In this document: piece after piece, positions 1 to 64,000 of the stretch | Layout of the letters: the number at the start of each line of letters is the position of its first letter | Numbering within the stretch: position 1 is the first letter of the stretch | Program-made: the position numbers and the translations under genes | DNA from: Phocaeicola faecium | GTDB taxonomy: Bacteria; Bacteroidota; Bacteroidia; Bacteroidales; Bacteroidaceae | Length of the DNA: 64,000 nucleotides | Assembly (NCBI RefSeq): GCF_014837055.1 | Contig: NZ_JACSPQ010000010.1 | Span: 1 to 64,000 of the forward strand | Reading direction: 5' to 3' | The notes under the pieces: model-generated | What the model saw: only the letters and a program-made list of their open reading frames with translations | The model's database searches: none | Told to the model about the DNA's origin: nothing

Positions 1-78
1 GGGATTCGAACCCGTGATACGCTTTTGACGTATACACGCTTTCCAGGCGTGCCTCTTCAACCACTCGAGCACCTCTCC
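1..78 (-). tRNA. tRNA-Ser (GGA), 3' end cut by window edge
   Basis: On the minus strand the sequence begins GGAGAGGTGCTCGAGTGG, typical of the acceptor and D arm of a class II tRNA. It has a long variable arm and a T-loop reading GGGTTCGAATCCC at the window edge. The anticodon loop CTGGAAA places GGA as anticodon, reading UCC/UCU serine codons. The 3' half of the acceptor stem and the CCA position lie before base 1, so the gene is truncated here only by the window. The variable-arm length fits Ser. Confidence 0.93.
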
Positions 79-210
79 ATCATATCGGATGCAAATTAAT
101 AAATAAATTGCAAACGACAAATGATTACTTGTACAAATGTATTCTTTTTTTTTGTCTTACCTAACATTCACTTTAGCAAACTTTGATTATTCCTATAAAT
201 TTAATGAATT

Positions 211-999
211 TTAAATGTTTTTCGCTGTCTTCTTGAAGACTTTTAGAGCGTTTTTCGTTGTAGCATAAGCAATGTCTGCGGTAGGTACATCGTATATTTC
301 TGCAAGTTTTTCTGCTATCTTGGTTAGATAAGCGCTTTCGTTTCTTTTACCTCTGTACGGAACAGGAGCAAGGTATGGGGAGTCTGTTTCTAAAACGATT
401 CGGTTTAGCGGAACGGTTTTTAGGGTTTCAGGCAAAAGATTTCGCTTGAAAGTAACCACTCCGTTTATGCCTAACATAAATCCATCATACTCCAACAGCT
501 TATGTGCTTCTTCTTCTGTTCCTGAAAAGCAATGAAAAATACCATGTAGCTTTGTGTCTTTGTAAGGTTCGAAAACCGTCATTAAATCTGTGAAAGCATT
601 ACGGCAATGGATAATCAGGGGCAAGTCTTTTTCTAATGCCCATTGGATTTGTGTTTCCAATGCTTGCATTTGTTCTTTTCGGAAAGTTTTGTCCCAATAC
701 AAGTCTAACCCGACTTCGCCGATGCCATAAAATCTGCGTGCAGAGTCTAACCATTTTCTTATGACGTTTAAACGTTGTTTCCAATTCTCGTCTACAGAAG
801 TGGGGTGTAATCCAATCAAAGGGTAACATTCGTCATGGTTTTCGCATAGAGAAAGCATCGCTTCAACTGTAGTGTCGTCTATGTTCGGCATAAACAGTCT
901 GCTTACTCCTGATTCTCTGGCACGGATGATGGCAAGTTCTCGATCTTCGTCGAATTCTTCCGTGTAAAGGTGTGTATGTGTGTCTATTAAAGCTATCAT
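211..999 (-). CDS. TatD family metal-dependent DNase
   Basis: 262 aa, normal length for the TatD hydrolase family (TIM barrel, two-metal deoxyribonuclease/exonuclease, cytoplasmic). Visible metal ligands: HTH at H8/H10 near the N-terminus, E95 in GEVGLDLYW, H131 in IIHCRNAF, H156 in FHCFSG and D206 in LETDSPYLAP. The stop of the upstream polyprenyl synthase gene is only 4 bases before this start, so the two are probably cotranscribed. The assignment to family is secure. The physiological role (DNA repair or turnover of oxidised ends) is only known for distant homologues. Confidence 0.93.
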   Translation of the reverse strand: MIALIDTHTHLYTEEFDEDRELAIIRARESGVSRLFMPNIDDTTVEAMLSLCENHDECYPLIGLHPTSVDENWKQRLNVIRKWLDSARRFYGIGEVGLDLYWDKTFRKEQMQALETQIQWALEKDLPLIIHCRNAFTDLMTVFEPYKDTKLHGIFHCFSGTEEEAHKLLEYDGFMLGINGVVTFKRNLLPETLKTVPLNRIVLETDSPYLAPVPYRGKRNESAYLTKIAEKLAEIYDVPTADIAYATTKNALKVFKKTAKNI

Positions 1000-1003
1000 G
1001 GTT

Positions 1004-1987
1004 TTATAATTTACGGTCTACTAAGCGACAAACGAATGAGCGTAAGTTTTCTTTGAGTGAATCTTCTACCGAAACCTTGTCTAATAGAGCCAATCCTTCA
1101 GCGTAATATCTTTGGATTTCTGTTTTGCAGGCAGTGGCAATTCCTACCTTATTATATATATGTGTAACGGCGGCAATCTTTTCGTCCGGATTGAAGTCCG
1201 TAGCTTCCAACCAGTATTTCAGAATCTCTTTGTCGTTTCCTTCCGCACTGTTCAGAGCGGTTATCAGCATGTAAGTTTTCTTATTGCATAGGATGTCACC
1301 TCCAATTTTCTTTCCGAAAACAGCCGGGTCTCCATACACGTCTAAATAATCATCTTGTAGTTGGAATGCTAATCCCATTTTGATACCGAAGTCATATAAA
1401 CATTGTGCGTCTTCGGCTGGTGCTCCTCCTAAGATAGCCCCAATCTTTAAAGCGCCAGCTAAGAGGACAGAAGTTTTCAAACGAATCATTTCGATGTATT
1501 CTTCTATTGTAACATCTTCGCGGGTTTCAAACTCCATGTCCCATTGCTGTCCTTCGCATACTTCAAGCGTTGTTTTGCTGAATGTTTCCATTACAGAACG
1601 CATATATGCAGTTGGGCAATCTTGCATGGTGAGTTGGTAAGCAAGTATCAGCATGGCATCTCCTGATAGGATGGCTGTGTTTTCGTTCCATTTTTTATGA
1701 ACCACAGGTTTTCCCCTGCGCATTTCTGCTTTATCCATTAAGTCGTCATGCAGCAACGTGAAATTGTGATAAGTTTCTATTCCGGCAGCTTGTGGGAAAA
1801 TTTGTTCTACATCTTCCTTATACAGATTATATGCCAACAGCATTAAGACGGGGCGCAGACGTTTCCCCCCTAATGACAAAACATACTCTATGGGTTCGTA
1901 CAAACCTTTGGGTTCGTGCATATAAGATAGATTTTCTATGTAGTTATGTATTTGTTTGAATAGCTGTTCGCTTGTTTGTTGTATCAT
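1004..1987 (-). CDS. polyprenyl (isoprenoid) diphosphate synthase
   Basis: 327 aa trans-isoprenyl diphosphate synthase. It condenses isopentenyl diphosphate with an allylic diphosphate to give a linear prenyl chain (quinone side chain or similar). The two Asp-rich motifs are present: first DDLMD at residues 81-85, second DDYLD at 212-216, plus GGKRLRP near residue 40. The first motif has two residues between the Asp pairs, as in GGPP/long-chain synthases, rather than the longer insert of bacterial FPP synthases, so product length cannot be fixed by eye. It is first gene of a two-gene unit with the TatD gene. Confidence 0.9.
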   Translation of the reverse strand: MIQQTSEQLFKQIHNYIENLSYMHEPKGLYEPIEYVLSLGGKRLRPVLMLLAYNLYKEDVEQIFPQAAGIETYHNFTLLHDDLMDKAEMRRGKPVVHKKWNENTAILSGDAMLILAYQLTMQDCPTAYMRSVMETFSKTTLEVCEGQQWDMEFETREDVTIEEYIEMIRLKTSVLLAGALKIGAILGGAPAEDAQCLYDFGIKMGLAFQLQDDYLDVYGDPAVFGKKIGGDILCNKKTYMLITALNSAEGNDKEILKYWLEATDFNPDEKIAAVTHIYNKVGIATACKTEIQRYYAEGLALLDKVSVEDSLKENLRSFVCRLVDRKL

Positions 1988-2137
1988 ATCTTATTAAGTA
2001 TTAAGAACTTCTTGAGTGAAAAGGTAAAAGACCTGCAAACATTCAAATGCGGATGCTTACAAGCCTTTTACTCATTTTTTTATGGAGAAGTATAGGAATT
2101 ATCTCTGATAATAGGTCAGAGTCCTATCTGTTCTCGT

Positions 2138-2827
2138 TTACTGCAATTTAAATGTTACCGGAACAGTGTATTTTACACGTACAGGTTTTCCACGCTGTTT
2201 TCCGGGTTTCCATTTGGGCATCATTTGGATAACTCGTAATGCTTCTTTGTCGAGATAAGGGTCGACAGTACGCATTACCACCGGGTCAACGATAGAGCCG
2301 TCCTGATTAACCACAAATTGGATAATGACACGTCCTTGAATACCGTTTTCCTGTGCGATAGTCGGATATTTGATGTTTTTACTGATGAATTTCAAACATT
2401 CCGCCATACCTCCCGGAAACTCCGGCATTTCTTCTACGACTTGGAATATCTGTTGTTCTTCCGGTTCCTCTTCTTCCACTTCAACCGGTACATATTTGAT
2501 TTCTACCGCTTGATTATTTTCTTCACTGGAAGAAATTGTCGATTCTTCTACATTGGCATCGTTATCGGCAATTTGCAACACTTCTTCCATTTTCGGGGCT
2601 TCGGGTGGAGGAGGAGTTTCGGGTTGTTTTTCTTCTTGTTCCGTAATAGGAATCATTTCCTCTTCAAAAATCGGCTCAGTGATACCCGTGTCGGTTACGA
2701 TTTTTTTGTCACGTTCTGTCCATTCGAAAGCAACAAACATCGCTGCCAAAACCAGTACAAAACCGATTAACAGTCCGGTAGTTCTTTTGCTTTCCAGATC
2801 TGCTTTGGGCGATTTCTTGATTTCCAT
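2138..2827 (-). CDS. energy transducer TonB
   Basis: 229 aa. A short cytoplasmic N-terminus with basic residues is followed by one membrane segment (about residues 18-36, TTGLLIGFVLVLAAMFVAF). An acidic/Pro-rich periplasmic linker rich in Glu and Pro comes next, then a C-terminal TonB domain with the Bacteroidetes-type entry motif MPEFPGG and the ending RVKYTVPVTFKLQ. It should couple the proton motive force via ExbB/ExbD to outer-membrane TonB-dependent receptors. No exbB or exbD is adjacent. A good promoter lies upstream (-7 TATATTTG at 2863-2870 minus, TTTG 19 bp before it). Confidence 0.92.
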   Translation of the reverse strand: MEIKKSPKADLESKRTTGLLIGFVLVLAAMFVAFEWTERDKKIVTDTGITEPIFEEEMIPITEQEEKQPETPPPPEAPKMEEVLQIADNDANVEESTISSSEENNQAVEIKYVPVEVEEEEPEEQQIFQVVEEMPEFPGGMAECLKFISKNIKYPTIAQENGIQGRVIIQFVVNQDGSIVDPVVMRTVDPYLDKEALRVIQMMPKWKPGKQRGKPVRVKYTVPVTFKLQ

Positions 2828-2862
2828 AAATAATTTATTAAGGTTTATAAATCTCTATCTTG

Positions 2863-2893
2863 CAAATATAAGGTTTTTCTTTCTAAAACCAAA
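2863..2893 (-). promoter_or_regulatory. Bacteroidetes-type promoter of tonB
   Basis: Minus strand: TTTG (-33 element, 2890-2893), 19-bp spacer, then TATATTTG (-7 element, 2863-2870), matching the known TTTG / TAnnTTTG arrangement of the primary sigma factor of Bacteroides. It is about 35 bp before the tonB start. This is the best-formed promoter in the window. Confidence 0.7.
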
Positions 2894-2941
2894 CATCTGA
2901 GGGTAAAATCTCATTAATACGTTAAACGAATGGTTACTGCT

Positions 2942-4999
2942 TTATTTTACAACGATTTCATCGACAAAAAGAACTGAGCCTTGTATGTCGCCCTGCATGG
3001 CTTGGTAGCGTACGTAGCGGGCAGAAGTTTCTCCCGTCCACCCGAAGTTTTTGAACGATACGGCATCGTCTTTTACTATCTTGTGGTCGATTTTTGTTAA
3101 CTCGCTATATTCTTTTCCGTCTTGCGAAACTGAAATTATAACTTGGGCAGGCATATAAACATACGGGCCGCATATTTGCATGAAGTCTGCTCCGATGGAG
3201 TGTAGTGTGGTTTCTTCGCCCAAATCGATTACAACATCCATGTCTTTTACATAGCCCAACCACCGTTTATCGTTATAGTTCCATCCTCCGCGCAATCCGT
3301 CGGTTAAGGTTTTAGCTCCGTTAGCGGGGTAATTTTCCCAGTAGGGGATATTAAACGTGACAGGCTTGTCTTTTGCCAGATGTTCTATCGGTTCTAATGC
3401 TTCTTTGCGGTTGCCTATTTCCTGACTGTAGTCAAAAGTGTTGTATCCTTTCGCTTTTATTTCGGGGATGATTTTCAGAATACGTTGGCGGAAAGAATCC
3501 CATGATTTGTTGGCAGGTTGTGTCCATGCTACTTCAGCCAAAGCAATGGCACGCGGGTAGAGCATGTATTCCATGTGTTCGTCTGTTGGGATATATTCTG
3601 CAAACAGGTTTCCTTGTACTCCTTTTATTAACTTAGCTTCTTCTTGTGACAATGAGTCGGGCACGGGGTCGTAGCCATACATCTTGTTTAGCGGCAAATA
3701 TCCTCCTATGGCTTCGGGCTGCGAATAAGGAGCATCTTGGTAGGCATCGAAATAACAATACTCTCCCGGAGTCATGATGGCGGGATGTCCGTCGCGCACG
3801 GCTTTGATGCCTCCTTCTTCACCACGCCATGACATTACGGCGGCGTTGGGAGCCACTCCACCCTGCAAGATTTCGTCCCATCCCAGCAGCGTTTTTCCTT
3901 TTGCGTTTAAAAAACGCTCTATTCGGTGAATCAGGTAGCTTTGTAATTCGTCTACGTCTTTGAGTCCTTCTTTTTTCATGCGTGCCTGACAGAGCGGACA
4001 AGTTTTCCATGATGCTTTGCTTGCTTCGTCTCCGCCTATGTGGATGTATTGCGAGGGGAATAACTCTACCACTTCCGACAATACGTTTTCCAGAAATTCA
4101 AATGTCTTTTCATTGCCGATACAGAAGTCGCCTTGCTTGTAAGGCTCGTGTGTACATGACAGTTCGGGGTAAGCCGTCAGCACCTCTTCAGAGTGAGAAG
4201 GCATTTCTATTTCAGGGATAATGGTAACACACCGCAGGCGTGCATATTCTAACAGTTCGCGTATTTGGTCTTGCGTGTAATATCCTCCGTATGCTTCCGG
4301 GTCGGTTTGTTCACAGTATTGGCGTTCTCCTTCCCACCATGCTTTCCATGTGGCCGGTTTACGCCATGCGGCAAATTCCGTCAGGCGGGGATATTGCTTG
4401 ATTTCCAGTCGCCATCCGGCACCGTCGGTCAGGTGTAGGTGCAAACGGTTGATTTTGTAAGAAGCCAGCAGGTCGATTTGTTTTTTCAGAAAGTCTATTG
4501 TCCGGAAGTGGCGGGAAACATCAAGCATGATTCCGCGGTACTCAAACCGAGGTTCGTCGACGATGGTTACCGCCTGCACTTTTCCTCCTCCGGCTTTAGC
4601 CAGTTGCAGCAACGTCTGTACGCCGTAAAACAGTCCGGCGTCTGAAGTTGCTTGTATACTGATGGTTTCGGGACGGACCGTTAGCGTGTATCCTTCGGGG
4701 TGATGAACAGTAGGTAACTGCTCCACACGCTCCAGCAGAATCATGTTTCGTTCCGGAACCGTTTTTGCATACTGTACCGGCAGTTGTCCGCTGCTTTTAA
4801 AAGCTGTGTTGATGATGGTACTGTCTATACCACTTCCTTTCAGAGTTATCCAAGTATCATTGTTCCAATTGAATGTTCCGTTATCTACGGTGCATGACAA
4901 GGGGGTAGGGGTCAGCTCTACGGTAGCCTGTTTGTCGGAACAACTGCTCACGAGGCAAGCAGATACGATGCAATATAAAGGAAATAAGAATTTTTTCAT
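2942..4999 (-). CDS. beta-N-acetylhexosaminidase, GH20, lipoprotein
   Basis: 685 aa from the ATG at 4997-4999 (MKKFLFPLY...). A TTG three codons earlier is possible but less likely. Type II signal with lipobox ending VSSC, so an outer-membrane/surface lipoprotein. Domains: GH20 N-terminal alpha/beta domain, GH20 TIM barrel with RGIMLDVSRHF and the catalytic Asp-Glu pair in HIGGDEASKASW, then a C-terminal discoidin-like beta domain (FVDEIVVK end). It releases terminal beta-GlcNAc/GalNAc from host glycans or chitobiose. It sits 5 bp after a second GH20 gene, so the pair is an operon. Substrate is inferred from family only. Confidence 0.93.
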   Translation of the reverse strand: MKKFLFPLYCIVSACLVSSCSDKQATVELTPTPLSCTVDNGTFNWNNDTWITLKGSGIDSTIINTAFKSSGQLPVQYAKTVPERNMILLERVEQLPTVHHPEGYTLTVRPETISIQATSDAGLFYGVQTLLQLAKAGGGKVQAVTIVDEPRFEYRGIMLDVSRHFRTIDFLKKQIDLLASYKINRLHLHLTDGAGWRLEIKQYPRLTEFAAWRKPATWKAWWEGERQYCEQTDPEAYGGYYTQDQIRELLEYARLRCVTIIPEIEMPSHSEEVLTAYPELSCTHEPYKQGDFCIGNEKTFEFLENVLSEVVELFPSQYIHIGGDEASKASWKTCPLCQARMKKEGLKDVDELQSYLIHRIERFLNAKGKTLLGWDEILQGGVAPNAAVMSWRGEEGGIKAVRDGHPAIMTPGEYCYFDAYQDAPYSQPEAIGGYLPLNKMYGYDPVPDSLSQEEAKLIKGVQGNLFAEYIPTDEHMEYMLYPRAIALAEVAWTQPANKSWDSFRQRILKIIPEIKAKGYNTFDYSQEIGNRKEALEPIEHLAKDKPVTFNIPYWENYPANGAKTLTDGLRGGWNYNDKRWLGYVKDMDVVIDLGEETTLHSIGADFMQICGPYVYMPAQVIISVSQDGKEYSELTKIDHKIVKDDAVSFKNFGWTGETSARYVRYQAMQGDIQGSVLFVDEIVVK

Positions 5000-5004
5000 A
5001 TTTG

Positions 5005-7347
5005 TCAATTTAAAATGATTTCATCTACGTATAACATTGCCGGGATACCCTTTGCTTCATGCCATTCAGGCATGGATTTTTCACCGCTTACTGTAACTTT
5101 TACAAAACGTGTTTTCACCGGGTCGAAAGTCAATGTGTGGGTATGTATGCCTTCTTCAGTGCTCGGTTCCATAGTCGGGTAAGATTTCGAAGCTACTTTT
5201 TTGTATGCCTTTCCGTCTTCCGACACCTCCACCGTGTATTCTTTGACATCGAATATCCAGCCTCCTTGCCATACGAACGTATGGATGGTAGCCGAACCCA
5301 CTTCTGTCGGTTCTTCCAAGTCGATTACAGCCTCAAGGCTCTTGCCCTGTACACTGATCCAGCGTCCGGAATCGCGTCCCATGCCACCTTTGCGTCCGTC
5401 AACCAAAACGGCAGCTTTTTCCGGTTTCAGATTTTCTTTTCCGGGTTGCAATACCAGCGATATGGGTTTCATGAATCCTTTATGCGTCTGTATCGTGTCG
5501 GTATAAATGCGGCTTGCTCCTCGTGAGGGGTGTACCGTCATGGTTTTCAGTACCGAGGCAGATGTTATCATGAACGGTTCGGTGTATTGCTCCGATTGTT
5601 CTGTCGGGTCTGTGCCGTCAAGAGTGTAGTAAATCGGGTCATCTGCCAGCGATGACAGCGTAACCTGTAAGCCCTTCTGTTCGGTTATAGGCTTGATGTC
5701 TACATTTACGTCGTAAATATGTTTTGCATAATTCCAGCCCATGCAATCGTAGATATCAGTCAGTTGAGGCATCCGTTTCAAGAAATCTTTGTAGTTCTTC
5801 AGTTCGGGTGCGCTCCATTGTACCTCACACAAGGCAGCCATACGTGGAAGCACCATGTATTGCACTTGGCTGAACGTTCCGATATACTCTGTCCACAAGT
5901 TGGCTTGAACACCTTTTATATATTGTGCTTCTTCCGGTTTCAGCACCGACGGGATAGGCTCGTAGCTGTATACCTTTTCGATGGGCACGTAACCGCCGAT
6001 GGCAAGCGGCTCGTTTTCAGTATCTTTTGTCTGATAATAATCGAAATACAGATAAGTATTCGGGGTCATGATAACATCATGATGCTGGCGTGCAGCTTCT
6101 ATTCCGCCTGTTTCGCCAATCCATGACATCAGTGTAGCATTGGGCGACAAGCCGCCTTCCAATATTTCTGTCCATCCGATAATTTTCTTACCCTTTGTGC
6201 TTAAGAACTTTTCGGCTTCATTGATGATGTAGCTTTGCAGGCGTTGCTCTTTTGTGTGGTGGGCGTCCGATTTCAAACCGAGCGCACGGATGCGTGCCTG
6301 ACATTTCGGACATTTCTCCCAACGTACTTTCGGGCATTCGTCGCCTCCGATGTGGATGTATTCCGACGGGAATAAGTCTGCCACTTCCGCCAACACATCT
6401 TTTATGAACTGAAGGGTGAAATCGTTTCCTGCACACAAAACATCATCCGAAATTCCCCATATTTTTCTTACTTCATACGGTCCTCCCGTACATCCTAATT
6501 CGGGATATGCTGTCAGTGCAGCTTGCATGTGTCCCGGCAGGTCTATTTCGGGTATGATTGTAACATAACGCTCGGCAGCATAAGCTATGACTTCTTTGAT
6601 TTGCTCCTGTGTGAAATATCCGCCGTAGGGAGTTCCGTCGTATTTGCCCGACCCCCATCTGCCTACCAGCGTTTCAGAGCGTTGAGAAGCAACAGACTGT
6701 AGTTTGGGGTATTTCTTGATTTCGATGCGCCATCCCTGATCATCGGTCAGGTGCCAATGGAAACGGTTCATGTTATGCAGCACAAGCATGTCGATGTAAG
6801 TTTTCACTTCGTCCATGTTGAAGAAGTGCCGGGATACATCTAAATGCATCCCCCGATAACCAAAACGCGGAGCATCGCTTATCTCAACCGCCGGAAGGTT
6901 TACTTCTACATTCTGTGCCACGGGCAATGATTTGCGTAACGTCTGGATGCCGTAAAAGACACCGGCTTCCGATGCGCCTGTAATTATGATTTGCTCTCCG
7001 CCAACCGTCAATTTGTATGCCTCCGGATTGTCGTTCTCCAGTCCTAAGCAAAGACATACGGCTCCTTTTTCCGGTTCGCCTTCTTTTATATTCAATGCAA
7101 GTCCCGTTTGCTTTTGTACGTACGAAGCCAAAAATTCGGCATTCTTTTTCATCTTTTCATTCCCTGCCGGGTATACGATGTTTACTCCTTCTTTCAAGAG
7201 GAACATGTCGTTTGTCACTTCCGAGACTTGTAACGGTTTCGGTATTACCTGATAGTTTGCCATGATAATTTCTTTGTTGGAACAAGATACGGCAAGAACC
7301 CCTGCCAATAATAGTCCCCCGATTTTAAATTTCCAATAATTTATCAT
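5005..7347 (-). CDS. beta-N-acetylhexosaminidase, GH20, lipoprotein (larger paralogue)
   Basis: 780 aa. Lipoprotein signal with lipobox AVSC near residue 22. The GH20 N-terminal domain is followed by a barrel with YRGMHLDVSRHFF, HWHLTDDQGWRIEIKKYP and the catalytic pair in YIHIGGDECPKVRW. A chitobiase-type region (YYTLDGTDPTEQS) and a C-terminal F5/8C-like carbohydrate-binding domain (PAMLYVDEIILN) follow. The longer C-terminus distinguishes it from the adjacent paralogue. First gene of the pair, divergent from the hybrid two-component regulator whose start is 342 bp away, so that regulator probably controls it (inference). Exo-acting on N-glycan or mucin GlcNAc is the usual role. Confidence 0.93.
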   Translation of the reverse strand: MINYWKFKIGGLLLAGVLAVSCSNKEIIMANYQVIPKPLQVSEVTNDMFLLKEGVNIVYPAGNEKMKKNAEFLASYVQKQTGLALNIKEGEPEKGAVCLCLGLENDNPEAYKLTVGGEQIIITGASEAGVFYGIQTLRKSLPVAQNVEVNLPAVEISDAPRFGYRGMHLDVSRHFFNMDEVKTYIDMLVLHNMNRFHWHLTDDQGWRIEIKKYPKLQSVASQRSETLVGRWGSGKYDGTPYGGYFTQEQIKEVIAYAAERYVTIIPEIDLPGHMQAALTAYPELGCTGGPYEVRKIWGISDDVLCAGNDFTLQFIKDVLAEVADLFPSEYIHIGGDECPKVRWEKCPKCQARIRALGLKSDAHHTKEQRLQSYIINEAEKFLSTKGKKIIGWTEILEGGLSPNATLMSWIGETGGIEAARQHHDVIMTPNTYLYFDYYQTKDTENEPLAIGGYVPIEKVYSYEPIPSVLKPEEAQYIKGVQANLWTEYIGTFSQVQYMVLPRMAALCEVQWSAPELKNYKDFLKRMPQLTDIYDCMGWNYAKHIYDVNVDIKPITEQKGLQVTLSSLADDPIYYTLDGTDPTEQSEQYTEPFMITSASVLKTMTVHPSRGASRIYTDTIQTHKGFMKPISLVLQPGKENLKPEKAAVLVDGRKGGMGRDSGRWISVQGKSLEAVIDLEEPTEVGSATIHTFVWQGGWIFDVKEYTVEVSEDGKAYKKVASKSYPTMEPSTEEGIHTHTLTFDPVKTRFVKVTVSGEKSMPEWHEAKGIPAMLYVDEIILN

Positions 7348-7446
7348 ACCGATAGATTAAGGTTAAGTAGTTGATAATAAGTTATAAAAGTCGCTACATC
7401 TTGTATGTGTCAAGTAAGCCTGTACCGGCTTGTTTAAGCCTCCGAA

Positions 7447-7508
7447 AACGCTACCGTATATGTTCCCCAACGCTACCGTATATGTTCATCAACGCATCCG
7501 TATATGTT
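7447..7508. repeat. 22-bp-period modular array A (3 units)
   Basis: Three 18-mers at 7447, 7469 and 7491: AACGCTACCGTATATGTT twice and AACGCATCCGTATATGTT, with 4-bp linkers CCCC and CATC. Each unit parses as 7-4-7 (for example AACGCTA-CCGT-ATATGTT). It lies in the 342-bp gap (7348-7689) between the divergent GH20 pair and the hybrid regulator. Just before it an AAGCC/GGCTT hairpin (7417-7432) is visible. The rest of the gap is AT-rich with no gene. Confidence 0.85.
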
Positions 7509-7689
7509 TTGCAGGTTCTGCTTAGGCTTTGAATGTGCTGTAATCAGAGGCGCAAATTGTAACCATAGGCAAATGTAAAGAATAAAACTTAAACAGCGAA
7601 ACAAAATCACATTATTTAGGAGATGAACTTTGATAAGCCGTCCTTTTTTCCGACATTTGCATGAGAATTATAATCAAGAAAGAACTTGC

Positions 7690-10600
7690 ATGAGAAAAAT
7701 AGTTATCCTGTTATTTAGCTTGATAGTTTCTTTCGTATCTGTTCAGGCTCAAATTTTTAAGTATCTCGGAACAGACGAAGGGCTTAGTAGTCGGCGGGTG
7801 TTATCTGTCAGACAAACAGAGCAAAGCTATATGTGGATACTGACTCATAAAGGGGTAGACCGTTACGACGGTAAGCGGTTTATCCATTATAACTTGCAGA
7901 AAGACGGGCGGACGGTTAATTTTTATCCCAACCTGAATTCACTGAAAACCGATAGCAAGAACAGGCTGTGGGAGATAGGGAAAGACGGGTTGGCGTTTTG
8001 TTTCGACCGGATGAAAAATCAGTTTCAGTTGAAGTTTTACTTGCGCGATTCGTTTCCGGAAACTCGGAAGAAGCCGGTTACCGCGATATATCTTGACAAG
8101 CAGGATAATATTTGGTTTTGTGTCGACAATCAGCAGTACATTTACCGTTGCAGCGAAAACCGCAGTGTCAGGCTTGAGCGTTCTGTGCCGGGTAAGGTAA
8201 TCAGCATTACGCAGGCAAGCGACGATTTGTTTTACATGGCTACCGAGTATCAGCTGTATGCGGTTCGTCTTCAAGGAGGTGCGTTAAGCGATGTGCAGGT
8301 TATTGATTTGAAGAATATCAGCCGGATTAATTACATCTATTATCATGCTTCTTCCGGACAGCTTGTTGTCAATACGCTTTTGGATAAGCTGTTTATTTAT
8401 CATCCGCAGACCCGTGACTTGGTAAGCATGGGCAATACGATGGAAGACATCGGGGTTAATGCCATTATACCTTGTCGGAAAAATAAAGACGAAATACTGA
8501 TAGCCACCGATGGCGATGGTGTTTATAAACTTAATGTTCCGCGCCGTAAGCTGGGACATTTCTTGCAGGAAGATAATAAGCAGTCTAACAAGATGAACGG
8601 AAGCATCATCGAAGATATTTACATTGATTATGCTGATCGGATTTGGATTGCCATTTATCCGATGGGGATTACTGTCTATAACGAGAAATATCCGAGCTAC
8701 GAGTGGGTGAAACATTCGCCTAATTATACCAATTCGTTGGTAAACAACAGCATTAACGGAATCATAGAAGATTCGGAAGGCGATACATGGTATGCTACGG
8801 ATAACGGAGTGAGCTGTTACAATCCGCGTACGAACCGGTGGACGAACTATTGTTCTTCATTCAAAGACGATTTTTATAGCGATAACCATATCTTTTTTTC
8901 TCTTTGCGAAATCCATCCGGGCATTATTTTGGCAGGAGGATATATGTCGGGCGTTTATCTGATAAACAAACGGACGGGGAAGAGTGTGTTTTATCAGCAG
9001 GAAAGCGACCAGAATAACGAAACGCCCGATAAATACATTCGAAGTATTTATAAGGATGACGAGGGGATTATATGGACCGGAGGAATGTACAGTTTGAAAG
9101 CATACGAGCCGGAGAAACGCCAAAAAGTGGTATATGATATAGGGTATTCTATTAACCAGATAACCCGGCGCGATAGCGTTTCGTTGTGGATTGGCTCGAT
9201 GTACGGAATCTATGTATTCGATAAGACGAGAAAAGAGTTGCGTGCTTTTCATTCTGACATTGATTTTGGATGTATTAATACGATTTATACCCCTGAAGAA
9301 CCTGACGGAAATACAAAAACATATTTTGGAACCTATGGCAACGGTTTGTTTGTGGTCGACAATCGGACGGGTGAGATCACTCATTATCATACCGAGAACA
9401 GTAGCTTGCAAACGAATAACATTTTCAGTATTTTGCCGAACCGTAATGGCGGATTGATGTTAGGTACAGAATTGGGACTGTCTCTTTTCAATGAAACCGA
9501 GGAAACATTTACCTATTGGTCGAAAGAACAAGGGTTGTTGCCTGCCGATTTCAATCCCAATGCAGCCGTACGTACGAGCTATGGCAAACTGATATTTGGC
9601 AGTAATGACGGAGCTATCGTATTGCCCGACAGTGTGAGTCTGCCTGATAAATTTTCAAGTCGGATGGTCTTTTCGAACTTTAGCATAATGTATCGCAGTG
9701 TAATACCCGGCGTAAAAGGTTCTCCTCTCGTCCGTCCGCTGGATGAAACACCTTCTATCGAATTGGGTTATAACCAAAATACCTTCTCGCTGGAAGTTTC
9801 TTCGATTAATTATGACAATCCTTCCAACATCCAGTACAGTTGGAAACTTGAAGGGTTTTACGATGGTTGGACACCGCCGTCAAGCGATGGATTGATACGT
9901 TACACCAACCTTTCTCCGGGGAATTATACGCTGAAAGTACGTTCTATCCTGCAAGATAACCATCTTGTGCTGGAAGAACGTACGATACAAATTATTATCG
10001 GCCGACCGTTCTGGTTAACGTTTTGGGCATTCTTGATTTATGCGGCACTTATTATCGGTGCAACTTATGCGTGGTTCCGGTATCAGGTTATAAAGCGCGA
10101 GCGACGAATTTCTAAAGAAAAAATCAATTTCTTTACCAGCGCAGCGCATGATATCCGTACTCCTTTGACTCTGATTAAAGCTCCTTTGAGCGAAATACAG
10201 CGCAATGAGCATTTAAGTGAACAAGGTAAAGCGAATATCGGGCTGGCGATTCAGAACACGGAAAGTTTGTCTGAACTTGCCGATAATTTGCTGAACTTTC
10301 AAAAAGAAGATGTTTATAGTTCACAAACTATCGTGTCTGAACATGAATTAAACGATTATTTGCGGAAGTATTTGCATCCTTTTAAAGAATACGCTTCACA
10401 AATAGGTATCAGCTTGGCATATAAGAGCGACTTTGAAAACTTGACGGTGTGGATAGACCGGAACAAGATGGATTCGATTATCCGTAATCTGTTATCGAAT
10501 GCTCTGAAATATACTCCACAAGGCGGAAGCATTACAGTTGAAGCATGGCATAATAAGAACCGGTGGTTTCTTTGTGTCTCTGATACAGGAATTGGCATTC

Positions 10601-11703
10601 CGAAAGAGAATCAAAAGAAGTTGTTTAAATATCTGTTCAGAGGAGCGAATGCCACAAACCAGTTGATTGCGGGATGTGGTATCGGTATGCTGCTTACTTA
10701 TCGTCAGATTAAGAACCATGAGGGAAAAATAACGTTCACCAGTACAGAAAAGAAGGGAACAAGTTTTTATCTCAGTTTCCCGATTCATAGCCGGAATTAC
10801 CACTATAAGCCGTCGGGACAAGAAGAAGAAAGCAAAAATGTATTTACCGGACAGATATCCACTTCTCTTTTAGAGGAAGTGGAGGTAGACAATACCCGTC
10901 ATCCCGATGCGCCATTGGTACTTGTGGTAGAAGACAACACGGCTTTGCGCTCTTTCATTTTGCAAAACCTTTCGGAGATATATCGGGTAGTTGGTGTTGA
11001 AAATGGGCAGCGGGCACTTGAAGAGGTAACGAAGCAACAGCCTGATTTGGTTTTGTCTGACGTGATGATGCCCGTAATGGATGGAAAAGAGTTATGCCGC
11101 CGTATCAAGGGAAATATGGAAACCAGTCACATACCGGTTATATTGCTGACTGCATTGGGAAGCCGTGAGCAGATATTGCAGGGCTTGGAGATAAAAGCAG
11201 ACCAATACATCGTAAAACCTTTCGATATGAAAGTGCTGGAAGCGACCATTCACACGGTTCTTGAAAACCGTAACCTGATTCGGATGCGGTACAGACAGGC
11301 GATAGACCATTTGGAAGATGAGGCTATGGAAGCTGTGCCTCCGGTTTCTGCGGGGTTGGATGATGAGTTCATGCAGCGGGTAACGGCTTTGGTTAAAGAA
11401 AAGTTAGGCAACGACCTTACGGTAGATACGCTTTGTGCTGCTGTCAATATGAGTCGGACCAGCTTCTATAACAAGATGAAAGCTCTTACCGGAATCGCAC
11501 CGAATGACTTTATACGGAATATCCGTATGAAAGAAGCCGCTTATCTGTTAAAAACACACCGGTATACGATTGCGGAAATAGCCGACCGTGTGGGGTTTGC
11601 TGACCCGAAGTATTTTACAGATGCGTTCAAGAAATTTTACGGTGTGCCGCCCAGCGTATATATGAAACAGGATATTAATCATACAACACGAACTGACTTA
11701 TGA
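7690..11703 (+). CDS. hybrid two-component system sensor/regulator (HTCS)
   Basis: 1337 aa from ATG 7690 (MRKIVILLF..., clean Sec signal to VQAQ). An upstream ATG at 7630 would add 20 residues and spoil the signal. Order: periplasmic two-bladed regulator propeller (about residues 20-680), Y_Y_Y domain, membrane segment (about 775-797), histidine kinase with H820 in HDIRTPLTL, N-box NLLSNALKYTP and DTGIGIP, receiver with D1124 in DVMMPVMDG, AraC-type HTH at the C-terminus. It senses a glycan fragment in the periplasm and binds DNA directly. The G2 box reads CGIGML rather than GxGIGL. No SusC/D nearby; the likely target is the divergent GH20 pair. Its stop overlaps the next start (ATGA). Confidence 0.95.
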   Translation: MRKIVILLFSLIVSFVSVQAQIFKYLGTDEGLSSRRVLSVRQTEQSYMWILTHKGVDRYDGKRFIHYNLQKDGRTVNFYPNLNSLKTDSKNRLWEIGKDGLAFCFDRMKNQFQLKFYLRDSFPETRKKPVTAIYLDKQDNIWFCVDNQQYIYRCSENRSVRLERSVPGKVISITQASDDLFYMATEYQLYAVRLQGGALSDVQVIDLKNISRINYIYYHASSGQLVVNTLLDKLFIYHPQTRDLVSMGNTMEDIGVNAIIPCRKNKDEILIATDGDGVYKLNVPRRKLGHFLQEDNKQSNKMNGSIIEDIYIDYADRIWIAIYPMGITVYNEKYPSYEWVKHSPNYTNSLVNNSINGIIEDSEGDTWYATDNGVSCYNPRTNRWTNYCSSFKDDFYSDNHIFFSLCEIHPGIILAGGYMSGVYLINKRTGKSVFYQQESDQNNETPDKYIRSIYKDDEGIIWTGGMYSLKAYEPEKRQKVVYDIGYSINQITRRDSVSLWIGSMYGIYVFDKTRKELRAFHSDIDFGCINTIYTPEEPDGNTKTYFGTYGNGLFVVDNRTGEITHYHTENSSLQTNNIFSILPNRNGGLMLGTELGLSLFNETEETFTYWSKEQGLLPADFNPNAAVRTSYGKLIFGSNDGAIVLPDSVSLPDKFSSRMVFSNFSIMYRSVIPGVKGSPLVRPLDETPSIELGYNQNTFSLEVSSINYDNPSNIQYSWKLEGFYDGWTPPSSDGLIRYTNLSPGNYTLKVRSILQDNHLVLEERTIQIIIGRPFWLTFWAFLIYAALIIGATYAWFRYQVIKRERRISKEKINFFTSAAHDIRTPLTLIKAPLSEIQRNEHLSEQGKANIGLAIQNTESLSELADNLLNFQKEDVYSSQTIVSEHELNDYLRKYLHPFKEYASQIGISLAYKSDFENLTVWIDRNKMDSIIRNLLSNALKYTPQGGSITVEAWHNKNRWFLCVSDTGIGIPKENQKKLFKYLFRGANATNQLIAGCGIGMLLTYRQIKNHEGKITFTSTEKKGTSFYLSFPIHSRNYHYKPSGQEEESKNVFTGQISTSLLEEVEVDNTRHPDAPLVLVVEDNTALRSFILQNLSEIYRVVGVENGQRALEEVTKQQPDLVLSDVMMPVMDGKELCRRIKGNMETSHIPVILLTALGSREQILQGLEIKADQYIVKPFDMKVLEATIHTVLENRNLIRMRYRQAIDHLEDEAMEAVPPVSAGLDDEFMQRVTALVKEKLGNDLTVDTLCAAVNMSRTSFYNKMKALTGIAPNDFIRNIRMKEAAYLLKTHRYTIAEIADRVGFADPKYFTDAFKKFYGVPPSVYMKQDINHTTRTDL

Positions 11704-12266
11704 ATTTTTACATCAAATCGTTTCTAATCTTCAGCCGCATCGGGTTGTTTACCATCGGTGGAGGATATGCAATGGTTCCACTGATAGAGGCAGACCTTGT
11801 CGACAAGCGGAAATGGATTAGCAAAGAAGATTTTCTCGATTTAATGGCTTTGGCGCAAACTGTTCCGGGGATATTTGCTGTCAATATCGCCATTTTCATC
11901 GGTTATAAGATACGTGGATTTTGGGGAGCTTTCTGGATGGCACTGGGAACAGTGCTTCCTTCGTTTGTCATTATGTTGCTCATTGCCCTCTTCTTTCGTC
12001 AACTCCAACATTTGGATACGGTTGAGCGTATCTTTAAAGGGATTCGTCCTGCCGTGGTGGCACTGATAGCCGCTCCTACTTTTAAAATGGCAAAGTCGGC
12101 ACGCATCAGCCGCTACAACATTTGGATTCCGGTTGTTTCTGCCTTGTTTATCTGGTTGTTGGGATTTTCGCCTATCTACGTAATCATTCTTTCCGGATTG
12201 GGAGGTTACCTGTATGGGGTGTATGAGAAAAAACAAAAAGCTAAGAAAGGAGAAGAAAAGCAATGA
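11700..12266 (+). CDS. chromate transporter family, half-size subunit 1
   Basis: 188 aa integral membrane protein of the CHR family (about 5-6 helices). Family signature at the N-terminus: FSRIGLFTIGGGYAMVPLI, then DFLDLMALAQTVPGIFAVNIAIFIGYKIRG. Short CHR proteins work as pairs encoded by adjacent genes, and the next gene is the partner. Its ATG overlaps the stop of the sensor gene by 4 bases, which implies translational coupling. Known members export chromate by exchange; in gut Bacteroidetes the real substrate is not established. Confidence 0.88.
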   Translation: MNFYIKSFLIFSRIGLFTIGGGYAMVPLIEADLVDKRKWISKEDFLDLMALAQTVPGIFAVNIAIFIGYKIRGFWGAFWMALGTVLPSFVIMLLIALFFRQLQHLDTVERIFKGIRPAVVALIAAPTFKMAKSARISRYNIWIPVVSALFIWLLGFSPIYVIILSGLGGYLYGVYEKKQKAKKGEEKQ

Positions 12267-12829
12267 TACTGTTTTTACAATTATTTTATACGTTTTTTAA
12301 AATCGGACTTTTTGGTTTTGGCGGAGGATACGCCATGCTTTCTATGATTCAGGGCGAAGTGGTAACCCGTTACGGGTGGCTTTCCACATCCGAATTTACA
12401 GATATCGTTGCGCTCAGCCAAATGACTCCGGGGCCTATCGGTATCAATTCGGCTACTTATGTGGGATACACGGCTGTTGTGAATGCCGGATATTCTCATG
12501 CAGTAGGTGTTATCGGGTCTGTCATCACAACCTTGTCGGTCGTGCTCCCGTCTTTTATTTTGATGATTGTAATCAGCCGTTTCTTCCTGAAGTTTCAGAA
12601 ACATCCGGCGGTAGAGGCCGTGTTTCGCGGACTGCGCCCCGGCGTGGTAGGCTTGCTTGCCGCCGCTGCTTTGGTATTGATGAACGGAGAGAATTTCGGA
12701 ACGGATACGTATCAGATTGTTATCAGTTCTTTGCTCTTCATCGGGGTTTTCATCGCTTCTTACCGCTATAAGGTTAACCCGATAATGCTGATTGTGATTT
12801 GTGGGGTGTTAGGTTACGCCTTTTATTGA
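12263..12829 (+). CDS. chromate transporter family, half-size subunit 2
   Basis: 188 aa partner of the preceding gene with the same fold in the opposite expected topology. Motifs: FKIGLFGFGGGYAMLSMIQ and DIVALSQMTPGPIGINSATYVGY, close to the conserved PGP region of CHR proteins. ATGA overlap with its partner and a strong hairpin terminator 42 bp downstream mark the end of the transcript. Substrate is uncertain; sulfate/chromate-like oxyanion is the family expectation. Confidence 0.88.
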   Translation: MILFLQLFYTFFKIGLFGFGGGYAMLSMIQGEVVTRYGWLSTSEFTDIVALSQMTPGPIGINSATYVGYTAVVNAGYSHAVGVIGSVITTLSVVLPSFILMIVISRFFLKFQKHPAVEAVFRGLRPGVVGLLAAAALVLMNGENFGTDTYQIVISSLLFIGVFIASYRYKVNPIMLIVICGVLGYAFY

Positions 12830-12870
12830 ATTGCGCCGGTTTTACCAGCATGACAATGGTGATATGAAAA

Positions 12871-12912
12871 GCCCCTGCACACCCGTCTGTAAACAAAGCG
12901 GTGTGTAGGGGC
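12871..12912. terminator. hairpin terminator, probably bidirectional
   Basis: Arms GCCCCTGCACACC (12871-12883) and GGTGTGTAGGGGC (12900-12912) pair along 13 bases with one G-T wobble. An A-run lies before and a T-containing run after. It separates the chromate transporter pair (plus) from the thioesterase gene (minus), which converge here. Confidence 0.8.
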
Positions 12913-12943
12913 TTCTCTCATTTTTCGGTCGCCCTAATTTCCG

Positions 12944-13354
12944 TTATTCCAATGAATCAACGTCCAATTCTTCACTCTTCCGATAGCCTGTACTGGTCAG
13001 TACGGCAACCAAAAGCTGTTCTTCATCTACGATTCTCACTTCGATAAACGGAGCGCGGGCATGATTGAATGTTTCGAATGCCTCGGCGTAAACATACCCT
13101 TCGCGCGCCGGGCGCAAGAAAGTAATGTTGGCATTCAAGGAAAGTGTCAGTTTCTGATGGCTGTTTGCCACAGCGGCAAAAGCTAAATCGGCTAACGTAA
13201 ACAAAGCTCCGCCCTGACATACGCCTCCTGCGTTCAGGTGGTTTTGCGTGATGAGCATACGTGCTTTCGCATATCCCGGCTGGATTTCCAGCAATTCTAC
13301 TCCGGCGTTAACCGCAAAGCGGTCGTTCGCCAACATTTCTTTCAGTGTTCCCAT
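12944..13354 (-). CDS. PaaI-type hotdog-fold thioesterase
   Basis: 136 aa from ATG 13354 (MGTLKEML). A start 13 codons upstream would overlap the preceding gene by 35 bases, whereas this start lies 4 bases after its stop. Hotdog fold with the PaaI signature HLNAGGVCQGGALFTLADLAFAAVAN and later ITFLRPAREGYVYAEA. It hydrolyses acyl-CoA or aryl-CoA thioesters in the cytoplasm. Translationally coupled to the Smr/DUF2027 gene, though a functional link is not evident. Confidence 0.88.
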   Translation of the reverse strand: MGTLKEMLANDRFAVNAGVELLEIQPGYAKARMLITQNHLNAGGVCQGGALFTLADLAFAAVANSHQKLTLSLNANITFLRPAREGYVYAEAFETFNHARAPFIEVRIVDEEQLLVAVLTSTGYRKSEELDVDSLE

Positions 13355-13358
13355 AGGT

Positions 13359-14411
13359 TTAGTGAATAGTAACCATTGTCGCTCCGAAACCATATTCGCG
13401 GAACGAAGCGTCTTGACTTTGGTAAGTTTTATATTTGCGTTTCAGTTCATCTAAAATAGCCCGTCGCAATACGCCGTCGCCCTTTCCGTGGATGAACACA
13501 ATCCGCTGTCCCTTGCGGTTTTTATATTCGTCGAGCGTTTTGCGGAATACATCCAACTGGTAGTTGAGCATTTCGGCGTTTCCCATTCCGGTGGTATCGT
13601 CTAACAGCTCATTGATATGTAAATCTACCTCTACGATGTCGTTTTTCATTGCTTTCGGCTGAGGCTGTTTCCGGGGAGCGGCAGGTACGCTTTTCTGCAA
13701 CAGCGCTTCTTTAATGTCTTCAGCCGAGACAAACACCTGTTTCGGGCTTTCGTCGTCTTTTACGATGTCGTAAATTAACGCCGGTTCATTGAAGAAATCG
13801 GAAGGCTGGAAAGTGTGCAGTTTATAAAACTTCACCGTGTCGATGCGTATTTCTTGGCTTACAGCCGGCTTGAGCTGGAAACTGCGGTCGTCTTTATAAG
13901 CCACTAATTGGACTGCTACGCGCTCCATTTCGTTCAGGTTAGCCTTTTCAAACTCTTCGAGGTGCATTTTCATGTTCGGCTTTACCGTGCCCCGGCTGCG
14001 CAATGTCCAGTTTTTCCCTTCTGCCGCCAGATACAGAAAATCAATAAAATAATTGCTGTCGTTTATCAGGTAAGCATCAAAGGCTGTGATGGATATTGCT
14101 TTAGCGTCTTGCGGAACGTAAGCCAGAAAGACATTCAGCACGTCATTTCCCCGAATCTCAGGCGCACGGTAAGTGATGGGTTTGTCATCTTCTTCCTCTT
14201 CTTCCGTTTCGGGAGCCACCTGCACCGGTTTCGATGTCGTTTTCAGCGGGATATTGTAATCGTCTGTTTCTATCACGACACATTCGCGTATGAGCATGGG
14301 TATTTCGAATCCGTCTTCATCTTCTACCAGCGCAATGTCTTTTCCCTGAAAGCCTTTCACTACGCCGCCTCCTACTTCGCTTAAAAAGCGGACTTTATCT
14401 CCTATTTTCAT
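13359..14411 (-). CDS. DUF2027 domain and Smr domain protein
   Basis: 350 aa cytoplasmic protein. N-terminal beta-rich segment ([21 protein letters not shown]..., to about residue 50) resembles a small KOW/SH3-like fold. The middle part is the Bacteroidetes-specific DUF2027 region. The C-terminal Smr domain, about residues 265-350, carries DLHINELL and [22 protein letters not shown], the HGKG loop being the Smr nuclease/nucleic-acid-binding signature. Smr domains occur in MutS2 and as stand-alone endonucleases acting on DNA or RNA; here MutS2 ATPase parts are absent. The -7 box TACATTTG is at 14440-14447. Confidence 0.88.
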
Positions 14412-14439
14412 TGTCTCTTATCTTTAATTGATTGAGTTA

Positions 14440-14447
14440 CAAATGTA
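14440..14447 (-). promoter_or_regulatory. -7 box of the DUF2027/Smr gene
   Basis: Minus strand TACATTTG fits TAnnTTTG and lies about 28 bp before the start codon. Array B begins about 97 bp further upstream. No clear -33 element. Confidence 0.5.
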
Positions 14448-14543
14448 AAAAGTTTCCGGTAAAAAAGAAAACATTGACCTTATTTATACTTTCTTTCCTT
14501 ACGAAAAAAAGAAGGGGAAATAGTCAGCCGATATATCCTGAAA

Positions 14544-14627
14544 AACGCTAACGGTAGCGTGGGGCATTCCATGCGGTAGTGTTGACCGATTCTATTCGGA
14601 AGACTGACCGGTTCTACCGTTAGTGTT
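14544..14627. repeat. 22-bp-period modular array B (4 units)
   Basis: Four 18-mers at 14544, 14566, 14588 and 14610: AACGCTAACGGTAGCGTG, ATTCCATGCGGTAGTGTT, GATTCTATTCGGAAGACT and GGTTCTACCGTTAGTGTT, with linkers GGGC, GACC, GACC. It lies between potD (3' side) and the DUF2027 promoter, in the gap 14412-14701. A GGCTTG...CAAGG motif follows at 14658-14672. Confidence 0.87.
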
Positions 14628-14701
14628 TTTGACGTTTACGGCTAAGAGGTAAAAGGCTTGAAACAAGGCGGTTATGCGTATTCATGTTTCATCCCGTTTT
14701 T

Positions 14702-16039
14702 TTACCTTCTGATAACGCGCCGGCGCTTGCGGTGTTGCAATCGTTTGCGTTTGTACGCCGTCCACCGACGGTGAATTTGCCAGAGGCTCAAACCTCCCAC
14801 CACTACAAGTATCAGGACTACGATGCCGCTGTTCAGATTGTCTCCTTTTACGCGCGACCAAATTTCAAGCACCTGTGCCGTATGTTCGCCGAAATCTCGA
14901 ATCATGGCGCAGCGGGCAATAACGGAGCGGTCGGGATATTGCGTATTACGCAGTTTTACGTGTTTCGCCGTATCGCCGAAAAAATAGCTCGCATCCACAT
15001 ACCCGGTCAGCGTAGAGTCGGTACAAGCCTCCAGAATTTCGGGGGCGGCTATCGAACTGACGTATCCGTTTTCTTCCATATTGCGCAGAGCAATGTCGGG
15101 ACGGCAAAGGAAATTGATGAAGTAACTTGCCGCCTCTTTGTTACGGGCGTACCGGGGGATTACCCAACCGTCGTACCAAACGTTACTGCCTTCCTCCGGC
15201 ACGGTATAAGCCAAGTCAACGCCTACTGCCTGTGCCTCCTCGATGGCCCACTGCGCATCTCCGCTCCACGTCATGTTCAGCCACGCCTTTCCTTTGGTCA
15301 TCATTTCCTTGCCGAAATCGGCTTCCCAACCCGCCACATTCGGTTTCAGCAGCTTCAGATACTTTTCCACCGAGTCCATAGCCGCAGGCGAGTAGTCGTT
15401 CATCAGCTCAGATACCGTCTTGCTTCCGTCCTTCAACTCCTGCCGGTGCGCATACAGCAATGCCGTTCCGTAAGAATCGCGGTAAGCATCTTTCATCAGA
15501 ATTTTTCCAGAAAAGCGTTTGTCCCACAAACATCCCCATGACGCCAACTCCTTTTCTTTGACAAATTTCTTATTGTAAAGGATGCCTGCCGTTCCCCACA
15601 TGTAACAAACGGCATACCGGCTGGCAGGCAAGTCGCCGTCTGCCGTCAGCTTGTCAATCTGCTCGCGGATAAACGGGGCAACGTTGTTCATATAATTGGG
15701 AGAGTGGGCAAATACCGTGTCGATAGGCAACAGCAACCCCTTATGCAGCATACGTTCGATGATATATTCCGAGGGGCATACCACATCAAAGTCTTCGTGT
15801 CCCTTTTCTATCTTGGTAAGCATGATTTCGTTGATATCAAAGGTTTGATACACGATTCGTATGTCTTTTCCGGTCTGTTCCTTGTAATACTGTTGGAAAT
15901 CTTCCAGTACACCTTCGCCGATGTAATCTGCCCAGTTATAGATTTTAAGTATATTCTCCCGCTTTTCGGCGGCATTATAACAACTCGAAAATCCGATACA
16001 GGCAAGTAATGTTACGAGGATAAGATTCAGCTTTTTCAT
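14702..16039 (-). CDS. potD: polyamine ABC transporter substrate-binding protein with C-terminal membrane anchor
   Basis: 445 aa, about 100 longer than E. coli PotD. Lipobox at FSSC near residue 20. The binding-protein fold starts ILKIYNWADYIGEGVLEDF, the PotD/PotF signature, followed by YQTFDINEIMLTKIEKGHEDFDVVCPSEY and WSGDAQWA. Unusually, the C-terminus adds a hydrophobic helix (about residues 405-422, NSGIVVLILVVVGGLSLW) and a very basic tail, so the protein seems tethered at both ends. Last gene of potABCD; its start overlaps the potC stop by 4 bases. Spermidine/putrescine binding is inferred from family. Confidence 0.9.
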   Translation of the reverse strand: MKKLNLILVTLLACIGFSSCYNAAEKRENILKIYNWADYIGEGVLEDFQQYYKEQTGKDIRIVYQTFDINEIMLTKIEKGHEDFDVVCPSEYIIERMLHKGLLLPIDTVFAHSPNYMNNVAPFIREQIDKLTADGDLPASRYAVCYMWGTAGILYNKKFVKEKELASWGCLWDKRFSGKILMKDAYRDSYGTALLYAHRQELKDGSKTVSELMNDYSPAAMDSVEKYLKLLKPNVAGWEADFGKEMMTKGKAWLNMTWSGDAQWAIEEAQAVGVDLAYTVPEEGSNVWYDGWVIPRYARNKEAASYFINFLCRPDIALRNMEENGYVSSIAAPEILEACTDSTLTGYVDASYFFGDTAKHVKLRNTQYPDRSVIARCAMIRDFGEHTAQVLEIWSRVKGDNLNSGIVVLILVVVGGLSLWQIHRRWTAYKRKRLQHRKRRRVIRR

Positions 16040-16845
16040 TTCGTTTTCTGTGATTGAAGTTGTTTCTTCTTATCAGTCCGCAGGTTAAGCACGATAAGGG
16101 TAACCAATATCACGATAAAGATAATGGCAGACAGCGGACGCAGTTCGGGAGTCAGTCCTCCCTTGCGGGCATCAGCATAGATGTAGGTAGAGAGGGTTTC
16201 CAATCCCTGATTTCCGATGGTAAATACCGTTACGGCGAAATCGTCGATAGAGATAGTCAACGCCAGAATAAACCCGCTTATCATTCCCGGACGGATTTCG
16301 GGGATGATAACTTTCCATAACGCCTGCATGGGCGTAGCTCCCAAGTCGAGTGCCGCTTCATATAAGTTCGGATTCATCTGTTTCAGTCGGGGAAGCACAC
16401 TCAATACCACGTAAGGCGTACAAAACGTAATATGTGCCAATACGACGGTAGTAAATCCCTGAGTGATTCCTAACGAAACGAACAGCAGGAACAGCGAAAT
16501 ACCCGTAATAATGTCTCCGTTCAGAATAGGAATGGTATTGACAAACCCCATTGCTTTACGGTTTCGTGCTTTCAGGTTGAAGATGCCTATTGCTGCGATG
16601 CTGCCCAAAAGGGTAGAGACCGTTGCCGCGATAACAGCAATCGCCACGGTGTTGATACACGCATTCATGAGCGAATGATGGGCATTGGTATTTAAGAGCG
16701 AGCCGTAAAGTTTCAGCGAGAATCCCGTCCAGTTACCCAATACTTTCGATTCGGTAAACGAATAGATGATGATGATAGCTATCGGGGCATAAAGCAGTAA
16801 CAGCAACACCCATAGGTAGGTCTGCATAAGGATTCGTTTTACCAT
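16036..16845 (-). CDS. potC: spermidine/putrescine ABC transporter permease
   Basis: 269 aa inner-membrane permease with about six helices. The BPD_transp_1 EAA loop is visible as EAALDLGATPMQALWKVIIPEIRPGM around residues 165-190, which contacts the PotA ATPase. It overlaps potB upstream (7 bases) and potD downstream (4 bases), so all are translated from one message. Confidence 0.93.
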   Translation of the reverse strand: MVKRILMQTYLWVLLLLLYAPIAIIIIYSFTESKVLGNWTGFSLKLYGSLLNTNAHHSLMNACINTVAIAVIAATVSTLLGSIAAIGIFNLKARNRKAMGFVNTIPILNGDIITGISLFLLFVSLGITQGFTTVVLAHITFCTPYVVLSVLPRLKQMNPNLYEAALDLGATPMQALWKVIIPEIRPGMISGFILALTISIDDFAVTVFTIGNQGLETLSTYIYADARKGGLTPELRPLSAIIFIVILVTLIVLNLRTDKKKQLQSQKTK

Positions 16846-17636
16846 AGTCCGCCTCCTTTCTCTGTTTCTGATTTCTCATCGGAACTGAAGAGCGAAGTGG
16901 CGGCTATCAGGAATAACATAATCAGCGACAGCGCCGCGCCGTAGTTCCACAAACTGTTGTTGATGTTCTCCTGAATCGTAGTACCAAACAGCTTGATGTT
17001 ATTCATCGTAAGCAGTTCGGCGATGGCAAAGGTAGAGATGGTAGGCATGAACACCATCATGATTCCGCTCACGATGCCCGGCATGGAGAGCGGGAAGACT
17101 ACTTTCCAGAATACCTGATAAGAGTTTGCCCCCAAGTCTTGTGCCGCTTCGATGTAGCTGCTGTCCATTTTCTGTAATGTATTGTATATCGGATAAATCA
17201 TGAAAGGAATGAAGTTATAGATCATTCCGAATATCAAAGCGCCTTCGCCCAGCGGCAGTTGGAAGAAATCGAACAGAGCTACCGTGGCAAGCGTACGCAC
17301 CAGTATGTTTACCCACATGGGGAGGATGAACAGCATGATGATGGTTTTCGAGTAGCTTGATTTGCTCCGGCTCAGAATCCAAGCGGCGGGATACCCCAAG
17401 AGGATGCACCCGATGGTGGTAAGGATGGCGATGCCGATGGAATAAATAAAGGTGTTCATGGCTTCGGGATGGTCGAAGAACTTACGGAAGTTGTCCAGCG
17501 TAAGGTGTCCGCCATCGTCGGTAAAGGCGTAAACCACAATCAGCAGCAGCGGGATGATTACAAATATCACTGAAAATATCAGGTAAGGCAGCGTCCAACT
17601 TTTACGCGACGCGAAAAATAGTTGCAGTTTGTTCAT
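16839..17636 (-). CDS. potB: spermidine/putrescine ABC transporter permease
   Basis: 265 aa from ATG 17634-17636 (MNKLQLFFASRKSWTLPYLIF). A longer upstream reading has a Pro/His-rich stretch that does not look like protein and would overlap potA. Six-helix permease with EAA loop EAAQDLGANSYQVFWKVVFPLSMPGI. Forms the channel with PotC. It lies 26 bp after potA. Confidence 0.93.
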   Translation of the reverse strand: MNKLQLFFASRKSWTLPYLIFSVIFVIIPLLLIVVYAFTDDGGHLTLDNFRKFFDHPEAMNTFIYSIGIAILTTIGCILLGYPAAWILSRSKSSYSKTIIMLFILPMWVNILVRTLATVALFDFFQLPLGEGALIFGMIYNFIPFMIYPIYNTLQKMDSSYIEAAQDLGANSYQVFWKVVFPLSMPGIVSGIMMVFMPTISTFAIAELLTMNNIKLFGTTIQENINNSLWNYGAALSLIMLFLIAATSLFSSDEKSETEKGGGLW

Positions 17637-17662
17637 TTCTTTAATAAAAGCAGGCAACAGGG

Positions 17663-19051
17663 TTATACAATAACACGGATGTCTTGGGGGCGGATGGTGA
17701 TACCCACACGGTCGGAATCGTCCCACACATCGTTCGTGTCAACAAAAACGTTTTCATCCCAGTCTGATAGCACGGTCAGGTGATAATGATTCCCCTTGTA
17801 AAGGATAAACTTCACTTCGCCCGTCAACATTCCGTCTTCGGCATCGTCTTGCAGGATAACCTTGTCGAAGTCTACCTCTATGCGCACCGGTTGTCCGTTT
17901 TCCGGAATCTTTTCAGACGGTATGGGAGCACATTCAAATTCACATCCCAAGAATTCTACGTGGGTGGCGTCTTTTACTTTTCCTTCGAACACATTGCAAG
18001 TACGCTCTTTCTTCATAATATGGATATCGAACGGCTTGACGAGCAGTCCCACTTCGCTGCCCACCTCGAACGCATGATAATCTTGAACGATAATCTCATA
18101 GTCGGCACACATCACTGCCATTTCGTAATGAACACCCTTGAAGATGCACGACTGTACCACGCCGCGCAGTTGTGCCCGGTCTGATACGGGGAATATGTAT
18201 AAATCTTCCGGGCGGATAACCACATCCACCGGAGCGTTCTCGCCGAAACCTTCATCGACACACTCAAACTCTTGTCCGCAGAACCTAACCAGCTTGTCTT
18301 TCACCATTGTACCGTTCAGGATGTTGCTTTCGCCGATAAAATCTGCTACAAATGCATTGATAGGCTCGTTGTAAATATCGGTAGGCGTACCGATTTGTTG
18401 TATTTTTCCTTCGCTCATTACTACGATGGTGTCGCTCAGCGTAAGCGCTTCCTCTTGGTCGTGGGTGACATAAACAAAGGTGATTCCCAGCCGTTTGTGC
18501 ATCTCTTTCAGCTCCATCTGCATGTCTTTCCGCATCTTGAGGTCGAGCGCAGCCAGCGGTTCGTCGAGCAGTAACACCTCTGGCTCGTTGACGATGGCAC
18601 GCGCTATCGCCACCCGTTGCTGCTGTCCGCCCGAAAGCGAGTCCACATCGCGATACTCGTAGTCCGTCATTCCCACCATTTTCAATGCAGCTTTCACCTT
18701 GCGCGTCATGTCTTGCTTGGGCATCTTTTTCAGTTTCAGCCCGAAAGCAATGTTGTCGTACACGTTCAGATGAGGGAACAAGGCATATTTTTGAAAGACC
18801 GTATTGACCGGCCGCCTGTGGGGAGGCGTTTGGGTTATTTCTTTTCCGCTGATACAGATGTTCCCTTCCGATGCGGTTTGAAATCCGGCAATCAGTCGCA
18901 ACAACGTTGTTTTTCCACATCCCGACGGCCCCAATATCGTTACAAACTCCCCTTTGCGGATGGAAAGATTGATGTGGTCTAAAGCTGTTTTGTCACCAAA
19001 AAACTTAGATACGTTGTTTATTTCAATGATTGTTTTGTTATCGTTTTGCAT
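17663..19051 (-). CDS. potA: spermidine/putrescine ABC transporter ATPase with extended C-terminus
   Basis: 462 aa from ATG 19049-19051 ([20 protein letters not shown]); upstream sequence has no good start. Nucleotide-binding domain: Walker [10 protein letters not shown], signature [14 protein letters not shown], Walker [13 protein letters not shown]-loop THDQEEA. E. coli PotA is about 378 aa; the extra length here is a second TOBE/OB-like copy. The segments ending KPFDIHIM and RPQDIRVIV, each preceded by a GxHYxxxV-type strand ([20 protein letters not shown]), look like an internal duplication. First gene of potABCD, divergent from cmk. The -7 TATCTTTG is at 19071-19078 minus. Confidence 0.93.
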
Positions 19052-19070
19052 GTCTTTTGAAAATTGTGCG

Positions 19071-19078
19071 CAAAGATA
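19071..19078 (-). promoter_or_regulatory. -7 box of the potABCD operon
   Basis: Minus strand TATCTTTG, 19 bp before the potA ATG, fits TAnnTTTG. It supports the ATG at 19051 over longer starts, because those would lie upstream of the box. Confidence 0.6.
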
Positions 19079-19160
19079 CATATATAATGTTACAGCGGTA
19101 AATGTTTGGGCAAATAAATTGCGTGGAACGCTTATTCTTATGCCGATGAAACCGGCTTGA

Positions 19161-19244
19161 AACACAAGCCGTAGCGTTAGTAAACACATGCGGTAGTGTG
19201 AACAGGTTTATGCGGTAGTGTTGATGAACACATGCGGTAAAGAA
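19161..19244. repeat. 22-bp-period modular array C (4 units)
   Basis: Four 18-mers at 19161, 19183, 19205 and 19227: AACACAAGCCGTAGCGTT, AACACATGCGGTAGTGTG, GGTTTATGCGGTAGTGTT and AACACATGCGGTAAAGAA, with linkers AGTA, AACA, GATG. It lies centrally between the divergent potA and cmk promoters. A GGCTTG/CAAGCC hairpin (19154-19170) overlaps its left end. Confidence 0.87.
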
Positions 19245-19280
19245 AACGGCCTAATATTGACGGCTTTTGAAACTTTTATT

Positions 19281-19288
19281 TATCTTTG
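19281..19288 (+). promoter_or_regulatory. -7 box of cmk-ispH
   Basis: TATCTTTG, 36 bp before the cmk ATG, matches TAnnTTTG. Confidence 0.55.
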
Positions 19289-19324
19289 TTCCGCATTTGT
19301 CATTAACAGAATTAAAGAGTAAAT

Positions 19325-20017
19325 ATGAAAAAGATAATCATAGCCATAGACGGATTTTCATCGTGCGGGAAAAGCACGATGGCGAAAGACCTTGCCAGAG
19401 AAGTTGGATATATCTATATCGACACCGGAGCAATGTATCGCGCCGTTACGCTGTATTGTATCGAACATAATCTGTTTAACGCCGACGGAACCATCCGTGA
19501 AGAAGAACTGAAGACACAAATGCAGGATATACACATTTCGTTCCGTTTGGATGCCGAAACGCAACGCCCCGTAACGTATCTGAACGGGGTAGATGTAGAA
19601 AACCGCATCCGTACGATGGAGGTATCTTCACGTGTCAGTCCGGTGGCCACATTGGGATTCGTGCGCGAAGCGTTGGTTCGCCAGCAACAGGAGATGGGCA
19701 AAGACAAAGGCATCGTGATGGACGGCAGAGACATCGGCACGGTGGTTTTTCCGGATGCCGAACTGAAAATATTTGTAACCGCTTCTGCCGAAATACGCGC
19801 CCGTCGCCGGTACGACGAGCTGAAAGCAAAGGGCGAGGAGGCTTCGTTCGAAGAAATCTTGCATAACGTAGAGGAACGAGACCGCATCGACCAAAACCGC
19901 GAAGTGAGTCCGCTGCGTAAGGCAGACGATGCTGTTTTGTTGGATAATAGCAATATGACCATTGCCGAACAGAAAGAATGGTTGAAACGTCAATTTGATA
20001 AGGCTGTACATGTATAA
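19325..20017 (+). CDS. cmk: cytidylate kinase
   Basis: 230 aa, family length. P-loop [15 protein letters not shown] at the N-terminus, then [14 protein letters not shown] and the conserved [21 protein letters not shown] and [28 protein letters not shown]. Phosphorylates CMP/dCMP with ATP in pyrimidine salvage. Its 3' end overlaps ispH by 8 bases; cmk-ispH pairing is common in bacteria. Confidence 0.95.
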
Positions 20018-20873
20018 CGTAGAAATAGACGAAGGGTCGGGCTTCTGTTTCGGGGTGACAACCGCCATCCGCAAGGCGGAAGAGGAGCTGGCTAAGGGTG
20101 AACCGCTCTACTGCTTGGGAGATATCGTGCATAACGGTCAGGAATGTGAGCGGCTGAAAAAGATGGGGCTTATCACCATTGACCACGAGATGTTTGCCCG
20201 TTTGAAAAACGTGAAAGTATTGCTCCGCGCTCATGGCGAACCGCCTCAGACTTACGAGCTGGCGCAAAAAAACAACATCGAGATTATCGACGCCACGTGT
20301 CCGGTAGTGCTTCGGCTGCAAAAACGCATCAAGCAGGAATACGACACGACACCCACCGACCGCGAGAAGCAAATTGTTATCTACGGGAAAAAAGGACATG
20401 CCGAAGTATTGGGACTGGTAGGGCAGACCAACGGGCGGGCTGTCGTTATCGAGAGGTTAGAGGAGGTCGAGAAGCTGGACTTCTCGAAAGATATCCGGCT
20501 GTATTCGCAAACCACCAAGTCGCTCGACGAGTTCCGCAAGTTAGTGGCGTACATCGAAAGCCACATTTCGGCAGATGCTTCCTTTCAATATTACGACACG
20601 ATATGCAGGCAAGTGGCAAACCGTATGCCTAATATCCGCGAGTTTGCCGCTTCGCACGACTTGATATTTTTTGTTTGCGGGCATAAAAGTTCGAACGGGA
20701 AAATACTTTTTCAGGAATGTAAGAAGGTAAATCCCAACTCGTATCAGATAGACCGTCCGGAAGAAATAGACAAGAATTTGCTGAAAGACGCTCTTTCTAT
20801 CGGAATATGCGGAGCCACTTCAACGCCGAAATGGTTGATGGAAGCCTGCAAAAAAGTAATAATGAACGAATAA
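20010..20873 (+). CDS. ispH: 4-hydroxy-3-methylbut-2-enyl diphosphate reductase
   Basis: 287 aa from ATG 20010 ([16 protein letters not shown]), chosen because LytB proteins begin just before the first cluster cysteine. The three Fe-S ligand cysteines are visible in SGFCFGV, DATCPVV and TICRQVANR. Other conserved parts are HGE in RAHGEPPQT and [15 protein letters not shown]. Last step of the non-mevalonate pathway, giving IPP and DMAPP, which feed the polyprenyl synthase elsewhere in the window. Confidence 0.95.
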
Positions 20874-20922
20874 CGCTACAAAAAAACACAGAATTTTAAC
20901 ATCGTTATCGCAACAGATTTAC

Positions 20923-20930
20923 TACCTTTG
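20923..20930 (+). promoter_or_regulatory. -7 box of pfkA
   Basis: TACCTTTG, 39 bp before the pfkA ATG, in the 96-bp gap after ispH. It suggests pfkA has its own promoter. Confidence 0.55.
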
Positions 20931-20969
20931 CAGGAGTAAGAAATCTAACTAACAACATAATATAAACGT

Positions 20970-21950
20970 ATGGGAACTATTAAATGTATCGGTATCTTGA
21001 CTTCCGGTGGTGATGCTCCGGGTATGAATGCTGCTATTCGTGCCGTAACACGTTCGGCTATCTATAATGGATTGCAGGTAAAAGGTATTTATAGAGGTTA
21101 TAAAGGATTGATTACCGGCGAAATCCAAGAATTCAAAACGCAAAACGTAAGCAACATTATACAGTTGGGAGGTACGATATTGAAAACAGCCCGTTGTCAG
21201 GAATTCAAAACTCCTGAAGGACGTAAGATTGCTTATGAAACGATGCAACGTGAAGGCATCGACGCACTGATTGTTATCGGTGGAGACGGTTCGCTGACGG
21301 GAGCAAGACTGCTTGCACAGGAATTTGATGTTCCGTGTATCGGTTTGCCGGGTACTATCGACAACGATTTATATGGAACGGATACCACGATTGGTTATGA
21401 CACGGCGCTGAATACCATTCTTGACGCAGTAGATAAAATCCGTGATACGGCTACTTCACACGAGCGTTTGTTCTTTGTGGAAGTGATGGGACGCGATGCC
21501 GGTTTCCTTGCACTGAACGGAGCTATCGCAGCAGGAGCAGAAGCTGCCATCATTCCGGAGTTTAATACAGAGGTAGACCAGTTGGAAGAATTTATCAACA
21601 ACGGTTTCCGTAAATCGAAGAACAGCTCTATCGTTTTGGTTGCCGAAAGCGAAATCACGGGTGGTGCCATGCATTATGCCGAACGTGTGAAGAATGAATA
21701 TCCGCAGTACGACGTGCGTGTAACCATTTTAGGACACTTGCAGCGTGGCGGACGTCCTACGGCTCACGACCGTATCATTGCCAGCCGTATGGGTGTAGCC
21801 AGCATTGAAGCGCTGATGGAAGGTCAACGTAACGTAATGATTGGTATTGAAAACGACCAGATTGTTTATGTTCCGTTTACAAAAGCTATCAAGAACGATA
21901 AGCCGATTGACCGTGAGCTGGTAAATGTACTGAATGAATTGTCTATCTAA
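20970..21950 (+). CDS. pfkA: ATP-dependent 6-phosphofructokinase
   Basis: 326 aa. Visible sites: [14 protein letters not shown] (nucleotide loop), GGDGSLTGA (GGDGS/T of ATP-type enzymes), catalytic [21 protein letters not shown] and the C-terminal [13 protein letters not shown]. Commits fructose-6-phosphate to glycolysis. Monocistronic by its own promoter and a terminator 45 bp after the stop. Confidence 0.95.
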
Positions 21951-21994
21951 TCTGTTCTTGTAATTCGGACGAAAGATTACATTATTAAATATAA

Positions 21995-22034
21995 AGAGAG
22001 GCGGCTGATAGCATTGCGCATCGGTCGCCTCTCT
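21995..22034. terminator. bidirectional hairpin terminator
   Basis: AGAGAGGCGGC (from 21995) pairs with GTCGCCTCTCT (to 22034) with one mismatch around an 18-base loop. It lies between convergent pfkA and the GH109-like gene. Confidence 0.75.
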
Positions 22035-22056
22035 TCGTTAGGGAGTGGTTATGATT

Positions 22057-23601
22057 TTATTTGTCAGTGCCCCAGTCTTTAGCTCCCTGCTCTTTCAGTT
22101 TCAGCGTAGCAGCTTCGGCTTTCTTCATCGTTTCAGCCTCTTCTTCCGGAGTCGCGAAAGCATGTTTGTAACCTTTTACGTCGTTCCAGTGACCGCGAGT
22201 AAAGTCGGGGAAGGCAATCGGAGCGCATCCGTTATCCATTGAGATACTTCCTAATTCAGCCAAGCTACACCATTCAGCCAAATCGTATACATCCATATCC
22301 AGCGGAAGTCCGTTTTGCAGACAGTAAACCAAACGAGCGTCCATGATAAAGTCCATACCTCCGTGTCCGCCTACCTCTTTAGCCATTTCGCCGTATTTTT
22401 TCAGGATAGGATGCTGGTATTGTTTTTCCAACTGTATTTTTTCTTCTTGCGGTAAGAAAGAATGTGAACTCAAGTCGTCTACCTTAGGTTCTACACCAGA
22501 CTCTTGCAACTGTTCAGAGCTTAACGCATATCCTTCAATCGGATATTTGTTTGCAAAACCTTTTGTTCCGGTCAGTTGGTACAAACGGTTGTAAGGCTGC
22601 GGGTTCATAACATTGTGTTGGATTTCGATAACCTTACCCAGCTGAGTACGGATTAACGTAGTGGTGTGGTCGCCGTTTCTGAAAGTGTCGCAAGGTTCTC
22701 CTGTCGCTTTTTCTACCAATTCCTTTCCATGAACAGATTTGGTATCCATAGCTACCAGTGTGGTCATGCGGTCGCCGCGGTGGATATTCAGTGCTTGAGC
22801 TACCGGGCCTAAGCCGTGAGTGGCGTATACATCGCCGCGATGCTCCATGTTGTAACGCAAGCGCCATCCCAATTTGTCTTGTTCTCCATCCTTCCAGTAA
22901 TAATCCCAGAAGTCATCCAAGTTATGGATGTATGCACCTTGTGCGCGGATAACCTCGCCGAATACTCCCTGCTGTGCCATGTTCAGCGTATTCATTTCAA
23001 ACCAGTCGTAGCAGCAGTTTTCCAGAATCATACAATGCTTGCGAGTCTTTTCGCTGAGGTCGATAAGCTCCCAGCATTGCTGCAAGTTCATAGCCGACGG
23101 AACCTCGATAGCCACATGTTTTCCGTGTTCCAATGCATATTTGGCAATGGGGAAGTGGTGAATCCAGTCGGCGGCAATGTATACCAAGTCGATATCATCG
23201 CGTTCGCAAAGCGCTTTGTAGCCTTCAGCTCCATCGTAGATAGCAGCTTTGGGCAACCCTGCTTTCTGCAAGTATTTCTGGCAGTTTTCAGCACGGTCTT
23301 TTTCATGGTCGCAAAGCGCAACGATGTGTGTACCCGGAATGTACGTAAAACGTTCTACGGCACCGGGGCCTCTCATGCCCAAGCCTACAAAGCCTACTCG
23401 AACGACTTCCATTTTCGGGGCGGTAAGTCCCAATACCGATTGCTGACCTTCCGGACGTTCCGGAGTATCGACTACAATAGTACCTTTCTCCCAATGGTAC
23501 GGTGTACCGTAGGTCGAGACAAGTTGTTCCTCCTGTACTTGCGCGCAGGAAACCGAAGCCAAGACGCAGGCTCCTAAAAAGAATTTGGTTAGTGTCTTCA
23601 T
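22057..23601 (-). CDS. Gfo/Idh/MocA family lipoprotein, GH109-like glycosidase
   Basis: 514 aa. Lipobox at SVSC near residue 19. The Rossmann domain carries VGFVGLGMRGPGAV and HIVALCDHEKDRAENC. The oxidoreductase core includes IAADWIHHFPIAKYALEHGKHVAIEVPSAMNLQQCWELIDLSEKTRKHCMILENCCYDW, which resembles the GH109 alpha-N-acetylgalactosaminidases that use bound NAD. The substrate is not certain; other members of the superfamily are simple sugar dehydrogenases. It follows the glycerate kinase gene by 17 bp and so belongs to the second hybrid regulator's operon. Confidence 0.82.
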   Translation of the reverse strand: MKTLTKFFLGACVLASVSCAQVQEEQLVSTYGTPYHWEKGTIVVDTPERPEGQQSVLGLTAPKMEVVRVGFVGLGMRGPGAVERFTYIPGTHIVALCDHEKDRAENCQKYLQKAGLPKAAIYDGAEGYKALCERDDIDLVYIAADWIHHFPIAKYALEHGKHVAIEVPSAMNLQQCWELIDLSEKTRKHCMILENCCYDWFEMNTLNMAQQGVFGEVIRAQGAYIHNLDDFWDYYWKDGEQDKLGWRLRYNMEHRGDVYATHGLGPVAQALNIHRGDRMTTLVAMDTKSVHGKELVEKATGEPCDTFRNGDHTTTLIRTQLGKVIEIQHNVMNPQPYNRLYQLTGTKGFANKYPIEGYALSSEQLQESGVEPKVDDLSSHSFLPQEEKIQLEKQYQHPILKKYGEMAKEVGGHGGMDFIMDARLVYCLQNGLPLDMDVYDLAEWCSLAELGSISMDNGCAPIAFPDFTRGHWNDVKGYKHAFATPEEEAETMKKAEAATLKLKEQGAKDWGTDK

Positions 23602-23618
23602 TTTTTTTTGATGTTTGA

Positions 23619-24779
23619 TTAATATAAAATTGGTTGATTCAGATTGTTTAAGGTATTCGTGAAAAATGTATTTATAACTTTTCGGATATTTTTCCGTGCG
23701 GTGTCAGGGCAGACAGCCTTTTCCAGTTCCATGCCTTTCGGAGTAATAGGAACCAAAGTGTCAAATCCGGCACGACGTAATTCCGTTTCGTTATCAATGC
23801 GTCCGGCAATCAATACCGTAGGGATGCCAAGCGGAAGTGTACGATTCAGCACTCTTTCTGCTATTTTCCCCATAAGCGTTTGAGAGTCGGCTTTTCCTTC
23901 TCCCGTGATTACCATGTCTGCATCTTTTATTTGTTGGTCAAAATGAATGGCATCCAATAACAGATCGGCTCCCGGAACCAATTTCGCATCAAAGAAAGCG
24001 TATAAAGCTCCGCCCATTCCTCCGGCAGCTCCTGAGCCGGGTAAGGAAGCTATGCTTTTTCCTGTGGTTTGGCGTATGATTTCAGACAAGCGTTTCATTC
24101 CTTCCTCTAAAGCGGTTACTTGTGATGTAGTTGCCCCTTTTTGAGGAGCAAAAACATGCGTTGCCCCTTCTTTCCCGCAAAAAGGATTACGGACATCGCA
24201 AGCCACGGTGAAGTTTGCTTCTGGAATGGCTTTATCCAACCTGCTTATATCAATGCGGGCAGTGCTGCATACGGCTTCACCTCCCTGTCTTAATTCAATT
24301 CCGTTTGCGTTATATAATTTGGCTCCGAGGGCTTGCAACATTCCGAGTCCGCCATCGTTTGTTGCGCTGCCTCCTATCCCGATCAGGAATTTCCGGTAGC
24401 CACGTTTCAAAGCATCTCGTATCAGTTCTCCTGTTCCGAAAGAAGTTGTTTTCATCGGGTTACGTTCTTCCGGAGTTAATAAAGGAAGCCCACTCGCTTC
24501 AGCCATTTCGATGACAACAGTTTGCGTGTCTCCCAATATTCCGTATCGGACGGTTTGCAAACGCATCAGCGGGTCATGAACTTCGGTATAAATGAATTTT
24601 CCGTTGGTAATATGTACCAAAGTATCGAGTATACCTTCCCCTCCGTCTGCTACCGGCAAGCAAACGGTTTGGCACGTAGGAAACAGTCTGCGGATTTCTT
24701 CAGCAGCACAGTTTTCTACCTCTTCAGAGGATAAACAACCTTTGAATGAATCAATGGCGAGAACTGTTTTCTTTATCAT
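23619..24779 (-). CDS. glycerate kinase (GK-I type)
   Basis: 386 aa, normal for the GarK/GlxK family. Motifs: AIDSFKGCLSSEE, LPVADGGEGILDTLV near residue 45, GIGGSATNDGGLGMLQALGAKL in the middle and ITGEGKADSQTLMGK later. It phosphorylates D-glycerate, usually to 2-phosphoglycerate, feeding lower glycolysis. Its start overlaps the 3' end of the hybrid regulator gene by 29 bases on the same strand, so expression is coupled to the sensor. The source of glycerate in this locus is unknown. Confidence 0.92.
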   Translation of the reverse strand: MIKKTVLAIDSFKGCLSSEEVENCAAEEIRRLFPTCQTVCLPVADGGEGILDTLVHITNGKFIYTEVHDPLMRLQTVRYGILGDTQTVVIEMAEASGLPLLTPEERNPMKTTSFGTGELIRDALKRGYRKFLIGIGGSATNDGGLGMLQALGAKLYNANGIELRQGGEAVCSTARIDISRLDKAIPEANFTVACDVRNPFCGKEGATHVFAPQKGATTSQVTALEEGMKRLSEIIRQTTGKSIASLPGSGAAGGMGGALYAFFDAKLVPGADLLLDAIHFDQQIKDADMVITGEGKADSQTLMGKIAERVLNRTLPLGIPTVLIAGRIDNETELRRAGFDTLVPITPKGMELEKAVCPDTARKNIRKVINTFFTNTLNNLNQPILY

Positions 24780-27700
24780 GCTTGGGCTGTTGTGTTTTAG
24801 GTCGTTTCATATAATCAGTCGGAGTCATTCCGAATTCATCTTTAAAGCACTGACGGAAATAAGCAACGGTAGCAAAACCGGTTTGGTCTGACACCTCGGT
24901 AATGGTATACTCTCCGCTATCCAATAATTCGATGCTTCTTCTCATTTTTATTTTGCGTACAAATTCGTTTGCCGAGATATTTGTCAGTCCTTTTATCTTA
25001 CGGTAAAGCGTAGAGTGGCTCATACACATTTTATCGGCAATGAAACCTACGTCAATTTTTTCCAGACTTAGATTCTCTTCAATGATGTTGGTTACTTTAT
25101 CCAAAAACTCTTGGTCAAGTTTGCTCAGTGTGCGACGCTCGTTTTCCACATTCTTGCGTTCGGTTTCTGTCACAGGAGTAGAAGTTATTAGTCCTGCTAT
25201 TTTCCGACGGTTTTCCAGAATGTTATTGATGCGGCTGTTCAGGAGGCGGGCACTGAACGGCTTGGTTATAAACGAGTCTGCCCCGGCTGCATAACCTTCT
25301 TCTTTATCGTTCAGCGTATCTTTTGCTGTGAGCAGAATAACCGGTATATGGCTGGTGCGTATGTCTTCCTTGATGTGTTTACATAATTCGATTCCATCCA
25401 TTACAGGCATCATGATGTCGCTGATAATGATGTTGGGGATACGGTTTTGAGCCAACTCCCATCCCTCCTGTCCGTTGTTGGCTGTTAATACCTCATACGT
25501 GTTTTCGAACGAACTGCGAATATATTCACGTATATCGTGGTTGTCTTCCACCACAAGGATGATGGAACGATTCTCTTCTTTTTCTGTCGTGGCATCGGCA
25601 TCCTGTTCTGCCGTTTCGGTTTGGATTGTCGAACGGTGTTCGGCATTCGGATAAGTATTATCCGTTAATATCTTCAGGGTAAACTTGCTTCCTTTGTCGG
25701 GTTCGCTTTCTACTTCTATAAAACCTTCGTGAAGGTCGGTAAGCGATTTTACCAAAGCCAGTCCGATTCCGGAGCCGGAGACTTGATACTTGCCGCTTCC
25801 CTGATAGTACCGTTCGAATATATGATTTAACGATTCTGCATCAATGCCATGTCCTGTGTCTTCTACTGAAAACAGCGTATAGCGGTTTCCGTTTTCTTCG
25901 GCAGCAGACAGCGAAAGGGTAATACTTCCTTTCGGAGTATACTTCAAAGCGTTCGACATGAGGTTGTCGAGTATCACAGTCAGAATCTCACGGTCGCAGT
26001 AAATAACCTGATTTTCTGCGTTGGTACGGATGTTGATGGTTACTTCCGGATTACGGTTTAGTTCTTTATACTTAATACCTATTTCTTGTATTAAGTTTGC
26101 TACATTTTCCCGTCCGACCTTCAGCTTCCGGTTTTCCGTTTCCGTCTTTCTGAATTCCAGAATCTGGTTTATCAGATTAAGCAGGCGGGTTGCACTGTCG
26201 CGTATGATACCGATTTTATTAGCCTGTTTAGGCGAGAGCGTTTTGTCTGCCTGCAAATCTTCCAGCGGACCGAGAATAAGCGTTAGCGGCGTACGCAGTT
26301 CATGAGTAATATTCGTATAAAAGCGCAATCGCTCGTTATTCAGTTTTTGTTCGCTTTCGTGGCGGTGATGTTCTAAGTTAAGCCGGTTTTCCAATGTAAG
26401 TTTACGCCGGTAAAAACGGAATATAAGAACTATAATTCCTATGCAAATAAGGAAATATCCGAGTTTGGCATACCATGTCAGATAAAGAGGAGGAGTTATG
26501 ACTATTTTTACAGAGGTAAACTTTTCTCCCCACGGCTGGTTGTTGAGTTTGGCTTTTACCTTAAATACATATTCCCCCGGTGGAAGGTTTCGGAACGTAA
26601 CCTGATTTTCTTCGTGGGTTTCAAACCAAGTGTTTCCTAATCCTTGCATGGTATAAGCATATTCCGCCTGCATACTTTGTGTATAGTCAAGTACGTTGAA
26701 TATGATGCGAAACGTATTCCAATCGTATGAGAGGGTTATTTTTTTGTCTGTAAGCGGAACGATTTTTTCTTTGTTTTCATTATCCGATTGCGTCCCGTAA
26801 CTTTTTATTTCAGTGATTTGCACCGGAATGTCGGCTGTCGATTCTGCTACATTGGCAGGGTTAAACCAACATACTCCGTTTTGTGAACCGAAATATAAGT
26901 TACCTTCCGAGTCTTTACATACCGAACCATCCATGAAGTCGCCCACAGGAACATTCTGACGGTATGTATAATTATAGAAGCGCTGTTCAGAACTGTTCCA
27001 ATGCGCGATTCCACCGTTGGTACTGATCCATATTTCACCCCGTAGGTCTTCGGTAATGGCACGCACGTTGGGGTTTGCCGTTTTCTCATTGTCGGCATAC
27101 GTCTTTATATTTTCAGGGTGCAGAGGGTCGGCAATATACGAAACCCCGTTTCGCGTAGCAGCCCAAATTCCTCCTTTACTGTCTTGAAAGAGTCCGTTTA
27201 CAGCGTCCGAGCTTAATCCGTTCCGGGTATCGATGTGATGTAACAGCGTGGTTTGTTCCGTATTTATAACTTGGATGCCCTTGCCGAATGTTCCTACCCA
27301 GAGTCTGCCGGCTTGGTCGAATAACAGTCCGTGAACCATCTGCGATTTCAACAAGGCATTGATTTTATCTTCTTTTCGTGCTTTCCCGTTTCGTACGGTG
27401 AATATACCGTTTTGTGTACCTATCCAGATGCTTTCTCCCTGCTCGTAAAAGCAGCAGGCTTCCACGTCTGTTTCGTCCAGCGGAACACGGGTTACGGTTT
27501 GCGTAGACGGATTGCAGGTTAGAACCCCGTCGCGGTACAAGCCAAACCATAATGTATTGCTTTTATCCTTATATATAGTAGATACATGGGTGTTGGAATT
27601 GGTCTGTTTGTTTAATGAGATGATTTTTTTCAATTTGCTGTTCTGAAACACAGCCACTTCATTTTCGCCTCCCAGCCAGATTTGTCCTTCGTTGTCAACG

Positions 27701-28833
27701 GCTATTCCCCACACTTGCTTGTTGCGTAATTTCCCGTCCTTCAGCGTAATATACTCCAGCGTACGGAAAGCAGGCTGAGCATAGCTTAAAAAGTCTGCCC
27801 CTCCGCGGTAGTTTCCTATCCATATATTGCCGAACGAGTCTTGTAAGAAACAACTTGCGTTGGGCGAAGAAACTCCGTGTGTATCGTTGGTCACTTTGAT
27901 GTTATGGAATTGGATGTTTTCACGCGAAGTAAAAACATTTTCTTGCATGTCTAAAATGCTGACTCCCCCCATGTGCGTACATACCCAGAGGCGTCCGTCG
28001 GTGCTTTGACCGATGTCGGATACCCTGTCGGATAAAATCGAATTGGGGTTGTCGGCATCATGCCGGAAGTTGATGAACTTTTCTTTGGGCTGGGTAAACA
28101 GAGCAAGTCCGCGGTCGGTTCCTACCCATACGTTTCCATCCTTATCCGTGTAAATACACTGCACACTGTTTCCCGGTATGCTTTCAGCCTCTTTAGCGTC
28201 ATGGGAAAAGTTTCGGCAGGTTTTCTTCTTTATATCGATGATAGCCATCCCGTGGTCTGAATACCCGACAAAAAGATTTCCTTTTCCGTCGTCGCATGTA
28301 CAGAAGAATCCTTCTTTAAGCCCTTTGATGATGCCGGCTTCATAATGGGTGAATGTTTGAGAAGAAAGGATATAATGGTCTATCCCCCTGTAACGGTGAG
28401 TAATCCAGACACCGCCGTCGGATGCCCGGCTCAGATGGGCTATTTCATCGGAAAGCAGCCCCGATTTAGTAGTATAGTGTGCAATGAATTGTTGCGCCAG
28501 ACAGTCGAATACGAAAATGCCGTCCCGTTTGGTTCCTATCCATAGCGTATGATTTTCGTTGCAACTGAGGATGGAGGTCAGCTCATTGCTTTTCAAATCA
28601 GAATTCCGGGTGTTGTAAATCGTGATGTTCCTTCCGTCGAATCGGTTCAGCCCCGATTCGGTTGCTATCCATACATACCCCAGTCCGTCTTGCTCGATGT
28701 CGATAACATAATTGCTCGTGAGTCCGTCTGTAACCTCGATACGTTTAAACGTATATTCGGGTCCGGTAGAGACGGCACGGCAATGGCTTGCCAACATCCA
28801 AATTAAGATAACAAAGAGAAGGTTTTTCATCAT
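24751..28833 (-). CDS. hybrid two-component system sensor/regulator (HTCS)
   Basis: 1360 aa. Signal peptide (MMKNLLFVILIWMLASHCRAV), regulator propeller repeats with many WIGT and DxxGxIW strings (residues about 25-720), Y_Y_Y domain, membrane helix near 790-810. The kinase has H844 in HELRTPLTL, NLMSNALKYTP, DTGHGID and GSGIGLALV; the receiver has D1139 in DIMMPVMDG; a C-terminal AraC HTH follows (ANEFVRKIKMRRSIELL, AYFRQCFKDEFGMTPTDYM). All kinase boxes are intact. Divergent from the SDR/GatC-like genes, which are its probable targets along with the downstream glycerate kinase. The -7 TACTTTTG is at 28863-28870 minus. Confidence 0.95.
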   Translation of the reverse strand: MMKNLLFVILIWMLASHCRAVSTGPEYTFKRIEVTDGLTSNYVIDIEQDGLGYVWIATESGLNRFDGRNITIYNTRNSDLKSNELTSILSCNENHTLWIGTKRDGIFVFDCLAQQFIAHYTTKSGLLSDEIAHLSRASDGGVWITHRYRGIDHYILSSQTFTHYEAGIIKGLKEGFFCTCDDGKGNLFVGYSDHGMAIIDIKKKTCRNFSHDAKEAESIPGNSVQCIYTDKDGNVWVGTDRGLALFTQPKEKFINFRHDADNPNSILSDRVSDIGQSTDGRLWVCTHMGGVSILDMQENVFTSRENIQFHNIKVTNDTHGVSSPNASCFLQDSFGNIWIGNYRGGADFLSYAQPAFRTLEYITLKDGKLRNKQVWGIAVDNEGQIWLGGENEVAVFQNSKLKKIISLNKQTNSNTHVSTIYKDKSNTLWFGLYRDGVLTCNPSTQTVTRVPLDETDVEACCFYEQGESIWIGTQNGIFTVRNGKARKEDKINALLKSQMVHGLLFDQAGRLWVGTFGKGIQVINTEQTTLLHHIDTRNGLSSDAVNGLFQDSKGGIWAATRNGVSYIADPLHPENIKTYADNEKTANPNVRAITEDLRGEIWISTNGGIAHWNSSEQRFYNYTYRQNVPVGDFMDGSVCKDSEGNLYFGSQNGVCWFNPANVAESTADIPVQITEIKSYGTQSDNENKEKIVPLTDKKITLSYDWNTFRIIFNVLDYTQSMQAEYAYTMQGLGNTWFETHEENQVTFRNLPPGEYVFKVKAKLNNQPWGEKFTSVKIVITPPLYLTWYAKLGYFLICIGIIVLIFRFYRRKLTLENRLNLEHHRHESEQKLNNERLRFYTNITHELRTPLTLILGPLEDLQADKTLSPKQANKIGIIRDSATRLLNLINQILEFRKTETENRKLKVGRENVANLIQEIGIKYKELNRNPEVTINIRTNAENQVIYCDREILTVILDNLMSNALKYTPKGSITLSLSAAEENGNRYTLFSVEDTGHGIDAESLNHIFERYYQGSGKYQVSGSGIGLALVKSLTDLHEGFIEVESEPDKGSKFTLKILTDNTYPNAEHRSTIQTETAEQDADATTEKEENRSIILVVEDNHDIREYIRSSFENTYEVLTANNGQEGWELAQNRIPNIIISDIMMPVMDGIELCKHIKEDIRTSHIPVILLTAKDTLNDKEEGYAAGADSFITKPFSARLLNSRINNILENRRKIAGLITSTPVTETERKNVENERRTLSKLDQEFLDKVTNIIEENLSLEKIDVGFIADKMCMSHSTLYRKIKGLTNISANEFVRKIKMRRSIELLDSGEYTITEVSDQTGFATVAYFRQCFKDEFGMTPTDYMKRPKTQQPKHDKENSSRH

Positions 28834-28862
28834 GTTTTTTTAGTACAAAGTTTACAACGAAA

Positions 28863-28870
28863 CAAAAGTA
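28863..28870 (-). promoter_or_regulatory. -7 box of the second HTCS operon
   Basis: Minus strand TACTTTTG, 29 bp before the start codon, fits TAnnTTTG. Confidence 0.5.
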
Positions 28871-28972
28871 CGATAAAATCGGGAATTTGTTGTTGTTTTG
28901 TCTCGAAAATTACGGATAGTAGGCAAAAATCATTGTCACATCCCTTTCAGAACTACCTGTAAGCCCTGTTTT

Positions 28973-29056
28973 TTTTCTATGGGTAGAAACCTCAAGTCCT
29001 TCCCATAGCGTTCCTCCTTTCTACCGCAAGCGTAAGGCAACTTATCCCATAGCGTT
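28973..29056. repeat. 22-bp-period modular array D (4 units)
   Basis: 18-mers at 28973, 28995, 29017 and 29039: TTTTCTATGGGTAGAAAC, AGTCCTTCCCATAGCGTT, CTTTCTACCGCAAGCGTA and AACTTATCCCATAGCGTT, with linkers CTCA, CCTC, AGGC. It sits in the 374-bp gap 28834-29207 between the divergent HTCS and SDR genes. Other items in the gap are the HTCS -7 box and candidate -7 boxes for the SDR at 29113-29120 (TAACTTTG) and 29133-29140 (TAATTTTG). No small gene is evident. Confidence 0.85.
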
Positions 29057-29112
29057 CTCGTCATGTAATTTATGCTTAAAATTCCTACTGCTTTTGCTTA
29101 TTTTTTGGTACA

Positions 29113-29140
29113 TAACTTTGGTGATTATCGCGTAATTTTG
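29113..29140 (+). promoter_or_regulatory. candidate -7 boxes of the SDR/GatC-like operon
   Basis: Two matches to TAnnTTTG, TAACTTTG (29113-29120) and TAATTTTG (29133-29140), lie 68-95 bp before the SDR start. The sequence alone does not say which is used. Confidence 0.4.
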
Positions 29141-29207
29141 TATGACAAGCTTTAAGAAGGCTTGTCTCTGACATTCGAATATTTTTTTGTAAATAAGATT
29201 AAATGCT

Positions 29208-30002
29208 ATGGTAAACTTTTCACTTGAAGGTAAGGTTGCTCTCGTAACGGGAGCTTCTTACGGTATCGGCTTTGCGATTGCTACCGCTTTTGCCCAAGCA
29301 GGCGCAACCATTGTTTTCAACGACATTAAGCAAGAACTGGTAGACAAAGGTCTGGCTTCTTATAAAGAAAAAGGTATAGAAGCTCACGGATATGTATGTG
29401 ATGTGACCGACGAAGCAGCGGTAAATGCTTTTATCGCTCAGGTAGAAAAAGAGGTAGGTGTTATCGATATCTTGGTAAATAACGCCGGCATCATCAAGCG
29501 CATCCCGATGTGTGAAATGTCTGCTGCCGAATTTCGTCAGGTAGTCGATGTCGACCTGAATGCTCCTTTCATCGTATCGAAAGCCGTTATTCCGGGCATG
29601 ATAAAAAAAGGACATGGAAAAATCATTAATATCTGTTCGATGATGAGCGAGCTGGGACGCGAAACCGTATCGGCGTATGCGGCTGCCAAAGGCGGATTGA
29701 AAATGCTTACCCGCAATATCGCATCCGAATACGGAGAATACAACATCCAGTGTAACGGCATCGGGCCGGGGTATATTGCTACTCCGCAGACAGCACCTCT
29801 GCGCGAACGGCAGGCAGACGGCTCACGTCATCCCTTCGATGCGTTCATCGTGGCTAAAACTCCGGCAGCGCGTTGGGGAACACCCGAAGACTTGATGGGG
29901 CCGGCTGTATTTCTTGCGTCGGATGCTTCTAATTTTGTAAACGGACATGTATTGTATGTAGACGGCGGTATCCTTGCTTATATCGGCAAACAACCTAAAT
30001 AG
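29208..30002 (+). CDS. SDR oxidoreductase, gluconate 5-dehydrogenase-like
   Basis: 264 aa classical short-chain dehydrogenase. TGASYGIGFAIA cofactor loop, NNAG at about residue 90, catalytic Ser in ICSMMSELG and YAAAK, C-terminal VNGHVLYVDGG. The overall sequence (EGKVALVTGASYGIG, IVFNDI, GYIATPQTAPLRE) resembles gluconate 5-dehydrogenase/IdnO and KduD-type enzymes that interconvert keto and hydroxy sugar acids with NAD(P)H. First gene of a two-gene operon with the GatC-like permease, divergent from the sensor. Exact substrate not determined. Confidence 0.88.
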   Translation: MVNFSLEGKVALVTGASYGIGFAIATAFAQAGATIVFNDIKQELVDKGLASYKEKGIEAHGYVCDVTDEAAVNAFIAQVEKEVGVIDILVNNAGIIKRIPMCEMSAAEFRQVVDVDLNAPFIVSKAVIPGMIKKGHGKIINICSMMSELGRETVSAYAAAKGGLKMLTRNIASEYGEYNIQCNGIGPGYIATPQTAPLRERQADGSRHPFDAFIVAKTPAARWGTPEDLMGPAVFLASDASNFVNGHVLYVDGGILAYIGKQPK

Positions 30003-30033
30003 TCGGTTCTCCGAATAATCAAGAGCTTTGTTT

Positions 30034-31419
30034 ATGGAACAAGTTTTCAGTTATATTATCGGACTGGGTGCGGCGGTCATGATGCCGATTATTTTTACCG
30101 TACTGGGCGTGTGTATCGGCATCCGGTTCGGTAAGGCACTTAAAAGCGGTTTGCTTGTCGGGGTAGGGTTTGTCGGACTGTCTGTTGTAACAGCGCTGCT
30201 TACCGGCAGTTTGGGAGACCCTTTAAAGCGCGTAACCGAAATTTACGGGTTAAGTCTCGGTATTTTCGACATGGGATGGCCTGCTGCTGCTTCCGTAGCC
30301 TATAATACTTCGGTAGGAGCGTTTATCATTCCTGTTTGTTTGGCGGTAAATATACTTATGCTGTTTACGAAGACTACCAAGACTGTAAACATCGACCTTT
30401 GGAACTATTGGCATTTCGCTTTTATCGGTGCGGTGATTTACTTTGCCACGGATAATATCTGGTGGGGATTCTTCGCTGCCGTAATCTGTTACATCCTGAC
30501 CCTGATAATGGCAGACTTAACGTGTAAGCAGTTTCAAACCTATTACGACAAGATGGAAGGGATATCCATTCCACAGCCTTTTTGTCAGGGATTTGTACCT
30601 TTTGCAGTTCTTATAAACAAGATGCTGGATAAGATTCCCGGTTTCGACAAGCTGAATATCGATGCCGAAGGCATGAAGCGTAAATTTGGCATAATGGGCG
30701 AACCGCTGTTTTTAGGCGTCGTAGTAGGATGCGGAATCGGTGCTTTGGCATGTAAAGACGGTAAAGAATTGGTCGACGGCATTCCTTCCATCCTCGGATT
30801 GGGTATCAAGATGGGAGCAGTGATGGAACTTATACCTCGCATAACGGCATTGTTTATAGAAGGACTTCGTCCTATCTCGGACGCTACGCGAGAATTGATA
30901 GCCCGTAAGTTTAAGAGTAACGTAGGCTTGAATATCGGCATGAGCCCGGCACTGGTTATCGGCCATCCCACCACGTTGGTGGTTTCTTTGCTGCTTATTC
31001 CGGTTACGCTTTTCCTGTCCGTTGTGCTTCCGGGAAACCAGTTTCTTCCATTGGCATCGCTGGCAGGGATGTTTTATCTCTTTCCTGCCGTGCTTCCGAT
31101 AACAAAAGGAAATGTGTTGAAAACCTTTTTAATCGGTTTGGTGGCATTAATCGTAGGTTTGTATTTCGTAACAGACTTGGCCCCGTTCTTTACTCAGGCA
31201 GCCCAAGATGTGTATGCAAAGACCGGAGATGCTGCCGTAAAAATTCCCGATGGCTTTCAGGGCGGTTCACTTGATTTTGCCTCAAGCCTCTTTTCGTGGA
31301 TTATTTTTCATGCAATATATAACTTAAAGGTCATCGGTTCGATTGTTTTGGTGGCTTTGACTTTGGGATTGGCTGTTTTCAACCGCAGGCGGATTATCAA
31401 AGAAAGCGAGAAAAAGTAA
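30034..31419 (+). CDS. GatC-like PTS EIIC homologue without PTS partners
   Basis: 461 aa from ATG 30034 (MEQVFSYIIGLG); a TTG two codons earlier is weaker. About 10-11 hydrophobic helices. Similar throughout to the galactitol EIIC GatC: GVGFVGLSVV, FDMGWPAAASVAYNT, VNIDLWNYWHFAF, KFGIMGEPLFLG, IGMSPALVIGH and VLPGNQFLPLASLA. No EIIA, EIIB, HPr or EI gene is in the window, and Bacteroidetes generally lack a PTS. It may therefore act as a secondary transporter for a polyol or sugar acid (inference), with the SDR and glycerate kinase nearby handling its product. Confidence 0.88.
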   Translation: MEQVFSYIIGLGAAVMMPIIFTVLGVCIGIRFGKALKSGLLVGVGFVGLSVVTALLTGSLGDPLKRVTEIYGLSLGIFDMGWPAAASVAYNTSVGAFIIPVCLAVNILMLFTKTTKTVNIDLWNYWHFAFIGAVIYFATDNIWWGFFAAVICYILTLIMADLTCKQFQTYYDKMEGISIPQPFCQGFVPFAVLINKMLDKIPGFDKLNIDAEGMKRKFGIMGEPLFLGVVVGCGIGALACKDGKELVDGIPSILGLGIKMGAVMELIPRITALFIEGLRPISDATRELIARKFKSNVGLNIGMSPALVIGHPTTLVVSLLLIPVTLFLSVVLPGNQFLPLASLAGMFYLFPAVLPITKGNVLKTFLIGLVALIVGLYFVTDLAPFFTQAAQDVYAKTGDAAVKIPDGFQGGSLDFASSLFSWIIFHAIYNLKVIGSIVLVALTLGLAVFNRRRIIKESEKK

Positions 31420-31452
31420 ACAATCAAAGATGCGTGTGTGTTAAAAAAAGCA

Positions 31453-31522
31453 GGCACGAACAGTGCTTCTTGCATGGTTTTTCTTTCCTTTTTCTACCAT
31501 GCAGCGAAGTATTGTCCGTGCC
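31453..31522. terminator. long imperfect inverted repeat after the GatC-like gene
   Basis: Arms of about 26-27 bases begin GGCACGAACAGTGCTTC (31453) and end GTATTGTCCGTGCC (31522), with an 18-20 base pyrimidine-rich loop. It follows the permease stop by 33 bp, so termination is the simplest role. The stem is longer than a normal terminator and carries several mismatches. Confidence 0.6.
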
Positions 31523-31564
31523 TTGCTCTATCTGTAAAAGCGATGTAAATCCTCTTACGTTGCA

Positions 31565-32002
31565 TCAGAAAGCCAATCTCACGGAGTGGTCTCCTTTCTT
31601 GTATGTTTTCATGCCTTCCACTAAGTTTCCACATCCGTCGTTTATTTTCTCACTTTCGTTTCGATAGCGGAAGTCCACGTCGCAAGAAGGTAGTGCAGAC
31701 GAGATTTTCTTTTTACAGATGTCTGCAAATAAATAAATCTTGCTCCAAGTTTTGTACTCCATAAATCGTGTAAGCAATTCTTTTTGCCACTGTTCCATAA
31801 CTACGATACAATCCACTCCTTTGTGCAAAATTTCTTTTAAACTCTTCTCCAGCTTTCTCTCACCCGGTGAACCTAATTCCGACATTTCTGCCGTGGTTAT
31901 CTCGACACCGGTCACTTTAGCTTCATTCAGTTTCTTACGAAACAAACGTTCGGTAGAGAATACTTTTCCGGTACGTTCCAAACCAATAATTAAGACTTTC
32001 AT
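31565..32002 (-). CDS. small protein resembling a low-molecular-weight tyrosine phosphatase without the catalytic Cys
   Basis: 145 aa from ATG 32000-32002 (MKVLIIGLERTGKVFSTERLFRKKL). The layout recalls short LMW-PTP proteins: N-terminal strand MKVLIIG, a loop where active enzymes have C-x5-R-S, here LERTGKVFS with no Cys, then DCIVVMEQWQKELLTRF, close to their DLIFVME..H...L..F segment, and KIYLFADI. The C-terminal half has Cys residues (ICKKKISSALPSC, GCGN) of no obvious role. If the fold is right it is catalytically dead or a binding protein. Low certainty; no neighbour hints at a function. Confidence 0.6.
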   Translation of the reverse strand: MKVLIIGLERTGKVFSTERLFRKKLNEAKVTGVEITTAEMSELGSPGERKLEKSLKEILHKGVDCIVVMEQWQKELLTRFMEYKTWSKIYLFADICKKKISSALPSCDVDFRYRNESEKINDGCGNLVEGMKTYKKGDHSVRLAF

Positions 32003-32195
32003 GGCGCTTGATTTAAAGATTAGTAATAAGGGTAGAGGAATTGCTTTATACACCTCGTGCCTAAATGTATGAATTATTATTTAAATGAGCAAAAATAAAT
32101 ATGAATTATTATTTATTTTGAAGTAAAATAGATGATTTAATACGAAATATGGAAAAGAAGTGACCTTTTTGTTTTGCTTTTGACGTACGAAAAAA

Positions 32196-32233
32196 GCATG
32201 GAATACAGCGAATATTATCCGTGTAATCCATGC
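32196..32233 (-). terminator. terminator of the fumarase gene
   Basis: GCATGGAATACA (32196-32207) pairs with TGTAATCCATGC (32222-32233), 12 bases with one mismatch. On the minus strand it is followed by a run of T (plus-strand A-run at 32190-32195). It lies 28 bp after the fumarase stop. Confidence 0.75.
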
Positions 32234-32261
32234 TTTGCCAATATCAGAACTTGACTTTTAT

Positions 32262-33905
32262 TTATTTGCAGTTTCCGGTGCAGCGGGGTTTGATTTGTTT
32301 AAAGAAATCATTGCCTTTGTTATCAACAAGGATGAATGCCGGGAAATCTTCAACTTCAATTTTCCAGATGGCTTCCATTCCCAGTTCCGGATATTCCACA
32401 CATTCGATGCTCTTGATGTTGTTTTGAGCCAAGATAGCAGCCGGACCACCGATTGAACCGAGGTAGAAACCGCCATGTTTCTTACAAGCGTCGGTAACGG
32501 CTTGGCTTCGGTTACCTTTAGCCAACATAATCATGCTTCCGCCGTGGCTTTGGAACAAGTCTACATACGGGTCCATACGTCCTGCCGTGGTCGGTCCCAT
32601 AGAACCACACGCCATGCCCTGCGGAGTTTTAGCCGGTCCGGCGTAATAGATAGGATGATCTTTGATGTATTGCGGAAGGTCTTCACCACGGTCAAGGCGT
32701 TCTTTCAGTTTTGCATGAGCGATGTCTCGGCCCACGATGATAGTACCGTTTAATGACAGACGTGTAGCAACCGGATACTTGTCGAGTTCGGCAAGGATTT
32801 CCGGCATCGGGCGGTTCAGGTCAATCTTCACGGCATTGCCTTCGCCAGCCTGACGCAATGCTTCCGGAATCAGTTCGCCCGGATTTGAATCAAGTTTTTC
32901 AATCCAGATACCGTCTTTGTTAATCTTACACTTGATATTGCGGTCGGCAGAGCAAGATACGCCCAAACCTACCGGACAAGAAGCGCCGTGGCGGGGCAAA
33001 CGGATGATGCGTACATCGTGTGCATAATATTTTCCGCCGAACTGTGCGCCCAAACCGATGCGGTGAGCCTCGTCCAGAACTTGTTTTTCCAGTTCGATGT
33101 CGCGGAACGCACGTCCGTATTCGTTACCCGTAGTAGGCAGATTATCATAGAAGTGAGTAGAAGCCAGCTTAACCGTCAGCAGGTTCTTTTCGGCAGACGT
33201 TCCGCCGATAACGAATGCGATGTGGTAAGGAGGACAAGCCGCAGTACCCAATGTCTTCATTTTTTCAACCAAGAACGGAACCAGTGTAGCCGGGTTCAGG
33301 ATAGCTTTTGTTTCTTGATACAAATAAGTCTTGTTGGCAGAACCTCCACCTTTGGTCACGCAAAGGAATTCATACTCCATGCCTTCGGTAGCTTCGATGT
33401 CGATTTGAGCCGGAAGGTTGCAGCGGGTGTTTACTTCTTCGTACATGCTGAGCGGAGCATTCTGTGAGTAACGCAGGTTTTCTTCGGTATAAGTTTTGTA
33501 AACTCCTAATGAAAGAGCTTCTTCATCACAGTAGCCGGTCCATACTTGCTGTCCTTTTTCTCCGTGGATAATTGCCGTACCCGTATCTTGGCAGAACGGC
33601 AAAACGCCTTTGGCAGCTACCTCTGCATTGCGCAGGAACGTAAGAGCTACGTATTTATCGTTGTCGCTTGCTTCCGGGTCGTTCAAAATCTTTGCCACTT
33701 GCTCGTTGTGAGAGCGGCGCAGCATGAATGAAACATCACGGAATGCAGCGTTTGCCATAGCTGTCAAACCTTCCTTTTCGATTTTCAGGATAGGTTTTCC
33801 TTCAAACTCGCTTACTGATACATAATCTTTGGTAAGCAGATAGTATTCAGTCGTATCTTTTCCTTTTTCGAACATCGGCTGATACTTGAATTCGGGTGTT
33901 GCCAT
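32262..33905 (-). CDS. class I fumarate hydratase (Fe-S)
   Basis: 547 aa from ATG 33903-33905 ([24 protein letters not shown]). Oxygen-sensitive [4Fe-4S] fumarase as in E. coli FumA/FumB (548 aa). Cluster cysteines lie in [17 protein letters not shown] and [27 protein letters not shown] and [13 protein letters not shown] are conserved. Catalyses fumarate/malate interconversion, part of the reductive succinate branch in anaerobic Bacteroidetes. Monocistronic; -7 TACCTTTG at 33939-33946 minus. Confidence 0.95.
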
Positions 33906-33938
33906 AATCAAAAAATTAAAATGTTAGTCATTATGGAG

Positions 33939-33946
33939 CAAAGGTA
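33939..33946 (-). promoter_or_regulatory. -7 box of the fumarase gene
   Basis: Minus strand TACCTTTG, 33 bp before the start codon. Confidence 0.5.
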
Positions 33947-34096
33947 CAAAGTATTATTGAAATTTTTCCTTAATCAAGGTGAAAAGTTTTGCCTTGTTCC
34001 CAACAAAAAAACATGCTTCTGTGTCATGCCATCTTTTTTGCCGGCATATCGTGTACGGGCTGTAAGCGTTGTTTTGGCATGTTTTGACACCTGAAA

Positions 34097-34180
34097 AATG
34101 CTATGGGTAGAACCGGTCAACGCTATGGGTAGAAACAGTAAACACTACCGCATGAAACAGGTAACACTAACGGTAGCGTT
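34097..34180. repeat. 22-bp-period modular array E (4 units)
   Basis: 18-mers at 34097, 34119, 34141 and 34163: AATGCTATGGGTAGAACC, AACGCTATGGGTAGAAAC, AACACTACCGCATGAAAC and AACACTAACGGTAGCGTT, with linkers GGTC, AGTA, AGGT. It occupies the middle of the 445-bp gap 33906-34350 between divergent fumarase and fabI. The 3' flank (GATTTCT, then GTTCTCAC) resembles that of array F. Nothing else recognisable in the gap apart from the two promoters. Confidence 0.87.
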
Positions 34181-34316
34181 CGGAGGAGGTTCCGGCTGAA
34201 GATTTCTGCTTGTGTTCTCACGGGAAAAAACGTGTCTGAATAAACTTAATATCCGCTTATTTTCAGTAAGATATGGATTTAGTATGGAATTTAAGCGGCA
34301 GTCTGTAAATAAGTTC

Positions 34317-34324
34317 GTATCTTT
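34317..34324 (+). promoter_or_regulatory. -7 box of fabI
   Basis: TATCTTTG, 26 bp before the fabI ATG, fits TAnnTTTG. Confidence 0.55.
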
Positions 34325-34350
34325 GTGCCCGAATTTATAATAAATAAAGT

Positions 34351-35208
34351 ATGAGTTATAATTTACTGAAAGGAAAAAGAGGGGTTATTTTCGGTGCTTT
34401 GAACGAACAATCCATTGCGTGGAAAGTAGCTGAAAGAGCAGTAGAAGAAGGTGCTGTAATCACTTTGTCGAACACTCCCGTAGCAGTACGTATGGGTGAA
34501 GTTTCTGCTTTGGCAGAGAAACTGAACTGTGAGATTATTCCGGCAGACGCAACCAGCGTAGAGGACTTGGAAAATGTGTTCAAACGTTCGATGGAGGTAT
34601 TGGGCGGAAAGATTGACTTCGTGCTGCATTCTATTGGTATGTCGCCGAACGTTCGCAAGAAGCGTACGTATGATGACCTTGATTATGATATGCTGGAGAA
34701 AACGTTAGATATATCGGCTGTTTCATTCCATAAAATGATTCAGTCTGCTAAAAAGTTGAATGCTATCAATGATTACGGTTCGATTCTGGCTTTGAGCTAT
34801 GTGGCTGCCCAGCGTACTTTTTACGGTTATAATGACATGGCGGATGCCAAAGCGCTGTTGGAATCAATCGCCCGTAGCTTTGGTTATATTTACGGACGCG
34901 AGCATAACGTACGTATCAATACGATTTCTCAGTCGCCTACGATGACTACTGCCGGTTCGGGAGTGAAAGGAATGGATAAGTTGTTTGATTTTGCTAACCG
35001 CATGTCTCCGCTGGGAAATGCGTCGGCAGACGAATGTGCTGACTATTGCATCGTGATGTTCTCTGACCTGACCCGTAAAGTAACCATGCAGAACCTGTTC
35101 CACGATGGAGGTTTCTCAAGCGTGGGAATGAGCTTGCGTGCGATGGCTACTTATGAAAAAGGACTTGACGAATACAAAGACGAAAATGGAAACATCATCT
35201 ACGGATGA
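34351..35208 (+). CDS. fabI: enoyl-ACP reductase (NADH)
   Basis: 285 aa. FabI form of the SDR fold: GKRGVIFGALNEQSIAWKVAE cofactor loop, VLHSIGMSP, ILALSYVAAQRTFYGYNDMADAKALLESIARSF carrying the FabI Tyr-x6-Lys pair (Y-NDMADA-K), then INTISQSPTMTTAGSGVKGMD. Reduces trans-2-enoyl-ACP in the last step of fatty-acid elongation. Own promoter and a strong terminator 23 bp after the stop. Confidence 0.95.
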   Translation: MSYNLLKGKRGVIFGALNEQSIAWKVAERAVEEGAVITLSNTPVAVRMGEVSALAEKLNCEIIPADATSVEDLENVFKRSMEVLGGKIDFVLHSIGMSPNVRKKRTYDDLDYDMLEKTLDISAVSFHKMIQSAKKLNAINDYGSILALSYVAAQRTFYGYNDMADAKALLESIARSFGYIYGREHNVRINTISQSPTMTTAGSGVKGMDKLFDFANRMSPLGNASADECADYCIVMFSDLTRKVTMQNLFHDGGFSSVGMSLRAMATYEKGLDEYKDENGNIIYG

Positions 35209-35231
35209 TTAGTATAATCTTAATATCAATG

Positions 35232-35282
35232 CACGGACTTACACGGTTTGATAGCGAATACTCGTGTAAGTCCGTGTTTTTT
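35232..35282 (+). terminator. strong rho-independent terminator of fabI
   Basis: Perfect 14-bp stem CACGGACTTACACG (35232-35245) with CGTGTAAGTCCGTG (35263-35276), 17-base loop, then six T. The arm sequence resembles the hairpins after the fumarase and OmpH-like genes. Confidence 0.9.
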
Positions 35283-35296
35283 CAGTTATAATAACG

Positions 35297-36001
35297 ATGG
35301 ATGCAGCTTTATATTTATTGCCTGTAACGTTAGGCGATACTCCGGTCGACAAGGTGTTGCCGGCGTATAACCGTGAAGTAATCCGGGGTATCAAACATTT
35401 CATAGTAGAAGATGTCCGTTCGGCACGACGGTTCTTGAAAAAAGTCGATGCGGAAATCAATATCGACGAACTGACTTTTTATCCGTTGAACAAGCATACT
35501 TCGGCGGAAGAAGTATCCGGTTATTTGAAACCTCTGGAAGAGGGAGCGCCGATGGGGGTGATTTCGGAGGCAGGCTGTCCGGCTGTTGCCGATCCGGGTG
35601 CCGACGTGGTAGCGATAACTCAGAGAAAGAATCTGCGCGTGGTTCCTTTGGTAGGCCCTTCGTCTATCCTTCTGTCTGTTATGGGGTCGGGATTTAACGG
35701 TCAAAGTTTTGCTTTTCATGGTTATCTGCCGATAGAACCGGGCGAACGCACCAAGCGTTTGAAAGAGTTGGAGTCGCGCATCTATACCGAGAGCCAGACT
35801 CAGCTTTTCATCGAGACTCCTTACCGGAACAATAAAATGGCGGAAGAAATACTCCGTACCTGCCGTCCGCAAACGAAACTTTGTATCGCTGCCAATCTGA
35901 CGTGTGACGGAGAATATATCCGTACGAAATCGGTCAAAGAATGGAAAGGTAAACTGCCCGATTTGAATAAAATCCCCTGTATCTTTTTATTGTATAAGTA
36001 G
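35297..36001 (+). CDS. SAM-dependent methyltransferase, RsmI/tetrapyrrole-methylase fold, short form
   Basis: 234 aa. It shows the RsmI-type landmarks: YLLPVTLGD near the start, VISEAGCPAVADPGADVV (compare SDAGTPLISDPG in E. coli RsmI), VPLVGPSSILLSVMGSGFNGQSFAFHGYLPI and FIETPYRNNKMAEEIL. E. coli RsmI (286 aa) 2'-O-methylates C1402 of 16S rRNA; the C-terminal part is missing here. Bacteroidetes often carry this short paralogue besides a full one, so its target may differ. Starts 15 bp after the fabI terminator. Confidence 0.83.
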   Translation: MDAALYLLPVTLGDTPVDKVLPAYNREVIRGIKHFIVEDVRSARRFLKKVDAEINIDELTFYPLNKHTSAEEVSGYLKPLEEGAPMGVISEAGCPAVADPGADVVAITQRKNLRVVPLVGPSSILLSVMGSGFNGQSFAFHGYLPIEPGERTKRLKELESRIYTESQTQLFIETPYRNNKMAEEILRTCRPQTKLCIAANLTCDGEYIRTKSVKEWKGKLPDLNKIPCIFLLYK

Positions 36002-36008
36002 TTCGGGT

Positions 36009-36494
36009 TTATAAAAGGAGTTGAAAGTCGTACACATCCAACCATTTGCCAAATTTCCTGCCTACTTCATTGAAGCGTGAAACCTGCCGGAAGCCCAAAG
36101 ATTCGTGCAAGCGCACGCTTGCTTCGTTCGGTACAGTGATGCAGGCTATCAGGGTATGTAGTTTTGCGTTGCGGCAAATGGTGATTAGTTCTTTCATCAG
36201 CAGGCTTCCCACGCCCTTTCCCGTATAGTCGGGATGCAGATAAATGGTTGTTTCGGCGGTGTGGCTGTAAGCCTGTTTTTCTTTCCAAGCGTGGGCGTAA
36301 CAGTATCCTATAACTTTTCCGTCTTTTTCGTAAACCAAGTAAGGATAGTTCTTGTCCGTGAAACTTCTCATGCGCCGTTCCATTTCTTTTTCGCTGACGG
36401 GTTCGGTTTCGAAAGTTATGCAAGTGTTGGTTATGTACGTGTTATAGATGTTTGTGATAGCCGGAATATCTTCAGGCTTGACGTTTCGTATCAT
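36009..36494 (-). CDS. GNAT N-acetyltransferase
   Basis: 161 aa from ATG 36492-36494 (MIRNVKPEDIPAITNIYN); a start ten codons upstream would overlap the preceding gene. GNAT fold with acetyl-CoA loop YLHPDYTGKGVGSLLMKEL and C-terminal NEASVRLHESLGFRQVSRFNEVGRKFGKWLDVYDFQLLL. The string resembles phosphinothricin/L-amino-acid N-acetyltransferases of the Pat/MddA group, which acetylate methionine analogues. Substrate not provable here. Follows the membrane protein gene by 13 bp. Confidence 0.88.
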   Translation of the reverse strand: MIRNVKPEDIPAITNIYNTYITNTCITFETEPVSEKEMERRMRSFTDKNYPYLVYEKDGKVIGYCYAHAWKEKQAYSHTAETTIYLHPDYTGKGVGSLLMKELITICRNAKLHTLIACITVPNEASVRLHESLGFRQVSRFNEVGRKFGKWLDVYDFQLLL

Positions 36495-36507
36495 GTTGCT
36501 TCTTTTT

Positions 36508-37494
36508 TTATGAGTTTGATTCAAATTCCTTCCAAACCTCAGCCGCCATTTGCAGGGCTTCTGCTTCCTTTCGCAACCTTTGGCTAAAGGCTTCGGGAGT
36601 GTTAAAGATGTCTTCGAAAGAGAAGAAACGTCCGTTTGGTAAACAGATTTCTTTTTCTTGTCGCAGCGGGAAAATATATAGCTGAATATTCTTTACATAC
36701 GAACACCTCAGTATAGTCTGGTATTTTAGTATCAGTCTGGGGAATATGGGCTTCTCTGGCTGTGCAGGTGCAAAGTGTTTGTAAGCTAAGCGTGTGGCAT
36801 ATTTTTCTGCTTTGCGGAGAGAACCGTCGAATAACATTTCAATGGGCAAATCCCATACGCTTGTCTTGTCTTGGGTGAGATAAATCTTTTTGTTACATAT
36901 TGGGGCGATGCGCAGAAGATTCTGCCGGAAGGCGTTTTCTTTGGCTGCAAAATGAATGCCGATGCTGTTTACTATCAGGCATAACAAATAGATAAACGGG
37001 GGCGGGAGGTAGGCTATGAGAAAATAACTTCTGGGTGAGAGCGAAGGACTCCAGTAGTTTAGTATAATCAAGCACAGTAAGTGAAGGGTAGACAGTACGA
37101 CTATGATTTTGGCTTCGAGCGTGAACGTTACACAGGCGTTCAGGTGTAACTTTTTCAGGATGCTTTGATAGATTTCAGGCGCGGTAATGTGGATGAAAGC
37201 CCCGATAAGCAGCATGAAGTCCAGCGTGGGAGTAATGCTTTTGGGAGGCAGGTAATCATATCCCGTAAGCAGGCGGAGGATGTAGCAAAGTCCGATTCCT
37301 ATGATGCCTTGCAGCAAAAAGAAATTAAGGGTTTTAAGTTTTACGATGTTATACCATAAGGCTACGATACTGATGGCCAATCCGAAACCTAACATCAAAG
37401 TTGTAGGGAAAAAATATAATCCGCACAAGGTGATAATGGTAGGCAGTAAACCTAACGATGCGACTTTGTCTTTATATCTCAAGATTGCTTTCAT
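36508..37494 (-). CDS. hypothetical membrane protein with C-terminal soluble domain
   Basis: 328 aa, not recognised. About six hydrophobic helices in the first 190 residues (LLPTIITLCGLYFF, MLGFGLAISIVALWY, FFLLQGIIGIGLCYILRLL, LDFMLLIGAFIHI, VVLSTLHLLCLIIL, LIAYLPPPFIYLLCLIV). A soluble region follows with VWDLPIEMLFDGS, RLILKYQTILRCSYVKNIQLYIFPLRQEKEICLPNGRFFSFEDIF. The last stretch is faintly like a NUDIX beta-sheet but has no NUDIX box. No signal peptide. Cotranscribed with the acetyltransferase; function unknown. Confidence 0.7.
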   Translation of the reverse strand: MKAILRYKDKVASLGLLPTIITLCGLYFFPTTLMLGFGLAISIVALWYNIVKLKTLNFFLLQGIIGIGLCYILRLLTGYDYLPPKSITPTLDFMLLIGAFIHITAPEIYQSILKKLHLNACVTFTLEAKIIVVLSTLHLLCLIILNYWSPSLSPRSYFLIAYLPPPFIYLLCLIVNSIGIHFAAKENAFRQNLLRIAPICNKKIYLTQDKTSVWDLPIEMLFDGSLRKAEKYATRLAYKHFAPAQPEKPIFPRLILKYQTILRCSYVKNIQLYIFPLRQEKEICLPNGRFFSFEDIFNTPEAFSQRLRKEAEALQMAAEVWKEFESNS

Positions 37495-37543
37495 GAGCCG
37501 GGGACTTTTTGAAAATAGATAACAAGCGCACGGGCAAAAATGT

Positions 37544-38392
37544 TTACTTCAACAGATGTTTTTCTGCATGATAAGACGAACGTACCAGCGGACCGCTTTC
37601 TACTTTTGCAAAACCTTTCTTCTCGCCGATTTCCCGATAACGTGCAAATTGTTCGGGGGTTACGTACTCGTGTACCGGATAATGCTTGCGGGTGGGTTGC
37701 AAGTATTGTCCGATGGTCAGGATTTTACATCCGTTGGCTATCAGGTCGTCCATTGTTTCTTCTACCTCGTCAGGCGTTTCGCCCAGTCCTACCATGATGC
37801 CCGATTTGGCTGTTACTCCGCTTTCCGCAATCTGACGGATAACTGCCAGACTGTTGTCGTAACGGGCTACGCTGCGCACTAAGGGAGTAAGGCGGCGTAC
37901 GGTTTCCATGTTGTGTGAGAGGATTTCGGGGCGTGTATCTGTCACTTGGGCTATCAACTCTTGCCTGCCTTGAAAGTCGGGGATAAGGGCTTCGAGCGTA
38001 ATGTCGGGATTGACTTTTCGGATGGTGGTGAGCGTCTTTGCCCAATGAGATGCTCCCAAGTCGGGCAAATCATCGCGGTCTACCGAGGTGATGACTGCAT
38101 GGTTCAGCTTCATCAGCCGGATGGATTCGGCTACACGCATCGGCTCTTCCGGGTCGAGCGGTAAGGGTTTGCCTGTCTGCGTATTACAAAATTTACAAGA
38201 ACGGGTGCAGATGGCTCCGCCTATCATGAAAGTAGCCGTACCTTTTCCCCAGCATTCACCGAGGTTCGGGCAGCGTCCGCTGCTGCAGATGGTGTGTAGT
38301 TTATGCGTATCGACAATGCGTTTCGTTTCGGTATAGCGTGCATTTGTTCCGATGCTTATTTTCAGCCAGTCGGGTTTCTTAACGTGTTCCAT
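37544..38392 (-). CDS. lipA: lipoyl synthase
   Basis: 282 aa radical-SAM enzyme. Auxiliary cluster motif CSSGRCPNLGEC (C-x4-C-x5-C), radical-SAM motif CTRSCKFC, then VDRDDLPDLGASHWA, ETVRRLTPLVR, KSGIMVGLGETPDEV and the C-terminal SGPLVRSSYHAEKH with the conserved RSSY. Inserts sulfur into octanoyl groups on lipoate-dependent proteins (pyruvate/2-oxo acid complexes, GcvH). lipB is not adjacent. Confidence 0.95.
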   Translation of the reverse strand: MEHVKKPDWLKISIGTNARYTETKRIVDTHKLHTICSSGRCPNLGECWGKGTATFMIGGAICTRSCKFCNTQTGKPLPLDPEEPMRVAESIRLMKLNHAVITSVDRDDLPDLGASHWAKTLTTIRKVNPDITLEALIPDFQGRQELIAQVTDTRPEILSHNMETVRRLTPLVRSVARYDNSLAVIRQIAESGVTAKSGIMVGLGETPDEVEETMDDLIANGCKILTIGQYLQPTRKHYPVHEYVTPEQFARYREIGEKKGFAKVESGPLVRSSYHAEKHLLK

Positions 38393-38424
38393 GTAAAAGA
38401 GTTAAATGTGGATAATGAGTTAAT

Positions 38425-38488
38425 AATTAATAATGAATGATTAACAACGAGGCTGTATTACTACGTTATTAATCATTCATTATTAATT
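38425..38488. terminator. AT-rich perfect inverted repeat between DPP IV and lipA
   Basis: A perfect 20-bp inverted repeat (38425-38444 and 38469-38488; arm contains AATAATGAATGATTAA) with a 24-base loop. It follows the DPP IV stop by 10 bp on the minus strand. The AT-rich stem is atypical for a rho-independent terminator; it may also protect the 3' end. Confidence 0.55.
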
Positions 38489-38497
38489 CTTCACCAA

Positions 38498-40696
38498 TCA
38501 AAGGTTTTCGATAAAGAAATCGGCAACACGGTTCATCAGGTGGTTACGTGTGTTTCCGCCCGAAATGCCGTGATTGCGGTTCGTATAGACCTGCATGTCG
38601 AACTGCTTGTTCGCCTGAACCAAAGCTTCGCTGTATTCGGCGCAGTTCTGGAAATGAACGTTATCATCGGCAGTGCCGTGTATCAGCAGCAACTTGCCTT
38701 GCAGCTTGGCAGCCTGTTTGATGGGAGAACCAGCATCGTACCCCTCACCGTTTTCTTTCGGTGTGCGCATGAAACGTTCCGTATAAACGCTGTCGTAGAA
38801 ACGCCAGTCGGTAGGAGCGGCAATGGCTACTCCCGCCTTGAATGCTCCCGAACCTTCGCTCATCGACATCAGCGTGTTATATCCTCCGAAGCTCCAGCCC
38901 CAGATTCCGATGCGCGTTCCGTCTATGTAAGGCAGCGTACTCAGGTAATGTGCCGCAGCAGCTTGGTCTTTCGATTCTTTTACGCCCAAGAAAAGGTAAG
39001 TACATTTCTCGAATGCTGCACCTCGTCCTCCCGTGCCGCGTCCGTCTACACATACCATGATGTAACCTTTGTCGCACATGTAGGCTTCAAACATGCCTCC
39101 GTCGCCGAAACTGCCGATTCCCCAGCGGTCGAGTACCTGCTGTGAGCCGGGGCCGCTGTATTGGTGCATAATCACCGGATATTTCTTGTTCGGGTCGAAG
39201 TGGGCAGGCTTCATCATCCATCCGTTCAGTTCTACGCCATCGGGAGTCTTGAATGTGAAAAATTCTTTGGTCGGCATATTCAGGTTCGCCACCTTCGATT
39301 TCAGTTCGGCGTTGTCCATCAGCGTAGCCATTTCCTTACCCTTATTGTTGTTCAGCGTAATGAGGGTAGGGGTATCTTTGCTTGAGTACGTATTGATGTA
39401 ATAAGCAAAGTTCTTGCTGAACAGCGCGTTGTTCGTACCTACACGTGTTGACAGCTTGGTCTTCTTTCCTTTGCCGTCCACTTTGTAGACAGCCGAGCGG
39501 AGCGGACTTTCTTCGTTGCTCGTGTAGTAGAACACGTTGGTTTTCTGGTCCCATCCCAAAAATTCCTTCACTTCAAACTTTCCGCTGGTGATCTGTTTTA
39601 TCAGATTTCCGCCGATGCTGTACAGATACAGGTGGTTATATCCGTCGCGTTCGCTCATCATCACGATATTTTCGGGATAGAAAACAATGTCAGAGTAGGC
39701 TTGTTCTTTGATATACTGTTCGGCTTCGTCGCGGATAACGGTTTTACAGAGGGCGCTGCGCGGATTTGCCATATACACATTGAAACGGTTCTGGTGGCGG
39801 TTCAGCGTCATGATGGCAAGTTTTTCGGGGTCGGAAGTAAACTTGATGCGGGGAATGTATCCGTCGGCATCCATCTCCAGATTCATTTTGCGGGTTACGC
39901 GGCTCTTGATATCAAATGTATGTACGCTAACTGTCGAGTTCGTTTCTCCGGCTTTCGGATATTTATAAGTATAGGCGCCGGGATAGCTTGCGTATTCGTC
40001 CCGTGAGGGGAACATACCTTTGTATTCGGGGAAAGAGAACATCGGCACTTGGCTTTCGTCGAAGCGGATGTAAGCTATCATGCGACTGTCGGCACTGAAG
40101 TCGAACGCGCGGTTAAACCCGAACTCTTCTTCGTAAACCCAGTCGGGGATGCCGTTCAGCACCTTGTTATATTCACCGTCTTTCGTTACCTGCGATTCGC
40201 TGTTCCCGAAAAGCAGTTTTACAAGGAATATGTTGTTGTTACGCACGAAAGCTATCTGATGGCTGTCTGGCGAGAACAACGGAACTTGCTGCGGTCCGCC
40301 TTCCGACAACGGTTCGAGCGTGCGGTTTTTTACGTTGTAGATATAGTAAACGGCGGTAAACGAACGGCGGTAGATGGGTTTCGTTTCCGTTTGAATCAGG
40401 ATGAGGCTTTCGTCGGGCGACAGGATATAATCGTCGAACGACTTGAGCGTGTGGTTTCGCGCCGTGGCAACATCGAACACCGTGCCTACTTCTTCGCCCG
40501 TCTTGAAAGAATATTTCACGATGCGCTTATGGTCGGGACTGATTTGCGTGTAATGTTCGCCGTCTAACATCGGCTTTAACCCGTGGATGCTTTGGGCACG
40601 GTAAGTACCGTTCGCCACATCCTGTAAAGTCACTTTCTGAGCCTGCACGCCGAGTACGAGGGTCAGCAGACAGATAAAAGCAAATAGTTTTCTCAT
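38498..40696 (-). CDS. dipeptidyl peptidase IV (S9B)
   Basis: 732 aa. Signal peptide ending VQAQ near residue 19. N-terminal beta-propeller with the substrate N-terminus-binding Glu pair in WVYEEEFGFNRAFDFS. The C-terminal alpha/beta hydrolase has the nucleophile Ser in GWSFGGYNTLM, Asp in HGTADDNVHFQN and His in NRNHGISGG. It cuts X-Pro or X-Ala dipeptides from N-termini in the periplasm or on the surface; gut Bacteroidetes DPP IV can cleave incretin-type peptides. Monocistronic with -7 TACCTTTG at 40737-40744 minus. Confidence 0.95.
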   Translation of the reverse strand: MRKLFAFICLLTLVLGVQAQKVTLQDVANGTYRAQSIHGLKPMLDGEHYTQISPDHKRIVKYSFKTGEEVGTVFDVATARNHTLKSFDDYILSPDESLILIQTETKPIYRRSFTAVYYIYNVKNRTLEPLSEGGPQQVPLFSPDSHQIAFVRNNNIFLVKLLFGNSESQVTKDGEYNKVLNGIPDWVYEEEFGFNRAFDFSADSRMIAYIRFDESQVPMFSFPEYKGMFPSRDEYASYPGAYTYKYPKAGETNSTVSVHTFDIKSRVTRKMNLEMDADGYIPRIKFTSDPEKLAIMTLNRHQNRFNVYMANPRSALCKTVIRDEAEQYIKEQAYSDIVFYPENIVMMSERDGYNHLYLYSIGGNLIKQITSGKFEVKEFLGWDQKTNVFYYTSNEESPLRSAVYKVDGKGKKTKLSTRVGTNNALFSKNFAYYINTYSSKDTPTLITLNNNKGKEMATLMDNAELKSKVANLNMPTKEFFTFKTPDGVELNGWMMKPAHFDPNKKYPVIMHQYSGPGSQQVLDRWGIGSFGDGGMFEAYMCDKGYIMVCVDGRGTGGRGAAFEKCTYLFLGVKESKDQAAAAHYLSTLPYIDGTRIGIWGWSFGGYNTLMSMSEGSGAFKAGVAIAAPTDWRFYDSVYTERFMRTPKENGEGYDAGSPIKQAAKLQGKLLLIHGTADDNVHFQNCAEYSEALVQANKQFDMQVYTNRNHGISGGNTRNHLMNRVADFFIENL

Positions 40697-40736
40697 AATT
40701 ATCTTTTGTTTTTAGTTTCGCTATTGAGGTTGCTTG

Positions 40737-40744
40737 CAAAGGTA
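40737..40744 (-). promoter_or_regulatory. -7 box of the DPP IV gene
   Basis: Minus strand TACCTTTG, 40 bp before the start, with array I beginning about 107 bp upstream. Confidence 0.5.
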
Positions 40745-40850
40745 ACGAATCGGGCGAATATATTCTTAAAATAATCAGGGAATTTTGTTCTGAAGTTTTT
40801 TACGGAGGTTACGGTAAGATAAGGGGATAAACATGAAAGTGTTTCCGCTT

Positions 40851-40956
40851 GTTTTTTATAACCCGGCTTGGCGGGTTGTACGACTCACCCTGCCGGGTTA
40901 TATAACTCACCACACAGGGTTGTATAACTCACCCGTGTGGGTCATGAAACCGGGGC
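40851..40956. repeat. 22-bp-period array I, divergent word set
   Basis: GGGT recurs at 40873, 40895, 40917 and 40939, an exact 22-bp step. Units read GGGTTGTACGACTCACCC, GGGTTATATAACTCACCA, GGGTTGTATAACTCACCC and GGGTCATGAAACCGGGGC, with linkers TGCC, CACA, GTGT. A weaker unit starts at 40851. Same 18+4 architecture as arrays A-H, different vocabulary. In the 324-bp gap 40697-41020, whose only other items are the DPP IV -7 box and a terminator. Confidence 0.8.
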
Positions 40957-40964
40957 TTGATGAT

Positions 40965-41006
40965 AAAAAAACTCCTTACGGTAAGAAAAGAATTGCCGTA
41001 AGGAGT
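40965..41006 (-). terminator. terminator of the TonB-like gene
   Basis: Perfect 11-bp stem ACTCCTTACGG (40971-40981) with CCGTAAGGAGT (40996-41006), followed on the minus strand by a T-run. 14 bp after the stop codon. Confidence 0.85.
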
Positions 41007-41020
41007 GTGATAAAATAAGA

Positions 41021-42217
41021 TTAGTCATTGCCTTTACCGAACAGCCAACGGAAGAAGCGTACGATGAAATTACGCTTTTTAGGTTCGGGGCGTACGGAGG
41101 CATCGGACTTGACAAGATACTGTTCCGGAATTTTAAAGCGTGTGGAATCTGCCGTACTGAGTTCGGGCAGCGGAATTTCCGATTTCGAAACAAGAGGCGT
41201 ACGCACCGCACGTGGAGGCAACTTGCTGATGCTGTCTTCGCGCTGGGCTTGGAGTACCATGCGGACAGAATCCTCCGGCGAAAGCGGAGCTGCCGGAGCA
41301 GGTTTCTTGAAACGGATGGGGACGGAATATTTGCACCGCACCTTTACACCGTTGTCTTTGCCGGCTATCCAGCGCGGCATGGTCTCGATAACCTGAAGCG
41401 CGGCGGTATCTAACCGGGCATCCAGCGGACGGACAATGCTGGGTAGAGTTACCTCTCCGTCTTTTTCTACCACAAACTGGATGACCGTTACGCCTTCTAC
41501 ACCCGTTTTTTCGGCAAGCTGTGCGGGACGGAGTTTGCGGTTTATGTAGTTGAAAAACGCCTTCATCCCGCCCGGATATTCCGGCATTTGTTCTACTGTC
41601 GAGTAAATTCTTCCGGAACCTTTCGGGCGCATCATAATGGTGTAAGGTCCGTCGGTGTGAGTCAGAAAAGGCTGGATTTCCAGATAGCGGTTCTCCATAC
41701 CGTTGGCGCGAATCACGATGAGGTGACTGTAATCGGCGTCAATGGTAAATTCCCCCATCTGGTTGCTGGTGGCTTTTCTTCCAGTTCCTTGTATTTGGAT
41801 TTCCGCTCCGGCAACAGGCTTGCCGTAGCTGAGCAGTTTCCCCTGTACGCTAAACGTACGTCCGCTTTGTTTGAAGCGGGCAAGGTCTTCGGGGCGGTCT
41901 ATGTAGAGCAGCGTGTCAGCGGCAGCCTCGTCGAGCGGCAGCGACTTGACCGGTTTGGTCTTATCCGTAGGGAAGTAAAAATTAGCAGTACGCACGTAGT
42001 TCTTGCTGATATCCTGCTCAAAGCTGAACACCCCCTGTTCATCGCTTATGTATTCTTTGCCGAATCCGTTAACCTTCAGAATCATTCCCACTTGCGGCTC
42101 GCCTGCGGTATTAAGAACGCAGATGTTGAAAGTCTGTTTTTGAGTCTGTCCTGAAGCAGTGAGTTTACCAGCGAGCGTTAGAGCCAGCACGGATAAGAAG
42201 AAAACAAAGCGTTTCAT
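41021..42217 (-). CDS. TonB-domain protein with carboxypeptidase-regulatory-like region
   Basis: 398 aa from ATG 42215-42217. Signal peptide (MKRFVFFLSVLALTLAGKLTASGQ) rather than a TonB-type membrane anchor, so it is secreted to the periplasm. Two Ig-like/CarboxypepD_reg-like segments (AGEPQVGMILKVNG..., GKLLSYGKPVAGAEIQIQG) come before a TonB C-terminal domain with MPEYPGGMKAFFNYI and VRCKYSVPIRFKK (about residues 210-305). A Pro/Ser-rich then basic tail (KKRNFIVRFFRWLFGKGND) ends the protein. Without the anchor it cannot be a classic energy transducer; a modulatory or structural role is inferred. Confidence 0.82.
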   Translation of the reverse strand: MKRFVFFLSVLALTLAGKLTASGQTQKQTFNICVLNTAGEPQVGMILKVNGFGKEYISDEQGVFSFEQDISKNYVRTANFYFPTDKTKPVKSLPLDEAAADTLLYIDRPEDLARFKQSGRTFSVQGKLLSYGKPVAGAEIQIQGTGRKATSNQMGEFTIDADYSHLIVIRANGMENRYLEIQPFLTHTDGPYTIMMRPKGSGRIYSTVEQMPEYPGGMKAFFNYINRKLRPAQLAEKTGVEGVTVIQFVVEKDGEVTLPSIVRPLDARLDTAALQVIETMPRWIAGKDNGVKVRCKYSVPIRFKKPAPAAPLSPEDSVRMVLQAQREDSISKLPPRAVRTPLVSKSEIPLPELSTADSTRFKIPEQYLVKSDASVRPEPKKRNFIVRFFRWLFGKGND

Positions 42218-42255
42218 AATCAAATCGGAGTGGAAAGAGTGAAATTATAAAAAAT

Positions 42256-42330
42256 CAGGCACGATTTACACAGATTATTACGGTCTTTATATCGTTATTC
42301 GAACCGTGAAACCCGTGTAATCCGCGCCTG
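42256..42330 (-). terminator. imperfect hairpin after the OmpH-like gene
   Basis: CAGGCACGATTTACAC (42256-42271) pairs with GTGTAATCCGCGCCTG (42315-42330) with two mismatches; an inner ACGGT/ACCGT pair lies within. On the minus strand an A/T-rich run follows. Arm sequence is related to the terminators at 32196 and 35232. Confidence 0.65.
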
Positions 42331-42363
42331 AATAATTGGTTGTATTATAGGGGTAATGAAGTT

Positions 42364-42966
42364 TTATTTTTTATTTTGCGGCGTGTAGCGGGCGTTCAGT
42401 CCGTCTACGATTTCCTGCGTAATGTTAAATGCCTTGTTAGCATACAGCAAGTTGTCGAATCCCGTATTGCTGATGATAAGGTCGTAACCTTTTTCTTTGT
42501 TGTAGATTTGCAGGAAAGCATTGATCGAATCGCGTAACTGCAAGCTGTTCTTCTGGTTTTCAGTTTGCAAGTCAGTAGCCAGTTTTTCCTGAAGTTGCTG
42601 CAAATCGCGTTGTTTTTGTGACAGGCGGAGATTTTCTTGTTCAGCCCGTTCGCGGCTAACGAAACCATTGTTTTCTAATTTACGTTGAAATTCGCGCATT
42701 TCCTGATCTAGCTCTTTGGCTTTTTCGTTCAGCGTAGTGCGGATATTTTCTTCTTTCTGAATCATCAGCTCGTTCAGTTCGTTCCAGTAGCGGTATTTGG
42801 TCAGTAACGAGTCTATTTCCACGTAAGCTATTTTCATTGTTCCCGGATTAACGGTAGCCGGAACTGTTTTTTCTGATGTAGCATTGTTACTGTTGTTGCA
42901 TTGAACGAACAGCAACGCCATAGCCATAGCACAAAATCCTTTCAGGATATACTTTGCTCTTTTCAT
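42364..42966 (-). CDS. OmpH/Skp family lipoprotein
   Basis: 200 aa. Lipobox at LLFVQC near residue 23, so lipid-anchored, unlike soluble Skp. Residues about 45-165 form a charged coiled-coil (NEKAKELDQEMREFQRKLENNGFVSRERAEQENLRLSQKQRDLQQLQEKL), followed by INAFLQIYNKEKGYDLIISNTGFDNLLYANKAFNITQEIVDGLNARY, which is the OmpH C-terminal motif. Probably a periplasmic outer-membrane-protein chaperone. Confidence 0.88.
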   Translation of the reverse strand: MKRAKYILKGFCAMAMALLFVQCNNSNNATSEKTVPATVNPGTMKIAYVEIDSLLTKYRYWNELNELMIQKEENIRTTLNEKAKELDQEMREFQRKLENNGFVSRERAEQENLRLSQKQRDLQQLQEKLATDLQTENQKNSLQLRDSINAFLQIYNKEKGYDLIISNTGFDNLLYANKAFNITQEIVDGLNARYTPQNKK

Positions 42967-43010
42967 AATGATAGTTATTCGTATTTCTTTTTTAGTTAAT
43001 TATTCTCTTT

Positions 43011-43220
43011 TTATTTTCGTTCCGGTATGGCATTCGGATTATTTTTCCGTGCTTCTCGGTCTTGCGACTGCACGCATCCGATGCCTCGTTCACGCATCGC
43101 TTTGCTTCCGCTTACATGCGTGTTAGGGAAACGTCCGTTCTTTTTCAGAAGTATTTTAACCGATAATAGTGCGATGCAAATAGCAACTATTAACATTGTT
43201 ATCAAGATAGTCTTGAGCAT
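43011..43220 (-). CDS. small membrane-anchored conserved protein, unknown function
   Basis: 69 aa. One N-terminal helix (MLKTILITMLIVAICIALLSVKILL), then a cytoplasm- or periplasm-facing tail GRFPNTHVSGSKAMRERGIGCVQSQDREARKNNP. As I recall, this tail string is strongly conserved in Bacteroidales small proteins of unknown role. A -7 box TATATTTG sits at 43241-43248 minus, supporting a real gene. The single Cys in GIGCVQSQDREAR may be functional. Confidence 0.82.
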   Translation of the reverse strand: MLKTILITMLIVAICIALLSVKILLKKNGRFPNTHVSGSKAMRERGIGCVQSQDREARKNNPNAIPERK

Positions 43221-43240
43221 TTCTTCTTATTTTTGTGGTG

Positions 43241-43248
43241 CAAATATA
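43241..43248 (-). promoter_or_regulatory. -7 box of the 69-aa protein gene
   Basis: Minus strand TATATTTG, 20 bp before the start codon. Confidence 0.5.
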
Positions 43249-43323
43249 TAGTTTTTGTCATAATCTCTGTGGCTTTTATGCCAAAAAAAAGATTTTGAGC
43301 GAGATAAACCTGTGTATTTAACT

Positions 43324-43331
43324 TATTTTTG
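43324..43331 (+). promoter_or_regulatory. -7 box of pepD
   Basis: TATTTTTG, 41 bp before ATG 43373, fits TAnnTTTG. Confidence 0.5.
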
Positions 43332-43372
43332 CGGAATATTGATTATTAATTCAGATGAATAGAACAATTATT

Positions 43373-44830
43373 ATGGAAAAGAAAGATTTAAAACCAGCAT
43401 GTGTGTTTCATTATTTTGAAGAAGTGTGTCAAGTGCCTCGTCCTTCAAAGAAAGAAGGGAAAATACGGGAGTATTTAACGCACTTTGCAGAGACTCACGG
43501 ACTGGAGTATAAAGTAGATGAAGCCGGAAACGTCTTGATAAAGAAGCCTGCAACTGCGGGTATGGAAAACCGTAAGAAAGTAATTCTTCAGTCACACATG
43601 GACATGGTTTGCGAAAAGAACAACGATACGCAACATGATTTTGATGTAGACCCGATTGAAACTTATATCGACGGCGAATGGCTTCGCGCGAAAGGTACAA
43701 CCTTAGGAGCTGATAACGGCATCGGGGTGGCTGCGGAACTGGCTGTGCTGGCTTCGACGGACATTCAGCACGGTCCGCTGGAATGCTTGTTTACGGTAGA
43801 TGAAGAGACAGGGCTGACCGGCGCTTTTGCATTGAAAGACGGTTTCATGGATGGAGAAATCCTTATCAATCTGGATTCGGAAGACGAAGGAGAACTGTTC
43901 ATCGGCTGTGCCGGCGGTGCACGTACCGATGCTGAATTCCCATGTACGATGGTTCCCTCCCCCGAAGGTTTCTTCTTTTTCCGTGTAGGTGTACAGGGTC
44001 TGACGGGTGGTCATTCAGGCGATGATATCAATAAAGGCCGTGCCAATGCCAATAAGTTACTGAACCGTTACCTGATGGGCTTGATGCAGCGTTACGATTT
44101 ACGTTTGTGTTCTATTGACGGCGGTAATCTGCATAATGCCATTCCTCGCGAAGCCCATGCCGTATGTGCTGTTCCGATGGAGAATAAAGAGGCTGTACGT
44201 GTCGATTTAAATGTATTCCTTGCCGACGTAGAGAATGAATATTCAGTAACTGAGCCCAACGTAACCATGACGCTTGAATCGGAAGCAGCTCAGCCCGAAG
44301 TGATGGAAAAAGAATCGATGAAGCGTTTTCTCCATGCCATTTATGCTGTTCATAACGGGGTGTATGCCATGAGTCAAGATATAGAAGGGCTGGTTGAAAC
44401 GTCTTCTAATCTGGCTTCGGTTAAACAGAAAGATGGAAAAATCGTGATAGTAACCAGTCAGCGAAGCTCCATTCATTCGTCACGTGAAGATATGTCTCAA
44501 ATGGTTCGTTCCGCTTTTGAGTTGGGGGGAGCTGTTACTGCAACAGGCGAAGGTTATCCGGGTTGGAAGCCTAATCCGTCTTCGGAGATACTTCGTGTGG
44601 CAACGGAAAGCTACAAGAGTCTGTTTGGGGTAGAGCCTAAGGTAAAAGCAATTCATGCGGGATTGGAATGCGGATTGTTCCTTGAAAAATATCCATCGCT
44701 CGATATGGTTTCTTTCGGACCTACTCTGCGCGGTGTGCATTCACCCGATGAACGTATGCTGATACCTACGGTAGACAAGTTCTGGAAACATTTGATTGAT
44801 GTGTTAGCTCATATTCCAGTAAAAGCATGA
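43373..44830 (+). CDS. pepD: aminoacyl-histidine dipeptidase (peptidase D, M20C)
   Basis: 485 aa from ATG 43373 (MEKKDLKPACVFHYFEEVCQVPRPSKKE), matching where family members begin; an ATG six codons earlier is possible. Two-zinc ligand motifs: SHMDMVCEK, GTTLGADNGIG, DEETGLTGA, NLDSEDEGELFIGCAGG, and GVHSPDER near the end. Cytoplasmic hydrolysis of Xaa-His and related dipeptides. Its stop overlaps the start of the next gene (ATGA). Confidence 0.93.
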   Translation: MEKKDLKPACVFHYFEEVCQVPRPSKKEGKIREYLTHFAETHGLEYKVDEAGNVLIKKPATAGMENRKKVILQSHMDMVCEKNNDTQHDFDVDPIETYIDGEWLRAKGTTLGADNGIGVAAELAVLASTDIQHGPLECLFTVDEETGLTGAFALKDGFMDGEILINLDSEDEGELFIGCAGGARTDAEFPCTMVPSPEGFFFFRVGVQGLTGGHSGDDINKGRANANKLLNRYLMGLMQRYDLRLCSIDGGNLHNAIPREAHAVCAVPMENKEAVRVDLNVFLADVENEYSVTEPNVTMTLESEAAQPEVMEKESMKRFLHAIYAVHNGVYAMSQDIEGLVETSSNLASVKQKDGKIVIVTSQRSSIHSSREDMSQMVRSAFELGGAVTATGEGYPGWKPNPSSEILRVATESYKSLFGVEPKVKAIHAGLECGLFLEKYPSLDMVSFGPTLRGVHSPDERMLIPTVDKFWKHLIDVLAHIPVKA

Positions 44831-45852
44831 GCCGGAAGACAGTCGTATTTTTATGTTTGTTGGTAGCCGTTGCCGGAATGAGACTGCCGGCTGCGGCTCA
44901 GCAAACGTTCCGTGTAATGGAGTATAATGTAGAGAATCTTTTCGACTGCCGACACGACTCCTTAAAACAGGATAAAGAGTTTCTTCCCGACAGTCCGCGC
45001 GGATGGAATCAGACGCGATACAATGAAAAGTTGAAAAATATCGCCCAAGTGGTGATGGCGGCAGGAGATGAACAGGTGCCCGACCTCGTCGGATTATGTG
45101 AGGTTGAGAATGAGTATTGTGTGAAAGGCTTGGTGTCGCACTCGCCTCTGCGCGAGGCAGGATATAAGTATGCTATGACCGATTCGCCCGATGAGCGGGG
45201 AATTGATGTGGTGTTATTGTATCAGCCTGCCACGTTTCGCTGTATTCATACACAAACCATCCGCATCCCTAATCAGGTGATTGACCGACGGCCTACACGC
45301 GATATTCTTCACGTGACAGGGCGTGTGGTTTCAGGCGATACGCTTGATGTTTTTGTATGTCATTTGCCTTCGCGTTCGGGGGGAGAGAAAGAAACCGAAC
45401 CTTATCGTCTTTTTACCGCCGGATACTTGCGCCGTGCGGCAGACTCGGTTATGGCAGTCCGCCAAAGTCCGAATGTTATTATCATGGGAGATTTCAATGA
45501 TTATCCTTCCAATCGCTCGATAGCGGAAGTGGTAGGTGCGGTGAAACCCGAAGGGGAAATAGAGGCACGTACATTATATAACTTAATGGACGGAAAGCCT
45601 GATGGTACTTACCGTTACCGGGGCGAGTGGGGAACGCTCGACCAGATGATAGTCAGCGGTTATCTGCTTGAAGGCAATCCGCGTATTCATACGTCGTATA
45701 AAGCTGCCTGCATCTTGCGCTATCCGTTTCTTTTGGAGGAAGACGACCGTTACGGGGGAGACATTCCCTTTCGCACTTATAAGGGGATGAAATACCACGG
45801 CGGTTACAGCGACCATCTTCCTGTTTTGCTTGAGTTGGAAGTTTCAGAGTAG
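44827..45852 (+). CDS. secreted endonuclease/exonuclease/phosphatase family enzyme
   Basis: 341 aa. Signal peptide (to AAAQ, about residue 25). EEP fold: VMEYNVENLFD, LCEVENEYCV, PNVIIMGDFNDYPSNRS, and SDHLPVLLEL at the end. The family covers nucleases, sphingomyelinases and phosphatases; the periplasmic location argues for scavenging nucleic acids or phosphoesters, but the substrate cannot be read from sequence. Translationally coupled to pepD. Its last 9 bases overlap the convergent LuxR gene. Confidence 0.88.
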   Translation: MSRKTVVFLCLLVAVAGMRLPAAAQQTFRVMEYNVENLFDCRHDSLKQDKEFLPDSPRGWNQTRYNEKLKNIAQVVMAAGDEQVPDLVGLCEVENEYCVKGLVSHSPLREAGYKYAMTDSPDERGIDVVLLYQPATFRCIHTQTIRIPNQVIDRRPTRDILHVTGRVVSGDTLDVFVCHLPSRSGGEKETEPYRLFTAGYLRRAADSVMAVRQSPNVIIMGDFNDYPSNRSIAEVVGAVKPEGEIEARTLYNLMDGKPDGTYRYRGEWGTLDQMIVSGYLLEGNPRIHTSYKAACILRYPFLLEEDDRYGGDIPFRTYKGMKYHGGYSDHLPVLLELEVSE

Positions 45853-46605
45853 ACCTAACTCCTTAGCTATTTGATACGCCTGAATCGAGTTGCCGGCATG
45901 TAATTTCTCTAAAATGTTTTGCCGGTGACGGTTCACGGTGTTAATGCTGATACATAACAGCCGGGCGATGTCTTTGCTTGCTTTCCCTTCACCGATGAAT
46001 GACAGTATTTCTTTTTCTCGTGTGGTCAGTATGTTCTGTTCCGACAGCCTGTCGGGTTCTATGCCTGTTCCGTTCGAAGTGTCGATAATCATCCGGCTGT
46101 CTGCCTTTTCTCCGGTGGCAGATAAATTATAAAGACACAGCGCCAACCAGATACTTCCGTTAGGTGCACTGGCTATGTAAAACATACGGTGGATAACCGG
46201 AAAGTATTTCCCATCTTTATTCCTCATGCGTATGCGGTTCGCTATATAATAGTCGGTACGTTTCTCAACAGGCATTTTCTTTAAGAAATGAAAGAACCTT
46301 AGCTCTTGCGCATATTTTTCGACGAGGTCTTCCGGGTGAATCTGTTTAAATATTTTCTCCTCCCAAATCGATGAAATGGTTTGTTCCGTATTCTTGGGAG
46401 CTATGTCCAGTGTTTCAGCCACGCCCCCATAATACAGATAGCTGATATTGGCTTTCATGTCGCTGAGCACTGCGATGGCATTTTCTGTGCGGGCGTAGGT
46501 GCGAGCCGTCATTTTATGGGCGGTTAAAATGCTTTCACAGTCCTTGTCTGTTGTCGAAAACTCTTGGTTAAGCAGTTTATTATTTAATGTTTGCTGTATA
46601 TCCAT
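45844..46605 (-). CDS. LuxR-type regulator with PAS-like N-terminal domain
   Basis: 253 aa. Residues 1-170 look PAS-like (ISYLYYGGVAETL..., KIFKQIHPEDLVEKYAQELRFFHFLKK, RIRMRNKDGKYFPVIHRMFYI). The C-terminal LuxR HTH is at about 190-250: LTTREKEILSFIGEGKASKDIARLLCISINTVNRHRQNILEKLHAGNSIQAYQIAKELGLL. No receiver domain, so it probably senses a ligand or redox cue directly. Divergent from the DUF1349 gene; the target is unknown. Confidence 0.9.
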   Translation of the reverse strand: MDIQQTLNNKLLNQEFSTTDKDCESILTAHKMTARTYARTENAIAVLSDMKANISYLYYGGVAETLDIAPKNTEQTISSIWEEKIFKQIHPEDLVEKYAQELRFFHFLKKMPVEKRTDYYIANRIRMRNKDGKYFPVIHRMFYIASAPNGSIWLALCLYNLSATGEKADSRMIIDTSNGTGIEPDRLSEQNILTTREKEILSFIGEGKASKDIARLLCISINTVNRHRQNILEKLHAGNSIQAYQIAKELGLL

Positions 46606-46640
46606 GTGGTTAGGCAGATGGAAATGGTTATTTATCAGTA

Positions 46641-46671
46641 TTGCCCGCTTGTGAAAGGCGGATTATCTTTG
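46641..46671 (+). promoter_or_regulatory. promoter of the DUF1349 gene
   Basis: TATCTTTG (-7, 46664-46671) with TTG at 46641 about 20 bp before it, 33 bp ahead of the ATG. Lies in the divergent gap with the LuxR gene. Confidence 0.5.
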
Positions 46672-46704
46672 CAAATGTAATGAAGTAAAACTAAATAAAA
46701 TAAC

Positions 46705-47358
46705 ATGAAGAAACTAATATTTGCTCTTTGGGCTTTTTGTGGAGTGCAGGCGCTTTCTGCACAGACATTAGAGAAGATGAATTGGTTTAACGAACCCGAA
46801 CAATGGGAGATTAAAGATAACTCGCTTTCGATGTTTGTTACTCCGCACAGTGATTATTGGCGCATTTCCCATTACGGGTTTACGGTTGATGACGCACCTT
46901 TTTATTATGCCGAATACGGAGGAGAGTTCGAGGCTAAGGTAAAAATTACGGGAGATTATCGTGTGCGTTTCGACCAAGCGGGGATGATGCTCCGTATTGA
47001 CCACGAAAATTATATCAAGGCAGGCATTGAGTACGTTGATGGGAAATTCAATTTGAGCACCGTGGTTACCCATCACACAAGCGATTGGAGTGTGATTGCG
47101 CTCGATGAGCCTGTGTCTTGTGTCTGGATTAAAGCCGTAAGACGGTTGGACGCCATAGAAATATTTTATTCGTTCGATGACAAAACTTACACCATGATGC
47201 GGAATGCGTGGATGCCGGATAATACGCCGATAAAAGTGGGAGTAATGGGAGCATGTCCCGATGGGGAAGGTTTTAATGTCCGGTTCGAACACTTCCAAGT
47301 AAAGCATCTGCCGGACAAGCGACGCTTGGAATGGCTGGAGAAAAATTCTGCCGAGTGA
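46705..47358 (+). CDS. secreted DUF1349 family protein (concanavalin-like fold)
   Basis: 217 aa. Signal peptide (to LSAQ, about residue 20). The body matches the DUF1349 jelly-roll: DYWRISHYGFTVDDAPFYYAEYGGEFEAKVKI, FDQAGMMLRIDHENYIKAGIEYVDGKFNLSTVVTHHTSDWS, KVGVMGACPDGEGFNVRFEHFQV. Some members bind or act on carbohydrates, but no catalytic residues are known to me. Its 3' gap with the M20 gene holds array F. Confidence 0.88.
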   Translation: MKKLIFALWAFCGVQALSAQTLEKMNWFNEPEQWEIKDNSLSMFVTPHSDYWRISHYGFTVDDAPFYYAEYGGEFEAKVKITGDYRVRFDQAGMMLRIDHENYIKAGIEYVDGKFNLSTVVTHHTSDWSVIALDEPVSCVWIKAVRRLDAIEIFYSFDDKTYTMMRNAWMPDNTPIKVGVMGACPDGEGFNVRFEHFQVKHLPDKRRLEWLEKNSAE

Positions 47359-47431
47359 TGATTCGTCTGTAAAACAGGGTTTTGCAAATACTTTATTATT
47401 AGTGTATTACGATTTGTCGGAAAGGCAGGAA

Positions 47432-47515
47432 AACCTTTGCGGTAGAACCGGTCGGTTCTCCGAATAGAATTGGTCAACTCTACCGCATGGAATGACCAAC
47501 ACTAACGGTAGCGTT
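47432..47515. repeat. 22-bp-period modular array F (4 units)
   Basis: 18-mers at 47432, 47454, 47476 and 47498: AACCTTTGCGGTAGAACC, GGTTCTCCGAATAGAATT, AACTCTACCGCATGGAAT and AACACTAACGGTAGCGTT, with linkers GGTC, GGTC, GACC. The last unit is identical to the last unit of array E. It lies between convergent genes, so it is not always promoter-proximal. Confidence 0.87.
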
Positions 47516-47582
47516 TGGGGGTGTGTCATCGGCGGATTTCTTTTTACGTTCTCGTGAGGCAAAAAGGTATAAACAGGCTTGT

Positions 47583-47628
47583 AAAAAAACGCCGTTATGT
47601 CGGGTGATACATAACGGCGTTTTTTTTA
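47583..47628. terminator. bidirectional terminator
   Basis: Perfect 13-bp stem AACGCCGTTATGT (47588-47600) with ACATAACGGCGTT (47609-47621), A-run before and T-run after. Serves the convergent DUF1349 and M20 genes. Confidence 0.92.
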
Positions 47629-47642
47629 TGGGGTTTTAATGT

Positions 47643-49001
47643 TTACGCTCCGAATGCCTTATGAAACTCTACCACGGCCTCTATTCCTTTGCGGAAAATG
47701 TCGAGCGAAAAGTTTTCGTTGGGCGAGTGGATGGCATCACTTTCCAGTCCGAATCCCATCAGCACGGTCTTGATGCCCAAAATCCGTTCAAAGTCGCTGA
47801 TAATGGGGATGCTTCCCCCACGGCGTACAGCAAGCGGCTTCTGACCGAACGCTTTGGTGAATCCTTTTTCGGCTGCTTGGTAGGCAGGAAGGGTGATGGG
47901 ACATACATAGCCTTCTCCTCCGTGCATCGGGGTTACTTTAACTTCCACGTATTCCGGGACAATGGATTGGATGTAGTCGACAAACAGGCGCGAAATCTTC
48001 TCGTGGTCTTGGTGCGGTACGAGGCGGCTCGATACTTTGGCATACGCTTTCGAGGGCAATACGGTTTTTGAACCTTCGCCCGTGTATCCGCCCCAGATGC
48101 CGCATACGTCGAACGAAGGGCGGCAACTGTTCCGTTCCAGCGTAGAATATCCTTTTTCGCCTTTCAAAGCCTTGACTCCGATTGCTTTTTTGTATTTTTC
48201 TTCGTCGAACGGAATGCGGGCTATCATCTCGCGTTCGGCGGCGGGTACATCCTCTACGTCATCGTAAAAGTGAGGGATGGCGATGCGTCCGTCTTCATCG
48301 ACAATCTTAGCCAACATCTCACACAGCGTATTGATGGGGTTTGCCACAGCTCCCCCGAAGTGTCCGGAGTGTAAGTCGCGGTTGGGTCCGGTCACTTCAA
48401 TTTCCCAATACGCCAATCCGCGCAGCCCTGTGGTGAGCGAGGGCAGGTCGGCACCTAACATACTCGTGTCGGAAACCAATATTACGTCAGCCTTCAGCAA
48501 CTCCTGATGTGCTTTCAGAAAAGCGTTGAGGCTGGGTGAGCCAATTTCTTCTTCGCCCTCAAAGATGAATTTCACATTGTGGCGCAACAGCCCTTCGCGC
48601 ACCATGTATTCGAAAGCCTTTACCTGAATCATCGCCTGCCCCTTATCATCGTCGGCTCCGCGCGCCCAAATACGCCCGTCGCGGATTTCCGGTTCAAACG
48701 GTTTGCTGTTCCAAAGCTCCAGCGGCTCGGCAGGCATTACGTCGTAATGTGCATAAACCAGTACGGTGGGGGCTTCGGGCGACACACGCTTTTCGGCATA
48801 CACCAGCGGGTTTCCCTCCGAGGGCATAATCATCGCCTCGTCTGCACCCGCTTCGAGAAGTAACTGCCGCCACCGTTCGGCACAAGCCAGCATGTCGTCT
48901 TTATGTTCGGGCAGTGCGCTTATGCTGGGTATGCGGATAAGGCTGAACAGTTCGTCGAGGAAGCGCGGTTCGTTTTCTTGAATGTATTGTCTGATGTCCA
49001 T
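47643..49001 (-). CDS. M20 family dipeptidase (ArgE/DapE/CPG2-like)
   Basis: 452 aa. Zinc ligand motifs VLVYAHYDVMPAEP, WARGADDDKGQAMIQ, FIFEGEEEIGSPSL; a dimerisation insert in the middle (NRDLHSGHFGGAVANP); C-terminal GFGLESDAIHSPNENF with the last His ligand. Resembles cytosolic nonspecific dipeptidases that remove N-terminal residues from di/tripeptides. No signal peptide. Confidence 0.93.
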   Translation of the reverse strand: MDIRQYIQENEPRFLDELFSLIRIPSISALPEHKDDMLACAERWRQLLLEAGADEAMIMPSEGNPLVYAEKRVSPEAPTVLVYAHYDVMPAEPLELWNSKPFEPEIRDGRIWARGADDDKGQAMIQVKAFEYMVREGLLRHNVKFIFEGEEEIGSPSLNAFLKAHQELLKADVILVSDTSMLGADLPSLTTGLRGLAYWEIEVTGPNRDLHSGHFGGAVANPINTLCEMLAKIVDEDGRIAIPHFYDDVEDVPAAEREMIARIPFDEEKYKKAIGVKALKGEKGYSTLERNSCRPSFDVCGIWGGYTGEGSKTVLPSKAYAKVSSRLVPHQDHEKISRLFVDYIQSIVPEYVEVKVTPMHGGEGYVCPITLPAYQAAEKGFTKAFGQKPLAVRRGGSIPIISDFERILGIKTVLMGFGLESDAIHSPNENFSLDIFRKGIEAVVEFHKAFGA

Positions 49002-49068
49002 AAGTGTTATATTTATTTGTTTATCCGCTAAGATAATAATTTTTTTTCGCTCGTAGCGTATTTATACG

Positions 49069-49076
49069 TATATTTG
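49069..49076 (+). promoter_or_regulatory. -7 box of the small lipoprotein gene
   Basis: TATATTTG, 30 bp before ATG 49107; supports that start over the GTG at 49095. Confidence 0.5.
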
Positions 49077-49106
49077 GCTTTGAAAGAACTATAAGTGGAA
49101 TGCGTT

Positions 49107-49547
49107 ATGAAGAAACAAAACTACGGAGGGATTGGTGTGCTGTTATTATGTGTCGTGCTGGCTATGGCTGCCTGTACGCAGAGTCCTTTTATTAACAGCG
49201 AGCGCACCATGCCGGGAAAATGGCTGGTGGAGGACATTGAGTACCTCGGACATGACGGCTGGGCATACTTGCCTTTCGATACCGGAGACATGCTTGATTT
49301 TGCTGATAACGGACGTTTTACCGTGACGGGAAGCGATGATTATCGGGCGGACGGGAATTGGTGGACAGACGAGAAGTCGCAACATTCTTACGTTTATCTT
49401 CGGCTCGACGGAGCGGATGAGATTACGACGGCACGTGTTAAGAAGGTTTCGGGCGGAAGAATCGTATGGGCGGTTTATCCTCAATATTGGGATGAGTATA
49501 CAGAGGGTTATCCCCTTTACGAAATAACCCTTCTGAGTCAGAAATAA
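49107..49547 (+). CDS. small lipoprotein, lipocalin-like
   Basis: 146 aa from ATG 49107. Lipobox AMAAC near residue 22. The rest looks like a small beta-barrel of the lipocalin-like type: PGKWLVEDIEYLG, DTGDMLDFADNGRFTVTG, ADGNWWTDEKSQHSYVYL. Function unknown; such proteins often respond to envelope stress or bind small ligands. Convergent with aroC. Confidence 0.8.
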   Translation: MKKQNYGGIGVLLLCVVLAMAACTQSPFINSERTMPGKWLVEDIEYLGHDGWAYLPFDTGDMLDFADNGRFTVTGSDDYRADGNWWTDEKSQHSYVYLRLDGADEITTARVKKVSGGRIVWAVYPQYWDEYTEGYPLYEITLLSQK

Positions 49548-49565
49548 AAAATTAAACGGCAGGCG

Positions 49566-50648
49566 CTAAAACAATCGGCTTGCGCGGTCAAGTAAGTAAT
49601 AGTCTAACAGCGTCATGGCTGTCATAGCTTCTACGATGGGTACGGCTCTCGGAAGCACACATGCATCGTGCCGTCCGCGTGCCTGAAGCACGGTTTCACG
49701 TCCGTTCACGTCTACCGTAGGCTGCTCCATCAGCACCGTTGCCACGGGCTTGAACGCAACTCGGAAATAAATGTCCTCGCCGTTGCTGATTCCTCCCTGT
49801 ATGCCCCCCGAACGGTTGGTACGCAGGGCGATATGTCCGTTGTCATTATAAAATAAATCGTTCTGCTGACTTCCTTTCAGGTTCATGCTGCCAAATCCCT
49901 GTCCGTACTCGAACCCTTTGGCTGCATTGATGCTGAGCATGGCGTTGCCTAACGCAGCGTGCAGTTTCCCGAATACCGGTTGTCCCAGTCCGATGGGGCA
50001 ACCTTTCACCACACACGAAATGACTCCGCCTACCGTGTCTCCTTCTCCTTTTATATTATAAATGTAATCGCCCATCTGTTTAGCCATCTCCGGGTCGGGG
50101 CAACGAACCGGGTTTTCTTCCGCCACGCTCAAATCGTAATGCGTATAATCTTTATCCAGCTTATAAATTCCCACTTGCGAGGTAAAGGCGGTTACGGTAA
50201 CGCCCAATTGCTTCAGCGCCAGTTTCGCCAAAGCTCCGCCAACAACGCGCGCGATGGTCTCCCGCGCCGACGAGCGTCCCCCTCCGCGATGGTCGCGCAC
50301 ACCGTATTTCTGCGTATAAGTATAATCGGCGTGCGAGGGACGGAATACGTCTTTCATGTTGTCATAATCGTTGGAATGTTGGTTGGTATTCCATATCACG
50401 AATCCGATGGGGCATCCTGTCGATACCCCCTCGTAGATACCCGACAGAAACTCCACCTTGTCTGCCTCTTTGCGTGCGGTAGTAAGCGCCGACTGTCCGG
50501 GGCGGCGGCGGTCGAGTTCATGTTGGATGAAATCTTCATCAATGGATATTCCGGCAGGAAAACCGTCTATCACTCCTCCTATTGCCTTCCCATGCGATTC
50601 TCCAAAGCTGGTAAGGCGGAATATGTTGCCAAAAGTATTGTTGTACAT
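49566..50648 (-). CDS. aroC: chorismate synthase
   Basis: 360 aa. FMN-dependent enzyme with [21 protein letters not shown] at the N-terminus, [23 protein letters not shown] and [14 protein letters not shown], plus the C-terminal [19 protein letters not shown]. Converts EPSP to chorismate, the branch point to aromatic amino acids and folate/menaquinone. -7 TACTTTTG at 50693-50700 minus. Confidence 0.95.
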
Positions 50649-50988
50649 AATATTTGTTCGTTTTTAGTTGAAATGAGAAACATTTGTAAACACAAAAGTA
50701 AGAAAATAAAACGAAAGATGCAAAACCGGATAAAAACGGCGGAAGGAAGGAGGAGGCTTGTGAGGCTGTATTTAAATTTCTGTATCCGTAACCTCAAAGG
50801 TTCATTCCATAGTGCGTTCGGAGAAAAGGGAAGGAGATGTTTCTGTATAGAAATCGGAATTTCGGTCGACAGGCGTAACAATGCAATGAATTATTCTACT
50901 ATTTTTCCTTTGGATTGTTAGAAAAAACCAAAATATTCTCTTATATTTACTGCCCGAAACAGGAAATAACGCTAAACGACATACAATT
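50649..50988. other. 340-bp intergenic region between aroC and the zincin gene
   Basis: Divergent promoter region. The aroC -7 box is TACTTTTG on the minus strand at 50693-50700. On the plus strand TATATTTA at 50942-50949 is a near match to TAnnTTTG, 39 bp before the zincin ATG. I see no array of the 22-bp type and no convincing small gene in it. Confidence 0.5.
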
Positions 50989-51942
50989 ATGAAATTCTCG
51001 AACATATTTCTGGCTGTTTTAGGCTGCTTTTTATGGACTGCTGCTGCATGGGCGCAGAATACGATCCCTTATCGCTTTGCAACGCGGGCAGAAGCTCAAA
51101 TGTTGATAACCGATATCGACGAGTATACGAATAGTTTGAATCAGTTTGACGTAGAGGTGCGTTTGCAGAAGAAGGACGGACGCAAATCGCAATTTCTGAC
51201 ATTGGCGATGAATGAAACGCAAAACTGGAGCGACCAAGACCGCGAAAAAGTGAATAAAGCAATGAAGGCTATTAGCGACCAGATACAAAAGCAGAAATTT
51301 ACGCTTCATTTTCCGAAAGAGATAATCCTGCTGAAGACCTCTATGAAAGAAGAGGGAAACCGCAGTGGATATGCGCGTAAAAACTGGATTGCTTTGGGCG
51401 AAAACCTTTTGAGCGGGGCTTCGGAAGACAGCTTGCAGCAGGTGTTGACGCATGAACTTTTCCATATCCTTACACGGAGCGACTTGGTATTCAAGCGTGC
51501 GATGTATAAAACGATAGGCTTCACGGTGCTTAACCGGGAGATTCTGTTTCCGGCAGATGTAATCGAGAAACGCATATCCGACCCCGACATCAACCGTTAC
51601 GACAATTATGCTACATTTACGATTGATGGCAGTAAGCGGAATTGTGCCATGATTATGTATACCAGCCGTCCTTACGAAAGCGGAAGCCTCAATGAGTACG
51701 TTTGCGTCGGATTAATTCCGTTGAACAACCAGTTCGTTCCGGTGCAGATGAACGGAGAAACAGTTATTTATCCGCTTGATAAGGCTACCGATCTCTATAC
51801 GCAGATAGGTAAGAACACCCGTAATGTTACGAATCCCGAAGAAATACTTGCCGATAATTTTTCGTACGTAATATTAAATAAGACAGAAGTTCCGACTCCT
51901 GAAATTCTTGATAATATCCGCAAGGTATTAAAGCGCAAATAA
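50989..51942 (+). CDS. secreted zincin-like metallopeptidase, unrecognised family
   Basis: 317 aa. Signal peptide (to WAQ, about residue 23). HExxH at 155-159 in LTHELFHILTRS; a downstream Glu-rich NPEEILADNFSYVI near residues 283-290 could supply the third zinc ligand, as in gluzincins. Between them lies a beta-rich stretch (YATFTIDGSKRNCAMIMYTSRPYESGS). Substrate unknown. It ends 2 bp before the converging RsmF-like gene. Confidence 0.75.
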   Translation: MKFSNIFLAVLGCFLWTAAAWAQNTIPYRFATRAEAQMLITDIDEYTNSLNQFDVEVRLQKKDGRKSQFLTLAMNETQNWSDQDREKVNKAMKAISDQIQKQKFTLHFPKEIILLKTSMKEEGNRSGYARKNWIALGENLLSGASEDSLQQVLTHELFHILTRSDLVFKRAMYKTIGFTVLNREILFPADVIEKRISDPDINRYDNYATFTIDGSKRNCAMIMYTSRPYESGSLNEYVCVGLIPLNNQFVPVQMNGETVIYPLDKATDLYTQIGKNTRNVTNPEEILADNFSYVILNKTEVPTPEILDNIRKVLKRK

Positions 51943-51944
51943 AA

Positions 51945-53342
51945 TCAGAATAAAAGTGTTTTGACTTCTTCAGGCATATAACCGCTGCGGATGCGCCATT
52001 CTTGAGGATAAAGATTGTTGGCTCGGTTTCCGATATTTTTAGCGAAGCCTAACGGATGGTTTTGATACGTTAGTATGACGTAGCCTTTCGGAATGGAAGC
52101 ATCCAGCGTTATAGCTTCTTTGCGGAGGTAAGCAATGGCCTGCTCGTAAGTGAGGTCTGCCAGCGGGAAAACCTGTGGGGCAAGTTGTGTACTCATAGCC
52201 AGTGAATGAGACGGTTGCCAGTCTTTACCTTTTTGCTCAGCCAGCGTAATACCTGCATGAATTACTCGGAGCGTTTGTTTCATCCGCATGTATAAATCTT
52301 TCCAAGTGGCAGGAAAAGCGGTTATCGTACCGTTTTCTGCCGAAAACTCGTATTGTTTGTGGTCTGCTATCCATTCGGTTACAGCTTTGGGGTAAGCTAC
52401 GGTTTGTTTTTTGTCTGTCGGCTTGTTCTTCTTATTGCGTTTGGATGCCGGTTCATAAGAGTCTTCACAAGTTTTACGCAATACAGCGAGAAATAAACCT
52501 TCTCCTTCTGTGCGGTGAGGCAGGAAGCGGTAAACGGGGAACTCACCTCCGGTAAGGTTTCCGGAAATATTCCAAGCAGCATCGGTTTCTATCGGAAGCA
52601 CCTCAGCCCCCAATTCACGGGCAATCCACGCTACATTGTCCTCATTCTCTTCGCGGTTAAATGTGCATGTGCTGTAAATCAGTATGCCGTTTGGTTTCAG
52701 GCATCCCCAAATGGCTTGTAAGATGCGCCGTTGACGCTGCCAGCATACATTTACATTCTCCAAACTCCATTCCGAAACGGCTGTTTCATCTTTGCGGAAC
52801 ATGCCTTCTCCCGAACAGGGAACATCGGTCAGGATAACATCGAACACTCCTCCCAATTCTGCAAAATCGGCTGGGTCGTTGTTTGTAACAACTACCGAAG
52901 GATGCCCCCACTTTATCAGGTTTTCGGCCAATACCTGCGAACGGTTCCGGATAACTTCGTTTGCCACCAGCAGACTGCCTTCTGGCAATACGGAGCGTGC
53001 CAATGTGGATTTACCTCCCGGAGCTGCACAAAGGTCGAGCATGACCACCGGCTCGTGAACATATTGTCGTAACGCCTGCTCGACAAACATTGATGACGCC
53101 TCCTGCACGTAGTAACACCCGGCGTGAAACAGGGGGTCGAATGTAAACGTGGGGCGATAGTCTAAGTACCATCCCTTGCTCCATGCTACGGGAGTTGCAT
53201 GAAGCGGATGAAGCGGACACTTGTCGTTATTCATGCGGATGCTTACAGGCGTTTCGCGGGTCAGCGCTTCACAAAGTTCGTTACAGGCTTCCGCGCCCAT
53301 CAGTTGGCGAGTCTGTTCTATAAAATCAAAAGGCAGGTTCAT
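51945..53342 (-). CDS. RsmB/RsmF-type rRNA m5C methyltransferase
   Basis: 465 aa, the long RsmF-like form with C-terminal domains. SAM-binding DLCAAPGGKSTLARS, TDVPCSGEGMFRKDETA with the release Cys and LIYSTCTFNREENED with the catalytic Cys; C-terminal PUA-like region (RSGYMPEEVKTLLF). Methylates cytosine-5 of 16S rRNA (E. coli C1407 by RsmF). Last gene of the metA-led run, 13 bp after the lipoprotein/zinc-ribbon gene. Confidence 0.9.
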   Translation of the reverse strand: MNLPFDFIEQTRQLMGAEACNELCEALTRETPVSIRMNNDKCPLHPLHATPVAWSKGWYLDYRPTFTFDPLFHAGCYYVQEASSMFVEQALRQYVHEPVVMLDLCAAPGGKSTLARSVLPEGSLLVANEVIRNRSQVLAENLIKWGHPSVVVTNNDPADFAELGGVFDVILTDVPCSGEGMFRKDETAVSEWSLENVNVCWQRQRRILQAIWGCLKPNGILIYSTCTFNREENEDNVAWIARELGAEVLPIETDAAWNISGNLTGGEFPVYRFLPHRTEGEGLFLAVLRKTCEDSYEPASKRNKKNKPTDKKQTVAYPKAVTEWIADHKQYEFSAENGTITAFPATWKDLYMRMKQTLRVIHAGITLAEQKGKDWQPSHSLAMSTQLAPQVFPLADLTYEQAIAYLRKEAITLDASIPKGYVILTYQNHPLGFAKNIGNRANNLYPQEWRIRSGYMPEEVKTLLF

Positions 53343-53355
53343 TATCTTTTCTTTT

Positions 53356-54309
53356 TTATTTGTTTAATGCTCCGCAGTGGGGACAGATTCCTTTGTTTTT
53401 CATTTTGGCTCCGCAAGCTCCGCAGGCATACGGATAACATGCTGCGTTTCGTAATCGTTGGATGCACCATATCGTATAAGCCGCAAAACAAAGATAGGCT
53501 GCGTAAATCCATATATATGTAAAGAATATATATAAGAAAATACAGCATGAGGCTAATCCGAGGAGGTAGAAGAAAGCAACTTCAAGCGTGGTCTGGTGAA
53601 AAAGGTCATCGAGCATGGCTATACCTACCAGTGCGATGAGCCAGAGGCAAAGCAAAAATAGGCTTAATAAAAATGTTTGTTCGAAAGGATTGAGCGAAGG
53701 ATTATAATAATAACACTCCCACGTATGCGGAGCAAACTGTTGCAGGCTGTTGTAAAGGGTAGCTGCTGCCGCCAGTAGCCACGACAGTGTGATGGGAAAT
53801 ATGCTGTCTATATCATTAACCCAAATCAGTTTGATTTGCTTTTTACTCACGGCTCTATAAACAGTCCATAAGAAGAATATTCCTAAGATGGAGAAGAAAG
53901 CTAAGGCACGTGAACTGCTGAACCAGTGGATACATTGCGAAATGGGGTCGACAGGGACAATGTTTTCTAAAAGCGTTTTTTCCTGAATCCACCCGATGGT
54001 GGCTTGGTCGCGTGCCACTTTAACCCATACCGAATCGGCTGAGTCTTCAGGATGAATAGCAAATTCGGCAACCACCAGCTCATCGTCACACGTTACCGGG
54101 ACAGAGTCGGTAAACGGCAGCTGGTGCAGCCAAAGCGTATCGGCAAGTACCTTGAAGTTGGAACTTAACGGATAGGGGCGTGTTTGAATGGAAGAATCTG
54201 TTAGTTCCGTCTGTCCATTGACGGAAGCGGATGCCCCTCTCCTGAAATGGCAGGCACTGACACATATAGCCAGCAAGAATAGCAATAGTAAATATTTAGT
54301 GGGTCGCAT
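53356..54309 (-). CDS. lipoprotein with SH3-like domain, membrane segments and zinc ribbon
   Basis: 317 aa, not a family I recognise. Lipobox at CVSAC near residue 20; an SH3-like segment (about 60-115, LHQLPFTDSVPVTCDDELVVAEFAIHP..., QATIGWIQEKTLL); about five hydrophobic helices (about 130-280). At the end comes a zinc ribbon: C-GAC-GA-x7-C-PHC, in YACGACGAKMKNKGICPHCGALNK. A lipid-anchored N-terminus plus multiple helices is an odd mix; the apparent lipobox may instead be the first helix. The start overlaps the U32 gene by 14 bases. Confidence 0.7.
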   Translation of the reverse strand: MRPTKYLLLLFLLAICVSACHFRRGASASVNGQTELTDSSIQTRPYPLSSNFKVLADTLWLHQLPFTDSVPVTCDDELVVAEFAIHPEDSADSVWVKVARDQATIGWIQEKTLLENIVPVDPISQCIHWFSSSRALAFFSILGIFFLWTVYRAVSKKQIKLIWVNDIDSIFPITLSWLLAAAATLYNSLQQFAPHTWECYYYNPSLNPFEQTFLLSLFLLCLWLIALVGIAMLDDLFHQTTLEVAFFYLLGLASCCIFLYIFFTYIWIYAAYLCFAAYTIWCIQRLRNAACYPYACGACGAKMKNKGICPHCGALNK

Positions 54310-56143
54310 GGCTGTCGGTATCCGTTAAAACTTTCATGAGACATGCTTTGCAGTCGAATTCCAGACGGAAGCGTCGTCCGTCTCCGCTTATCAGATAGTA
54401 AGGCTCACGGTAAGGCGAGCGTGTCTTTTGGCGGGTAGGACACCATCCCATGCTGTAACGCAGGCAGTGCTTACACGTCATGAGTACGGCATCGGCCGGT
54501 GCTTCTTTTTCAAAGGCAGGAGCAATGTGCCGTACCCCGTGCGACAAGTAGAATCCGTATGCCGATTTGTTCATCACATTGCCTGCATACGTTAACTCTT
54601 GTACCGGGAAAGCATGATGCGTTTCGGGTAATCGTTCCCATTGTTGCGGGTAGTTGATGCGTCGGGCGGCTAATAATGCTTCGATTCCCCGACGGCGCAA
54701 GTCTGCCAGTTCGGAAGAAGGAATGAACCAATCGGCAGAAAGGTTGATTTGGATGGTTTCCGCTTCGAAAGGCGTATTGCCCAACTTGCTTAACTGATTG
54801 CGCAAGTTTTCTGTTTGAGGGGTACGCGCCGCCTCTTTTACGCGGGGCAACGTAACGCTGATGCGGTTATCGTCTTCATCGGTCAGCGAAAGCGTAAAGC
54901 CGAAAGCGTTTTCTTCGAACACCATGTTTATTGCCACTTTCCTTTCTGCCGATTTCTTTTGCATCAGCCGTTCAAACTCTTGGTCGAAATTACGGTACAG
55001 CTTGGTCTTGGGCTTTATTCGGGGCATCTCTTGAGGGAATAGCTTGTTGCCCTCCACGCGGTTCACCCGGAATCCGCACAGTTTACCCTGCTCGTCTATG
55101 TAGCACAGTCCGTCACCGTTATTGAAAGAAGTGATACCCGCCACACTCAGATAATTGTTCCGCACTTCTTTTACCGTTCCTACCTCTTCGCCCATCGACT
55201 TCGGTGTGTTAAACGAAAAAATATCGCGGTTACGCCCGTGCAAGAAATAATCGGTAAAGCCCCGGCTGAAACTTTTATCTAATTGGGGACGAAATCCCAG
55301 CTTTACACGCCCGGAAGACGCGCGGGCATATTCCGGACGGCGTCTGAATATTTCGTCCAGCTTTTTCCGATAATATGCCGTAACGTTCTTTACGTAAGCC
55401 ACGTCTTTCAGTCTGCCTTCTATTTTCAGCGACGAAGCTCCCGCATCGAGCAAGGCTTCCAGATTCTCGCTTTGGTTCATGTCTTTCAGCGAAAGCAGGT
55501 GTTTGTCCTTTGCTATCACTTTGCCGTCGGCATCTACCATGTCGAAAGCAAGGCGGCAGAACTGTGCGCACTCACCACGGTTGGCGCTGCGTCCGTAACA
55601 CGCCTGACTGACGTAACACTGTCCGCTGTAACTTACGCACAGCGCACCGTGAACAAATACTTCGAGCAACGTGTCGGGACAGGCTGCGTGTATCTTTGCT
55701 ATCTCATCGAGTGTCAGTTCGCGGGCAAGCACTATCTGGCGGAATCCCGCTTCGGCGAGAAACCGGGCTTTCTGCACACTGCGGTTGTCCATCTGCGTGC
55801 TGGCATGAAGCGGGATAGGGGGCAGGTTCAGTCGCGTGATGCCCAAGTCTTGGATAATCAGTGCATCCACACCGATGCGGTAAAGTTCCCAGATAAGTTT
55901 TTCGGTATCACTTAACTCTTCATCGCGAAGAATCGTGTTCACCGTTACGTAGATGCGTACATTATATATATGTGCATACGCCACTAATGCAGCGATGTCC
56001 TCTATCGAGTTTCCCGCCGCCGCACGTGCACCGAATCGGGGTGCGCCTATGTAAACAGCATCTGCCCCGTGGTTTACAGCCTCTATGCCACACTCCACAT
56101 TCTTTGCCGGAGCAAGCAGTTCTATCAAGCGTTGTTTCTTCAT
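54296..56143 (-). CDS. U32 family protein, RlhA-like
   Basis: 615 aa. N-terminal U32 barrel ELLAPAKNVECGIEAVNHGADAVYIG; Cys cluster in CVSYSGQCYVSQACYGRSANRGECAQFCR; EGRLKDVAYV; C-terminal domain with KHCLRYSMGWCP and FDCKACLMKVL. Length matches the long RlhA group (23S rRNA cytidine hydroxylation) rather than the short TrhP group (tRNA). Older names call these collagenases or peptidases. Its start shares one base with the metA stop. Confidence 0.86.
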   Translation of the reverse strand: MKKQRLIELLAPAKNVECGIEAVNHGADAVYIGAPRFGARAAAGNSIEDIAALVAYAHIYNVRIYVTVNTILRDEELSDTEKLIWELYRIGVDALIIQDLGITRLNLPPIPLHASTQMDNRSVQKARFLAEAGFRQIVLARELTLDEIAKIHAACPDTLLEVFVHGALCVSYSGQCYVSQACYGRSANRGECAQFCRLAFDMVDADGKVIAKDKHLLSLKDMNQSENLEALLDAGASSLKIEGRLKDVAYVKNVTAYYRKKLDEIFRRRPEYARASSGRVKLGFRPQLDKSFSRGFTDYFLHGRNRDIFSFNTPKSMGEEVGTVKEVRNNYLSVAGITSFNNGDGLCYIDEQGKLCGFRVNRVEGNKLFPQEMPRIKPKTKLYRNFDQEFERLMQKKSAERKVAINMVFEENAFGFTLSLTDEDDNRISVTLPRVKEAARTPQTENLRNQLSKLGNTPFEAETIQINLSADWFIPSSELADLRRRGIEALLAARRINYPQQWERLPETHHAFPVQELTYAGNVMNKSAYGFYLSHGVRHIAPAFEKEAPADAVLMTCKHCLRYSMGWCPTRQKTRSPYREPYYLISGDGRRFRLEFDCKACLMKVLTDTDSHATH

Positions 56144-57066
56144 TACTTGATTTGGTTAATATCGTAAGGAGTTTCCTGATAAACGTAATAGTTCAGCCAG
56201 TTAGAAAACAGCAGGTTTGCCACGCTGCGCCATCTCACCAGCGGTCCCTCATCGGGCTGGTCATGGCGGTAGTAATTCTTCGGCATGTCGATAGCCAGCC
56301 CCTTTGCCAAATCGCGGCGATATTCCGTGTCGAGTGTGTAGGGCGAATATTCCGAATGTCCGGTTACGAAAAACTCACGTCCGCCGCGTGCCATTACGAT
56401 GTGTACGCCCGAATCGGCCGACTCGGAGATGATACGTAGCGCCGGACAGCGTTCGATGTCCTCGCGGCGCACTTCCGTATGGCGGCTGTGGGGAACGAAA
56501 AACACATCGTCGAATCCGCGGAAGATAGGCAAGTGCTGGAAACCTTCGCAGATATGGTGTTCGAATATGCCGAACATCTTTTTCGGAAGCGGATATTTCG
56601 GTATGCCGTAATGGTGATACAGCCCCGCCTGTGCCGCCCAGCAGATGTAAAAAGTAGAGGTGACGTGCGTGCGGGTCCAGTTGAAAATGTCTTGAATCTC
56701 ATGCCAGTAATTCACCTCTTCAAAGTCTAACAACTCTACGGGCGCACCGGTGATGATCATGCCGTCGAACTTCTCGTCGCGCATCAGGTCGAAATCGCGG
56801 TAAAACGCTTTCATGTGTTCTATCGGGGTATTTTTCGACGTGTGGCTTTTCAGTTTCATGAAGCTGACTTCTATCTGAAGCGGAGAGTTTGAAAGCAAAC
56901 GGATAAGGTCGGTTTCCGTCGTTATTTTGATAGGCATCAGGTTGAGGATGACAATCTTCAGCGGACGGATATCCTGCGTGGTGGCACGCGAACTGTCGAT
57001 AACAAATATATTTTCTTCCTTCAGCAGGTCAATAGCCGGAAGCCGGTCGGGTAAATTAAGTGGCAT
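56143..57066 (-). CDS. metA: homoserine O-acyltransferase MetA family, predicted acetyl-CoA dependent
   Basis: 307 aa. Class I glutamine-amidotransferase-like fold, C142 in ICWAAQAGLYHHYG as nucleophile, H237 and E239 in TGHSEYSPY. Residue 111 is Glu (GAPVELLDFEEV), whereas E. coli succinyltransferase has Gly there; Glu111 is the established marker for acetyl-CoA use in this family. It activates homoserine for methionine synthesis. First gene of a run with U32, the zinc-ribbon protein and RsmF. -7 TACCTTTG at 57090-57097 minus. Confidence 0.92.
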   Translation of the reverse strand: MPLNLPDRLPAIDLLKEENIFVIDSSRATTQDIRPLKIVILNLMPIKITTETDLIRLLSNSPLQIEVSFMKLKSHTSKNTPIEHMKAFYRDFDLMRDEKFDGMIITGAPVELLDFEEVNYWHEIQDIFNWTRTHVTSTFYICWAAQAGLYHHYGIPKYPLPKKMFGIFEHHICEGFQHLPIFRGFDDVFFVPHSRHTEVRREDIERCPALRIISESADSGVHIVMARGGREFFVTGHSEYSPYTLDTEYRRDLAKGLAIDMPKNYYRHDQPDEGPLVRWRSVANLLFSNWLNYYVYQETPYDINQIK

Positions 57067-57089
57067 AGCTGGTTAGTTTTATTTTCGGG

Positions 57090-57097
57090 CAAAGGTA
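57090..57097 (-). promoter_or_regulatory. -7 box of metA
   Basis: Minus strand TACCTTTG, 23 bp before the start. Array G starts about 50 bp upstream. Confidence 0.5.
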
Positions 57098-57148
57098 ATA
57101 AATTTGTTGCCTCGATACCACGCACCTTCCTTAAAAAGTCGTTGAAAA

Positions 57149-57232
57149 AATTCTACCGTATATGTTGGTCAACACATACGTATGCGTTAACCAACATATA
57201 CGGTTGCGTAATGGTGCGCTATGGGTAGAATT
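57149..57232. repeat. 22-bp-period modular array G (4 units)
   Basis: 18-mers at 57149, 57171, 57193 and 57215: AATTCTACCGTATATGTT, AACACATACGTATGCGTT, AACATATACGGTTGCGTA and TGCGCTATGGGTAGAATT, with linkers GGTC, AACC, ATGG. Between the MATE stop and the metA promoter. Confidence 0.87.
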
Positions 57233-57242
57233 TTAGCCTTTG

Positions 57243-58604
57243 CTAATTGGTTGATTCTCTTGGCACTTTCAGCGAGTTTAAAACCGGTATGGCAACGGGG
57301 AGAGCAAACAGGAACGAACACAAGTCTGCTACGGCCTGACTCATTTCCACTCCTTGTAAGCCCAAGAAGCAGGGCAGTATCAGAATGGCGGGAATGAAGA
57401 ACAATCCCTGACGTGCCGAAGCCAGCAATACGGCACGTACCGGGCGGCGGATGGTTTGCAGCAACATGTTGCAAAGAATGACCCACGTGCCCAGCGGCAG
57501 GGTGATGAGTTGCCAGCGCAAAGCCTGCGTTCCTACGGCTGTTACTTCAGGGTCTCCCTTACGGAACCACTCTACGATTTCGGGAGCATAGATATAGCCG
57601 ATGACGGAACATACCGTCAGAAAAACCACGCCAATCTTTACGCAGAACCAAAATCCCTGACGCACACGGGGATAAATGCCTGCTCCGTAGTTATAGCCGC
57701 AAACGGGTTGGAAGCCTTGTCCGAAACCGATAAGAAACGAGTTGATAAACATGCAAACGCGGGTTACGATAGACATACCGGCAATGGCGGCATCGCCGTA
57801 AGCCCCCGCAGCTACATTGAGCAAGATGGTGGCGACGCTCGACAGCCCCTGACGGCACAGCGAGGGACTTCCTCCGTAAACTATTTCTTTCAGCATGGCA
57901 GGGCGCGGAGTGAAATTGCGCAAACGGATGCGGATGTTTTCTCCCCGGCTGTCCATGTAAATCAGAATACTGAAACTGCATACCTGACTGATAAGTGTGG
58001 CCCACGCCGCACCCGCAATGCCCATATCGAAAACAAAAATCAGCAATGGGTCAAGTCCGATGTTCAATACGGCGCCTACCATAATCCCTATCATGGCATA
58101 CACCGCATTTCCCTGAAAACGCATCTGGTTGTTCAGTACCAGCGAAGAAGCCATGAAAGGTGCTCCCAGCAGGATGATGCCCAGATACGTTTCGGCATAG
58201 GGCAGAATCGTGTCGGTAGAACCTAACGCCCGGCAAATAGGACTTAAGAATATCAATCCAAGCAGCGTAATGATGCCTCCTACGATGAAGGCGCAGAAGA
58301 ATCCCGTCGATGCCATCTTTTCGGCACTCTGGTAATCGCGTGCGCCCAACTTGCGGGAAATATAGTTGCCCGACCCGTGTCCGAAAAAGAAACCGAATGC
58401 CTGAATTATCGCCATGATAGAAAACGAAATACCTACCGCCGCCGTTGCCTGCGTATTGATTTTCCCCACGAAATAAGTGTCTGCCATGACGTAGAACGAA
58501 GTAATCAACATGCTGATAATCGTAGGAATAGCAAGCGAACCGATGAGGCGCGGAACGGGCGCCGTGGTCATTTCTGTATACTTATCTTTATATTTCCGTT
58601 TCAT
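57243..58604 (-). CDS. MATE family efflux transporter
   Basis: 453 aa from ATG 58602-58604 (MKRKYKDKYTEMTTAPVPRLIGSLAIPTIISML). Twelve hydrophobic helices in two similar halves; family landmarks YVMADTYFVGKI, GFFFGHGSGNYISRKLGARD and GFGQGFQPVCGYNYGAG. Sodium- or proton-driven export of cationic drugs or metabolites. Substrate unknown. -7 TACTTTTG at 58657-58664 minus. Confidence 0.93.
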   Translation of the reverse strand: MKRKYKDKYTEMTTAPVPRLIGSLAIPTIISMLITSFYVMADTYFVGKINTQATAAVGISFSIMAIIQAFGFFFGHGSGNYISRKLGARDYQSAEKMASTGFFCAFIVGGIITLLGLIFLSPICRALGSTDTILPYAETYLGIILLGAPFMASSLVLNNQMRFQGNAVYAMIGIMVGAVLNIGLDPLLIFVFDMGIAGAAWATLISQVCSFSILIYMDSRGENIRIRLRNFTPRPAMLKEIVYGGSPSLCRQGLSSVATILLNVAAGAYGDAAIAGMSIVTRVCMFINSFLIGFGQGFQPVCGYNYGAGIYPRVRQGFWFCVKIGVVFLTVCSVIGYIYAPEIVEWFRKGDPEVTAVGTQALRWQLITLPLGTWVILCNMLLQTIRRPVRAVLLASARQGLFFIPAILILPCFLGLQGVEMSQAVADLCSFLFALPVAIPVLNSLKVPRESTN

Positions 58605-58656
58605 AAGCACAGTAGTATTTTAAGCAAGCGTCGTCGGCTTGTATCGAAAAGCGATA

Positions 58657-58664
58657 CAAAAGTA
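58657..58664 (-). promoter_or_regulatory. -7 box of the MATE gene
   Basis: Minus strand TACTTTTG, 52 bp before the start. Confidence 0.45.
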
Positions 58665-58716
58665 GGAAAAAAAGATAAATTAAGACACCTATCGTTCTTT
58701 TTTCCTCATAATTACG

Positions 58717-58724
58717 TATCTTTG
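58717..58724 (+). promoter_or_regulatory. -7 box of glyS
   Basis: TATCTTTG, 52 bp before the glyS ATG, followed by GCGCCCG; fits TAnnTTTG. Confidence 0.55.
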
Positions 58725-58776
58725 CGCCCGTACTATACAAAAAGTTAATTGACAAGGTATAAAAAATAAATAAACA

Positions 58777-60318
58777 ATGGCACAAGAAGACGTTTTTAAG
58801 AAGTTAGTTTCACACTGCAAAGAATATGGTTTTGTTTTTCCATCAAGTGAAATATACGATGGACTGGGCGCTGTATACGACTACGGACAGAACGGCGTGG
58901 AACTGAAAAACAATATCAAGCAATATTGGTGGCAGAGCATGGTGTTGCTCCATGAAAACATTGTGGGCATCGACTCAGCCATATTCATGCACCCTACTAT
59001 TTGGAAAGCATCCGGACACGTGGACGCCTTCAATGACCCGTTGATTGATAACCGCGACTCGAAGAAACGTTATCGTGCCGATGTATTAATCGAAGACCAA
59101 ATCGCCAAGTACGACGAAAAGATAAATAAAGAGGTGGCAAAGGCAGCCAAGAAGTTTGGCGACGCTTTCGATGAACAGCAGTTCCGCTCTACGAATGCCC
59201 GCGTATTGGAGCATCAGGCTAAGCGCGACGCATTGCATGAACGTTACTCAAAGGCAATGAATGCCAACGACCTGAATGAGTTGCGTCAGATTATATTGGA
59301 TGAAGAAATCGTTTGTCCTATCTCCGGCACAAAGAACTGGACCGAGGTACGTCAGTTCAATCTGATGTTCTCTACCGAAATGGGTTCTACGGCAGACGGC
59401 GCAATGAAAGTTTATCTTCGTCCGGAAACCGCTCAGGGTATTTTCGTAAATTACCTGAACGTGCAGAAGACCGGCCGTATGAAAATACCGTTCGGTATCG
59501 CTCAAATCGGTAAGGCATTCCGTAATGAAATCGTAGCGCGCCAGTTTATCTTCCGTATGCGTGAGTTCGAACAAATGGAAATGCAGTTCTTCGTAAAACC
59601 CGGAACCGAACTCGACTGGTTTAAGAAATGGAAAGAAATCCGCCTGAAATGGCACAAGGCATTGGGCTTCGGCGATGACCACTACCGTTATCATGACCAT
59701 GAAAAACTGGCTCACTATGCCAATGCTGCTACCGACATCGAATTCCTGATGCCGTTCGGATTCAAGGAAGTAGAAGGTATCCATAGCCGTACAAACTTTG
59801 ACTTGAGCCAGCATGAGAAGTTCTCAGGCAAGAGCATTAAGTATTTCGACCCGGAAATCAACGAATCATATACTCCGTATGTCATCGAAACCTCTATCGG
59901 GGTTGACCGTATGTTCCTCAGCGTAATGAGTGCGGCATACTGCGAAGAGAAACTGGAAAACGGCGAAACTCGCGTAGTCTTGAAGTTGCCTGCCGCCCTT
60001 GCTCCGGTGAAATTGGCAGTCATGCCATTGGTGAAAAAAGACGGACTGCCCGAAAAAGCACGTGAAATCATGAACGACTTGAAGTTCCACTTCCACTGCC
60101 AGTACGATGAGAAAGACAGTATCGGTAAACGTTACCGCCGTCAGGACGCCATCGGTACTCCGTACTGTATAACAATCGACCATCAGACATTGGAAGATAA
60201 TTGCGTTACGCTGCGTAACCGCGATACGATGGAACAGGAACGGGTGGCAATCTCTGAATTGAATAACATCATTGCAGATAAGGTAAGCATTACAAGTTTG
60301 CTGAAAACGCTGCAATAA
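58777..60318 (+). CDS. glyS: glycyl-tRNA synthetase, single-chain dimeric type
   Basis: 513 aa class II synthetase of the alpha2 (archaeal/eukaryote-like) kind. GFVFPSSEIYDGLGAVYDYGQNG start, motif 2 FRNEIVARQFIFRMREFEQMEMQFFV, motif 3 TSIGVDRMFLSVMSAAY, then the anticodon-binding domain (LAVMPLVKKDGLPEKAREIMNDL). The region between motif 1 and 2 carries DPLIDNRDSKKRYRAD. Followed 14 bp later by the FKBP lipoprotein. Confidence 0.95.
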   Translation: MAQEDVFKKLVSHCKEYGFVFPSSEIYDGLGAVYDYGQNGVELKNNIKQYWWQSMVLLHENIVGIDSAIFMHPTIWKASGHVDAFNDPLIDNRDSKKRYRADVLIEDQIAKYDEKINKEVAKAAKKFGDAFDEQQFRSTNARVLEHQAKRDALHERYSKAMNANDLNELRQIILDEEIVCPISGTKNWTEVRQFNLMFSTEMGSTADGAMKVYLRPETAQGIFVNYLNVQKTGRMKIPFGIAQIGKAFRNEIVARQFIFRMREFEQMEMQFFVKPGTELDWFKKWKEIRLKWHKALGFGDDHYRYHDHEKLAHYANAATDIEFLMPFGFKEVEGIHSRTNFDLSQHEKFSGKSIKYFDPEINESYTPYVIETSIGVDRMFLSVMSAAYCEEKLENGETRVVLKLPAALAPVKLAVMPLVKKDGLPEKAREIMNDLKFHFHCQYDEKDSIGKRYRRQDAIGTPYCITIDHQTLEDNCVTLRNRDTMEQERVAISELNNIIADKVSITSLLKTLQ

Positions 60319-60332
60319 TTAAAGAATAACGC

Positions 60333-61010
60333 ATGAATAAAAACATTCTTTGGCTGATTGTCGTATTGGTTTCATTATCGTTCGGCTTTGCTTCGTGTGC
60401 AGAAGATACACAGGTTGAAGATCCGTACGCTAATTGGCAGGCGCGCAATGAGCATTATTTGGATTCGATTGTAGATGTAGCTCGTGCCAACGCAGACGGG
60501 AGATGGTATTGTGTGCAGAATTGGAAAATCTGGAACGACGGAATGGCAGGAACTGGTGGTATCGTTTTTGATGATAATTTCGATATGACCGATTCTGTGT
60601 ATGTTCATTTCCGTAGCGAGCCGGTTGCTGCAGGAAGTGCCCCGCTGTATACCGACAGTATAACTACTTATTATAGGGGAAGCCTGATAAACGGAGAACA
60701 GTTTGACAGTAACTATCAGGGCGATTGGGACGATGTGCAGACCCCGCAAATCTATACTCCGAGAGGATTCTTGGTGAGTGGATTGATAACAGGGTGGCAG
60801 ACGGCTCTGATGGCTTCTCACGACGGTTCTTATCCGGGGATGAAGCCGGGCGATAACGTAGATATCTACATCCCGTATCAGTTAGGTTATGGTGCCAGCG
60901 GATATCTGGATATTCGCGGATATTCCGTGCTGAGTTTCCACATGAAGTTAGTCAGCGTAACCCATCCGGAAGGACCGGATGACAGAAGTTTGATGTCTGA
61001 AATCGAATAG
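60333..61010 (+). CDS. FKBP-type peptidyl-prolyl isomerase lipoprotein
   Basis: 225 aa. Lipobox at FASC near residue 22. C-terminal FKBP domain: TTYYRGSLINGEQFDSNYQ, FLVSGLITGWQTALMASH, MKPGDNVDIYIPYQLGYG and SVLSFHMKLVSV. Catalyses proline isomerisation or chaperones envelope proteins in the periplasm. Probably cotranscribed with glyS; the next gene starts 22 bp after its stop. Confidence 0.9.
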   Translation: MNKNILWLIVVLVSLSFGFASCAEDTQVEDPYANWQARNEHYLDSIVDVARANADGRWYCVQNWKIWNDGMAGTGGIVFDDNFDMTDSVYVHFRSEPVAAGSAPLYTDSITTYYRGSLINGEQFDSNYQGDWDDVQTPQIYTPRGFLVSGLITGWQTALMASHDGSYPGMKPGDNVDIYIPYQLGYGASGYLDIRGYSVLSFHMKLVSVTHPEGPDDRSLMSEIE

Positions 61011-61032
61011 AACAATAAAACCTGATGAGGAA

Positions 61033-61446
61033 ATGCAACATCGCTTCCGTACATACTGTATGTTGGTAGTCAGCATAGTCGTGCTGATAGCGGGTGCATT
61101 TCCTCATCATCATCACGAAGAACGGTTCTGTTTAAACACAGATTTGACGAGCTGTACTTCTCCGCTCACAGCGGAAAACGAAACCCATTATCCGGGCGAT
61201 ACCGACAGTCATGCGTGTAAAACCACGTGTGTTACTCATTTCTCTTTCTCTTCTCCGAGTAATCGCCCTTTCGATTTTACTCCCGACTATACATTCTATT
61301 TCCTTACTTACCCGTTACTGGACGTGTTAGAACAGGTTCTGTCGTCCGGAGTATCGGCTAAGCATGTCTTTTATTATATCGAGCGCCTTCACGGATTGTA
61401 TTGCGTTACAGTCCGGAGCCTTCGTGCGCCTCCCGCATTGTCATAA
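61033..61446 (+). CDS. His/Cys-rich small membrane protein preceding metal-efflux genes
   Basis: 137 aa. One N-terminal helix (TYCMLVVSIVVLIAGAFPHHHHEERFCLN) followed by a His cluster and Cys residues (FCLNTDLTSC, HACKTTCVTH). Similar small proteins stand before CusB/CzcB genes in Bacteroides (I recall the name DUF6769, not verified). The cluster suggests metal binding, perhaps copper or zinc handling next to the efflux system. Function not established. Confidence 0.72.
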   Translation: MQHRFRTYCMLVVSIVVLIAGAFPHHHHEERFCLNTDLTSCTSPLTAENETHYPGDTDSHACKTTCVTHFSFSSPSNRPFDFTPDYTFYFLTYPLLDVLEQVLSSGVSAKHVFYYIERLHGLYCVTVRSLRAPPALS

Positions 61447-61463
61447 GTTTAAAGGGTTGCAGT

Positions 61464-61662
61464 CTTAGAAACTGTTTTGAATTTATCGTGCGATGATTTG
61501 GAATGAGTTTTTGAGGCATTTCCGATTGTGTGATGAGGAAGATAGCGGGCTATCTGACGAAGAACAGAAGCGGAAAGAACCAAAAAATCGCCCAAAGCAC
61601 ACACGAAAACGAATGCATCAAGCCAAGAAAACTTTTTGGAGAAATTCAAAACAGTTTCTTAG
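61464..61662. mobile_element. MITE-like element with 21-bp terminal inverted repeats
   Basis: 199 bp. The left end CTTAGAAACTGTTTTGAATT (20 of 21 bases shown) at 61464-61484 and the right end 61642-61662, its complement with one mismatch, bracket the element. The interior is also self-complementary: TTTCCG (61518-61523) with CGGAAA (61571-61576), and a central GATAGC/GCTATC pair. No transposase is encoded. It lies in the 352-bp gap between the His/Cys-rich protein and the adaptor. No clear target-site duplication is visible. Confidence 0.7.
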
Positions 61663-61681
61663 TAAAAGGTCGTATTCATGT

Positions 61682-61705
61682 TTCGTTCCGTAAAACCGGA
61701 ACGAA
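61682..61705. terminator. short hairpin downstream of the MITE
   Basis: TTCGTTCCG (61682-61690) pairs perfectly with CGGAACGAA (61697-61705) around TAAAAC. It may terminate transcripts coming from the His/Cys-rich gene, though no T-run follows directly. Confidence 0.45.
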
Positions 61706-61743
61706 GCGTGTTCTCACCTTTGTTTTTCTCCGGCAATCACATT

Positions 61744-61777
61744 GCAACCCGGTTGCCAAAAATAAGACATACTTTTG
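61744..61777 (+). promoter_or_regulatory. promoter of the adaptor gene with palindrome
   Basis: TACTTTTG (-7, 61770-61777), 21 bp before the ATG. The palindrome GCAACC-C-GGTTGC (61744-61756) covers the expected -33 region and could be an operator for a metal-responsive regulator (inference). Confidence 0.45.
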
Positions 61778-61798
61778 CATTATTAAAACACCAAACTT

Positions 61799-62938
61799 AT
61801 GAAGAAATATCTTTTTATGGGGACAGCGTTATTGTTCCTGTGCGGAGCATGTACGCAACAACACAACCACGAAGCGGAAGAAGCAGCCCATGAAGCAGAA
61901 AGTCATGGCGGACATTCCGATGAAATTATTTTGACTCCCGAAAAAGCAAAAGCGGCGGGAGTGATGGTAGAAACCGTTACTCCGGGAACATTCCGGGAAG
62001 TAATACCCACCAGCGGACAGGTATTGGCAGCTCAGGGAGACGAGAATACGCTGGTAGCTGCTACGGCAGGCGTGGTTTCTTTTTCGAGAACCGTTACCGA
62101 GGGAATGTCCGTAGGTCGGGATGTGGAACTGCTGAGCGTATCGGCAGAGAACTTGCAGGACGGCGACCCGGTGAAGCGCGCACGCATCGCTTACGAACGG
62201 GCGAAGGGAGAATACGAACGTGCGGAAAAACTCATTGGCGAACGTATCGTGTCGGAAAAAGAATTTAATGTATTGAAAGAAAATTATGAGAATGCACGCA
62301 TTGCTTACGAGGCACTTTCGCCGAGCAAGGCAGGTAAGGGCGTGGCGGTGAAGTCGCCGATGGCAGGTTACGTCAAGGCATGTTTCGTAAAAGAAGGCGA
62401 CTATGTTACGGTAGGGCAACCGCTGCTTAGCGTTACCCAAACCCGTCGGCTCATGCTGCGTGCCGAAGTGTCGGAGCGTTATTATTCAAGACTGCATAAC
62501 ATTGCTTCGGCCAATTTCCAGACACCATACGATGACAAAGTGTACAGTCTTGCCGACCTGAAAGGACGTTTGCTCTCATTCGGAAAGTCTTCGGATGGCA
62601 CGTCGTATTACGTTCCCGTAACCTTCGAGTTCGACAACCGTGGCGATGTGATACCCGGTTCGTTTGTCGAGGTGTATCTGCTGGCATCCGAGCGGCAGAA
62701 CGTGCTCAGCGTCCCCGTGTCGGCACTCACCGAAGAACAAGGTCTGTACTTCATCTATTGCCAGATTGACGAGGAGTGTTACCGCAAGCAGGAAGTAACC
62801 GTAGGGGCAAACGACGGCAAGCGGGTGGAAATCTTATCCGGACTGAAAGGAGGCGAAAAGGTTGTAACGCAGGGAGCTATCCATGTCAAATTAGCTTCGG
62901 CTTCGACAGCCATTCCGGGACATACACATAATCATTAA
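61799..62938 (+). CDS. RND efflux periplasmic adaptor (CusB/CzcB type)
   Basis: 379 aa lipoprotein (LLFLCGAC lipobox near residue 18). His-rich N-terminus (HNHEAEEAAHEAESHGGHSDE) and a His-containing tail (PGHTHNH) suit metal transfer. Lipoyl/barrel-sandwich parts around GVVSFSRTVTEGMSVGRD and VKSPMAGYVKACFVKEGDYVTVGQPLLSVTQ with a short alpha-hairpin between; membrane-proximal domain at the end (VEILSGLKGGEKVVTQGA). Links the RND pump in the inner membrane to an outer-membrane channel. The pump gene follows after 245 bp; the outer-membrane component is not in the window. Confidence 0.9.
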   Translation: MKKYLFMGTALLFLCGACTQQHNHEAEEAAHEAESHGGHSDEIILTPEKAKAAGVMVETVTPGTFREVIPTSGQVLAAQGDENTLVAATAGVVSFSRTVTEGMSVGRDVELLSVSAENLQDGDPVKRARIAYERAKGEYERAEKLIGERIVSEKEFNVLKENYENARIAYEALSPSKAGKGVAVKSPMAGYVKACFVKEGDYVTVGQPLLSVTQTRRLMLRAEVSERYYSRLHNIASANFQTPYDDKVYSLADLKGRLLSFGKSSDGTSYYVPVTFEFDNRGDVIPGSFVEVYLLASERQNVLSVPVSALTEEQGLYFIYCQIDEECYRKQEVTVGANDGKRVEILSGLKGGEKVVTQGAIHVKLASASTAIPGHTHNH

Positions 62939-63003
62939 GAACTTGTCTTAACGGTGCGGTTTGTTTTTCGGAAGGCGGAAAAACGCTTCGGCTTGTGTTA
63001 TTT

Positions 63004-63065
63004 GTTTCATGCGGATAAACCGTCCGGTTCTATTCGGAGAGTGGACTCGTCTTTCGAATAGAATT
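63004..63065. repeat. 22-bp-period modular array H (3 units)
   Basis: 18-mers at 63004, 63026 and 63048: GTTTCATGCGGATAAACC, GGTTCTATTCGGAGAGTG and CGTCTTTCGAATAGAATT, with linkers GTCC, GACT. It sits inside an apparent operon, between the adaptor and the RND pump. Confidence 0.8.
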
Positions 63066-63183
63066 TTTCAAGCCCCGGAAAAGACCGAAACCGATTGATG
63101 ACAAGTTCCGGATTTATACGGCTTTTACCTCGTAATGCGTTGATAAATAGCTGGTAAACCTGTAACTAAAAAACTCACATCAA

Positions 63184-64000
63184 ATGCTTAATAAAATTAT
63201 ACATTTCTCGTTACAAAATCGTTTGCTGATTTTGGTGGCTTCGGTGCTTTTGCTGATAGGCGGAACGTATACCGCATACCATACCGAAGTCGATGTATTC
63301 CCCGATTTAAATGCTCCTACTGTGGTAGTGATGACCGAAGCAAACGGCATGGCAGCCGAGGAAGTGGAGCAGCTTGTAACGTTTCCTATCGAAACCGCAG
63401 TAAACGGGGCGACGAATGTGCGCCGCGTGCGTTCGTCATCCACCACAGGCTTTTCCGTGGTGTGGGTAGAGTTCGATTGGGATACAGACATCTACTTGGC
63501 ACGTCAGATTGTTTCCGAAAAGCTGGCGGCGGCAAGCGAAGATCTTCCCGAAAATGTGGGAAAACCTACGCTGGGACCACAGTCGTCTATTTTGGGAGAA
63601 TTGCTGATAGTAGGACTGACGGCAGACAGCACTTCGATGCTCGACCTTCGTACGTTGGCAGATTGGACGATTCGTCCCCGTCTGCTTTCTACGGGAGGTG
63701 TTGCCCAAGTAGCCGTATTGGGTGGTGACATAAAAGAATATCAGGTGCGTTTACACCCCGACCGCATGAAGCATTACGGCGTAACGCTGGGTGAGGTTAT
63801 GGCAGTTACGCGCGGAATGAACCAAAACACGAACGGCGGTGTGATTTACGAGTACGGAAACGAATACATCGTGCGCGGCGTGGTATCGACCAGCGACGTC
63901 GACCGCATGGCTCGTTCGGTGGTAAAGACCGTGGGAGGCGTACCCGTGATGCTGGAAGACGTAGCCGAAGTAAAGGTAGGCTCGCAGCAGCCCAAGCTGG
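63184..64000 (+). CDS. RND heavy-metal efflux pump (CusA/CzcA type), 3' end beyond window
   Basis: First 272 codons from ATG 63184 (MLNKIIHFSLQNRLLILVASVLLLIGG). First membrane helix then the periplasmic porter domain: TEVDVFPDLNAPTVVVMTEANGMAAEEVEQLVTFPIETAVNGATNVRRVRSSSTTGFSVVWVEFDWDTD is the HME-RND signature, followed by GGVAQVAVLGGDIKEYQV. The family exports Cu(I)/Ag(I) or Co/Zn/Cd; the distinguishing Met or Asp residues lie beyond the window. Truncated by the window edge only. Confidence 0.93.
   Translation, partial: MLNKIIHFSLQNRLLILVASVLLLIGGTYTAYHTEVDVFPDLNAPTVVVMTEANGMAAEEVEQLVTFPIETAVNGATNVRRVRSSSTTGFSVVWVEFDWDTDIYLARQIVSEKLAAASEDLPENVGKPTLGPQSSILGELLIVGLTADSTSMLDLRTLADWTIRPRLLSTGGVAQVAVLGGDIKEYQVRLHPDRMKHYGVTLGEVMAVTRGMNQNTNGGVIYEYGNEYIVRGVVSTSDVDRMARSVVKTVGGVPVMLEDVAEVKVGSQQPKL

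Follow-up and report, generated by a model that had tools for sequence, protein, structure and literature searches.

A dispersed intergenic brick element with a constant 22-bp step in Phocaeicola faecium and related Bacteroidales

Results

Eight arrays of 18-bp units in a 64-kb window

The window, a stretch of 64,000 nucleotides of the Phocaeicola faecium genome, contains eight arrays of 18-bp units, each unit consisting of a 7-mer, a 4-mer and a second 7-mer and separated from the next by a 4-bp linker (Table 1). All eight lie where a first-pass annotation, made from the DNA letters alone, had placed them, but the window holds 31 units (seven four-unit arrays and one three-unit array) and not 30: the first unit of the last array had been missed, and this array starts at 62982 rather than at 63004. 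The unit centres had all been described as CG-containing, which fails for TGGG and CCCA. That no array lies in a gene is nearly right, the exception in the window being the array whose 29 bp overlap the 5' end of the longest ORF at 17663-19189; the ABC domain of this ORF starts only at residue 70, beyond the overlapped end. Free mixing of the words was also only partly borne out: it describes four of the arrays, but those at 14544, 34097, 47432 and 62982 are homologous to one another and have their words in a position-specific order (class A, below).

Table 1. Brick arrays located in the 64-kb window
Position	Strand	Feature	Remarks
7447..7508	.	three-unit array, outside class A	AACGCTA CCGT ATATGTT type, units near-identical
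14544..14627	-	class A four-unit core	right arm recognisable past low-coordinate end, ~14475-14543
19161..19244	.	class B four-unit array	29-bp overlap with 5' end of longest ORF 17663-19189
28973..29056	.	class B four-unit array	
34097..34180	+	class A four-unit core	right arm past 34180, weak
47432..47515	+	class A four-unit core, GCGG-CGAA subtype	right arm past 47515
57149..57232	.	class B four-unit array	strong single-strand fold with 10-base flanks, z -5.3
62982..63065	-	class A four-unit core	left arm past 63065, weak; unit 62982-62999 included

The scanned neighbour genes of the window arrays are of mixed function. The arrays have 4-bp linkers only and lack the unique ~30-bp spacers of a CRISPR layout. 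An Rfam scan of the window returned nothing above cut-off at the arrays, the sole match there being the mir-1277 model at 57145-57212 (29.6 of 81 bits); the same scan reported an end-cut tRNA at positions 1-78, and ARAGORN found no tRNA in the window.

The format is nearly constant over 1.264 Mb of the genome

A generic unit profile trained on the window arrays was run over 1.264 Mb of the 3.48-Mb genome. At spacing 22, 120 positions exceeded the four-unit threshold of 18 bits; one proved to be a three-unit array, leaving 119 four-unit arrays of 84 bp, and a further three arrays with three units were found in the same sequence. With this profile, no four-unit array was detected at spacings of 18-21 or 23-27 in the 1.264 Mb, nor in a shuffled copy of the sequence, a control that the first-pass annotation had itself proposed. 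Runs called with a strict unit threshold had four units in 100 of 110 cases. Genome-wide, CTANCGGTAGNGTT with at most one mismatch gave 392 matches versus 13 for the reversed control; matches are spread over many contigs, so that absence from the rest of the genome, the other refuting outcome named by the first-pass annotation, did not apply either. Extrapolation puts the copy number at ~330. The arrays are genuine and exceed chance by a wide margin. A word-independent dyad scan was too weak as sole detector (at a threshold of 22, 28 clusters at spacing 22 versus 9 in shuffled sequence and 5-11 at other spacings).

Each brick is an 18-bp degenerate dyad, with consensus AAYNCTACCGGTAGNRTT in this species, which together with its linker makes up 22 bp. 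Unit positions 6-7 and 12-13 require A or T but leave free which of the two, which is compatible with a protein site. Within a unit, complementarity between the left and right half-words does not exceed that of shuffled halves (z -4.6 to 0.8 across all four unit positions in both classes), and the last unit of class A (U4) is largely palindromic by consensus (13.3/18). Words vary freely while spacing and number are nearly constant, suggesting that the arrays have a cellular reader.

Class A cores stay almost free of indels while their arms erode

The 119 four-unit arrays comprise 80 class A arrays, which have homologous cores, and 39 class B arrays with unrelated word order. In class A the order of words is position-specific, and the words themselves are confined to this species. 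Arms of a MITE-like kind, called when their score exceeded the null maximum, can be recognised on at least one side of 45 of the 80 class A cores and on both sides of 11, while 35 have no arm yet keep the same format; none of the 19 lower-scoring cores had an arm. The arms, present in part of the class only, are imperfect inverted repeats, and the genome also contains a related MITE of 173 bp whose end sequence is similar. For class A, the arms support the mobile module that the first-pass annotation had listed as one option. No target-site duplication was evident at the 11 two-armed elements, whose ends could be placed only roughly, and the one insertion sequence inspected (C1:489191-490549) showed no arm-like ends within 300 bp.

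Arms and cores differ in how they have changed. Alignment of 39 arms gave 412 substitutions and 108 indels, the indel count depending on permissive gap costs, whereas the 80 cores, gathered with ungapped profiles, carry 1517 mismatches to the consensus and 0 indels, with ~398 indels expected at the ratio seen in the arms. Half-core profiles paired at offset 44 (82 pairs) and, in a shifted register, at offset 22 (16 pairs) and at no other offset above threshold, although many half-core matches had no above-threshold partner; one decayed copy carries a 1-bp deletion. Cores that have lost arms score slightly lower (Spearman 0.22, p 0.05). With arms rich in indels and cores almost free of them, spacing and number look selected.

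Class B arrays share the format but have no common order or arms. Inverted complementarity within these arrays exceeds that of word-swapped controls (10.41 vs 7.07), and direct similarity is also raised (z 3.5 vs 4.6 for inverted).

Inverted brick pairs and folding

Among the window arrays, taken with 10-base flanks, two of eight fold clearly better than shuffled sequence (z -4.7 and -5.3; the rest 0.1 to -1.5). Two of the arrays suggested a tRNA-like cloverleaf on the 7-4 grid, which was rejected because other arrays fold differently and neither ARAGORN nor Rfam supported a tRNA at the arrays. In the larger set, mean fold z was -3.16 for class A (every second core, 40 of 80) and -3.57 for the 39 class B arrays. 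Against word-swapped arrays, class B still folds better (-27.5 vs -22.2 kcal/mol, z -8.7), while class A reaches a z of only -1.7; both strands of an array fold about equally. Perfect 18-bp inverted brick pairs around a 4-base loop occur, for example at C4:195483 and at C20:18180 of a second genome, G324, and pairs matching at 16 or more of 18 positions number 7 in class B (0.8 expected), 4 in class A (1.6 expected) and 6 in 18 G324 arrays (1.4 expected). The mismatches that the best pairs contain show no clear excess of G-U in either G324 (G-T 11, A-C 8, other 7) or class B (G-T 10, A-C 17, other 35). A common RNA or single-stranded DNA fold was rejected for class A, whose 80 cores show no consistent Watson-Crick covarying columns; class B, with its inverted pairs and its folding above word-swapped controls, may have such a fold.

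Arrays are largely intergenic, with no clear bias to gene direction

Compared with crude ORF calls in the 1.264 Mb, only 6 of the 120 arrays overlap an ORF, and 106 of 304 intergenic gaps of at least 150 bp contain an array. The 110 classifiable arrays lie between tandem (63), divergent (29) and convergent (18) genes, a distribution close to the intergenic background by length (65%, 21% and 14%); 9 of 34 class B arrays are between convergent genes. Class A elements run with gene direction in 23 cases and against it in 24, a random orientation. Arrays lie in intergenic DNA, with no clear promoter or gene-direction bias, and the first-pass proposal that most lie upstream of promoters, as judged here from gene orientation, was not supported.

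The same format with other words in other genomes

A scan of relatives found the 18+4 format, built from other words, in other Bacteroidales genomes (G324, G235, G025, G001, G017 and Porphyromonas uenonis). Arrays have three bricks in G324, mostly 6-7 in the congener G025 and 4-7 in P. uenonis, where a shared locus has 5 versus 6 bricks, so that a fixed number is not general. The flanks of several G025 arrays look similar by eye. In the genus of P. uenonis the profile matched in 8 of 26 genomes, G224 being the one inspected among these. G235 holds three arrays, visible only through their 22-bp steps: its pattern count is not raised (26 vs 21 in the control) and a word-independent dyad scan there gave nothing clear. 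In 400 kb of one congener (G027) no array stood out clearly (three-unit scores reached 6.6 bits at best, with no R2 match); one bare-pattern triple at spacing 22 was seen.

Genes beside arrays in the other genomes, named by eye, are unrelated to each other. In five low-copy congeners a Glyco_hydro_88 gene stands beside arrays twice (G017 and G001), the proteins being 28% identical. A P. faecium relative of the array-adjacent BNR_4 gene of G017 also has an array at a distance of 84 bp, but at its opposite end.

Several further matches were set aside: that in G408 (L103) is an ordinary tandem repeat of 22 bp, and those in G058, G078, G117 and G305 are not array-like by eye. Matches in G172 and G122 are weak. 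Phage-borne arrays were likewise rejected, because the 21 viral contigs that match the 18-bp pattern are, by estimate, close to the number expected by chance from a collection of that size, and the contig with the best two-unit score at spacing 22 (L206) has no array by eye.

Discussion

Several known systems resemble these arrays in part. The BrickBuilt MITEs of Porphyromonas gingivalis are dispersed intergenic elements in which tandem, near-identical bricks of ~22-23 bp stand in variable number, flanked by a leader and a tail arm whose termini are inverted. The arrays described here share the 22-bp brick period, a Bacteroidales host and, in P. uenonis, a variable brick number, and part of class A has recognisable, imperfect arms; they differ in being nearly always four mosaic, divergent bricks, in their hundreds of copies by extrapolation, and in that neither arms nor a common order could be detected in a third of them. 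REP/BIME elements are short intergenic repeats with hairpin-forming palindromic units linked to RAYT (Y1 HUH) transposases, and like them the arrays number hundreds of short, partly palindromic, mosaic intergenic repeats with species-bound copy number, though with a strict 22-bp step and a nearly fixed number. A RAYT-driven REP/BIME system was rejected, since a search for the Y1 HUH transposase (PF01797) found 0 in this genome (the control search was positive in 5 of 14 genomes) and self-dyad is not above shuffled halves at any unit position. Neisserial mosaic elements also combine ~20-bp inverted-repeat modules into intergenic mosaics, but there one fairly fixed word, dRS3, alternates with repeats of 50-150 bp, unlike a vocabulary of 18-bp words joined by linkers that are always 4 bp long. 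Iterons and centromere-like repeats are tandem protein sites on one face with periods of ~11 or 22 bp; they sit at an origin or partition site, whereas these arrays are scattered over the chromosome.

Our preferred explanation, to which we give a probability of roughly 0.45, is a dispersed non-coding brick-type element of Bacteroidales in whose core a putative dimeric DNA-binding protein would dock at phased sites. A MITE-like element of roughly 195 bp (class A) would account for most of the spread of copies; after insertion the outer arms erode and the 84-bp core is retained. Each brick would bind a dimeric, sequence-specific protein whose half-site is loose. Because the step is fixed at about two helical turns, the dimers would come to lie on one face, where they may cooperate in one assembly of fixed size. 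A role in nucleoid organisation or mobility is conceivable. A binding-site array, also among the first-pass options, gains indirect support from spacing and number being kept as words drift, from the recurrence of the format in other genera that use different words, and from half-words that are no more complementary than shuffled between elements. The excess inverted complementarity and better folding of class B argue against a docking array, which needs neither. The unrelated neighbour genes in the other genomes, the varying brick numbers of P. uenonis and G025 and the slightly lower scores of cores that have lost arms also count against it.

The folding of class B above word-swapped arrays also speaks for a rival, a foldable hairpin chain, in which 7-base arms and 4-base loops would form stems in single-stranded DNA (during replication or transposition) or in RNA and be acted on by an enzyme or the replication machinery. 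Fold scores in both classes, near-perfect inverted brick pairs above expectation in class B, G324 and class A, and the palindromic last unit of class A point this way. Class A, however, lacks covariation and hardly exceeds word-swapped arrays, few window arrays fold clearly with their flanks, units are not self-complementary beyond shuffled halves, best-pair mismatches are not clearly G-U rich, strands fold alike with orientation random relative to genes, and the sole Rfam match at an array is far below cut-off; we regard such a chain as rather unlikely. Neutral decay of a minisatellite-carrying MITE with no present function would account for the homology, inverted-repeat arms and species-restricted words of class A, for the related MITE and for the variable brick number in P. 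uenonis, but it sits badly with arms full of indels around cores without them, with armless cores that keep the format, and with 39 class B arrays of the same format and no common order or arms, and we consider it improbable. Ordinary operator arrays of a transcription factor regulating adjacent genes seem more improbable still: intergenic dyad sites at about two helical turns would suit them and a regulator with a degenerate half-site might yield such a vocabulary, but so many copies, occupying about a third of the larger gaps, in part between convergent genes and beside genes of mixed function, do not.

Beyond the preferred docking array, we tentatively suggest, as a possibility less probable than that array itself, a patchy order-wide class in Bacteroidales that would conserve its format but not its words: species-set counts of 18-bp dyads at 22-bp steps would constitute a counted docking array, a putative protein keeping its architecture while its specificity drifts, with a third of the larger gaps colonised in some species, perhaps shaping the nucleoid. 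Preservation of spacing and number while the letters change is a footprint of a reader. Were that reader identified, the contrast between one genome with hundreds of arrays, most searched congeners with few and other genera with different words would serve as a natural experiment, both on the joint change of a DNA-binding system and its sites across the genome and on the way in which a mobile repeat turns into a chromosomal feature.

Arrays with a counted number of units at a 22-bp step

The eight arrays that the first-pass annotation had described in the window, built of 18-bp 7-4-7 units (bricks) and 4-base linkers, were all found at the positions claimed, except that the last, said to begin at 63004, starts one unit earlier, at 62982. 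We scanned 1.264 Mb of the Phocaeicola faecium genome (G000; 3,484,903 bases, 65 contigs), namely C1:1-800000, C4:1-300000, C5:1-100000 and the window, using a symmetric 18-bp unit profile derived from the arrays themselves and a four-unit cut-off of 18 bits. At spacing 22, 120 four-unit positions exceeded the cut-off; none did so at spacings 18-21 and 23-27, or in a shuffled copy, a comparison proposed with the original description. One of the 120 is truly a three-unit array (on C1, see Table), which brings the four-unit arrays to 119. When runs were counted under a strict threshold for single units, 100 of 110 had four units and nine had three (several with a weak fourth unit); the single run of five appears spurious. 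The bare pattern CWWNNNNWWG, taken three times consecutively, occurred 113 times at spacing 22 and never at six other spacings. Simple scaling from 122 arrays in 1.264 Mb extrapolates to ~330 in the whole genome.

Table. Coordinates of individual features in the P. faecium genome
Feature	Position	Strand	Source
Three-unit array, clear	window 7447
Three-unit array, clear	C1:211383
Three-unit array, clear	C4:167535
Decayed copy, one-base deletion	C1:741527
173-bp MITE	C1:716451-716624
Relative of the G017 BNR_4 gene	C4:16503-17774
Array-free stretch	C1 306.8-418.3 kb
Array-free stretch	C1 474-543.5 kb
tRNA match, end-cut	window 1-78	minus	Rfam

Two classes of array

A position-specific profile gathered 80 cores above 60 bits (class A) with a common word order, roughly AACGCTA-CCCR-TAGAACC / TGGG / CCGC-ATG / AACACTA-ACGG-TAGCGTT, and a mean pairwise identity of 0.68 (n=81, including one afterwards excluded as a three-unit array). 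The remaining 39 four-unit arrays (class B) have different words, no common order and flanks unrelated by eye. Many class A cores are flanked by imperfect inverted ends, GAGCYTGTTTTAAACTTT, and elements with both arms clear are estimated at 176-248 bp, mostly 192-202. Calling an arm present when it scored above the best of 300 random stretches, we found both arms in 11 of the 80 cores, at least one in 45 and none in 35; by the same cut-off, 0 of 19 weaker-scoring cores retained an arm. No target-site duplications were evident in the 11 two-armed elements, whose ends are roughly placed. A separate 173-bp MITE with ends TTAGAGCCTGTTTAAATTTT occurs as six exact end pairs, 156-157 bp apart start to start; among the copies read, one is full (Table) and three are shorter or altered. 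Given the likeness of its ends to the class A arms, both elements may be mobilised by a single transposase.

The eight window arrays had been said to avoid genes altogether; over the 1.264 Mb, 114 of 120 arrays lie outside genes predicted by a crude gene caller (14% of the DNA being non-coding), and the other six do not. The 110 classifiable arrays occupy tandem (63), divergent (29) and convergent (18) gaps, near the intergenic-length background, with 9 of 34 class B arrays in convergent gaps. Class A arrays in tandem gaps run with the genes 23 times and against them 24 times, and 106 of 304 gaps of at least 150 bp hold an array. Two long array-free stretches of C1 (Table) have a GC content of 0.42 vs 0.45; the chance of such a stretch is 0.0035 for the first (unlikely) and 0.14 for the second (not unlikely). 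Seven proteins scanned in the first included one DUF4138 protein (TraN of conjugative transposons), the others being ordinary; the three scanned in the second comprise a transposase, a Fic-domain protein and a protein that combines Fic with BRO-N.

The core is kept while the arms erode

Across 39 aligned class A arms we counted 412 substitutions and 108 indels, a ratio that predicts ~398 indels for the 80 cores, where 1517 mismatches vs the consensus and 0 indels were found. Because the core set had been collected with an ungapped profile, we re-scanned with two half-core profiles. Partners lay at offset 44 (82) or 22 (16, shifted register) and at no other offset above threshold; many single halves, not individually examined, had no partner above threshold. 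One decayed copy carries a deletion (Table). A gap-permitting profile gave at least 151 matches in this genome (the best ~150 of 1548 candidates scored), and genomic length equalled model span in the rows compared, which are best-scoring copies, so that weak copies with indels may be missed. Cores that have lost arms score slightly lower (Spearman 0.22, p 0.05; 95.1 vs 105.6 bits, p 0.03).

Protein site or foldable chain

In class A, no consistent set of columns covaried as Watson-Crick pairs, and left and right halves within a unit were no more complementary than shuffled halves in either class (z for unit positions U1-U4: -4.6, -2.6, 0.4, -2.0 in class A; -2.9, -0.6, -0.7, 0.8 in class B). 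The class A U4 consensus is largely palindromic. Between bricks, class B arrays exceed word-swapped arrays in inverted complementarity (10.41 vs 7.07, spread 0.44) and in folding (-27.5 vs -22.2 kcal/mol, z -8.7), which counts against a protein-only reading and for a foldable chain, as do inverted brick pairs in some of them that match perfectly over 18 bp and enclose a 4-base loop; the class A values are 8.68 vs 8.22 (spread 0.26) and z -1.7. Direct similarity between class B bricks is also raised (z 3.5, vs 4.6 inverted), and brick-pair mismatches are not clearly rich in G-U. Our reading of this pattern is that bricks served as templates for other bricks in either orientation, a foldable chain being possible as well.

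Recurrence in other genomes with other words

Neither in 35 congeners nor in 24 further genomes from the order did the P. faecium words rise above background, and a 21-base pattern from them had zero matches in the genome contig collection searched. Beyond P. faecium itself, a profile of its arrays (R1) matched 6 genomes among 393 of the order. A mixed profile (R2), trained on arrays of P. faecium, G324 and G235 and hence matching those three by construction, matched 10 among 393 of the order, 2 among 395 of a phylum draw and 12 among 60 of the genus (E 0.01), as well as 8 of 26 genomes in the genus of Porphyromonas uenonis; a few chance matches are expected at the R2 E-values used. Seven of the 12 congener matches were read (G025, G001, G017, G010, G830, G020 and G837); the other five are G033, G026, G829, G002 and G836. 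G224, the only genome read in the genus of P. uenonis, shares its array loci with P. uenonis DSM 23387, the two sequences agreeing at every base of the 300-400 aligned.

Unit number varies between genomes. G324 (consensus ATTTCTTCCGGAAGAAAT) has 10 three-unit arrays in 400 kb, neighbouring units on either side scoring below zero, whereas other spacings and a shuffled copy gave none; by eye, nine of ten loci have three units and one has four, the first weak. The three arrays found in G235, of TTTCAAACGTTTGAAA type, number 4, 3 and 4 units; one array (L142, G235:C1) lies ~50 bp from a gene resembling an HU-type DNA-binding protein by eye. Among congeners, G025 (AACTCAT-GCGG-ATGAGTT type) has mostly 6 or 7 units and one array with five clear units, in ten stretches picked among better matches, while G001, G010, G017, G020 and G837 have arrays of 4 or 5, several with words near class B. 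Candidatus Parabacteroides intestinigallinarum has an array of four; five units in G706, which belongs to a different order within the class, appear real, as do seven or eight in G221. Doubt attaches to a second locus in G010 and to G830, whose possible three-unit array (L293) adjoins a tyrosine integrase that has an arm-binding domain. Matches in G058, G078, G117 and G305 were rejected by eye; L103 (G408:C104) is a plain tandem repeat of the same 22-bp period without the dyad word set.

Array-adjacent genes in other genomes, as identified by eye, are unrelated. A scan of ten proteins flanking arrays in five congeners gave one family twice, Glyco_hydro_88, beside L291 (G017) and L305 (G001), at 28% identity. 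A BNR_4 gene on the other side of L291 has a 74% identical relative in P. faecium (Table), which also has a class A array 84 bp away, but flanking the opposite end of the gene.

Proposed mechanism and relatives

Format, counts, placement, arm erosion and recurrence with other words were observed directly. Beyond these, we propose that each brick would be bound by a putative dimeric protein whose half-site is loose (C-W-W beside a C/G-rich middle), that the two-turn spacing would align such dimers, and that a set brick number would give an assembly of set size; spread in P. faecium would have been largely by the class A element. We file the arrays as brick-type dispersed repeats whose counted, phased core is kept. 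Membership of REP/RAYT was rejected, the Y1 transposase being missing from this genome and its units being no better palindromes than shuffled halves. As nearest known relative we take the P. gingivalis BrickBuilt MITE; the P. faecium arrays differ from it in their fixed number and divergent bricks. In P. uenonis, arrays consist of 4-7 bricks of GTTTCTTCCGTATGAAAC type when units are called at a lax threshold; this range omits arrays truncated at the end of a locus and two short arrays that are doubtful. At one locus common to two strains, with flanks matched by eye, L262 has 5 bricks and L258 has 6, a difference that may provide a variable-number marker.
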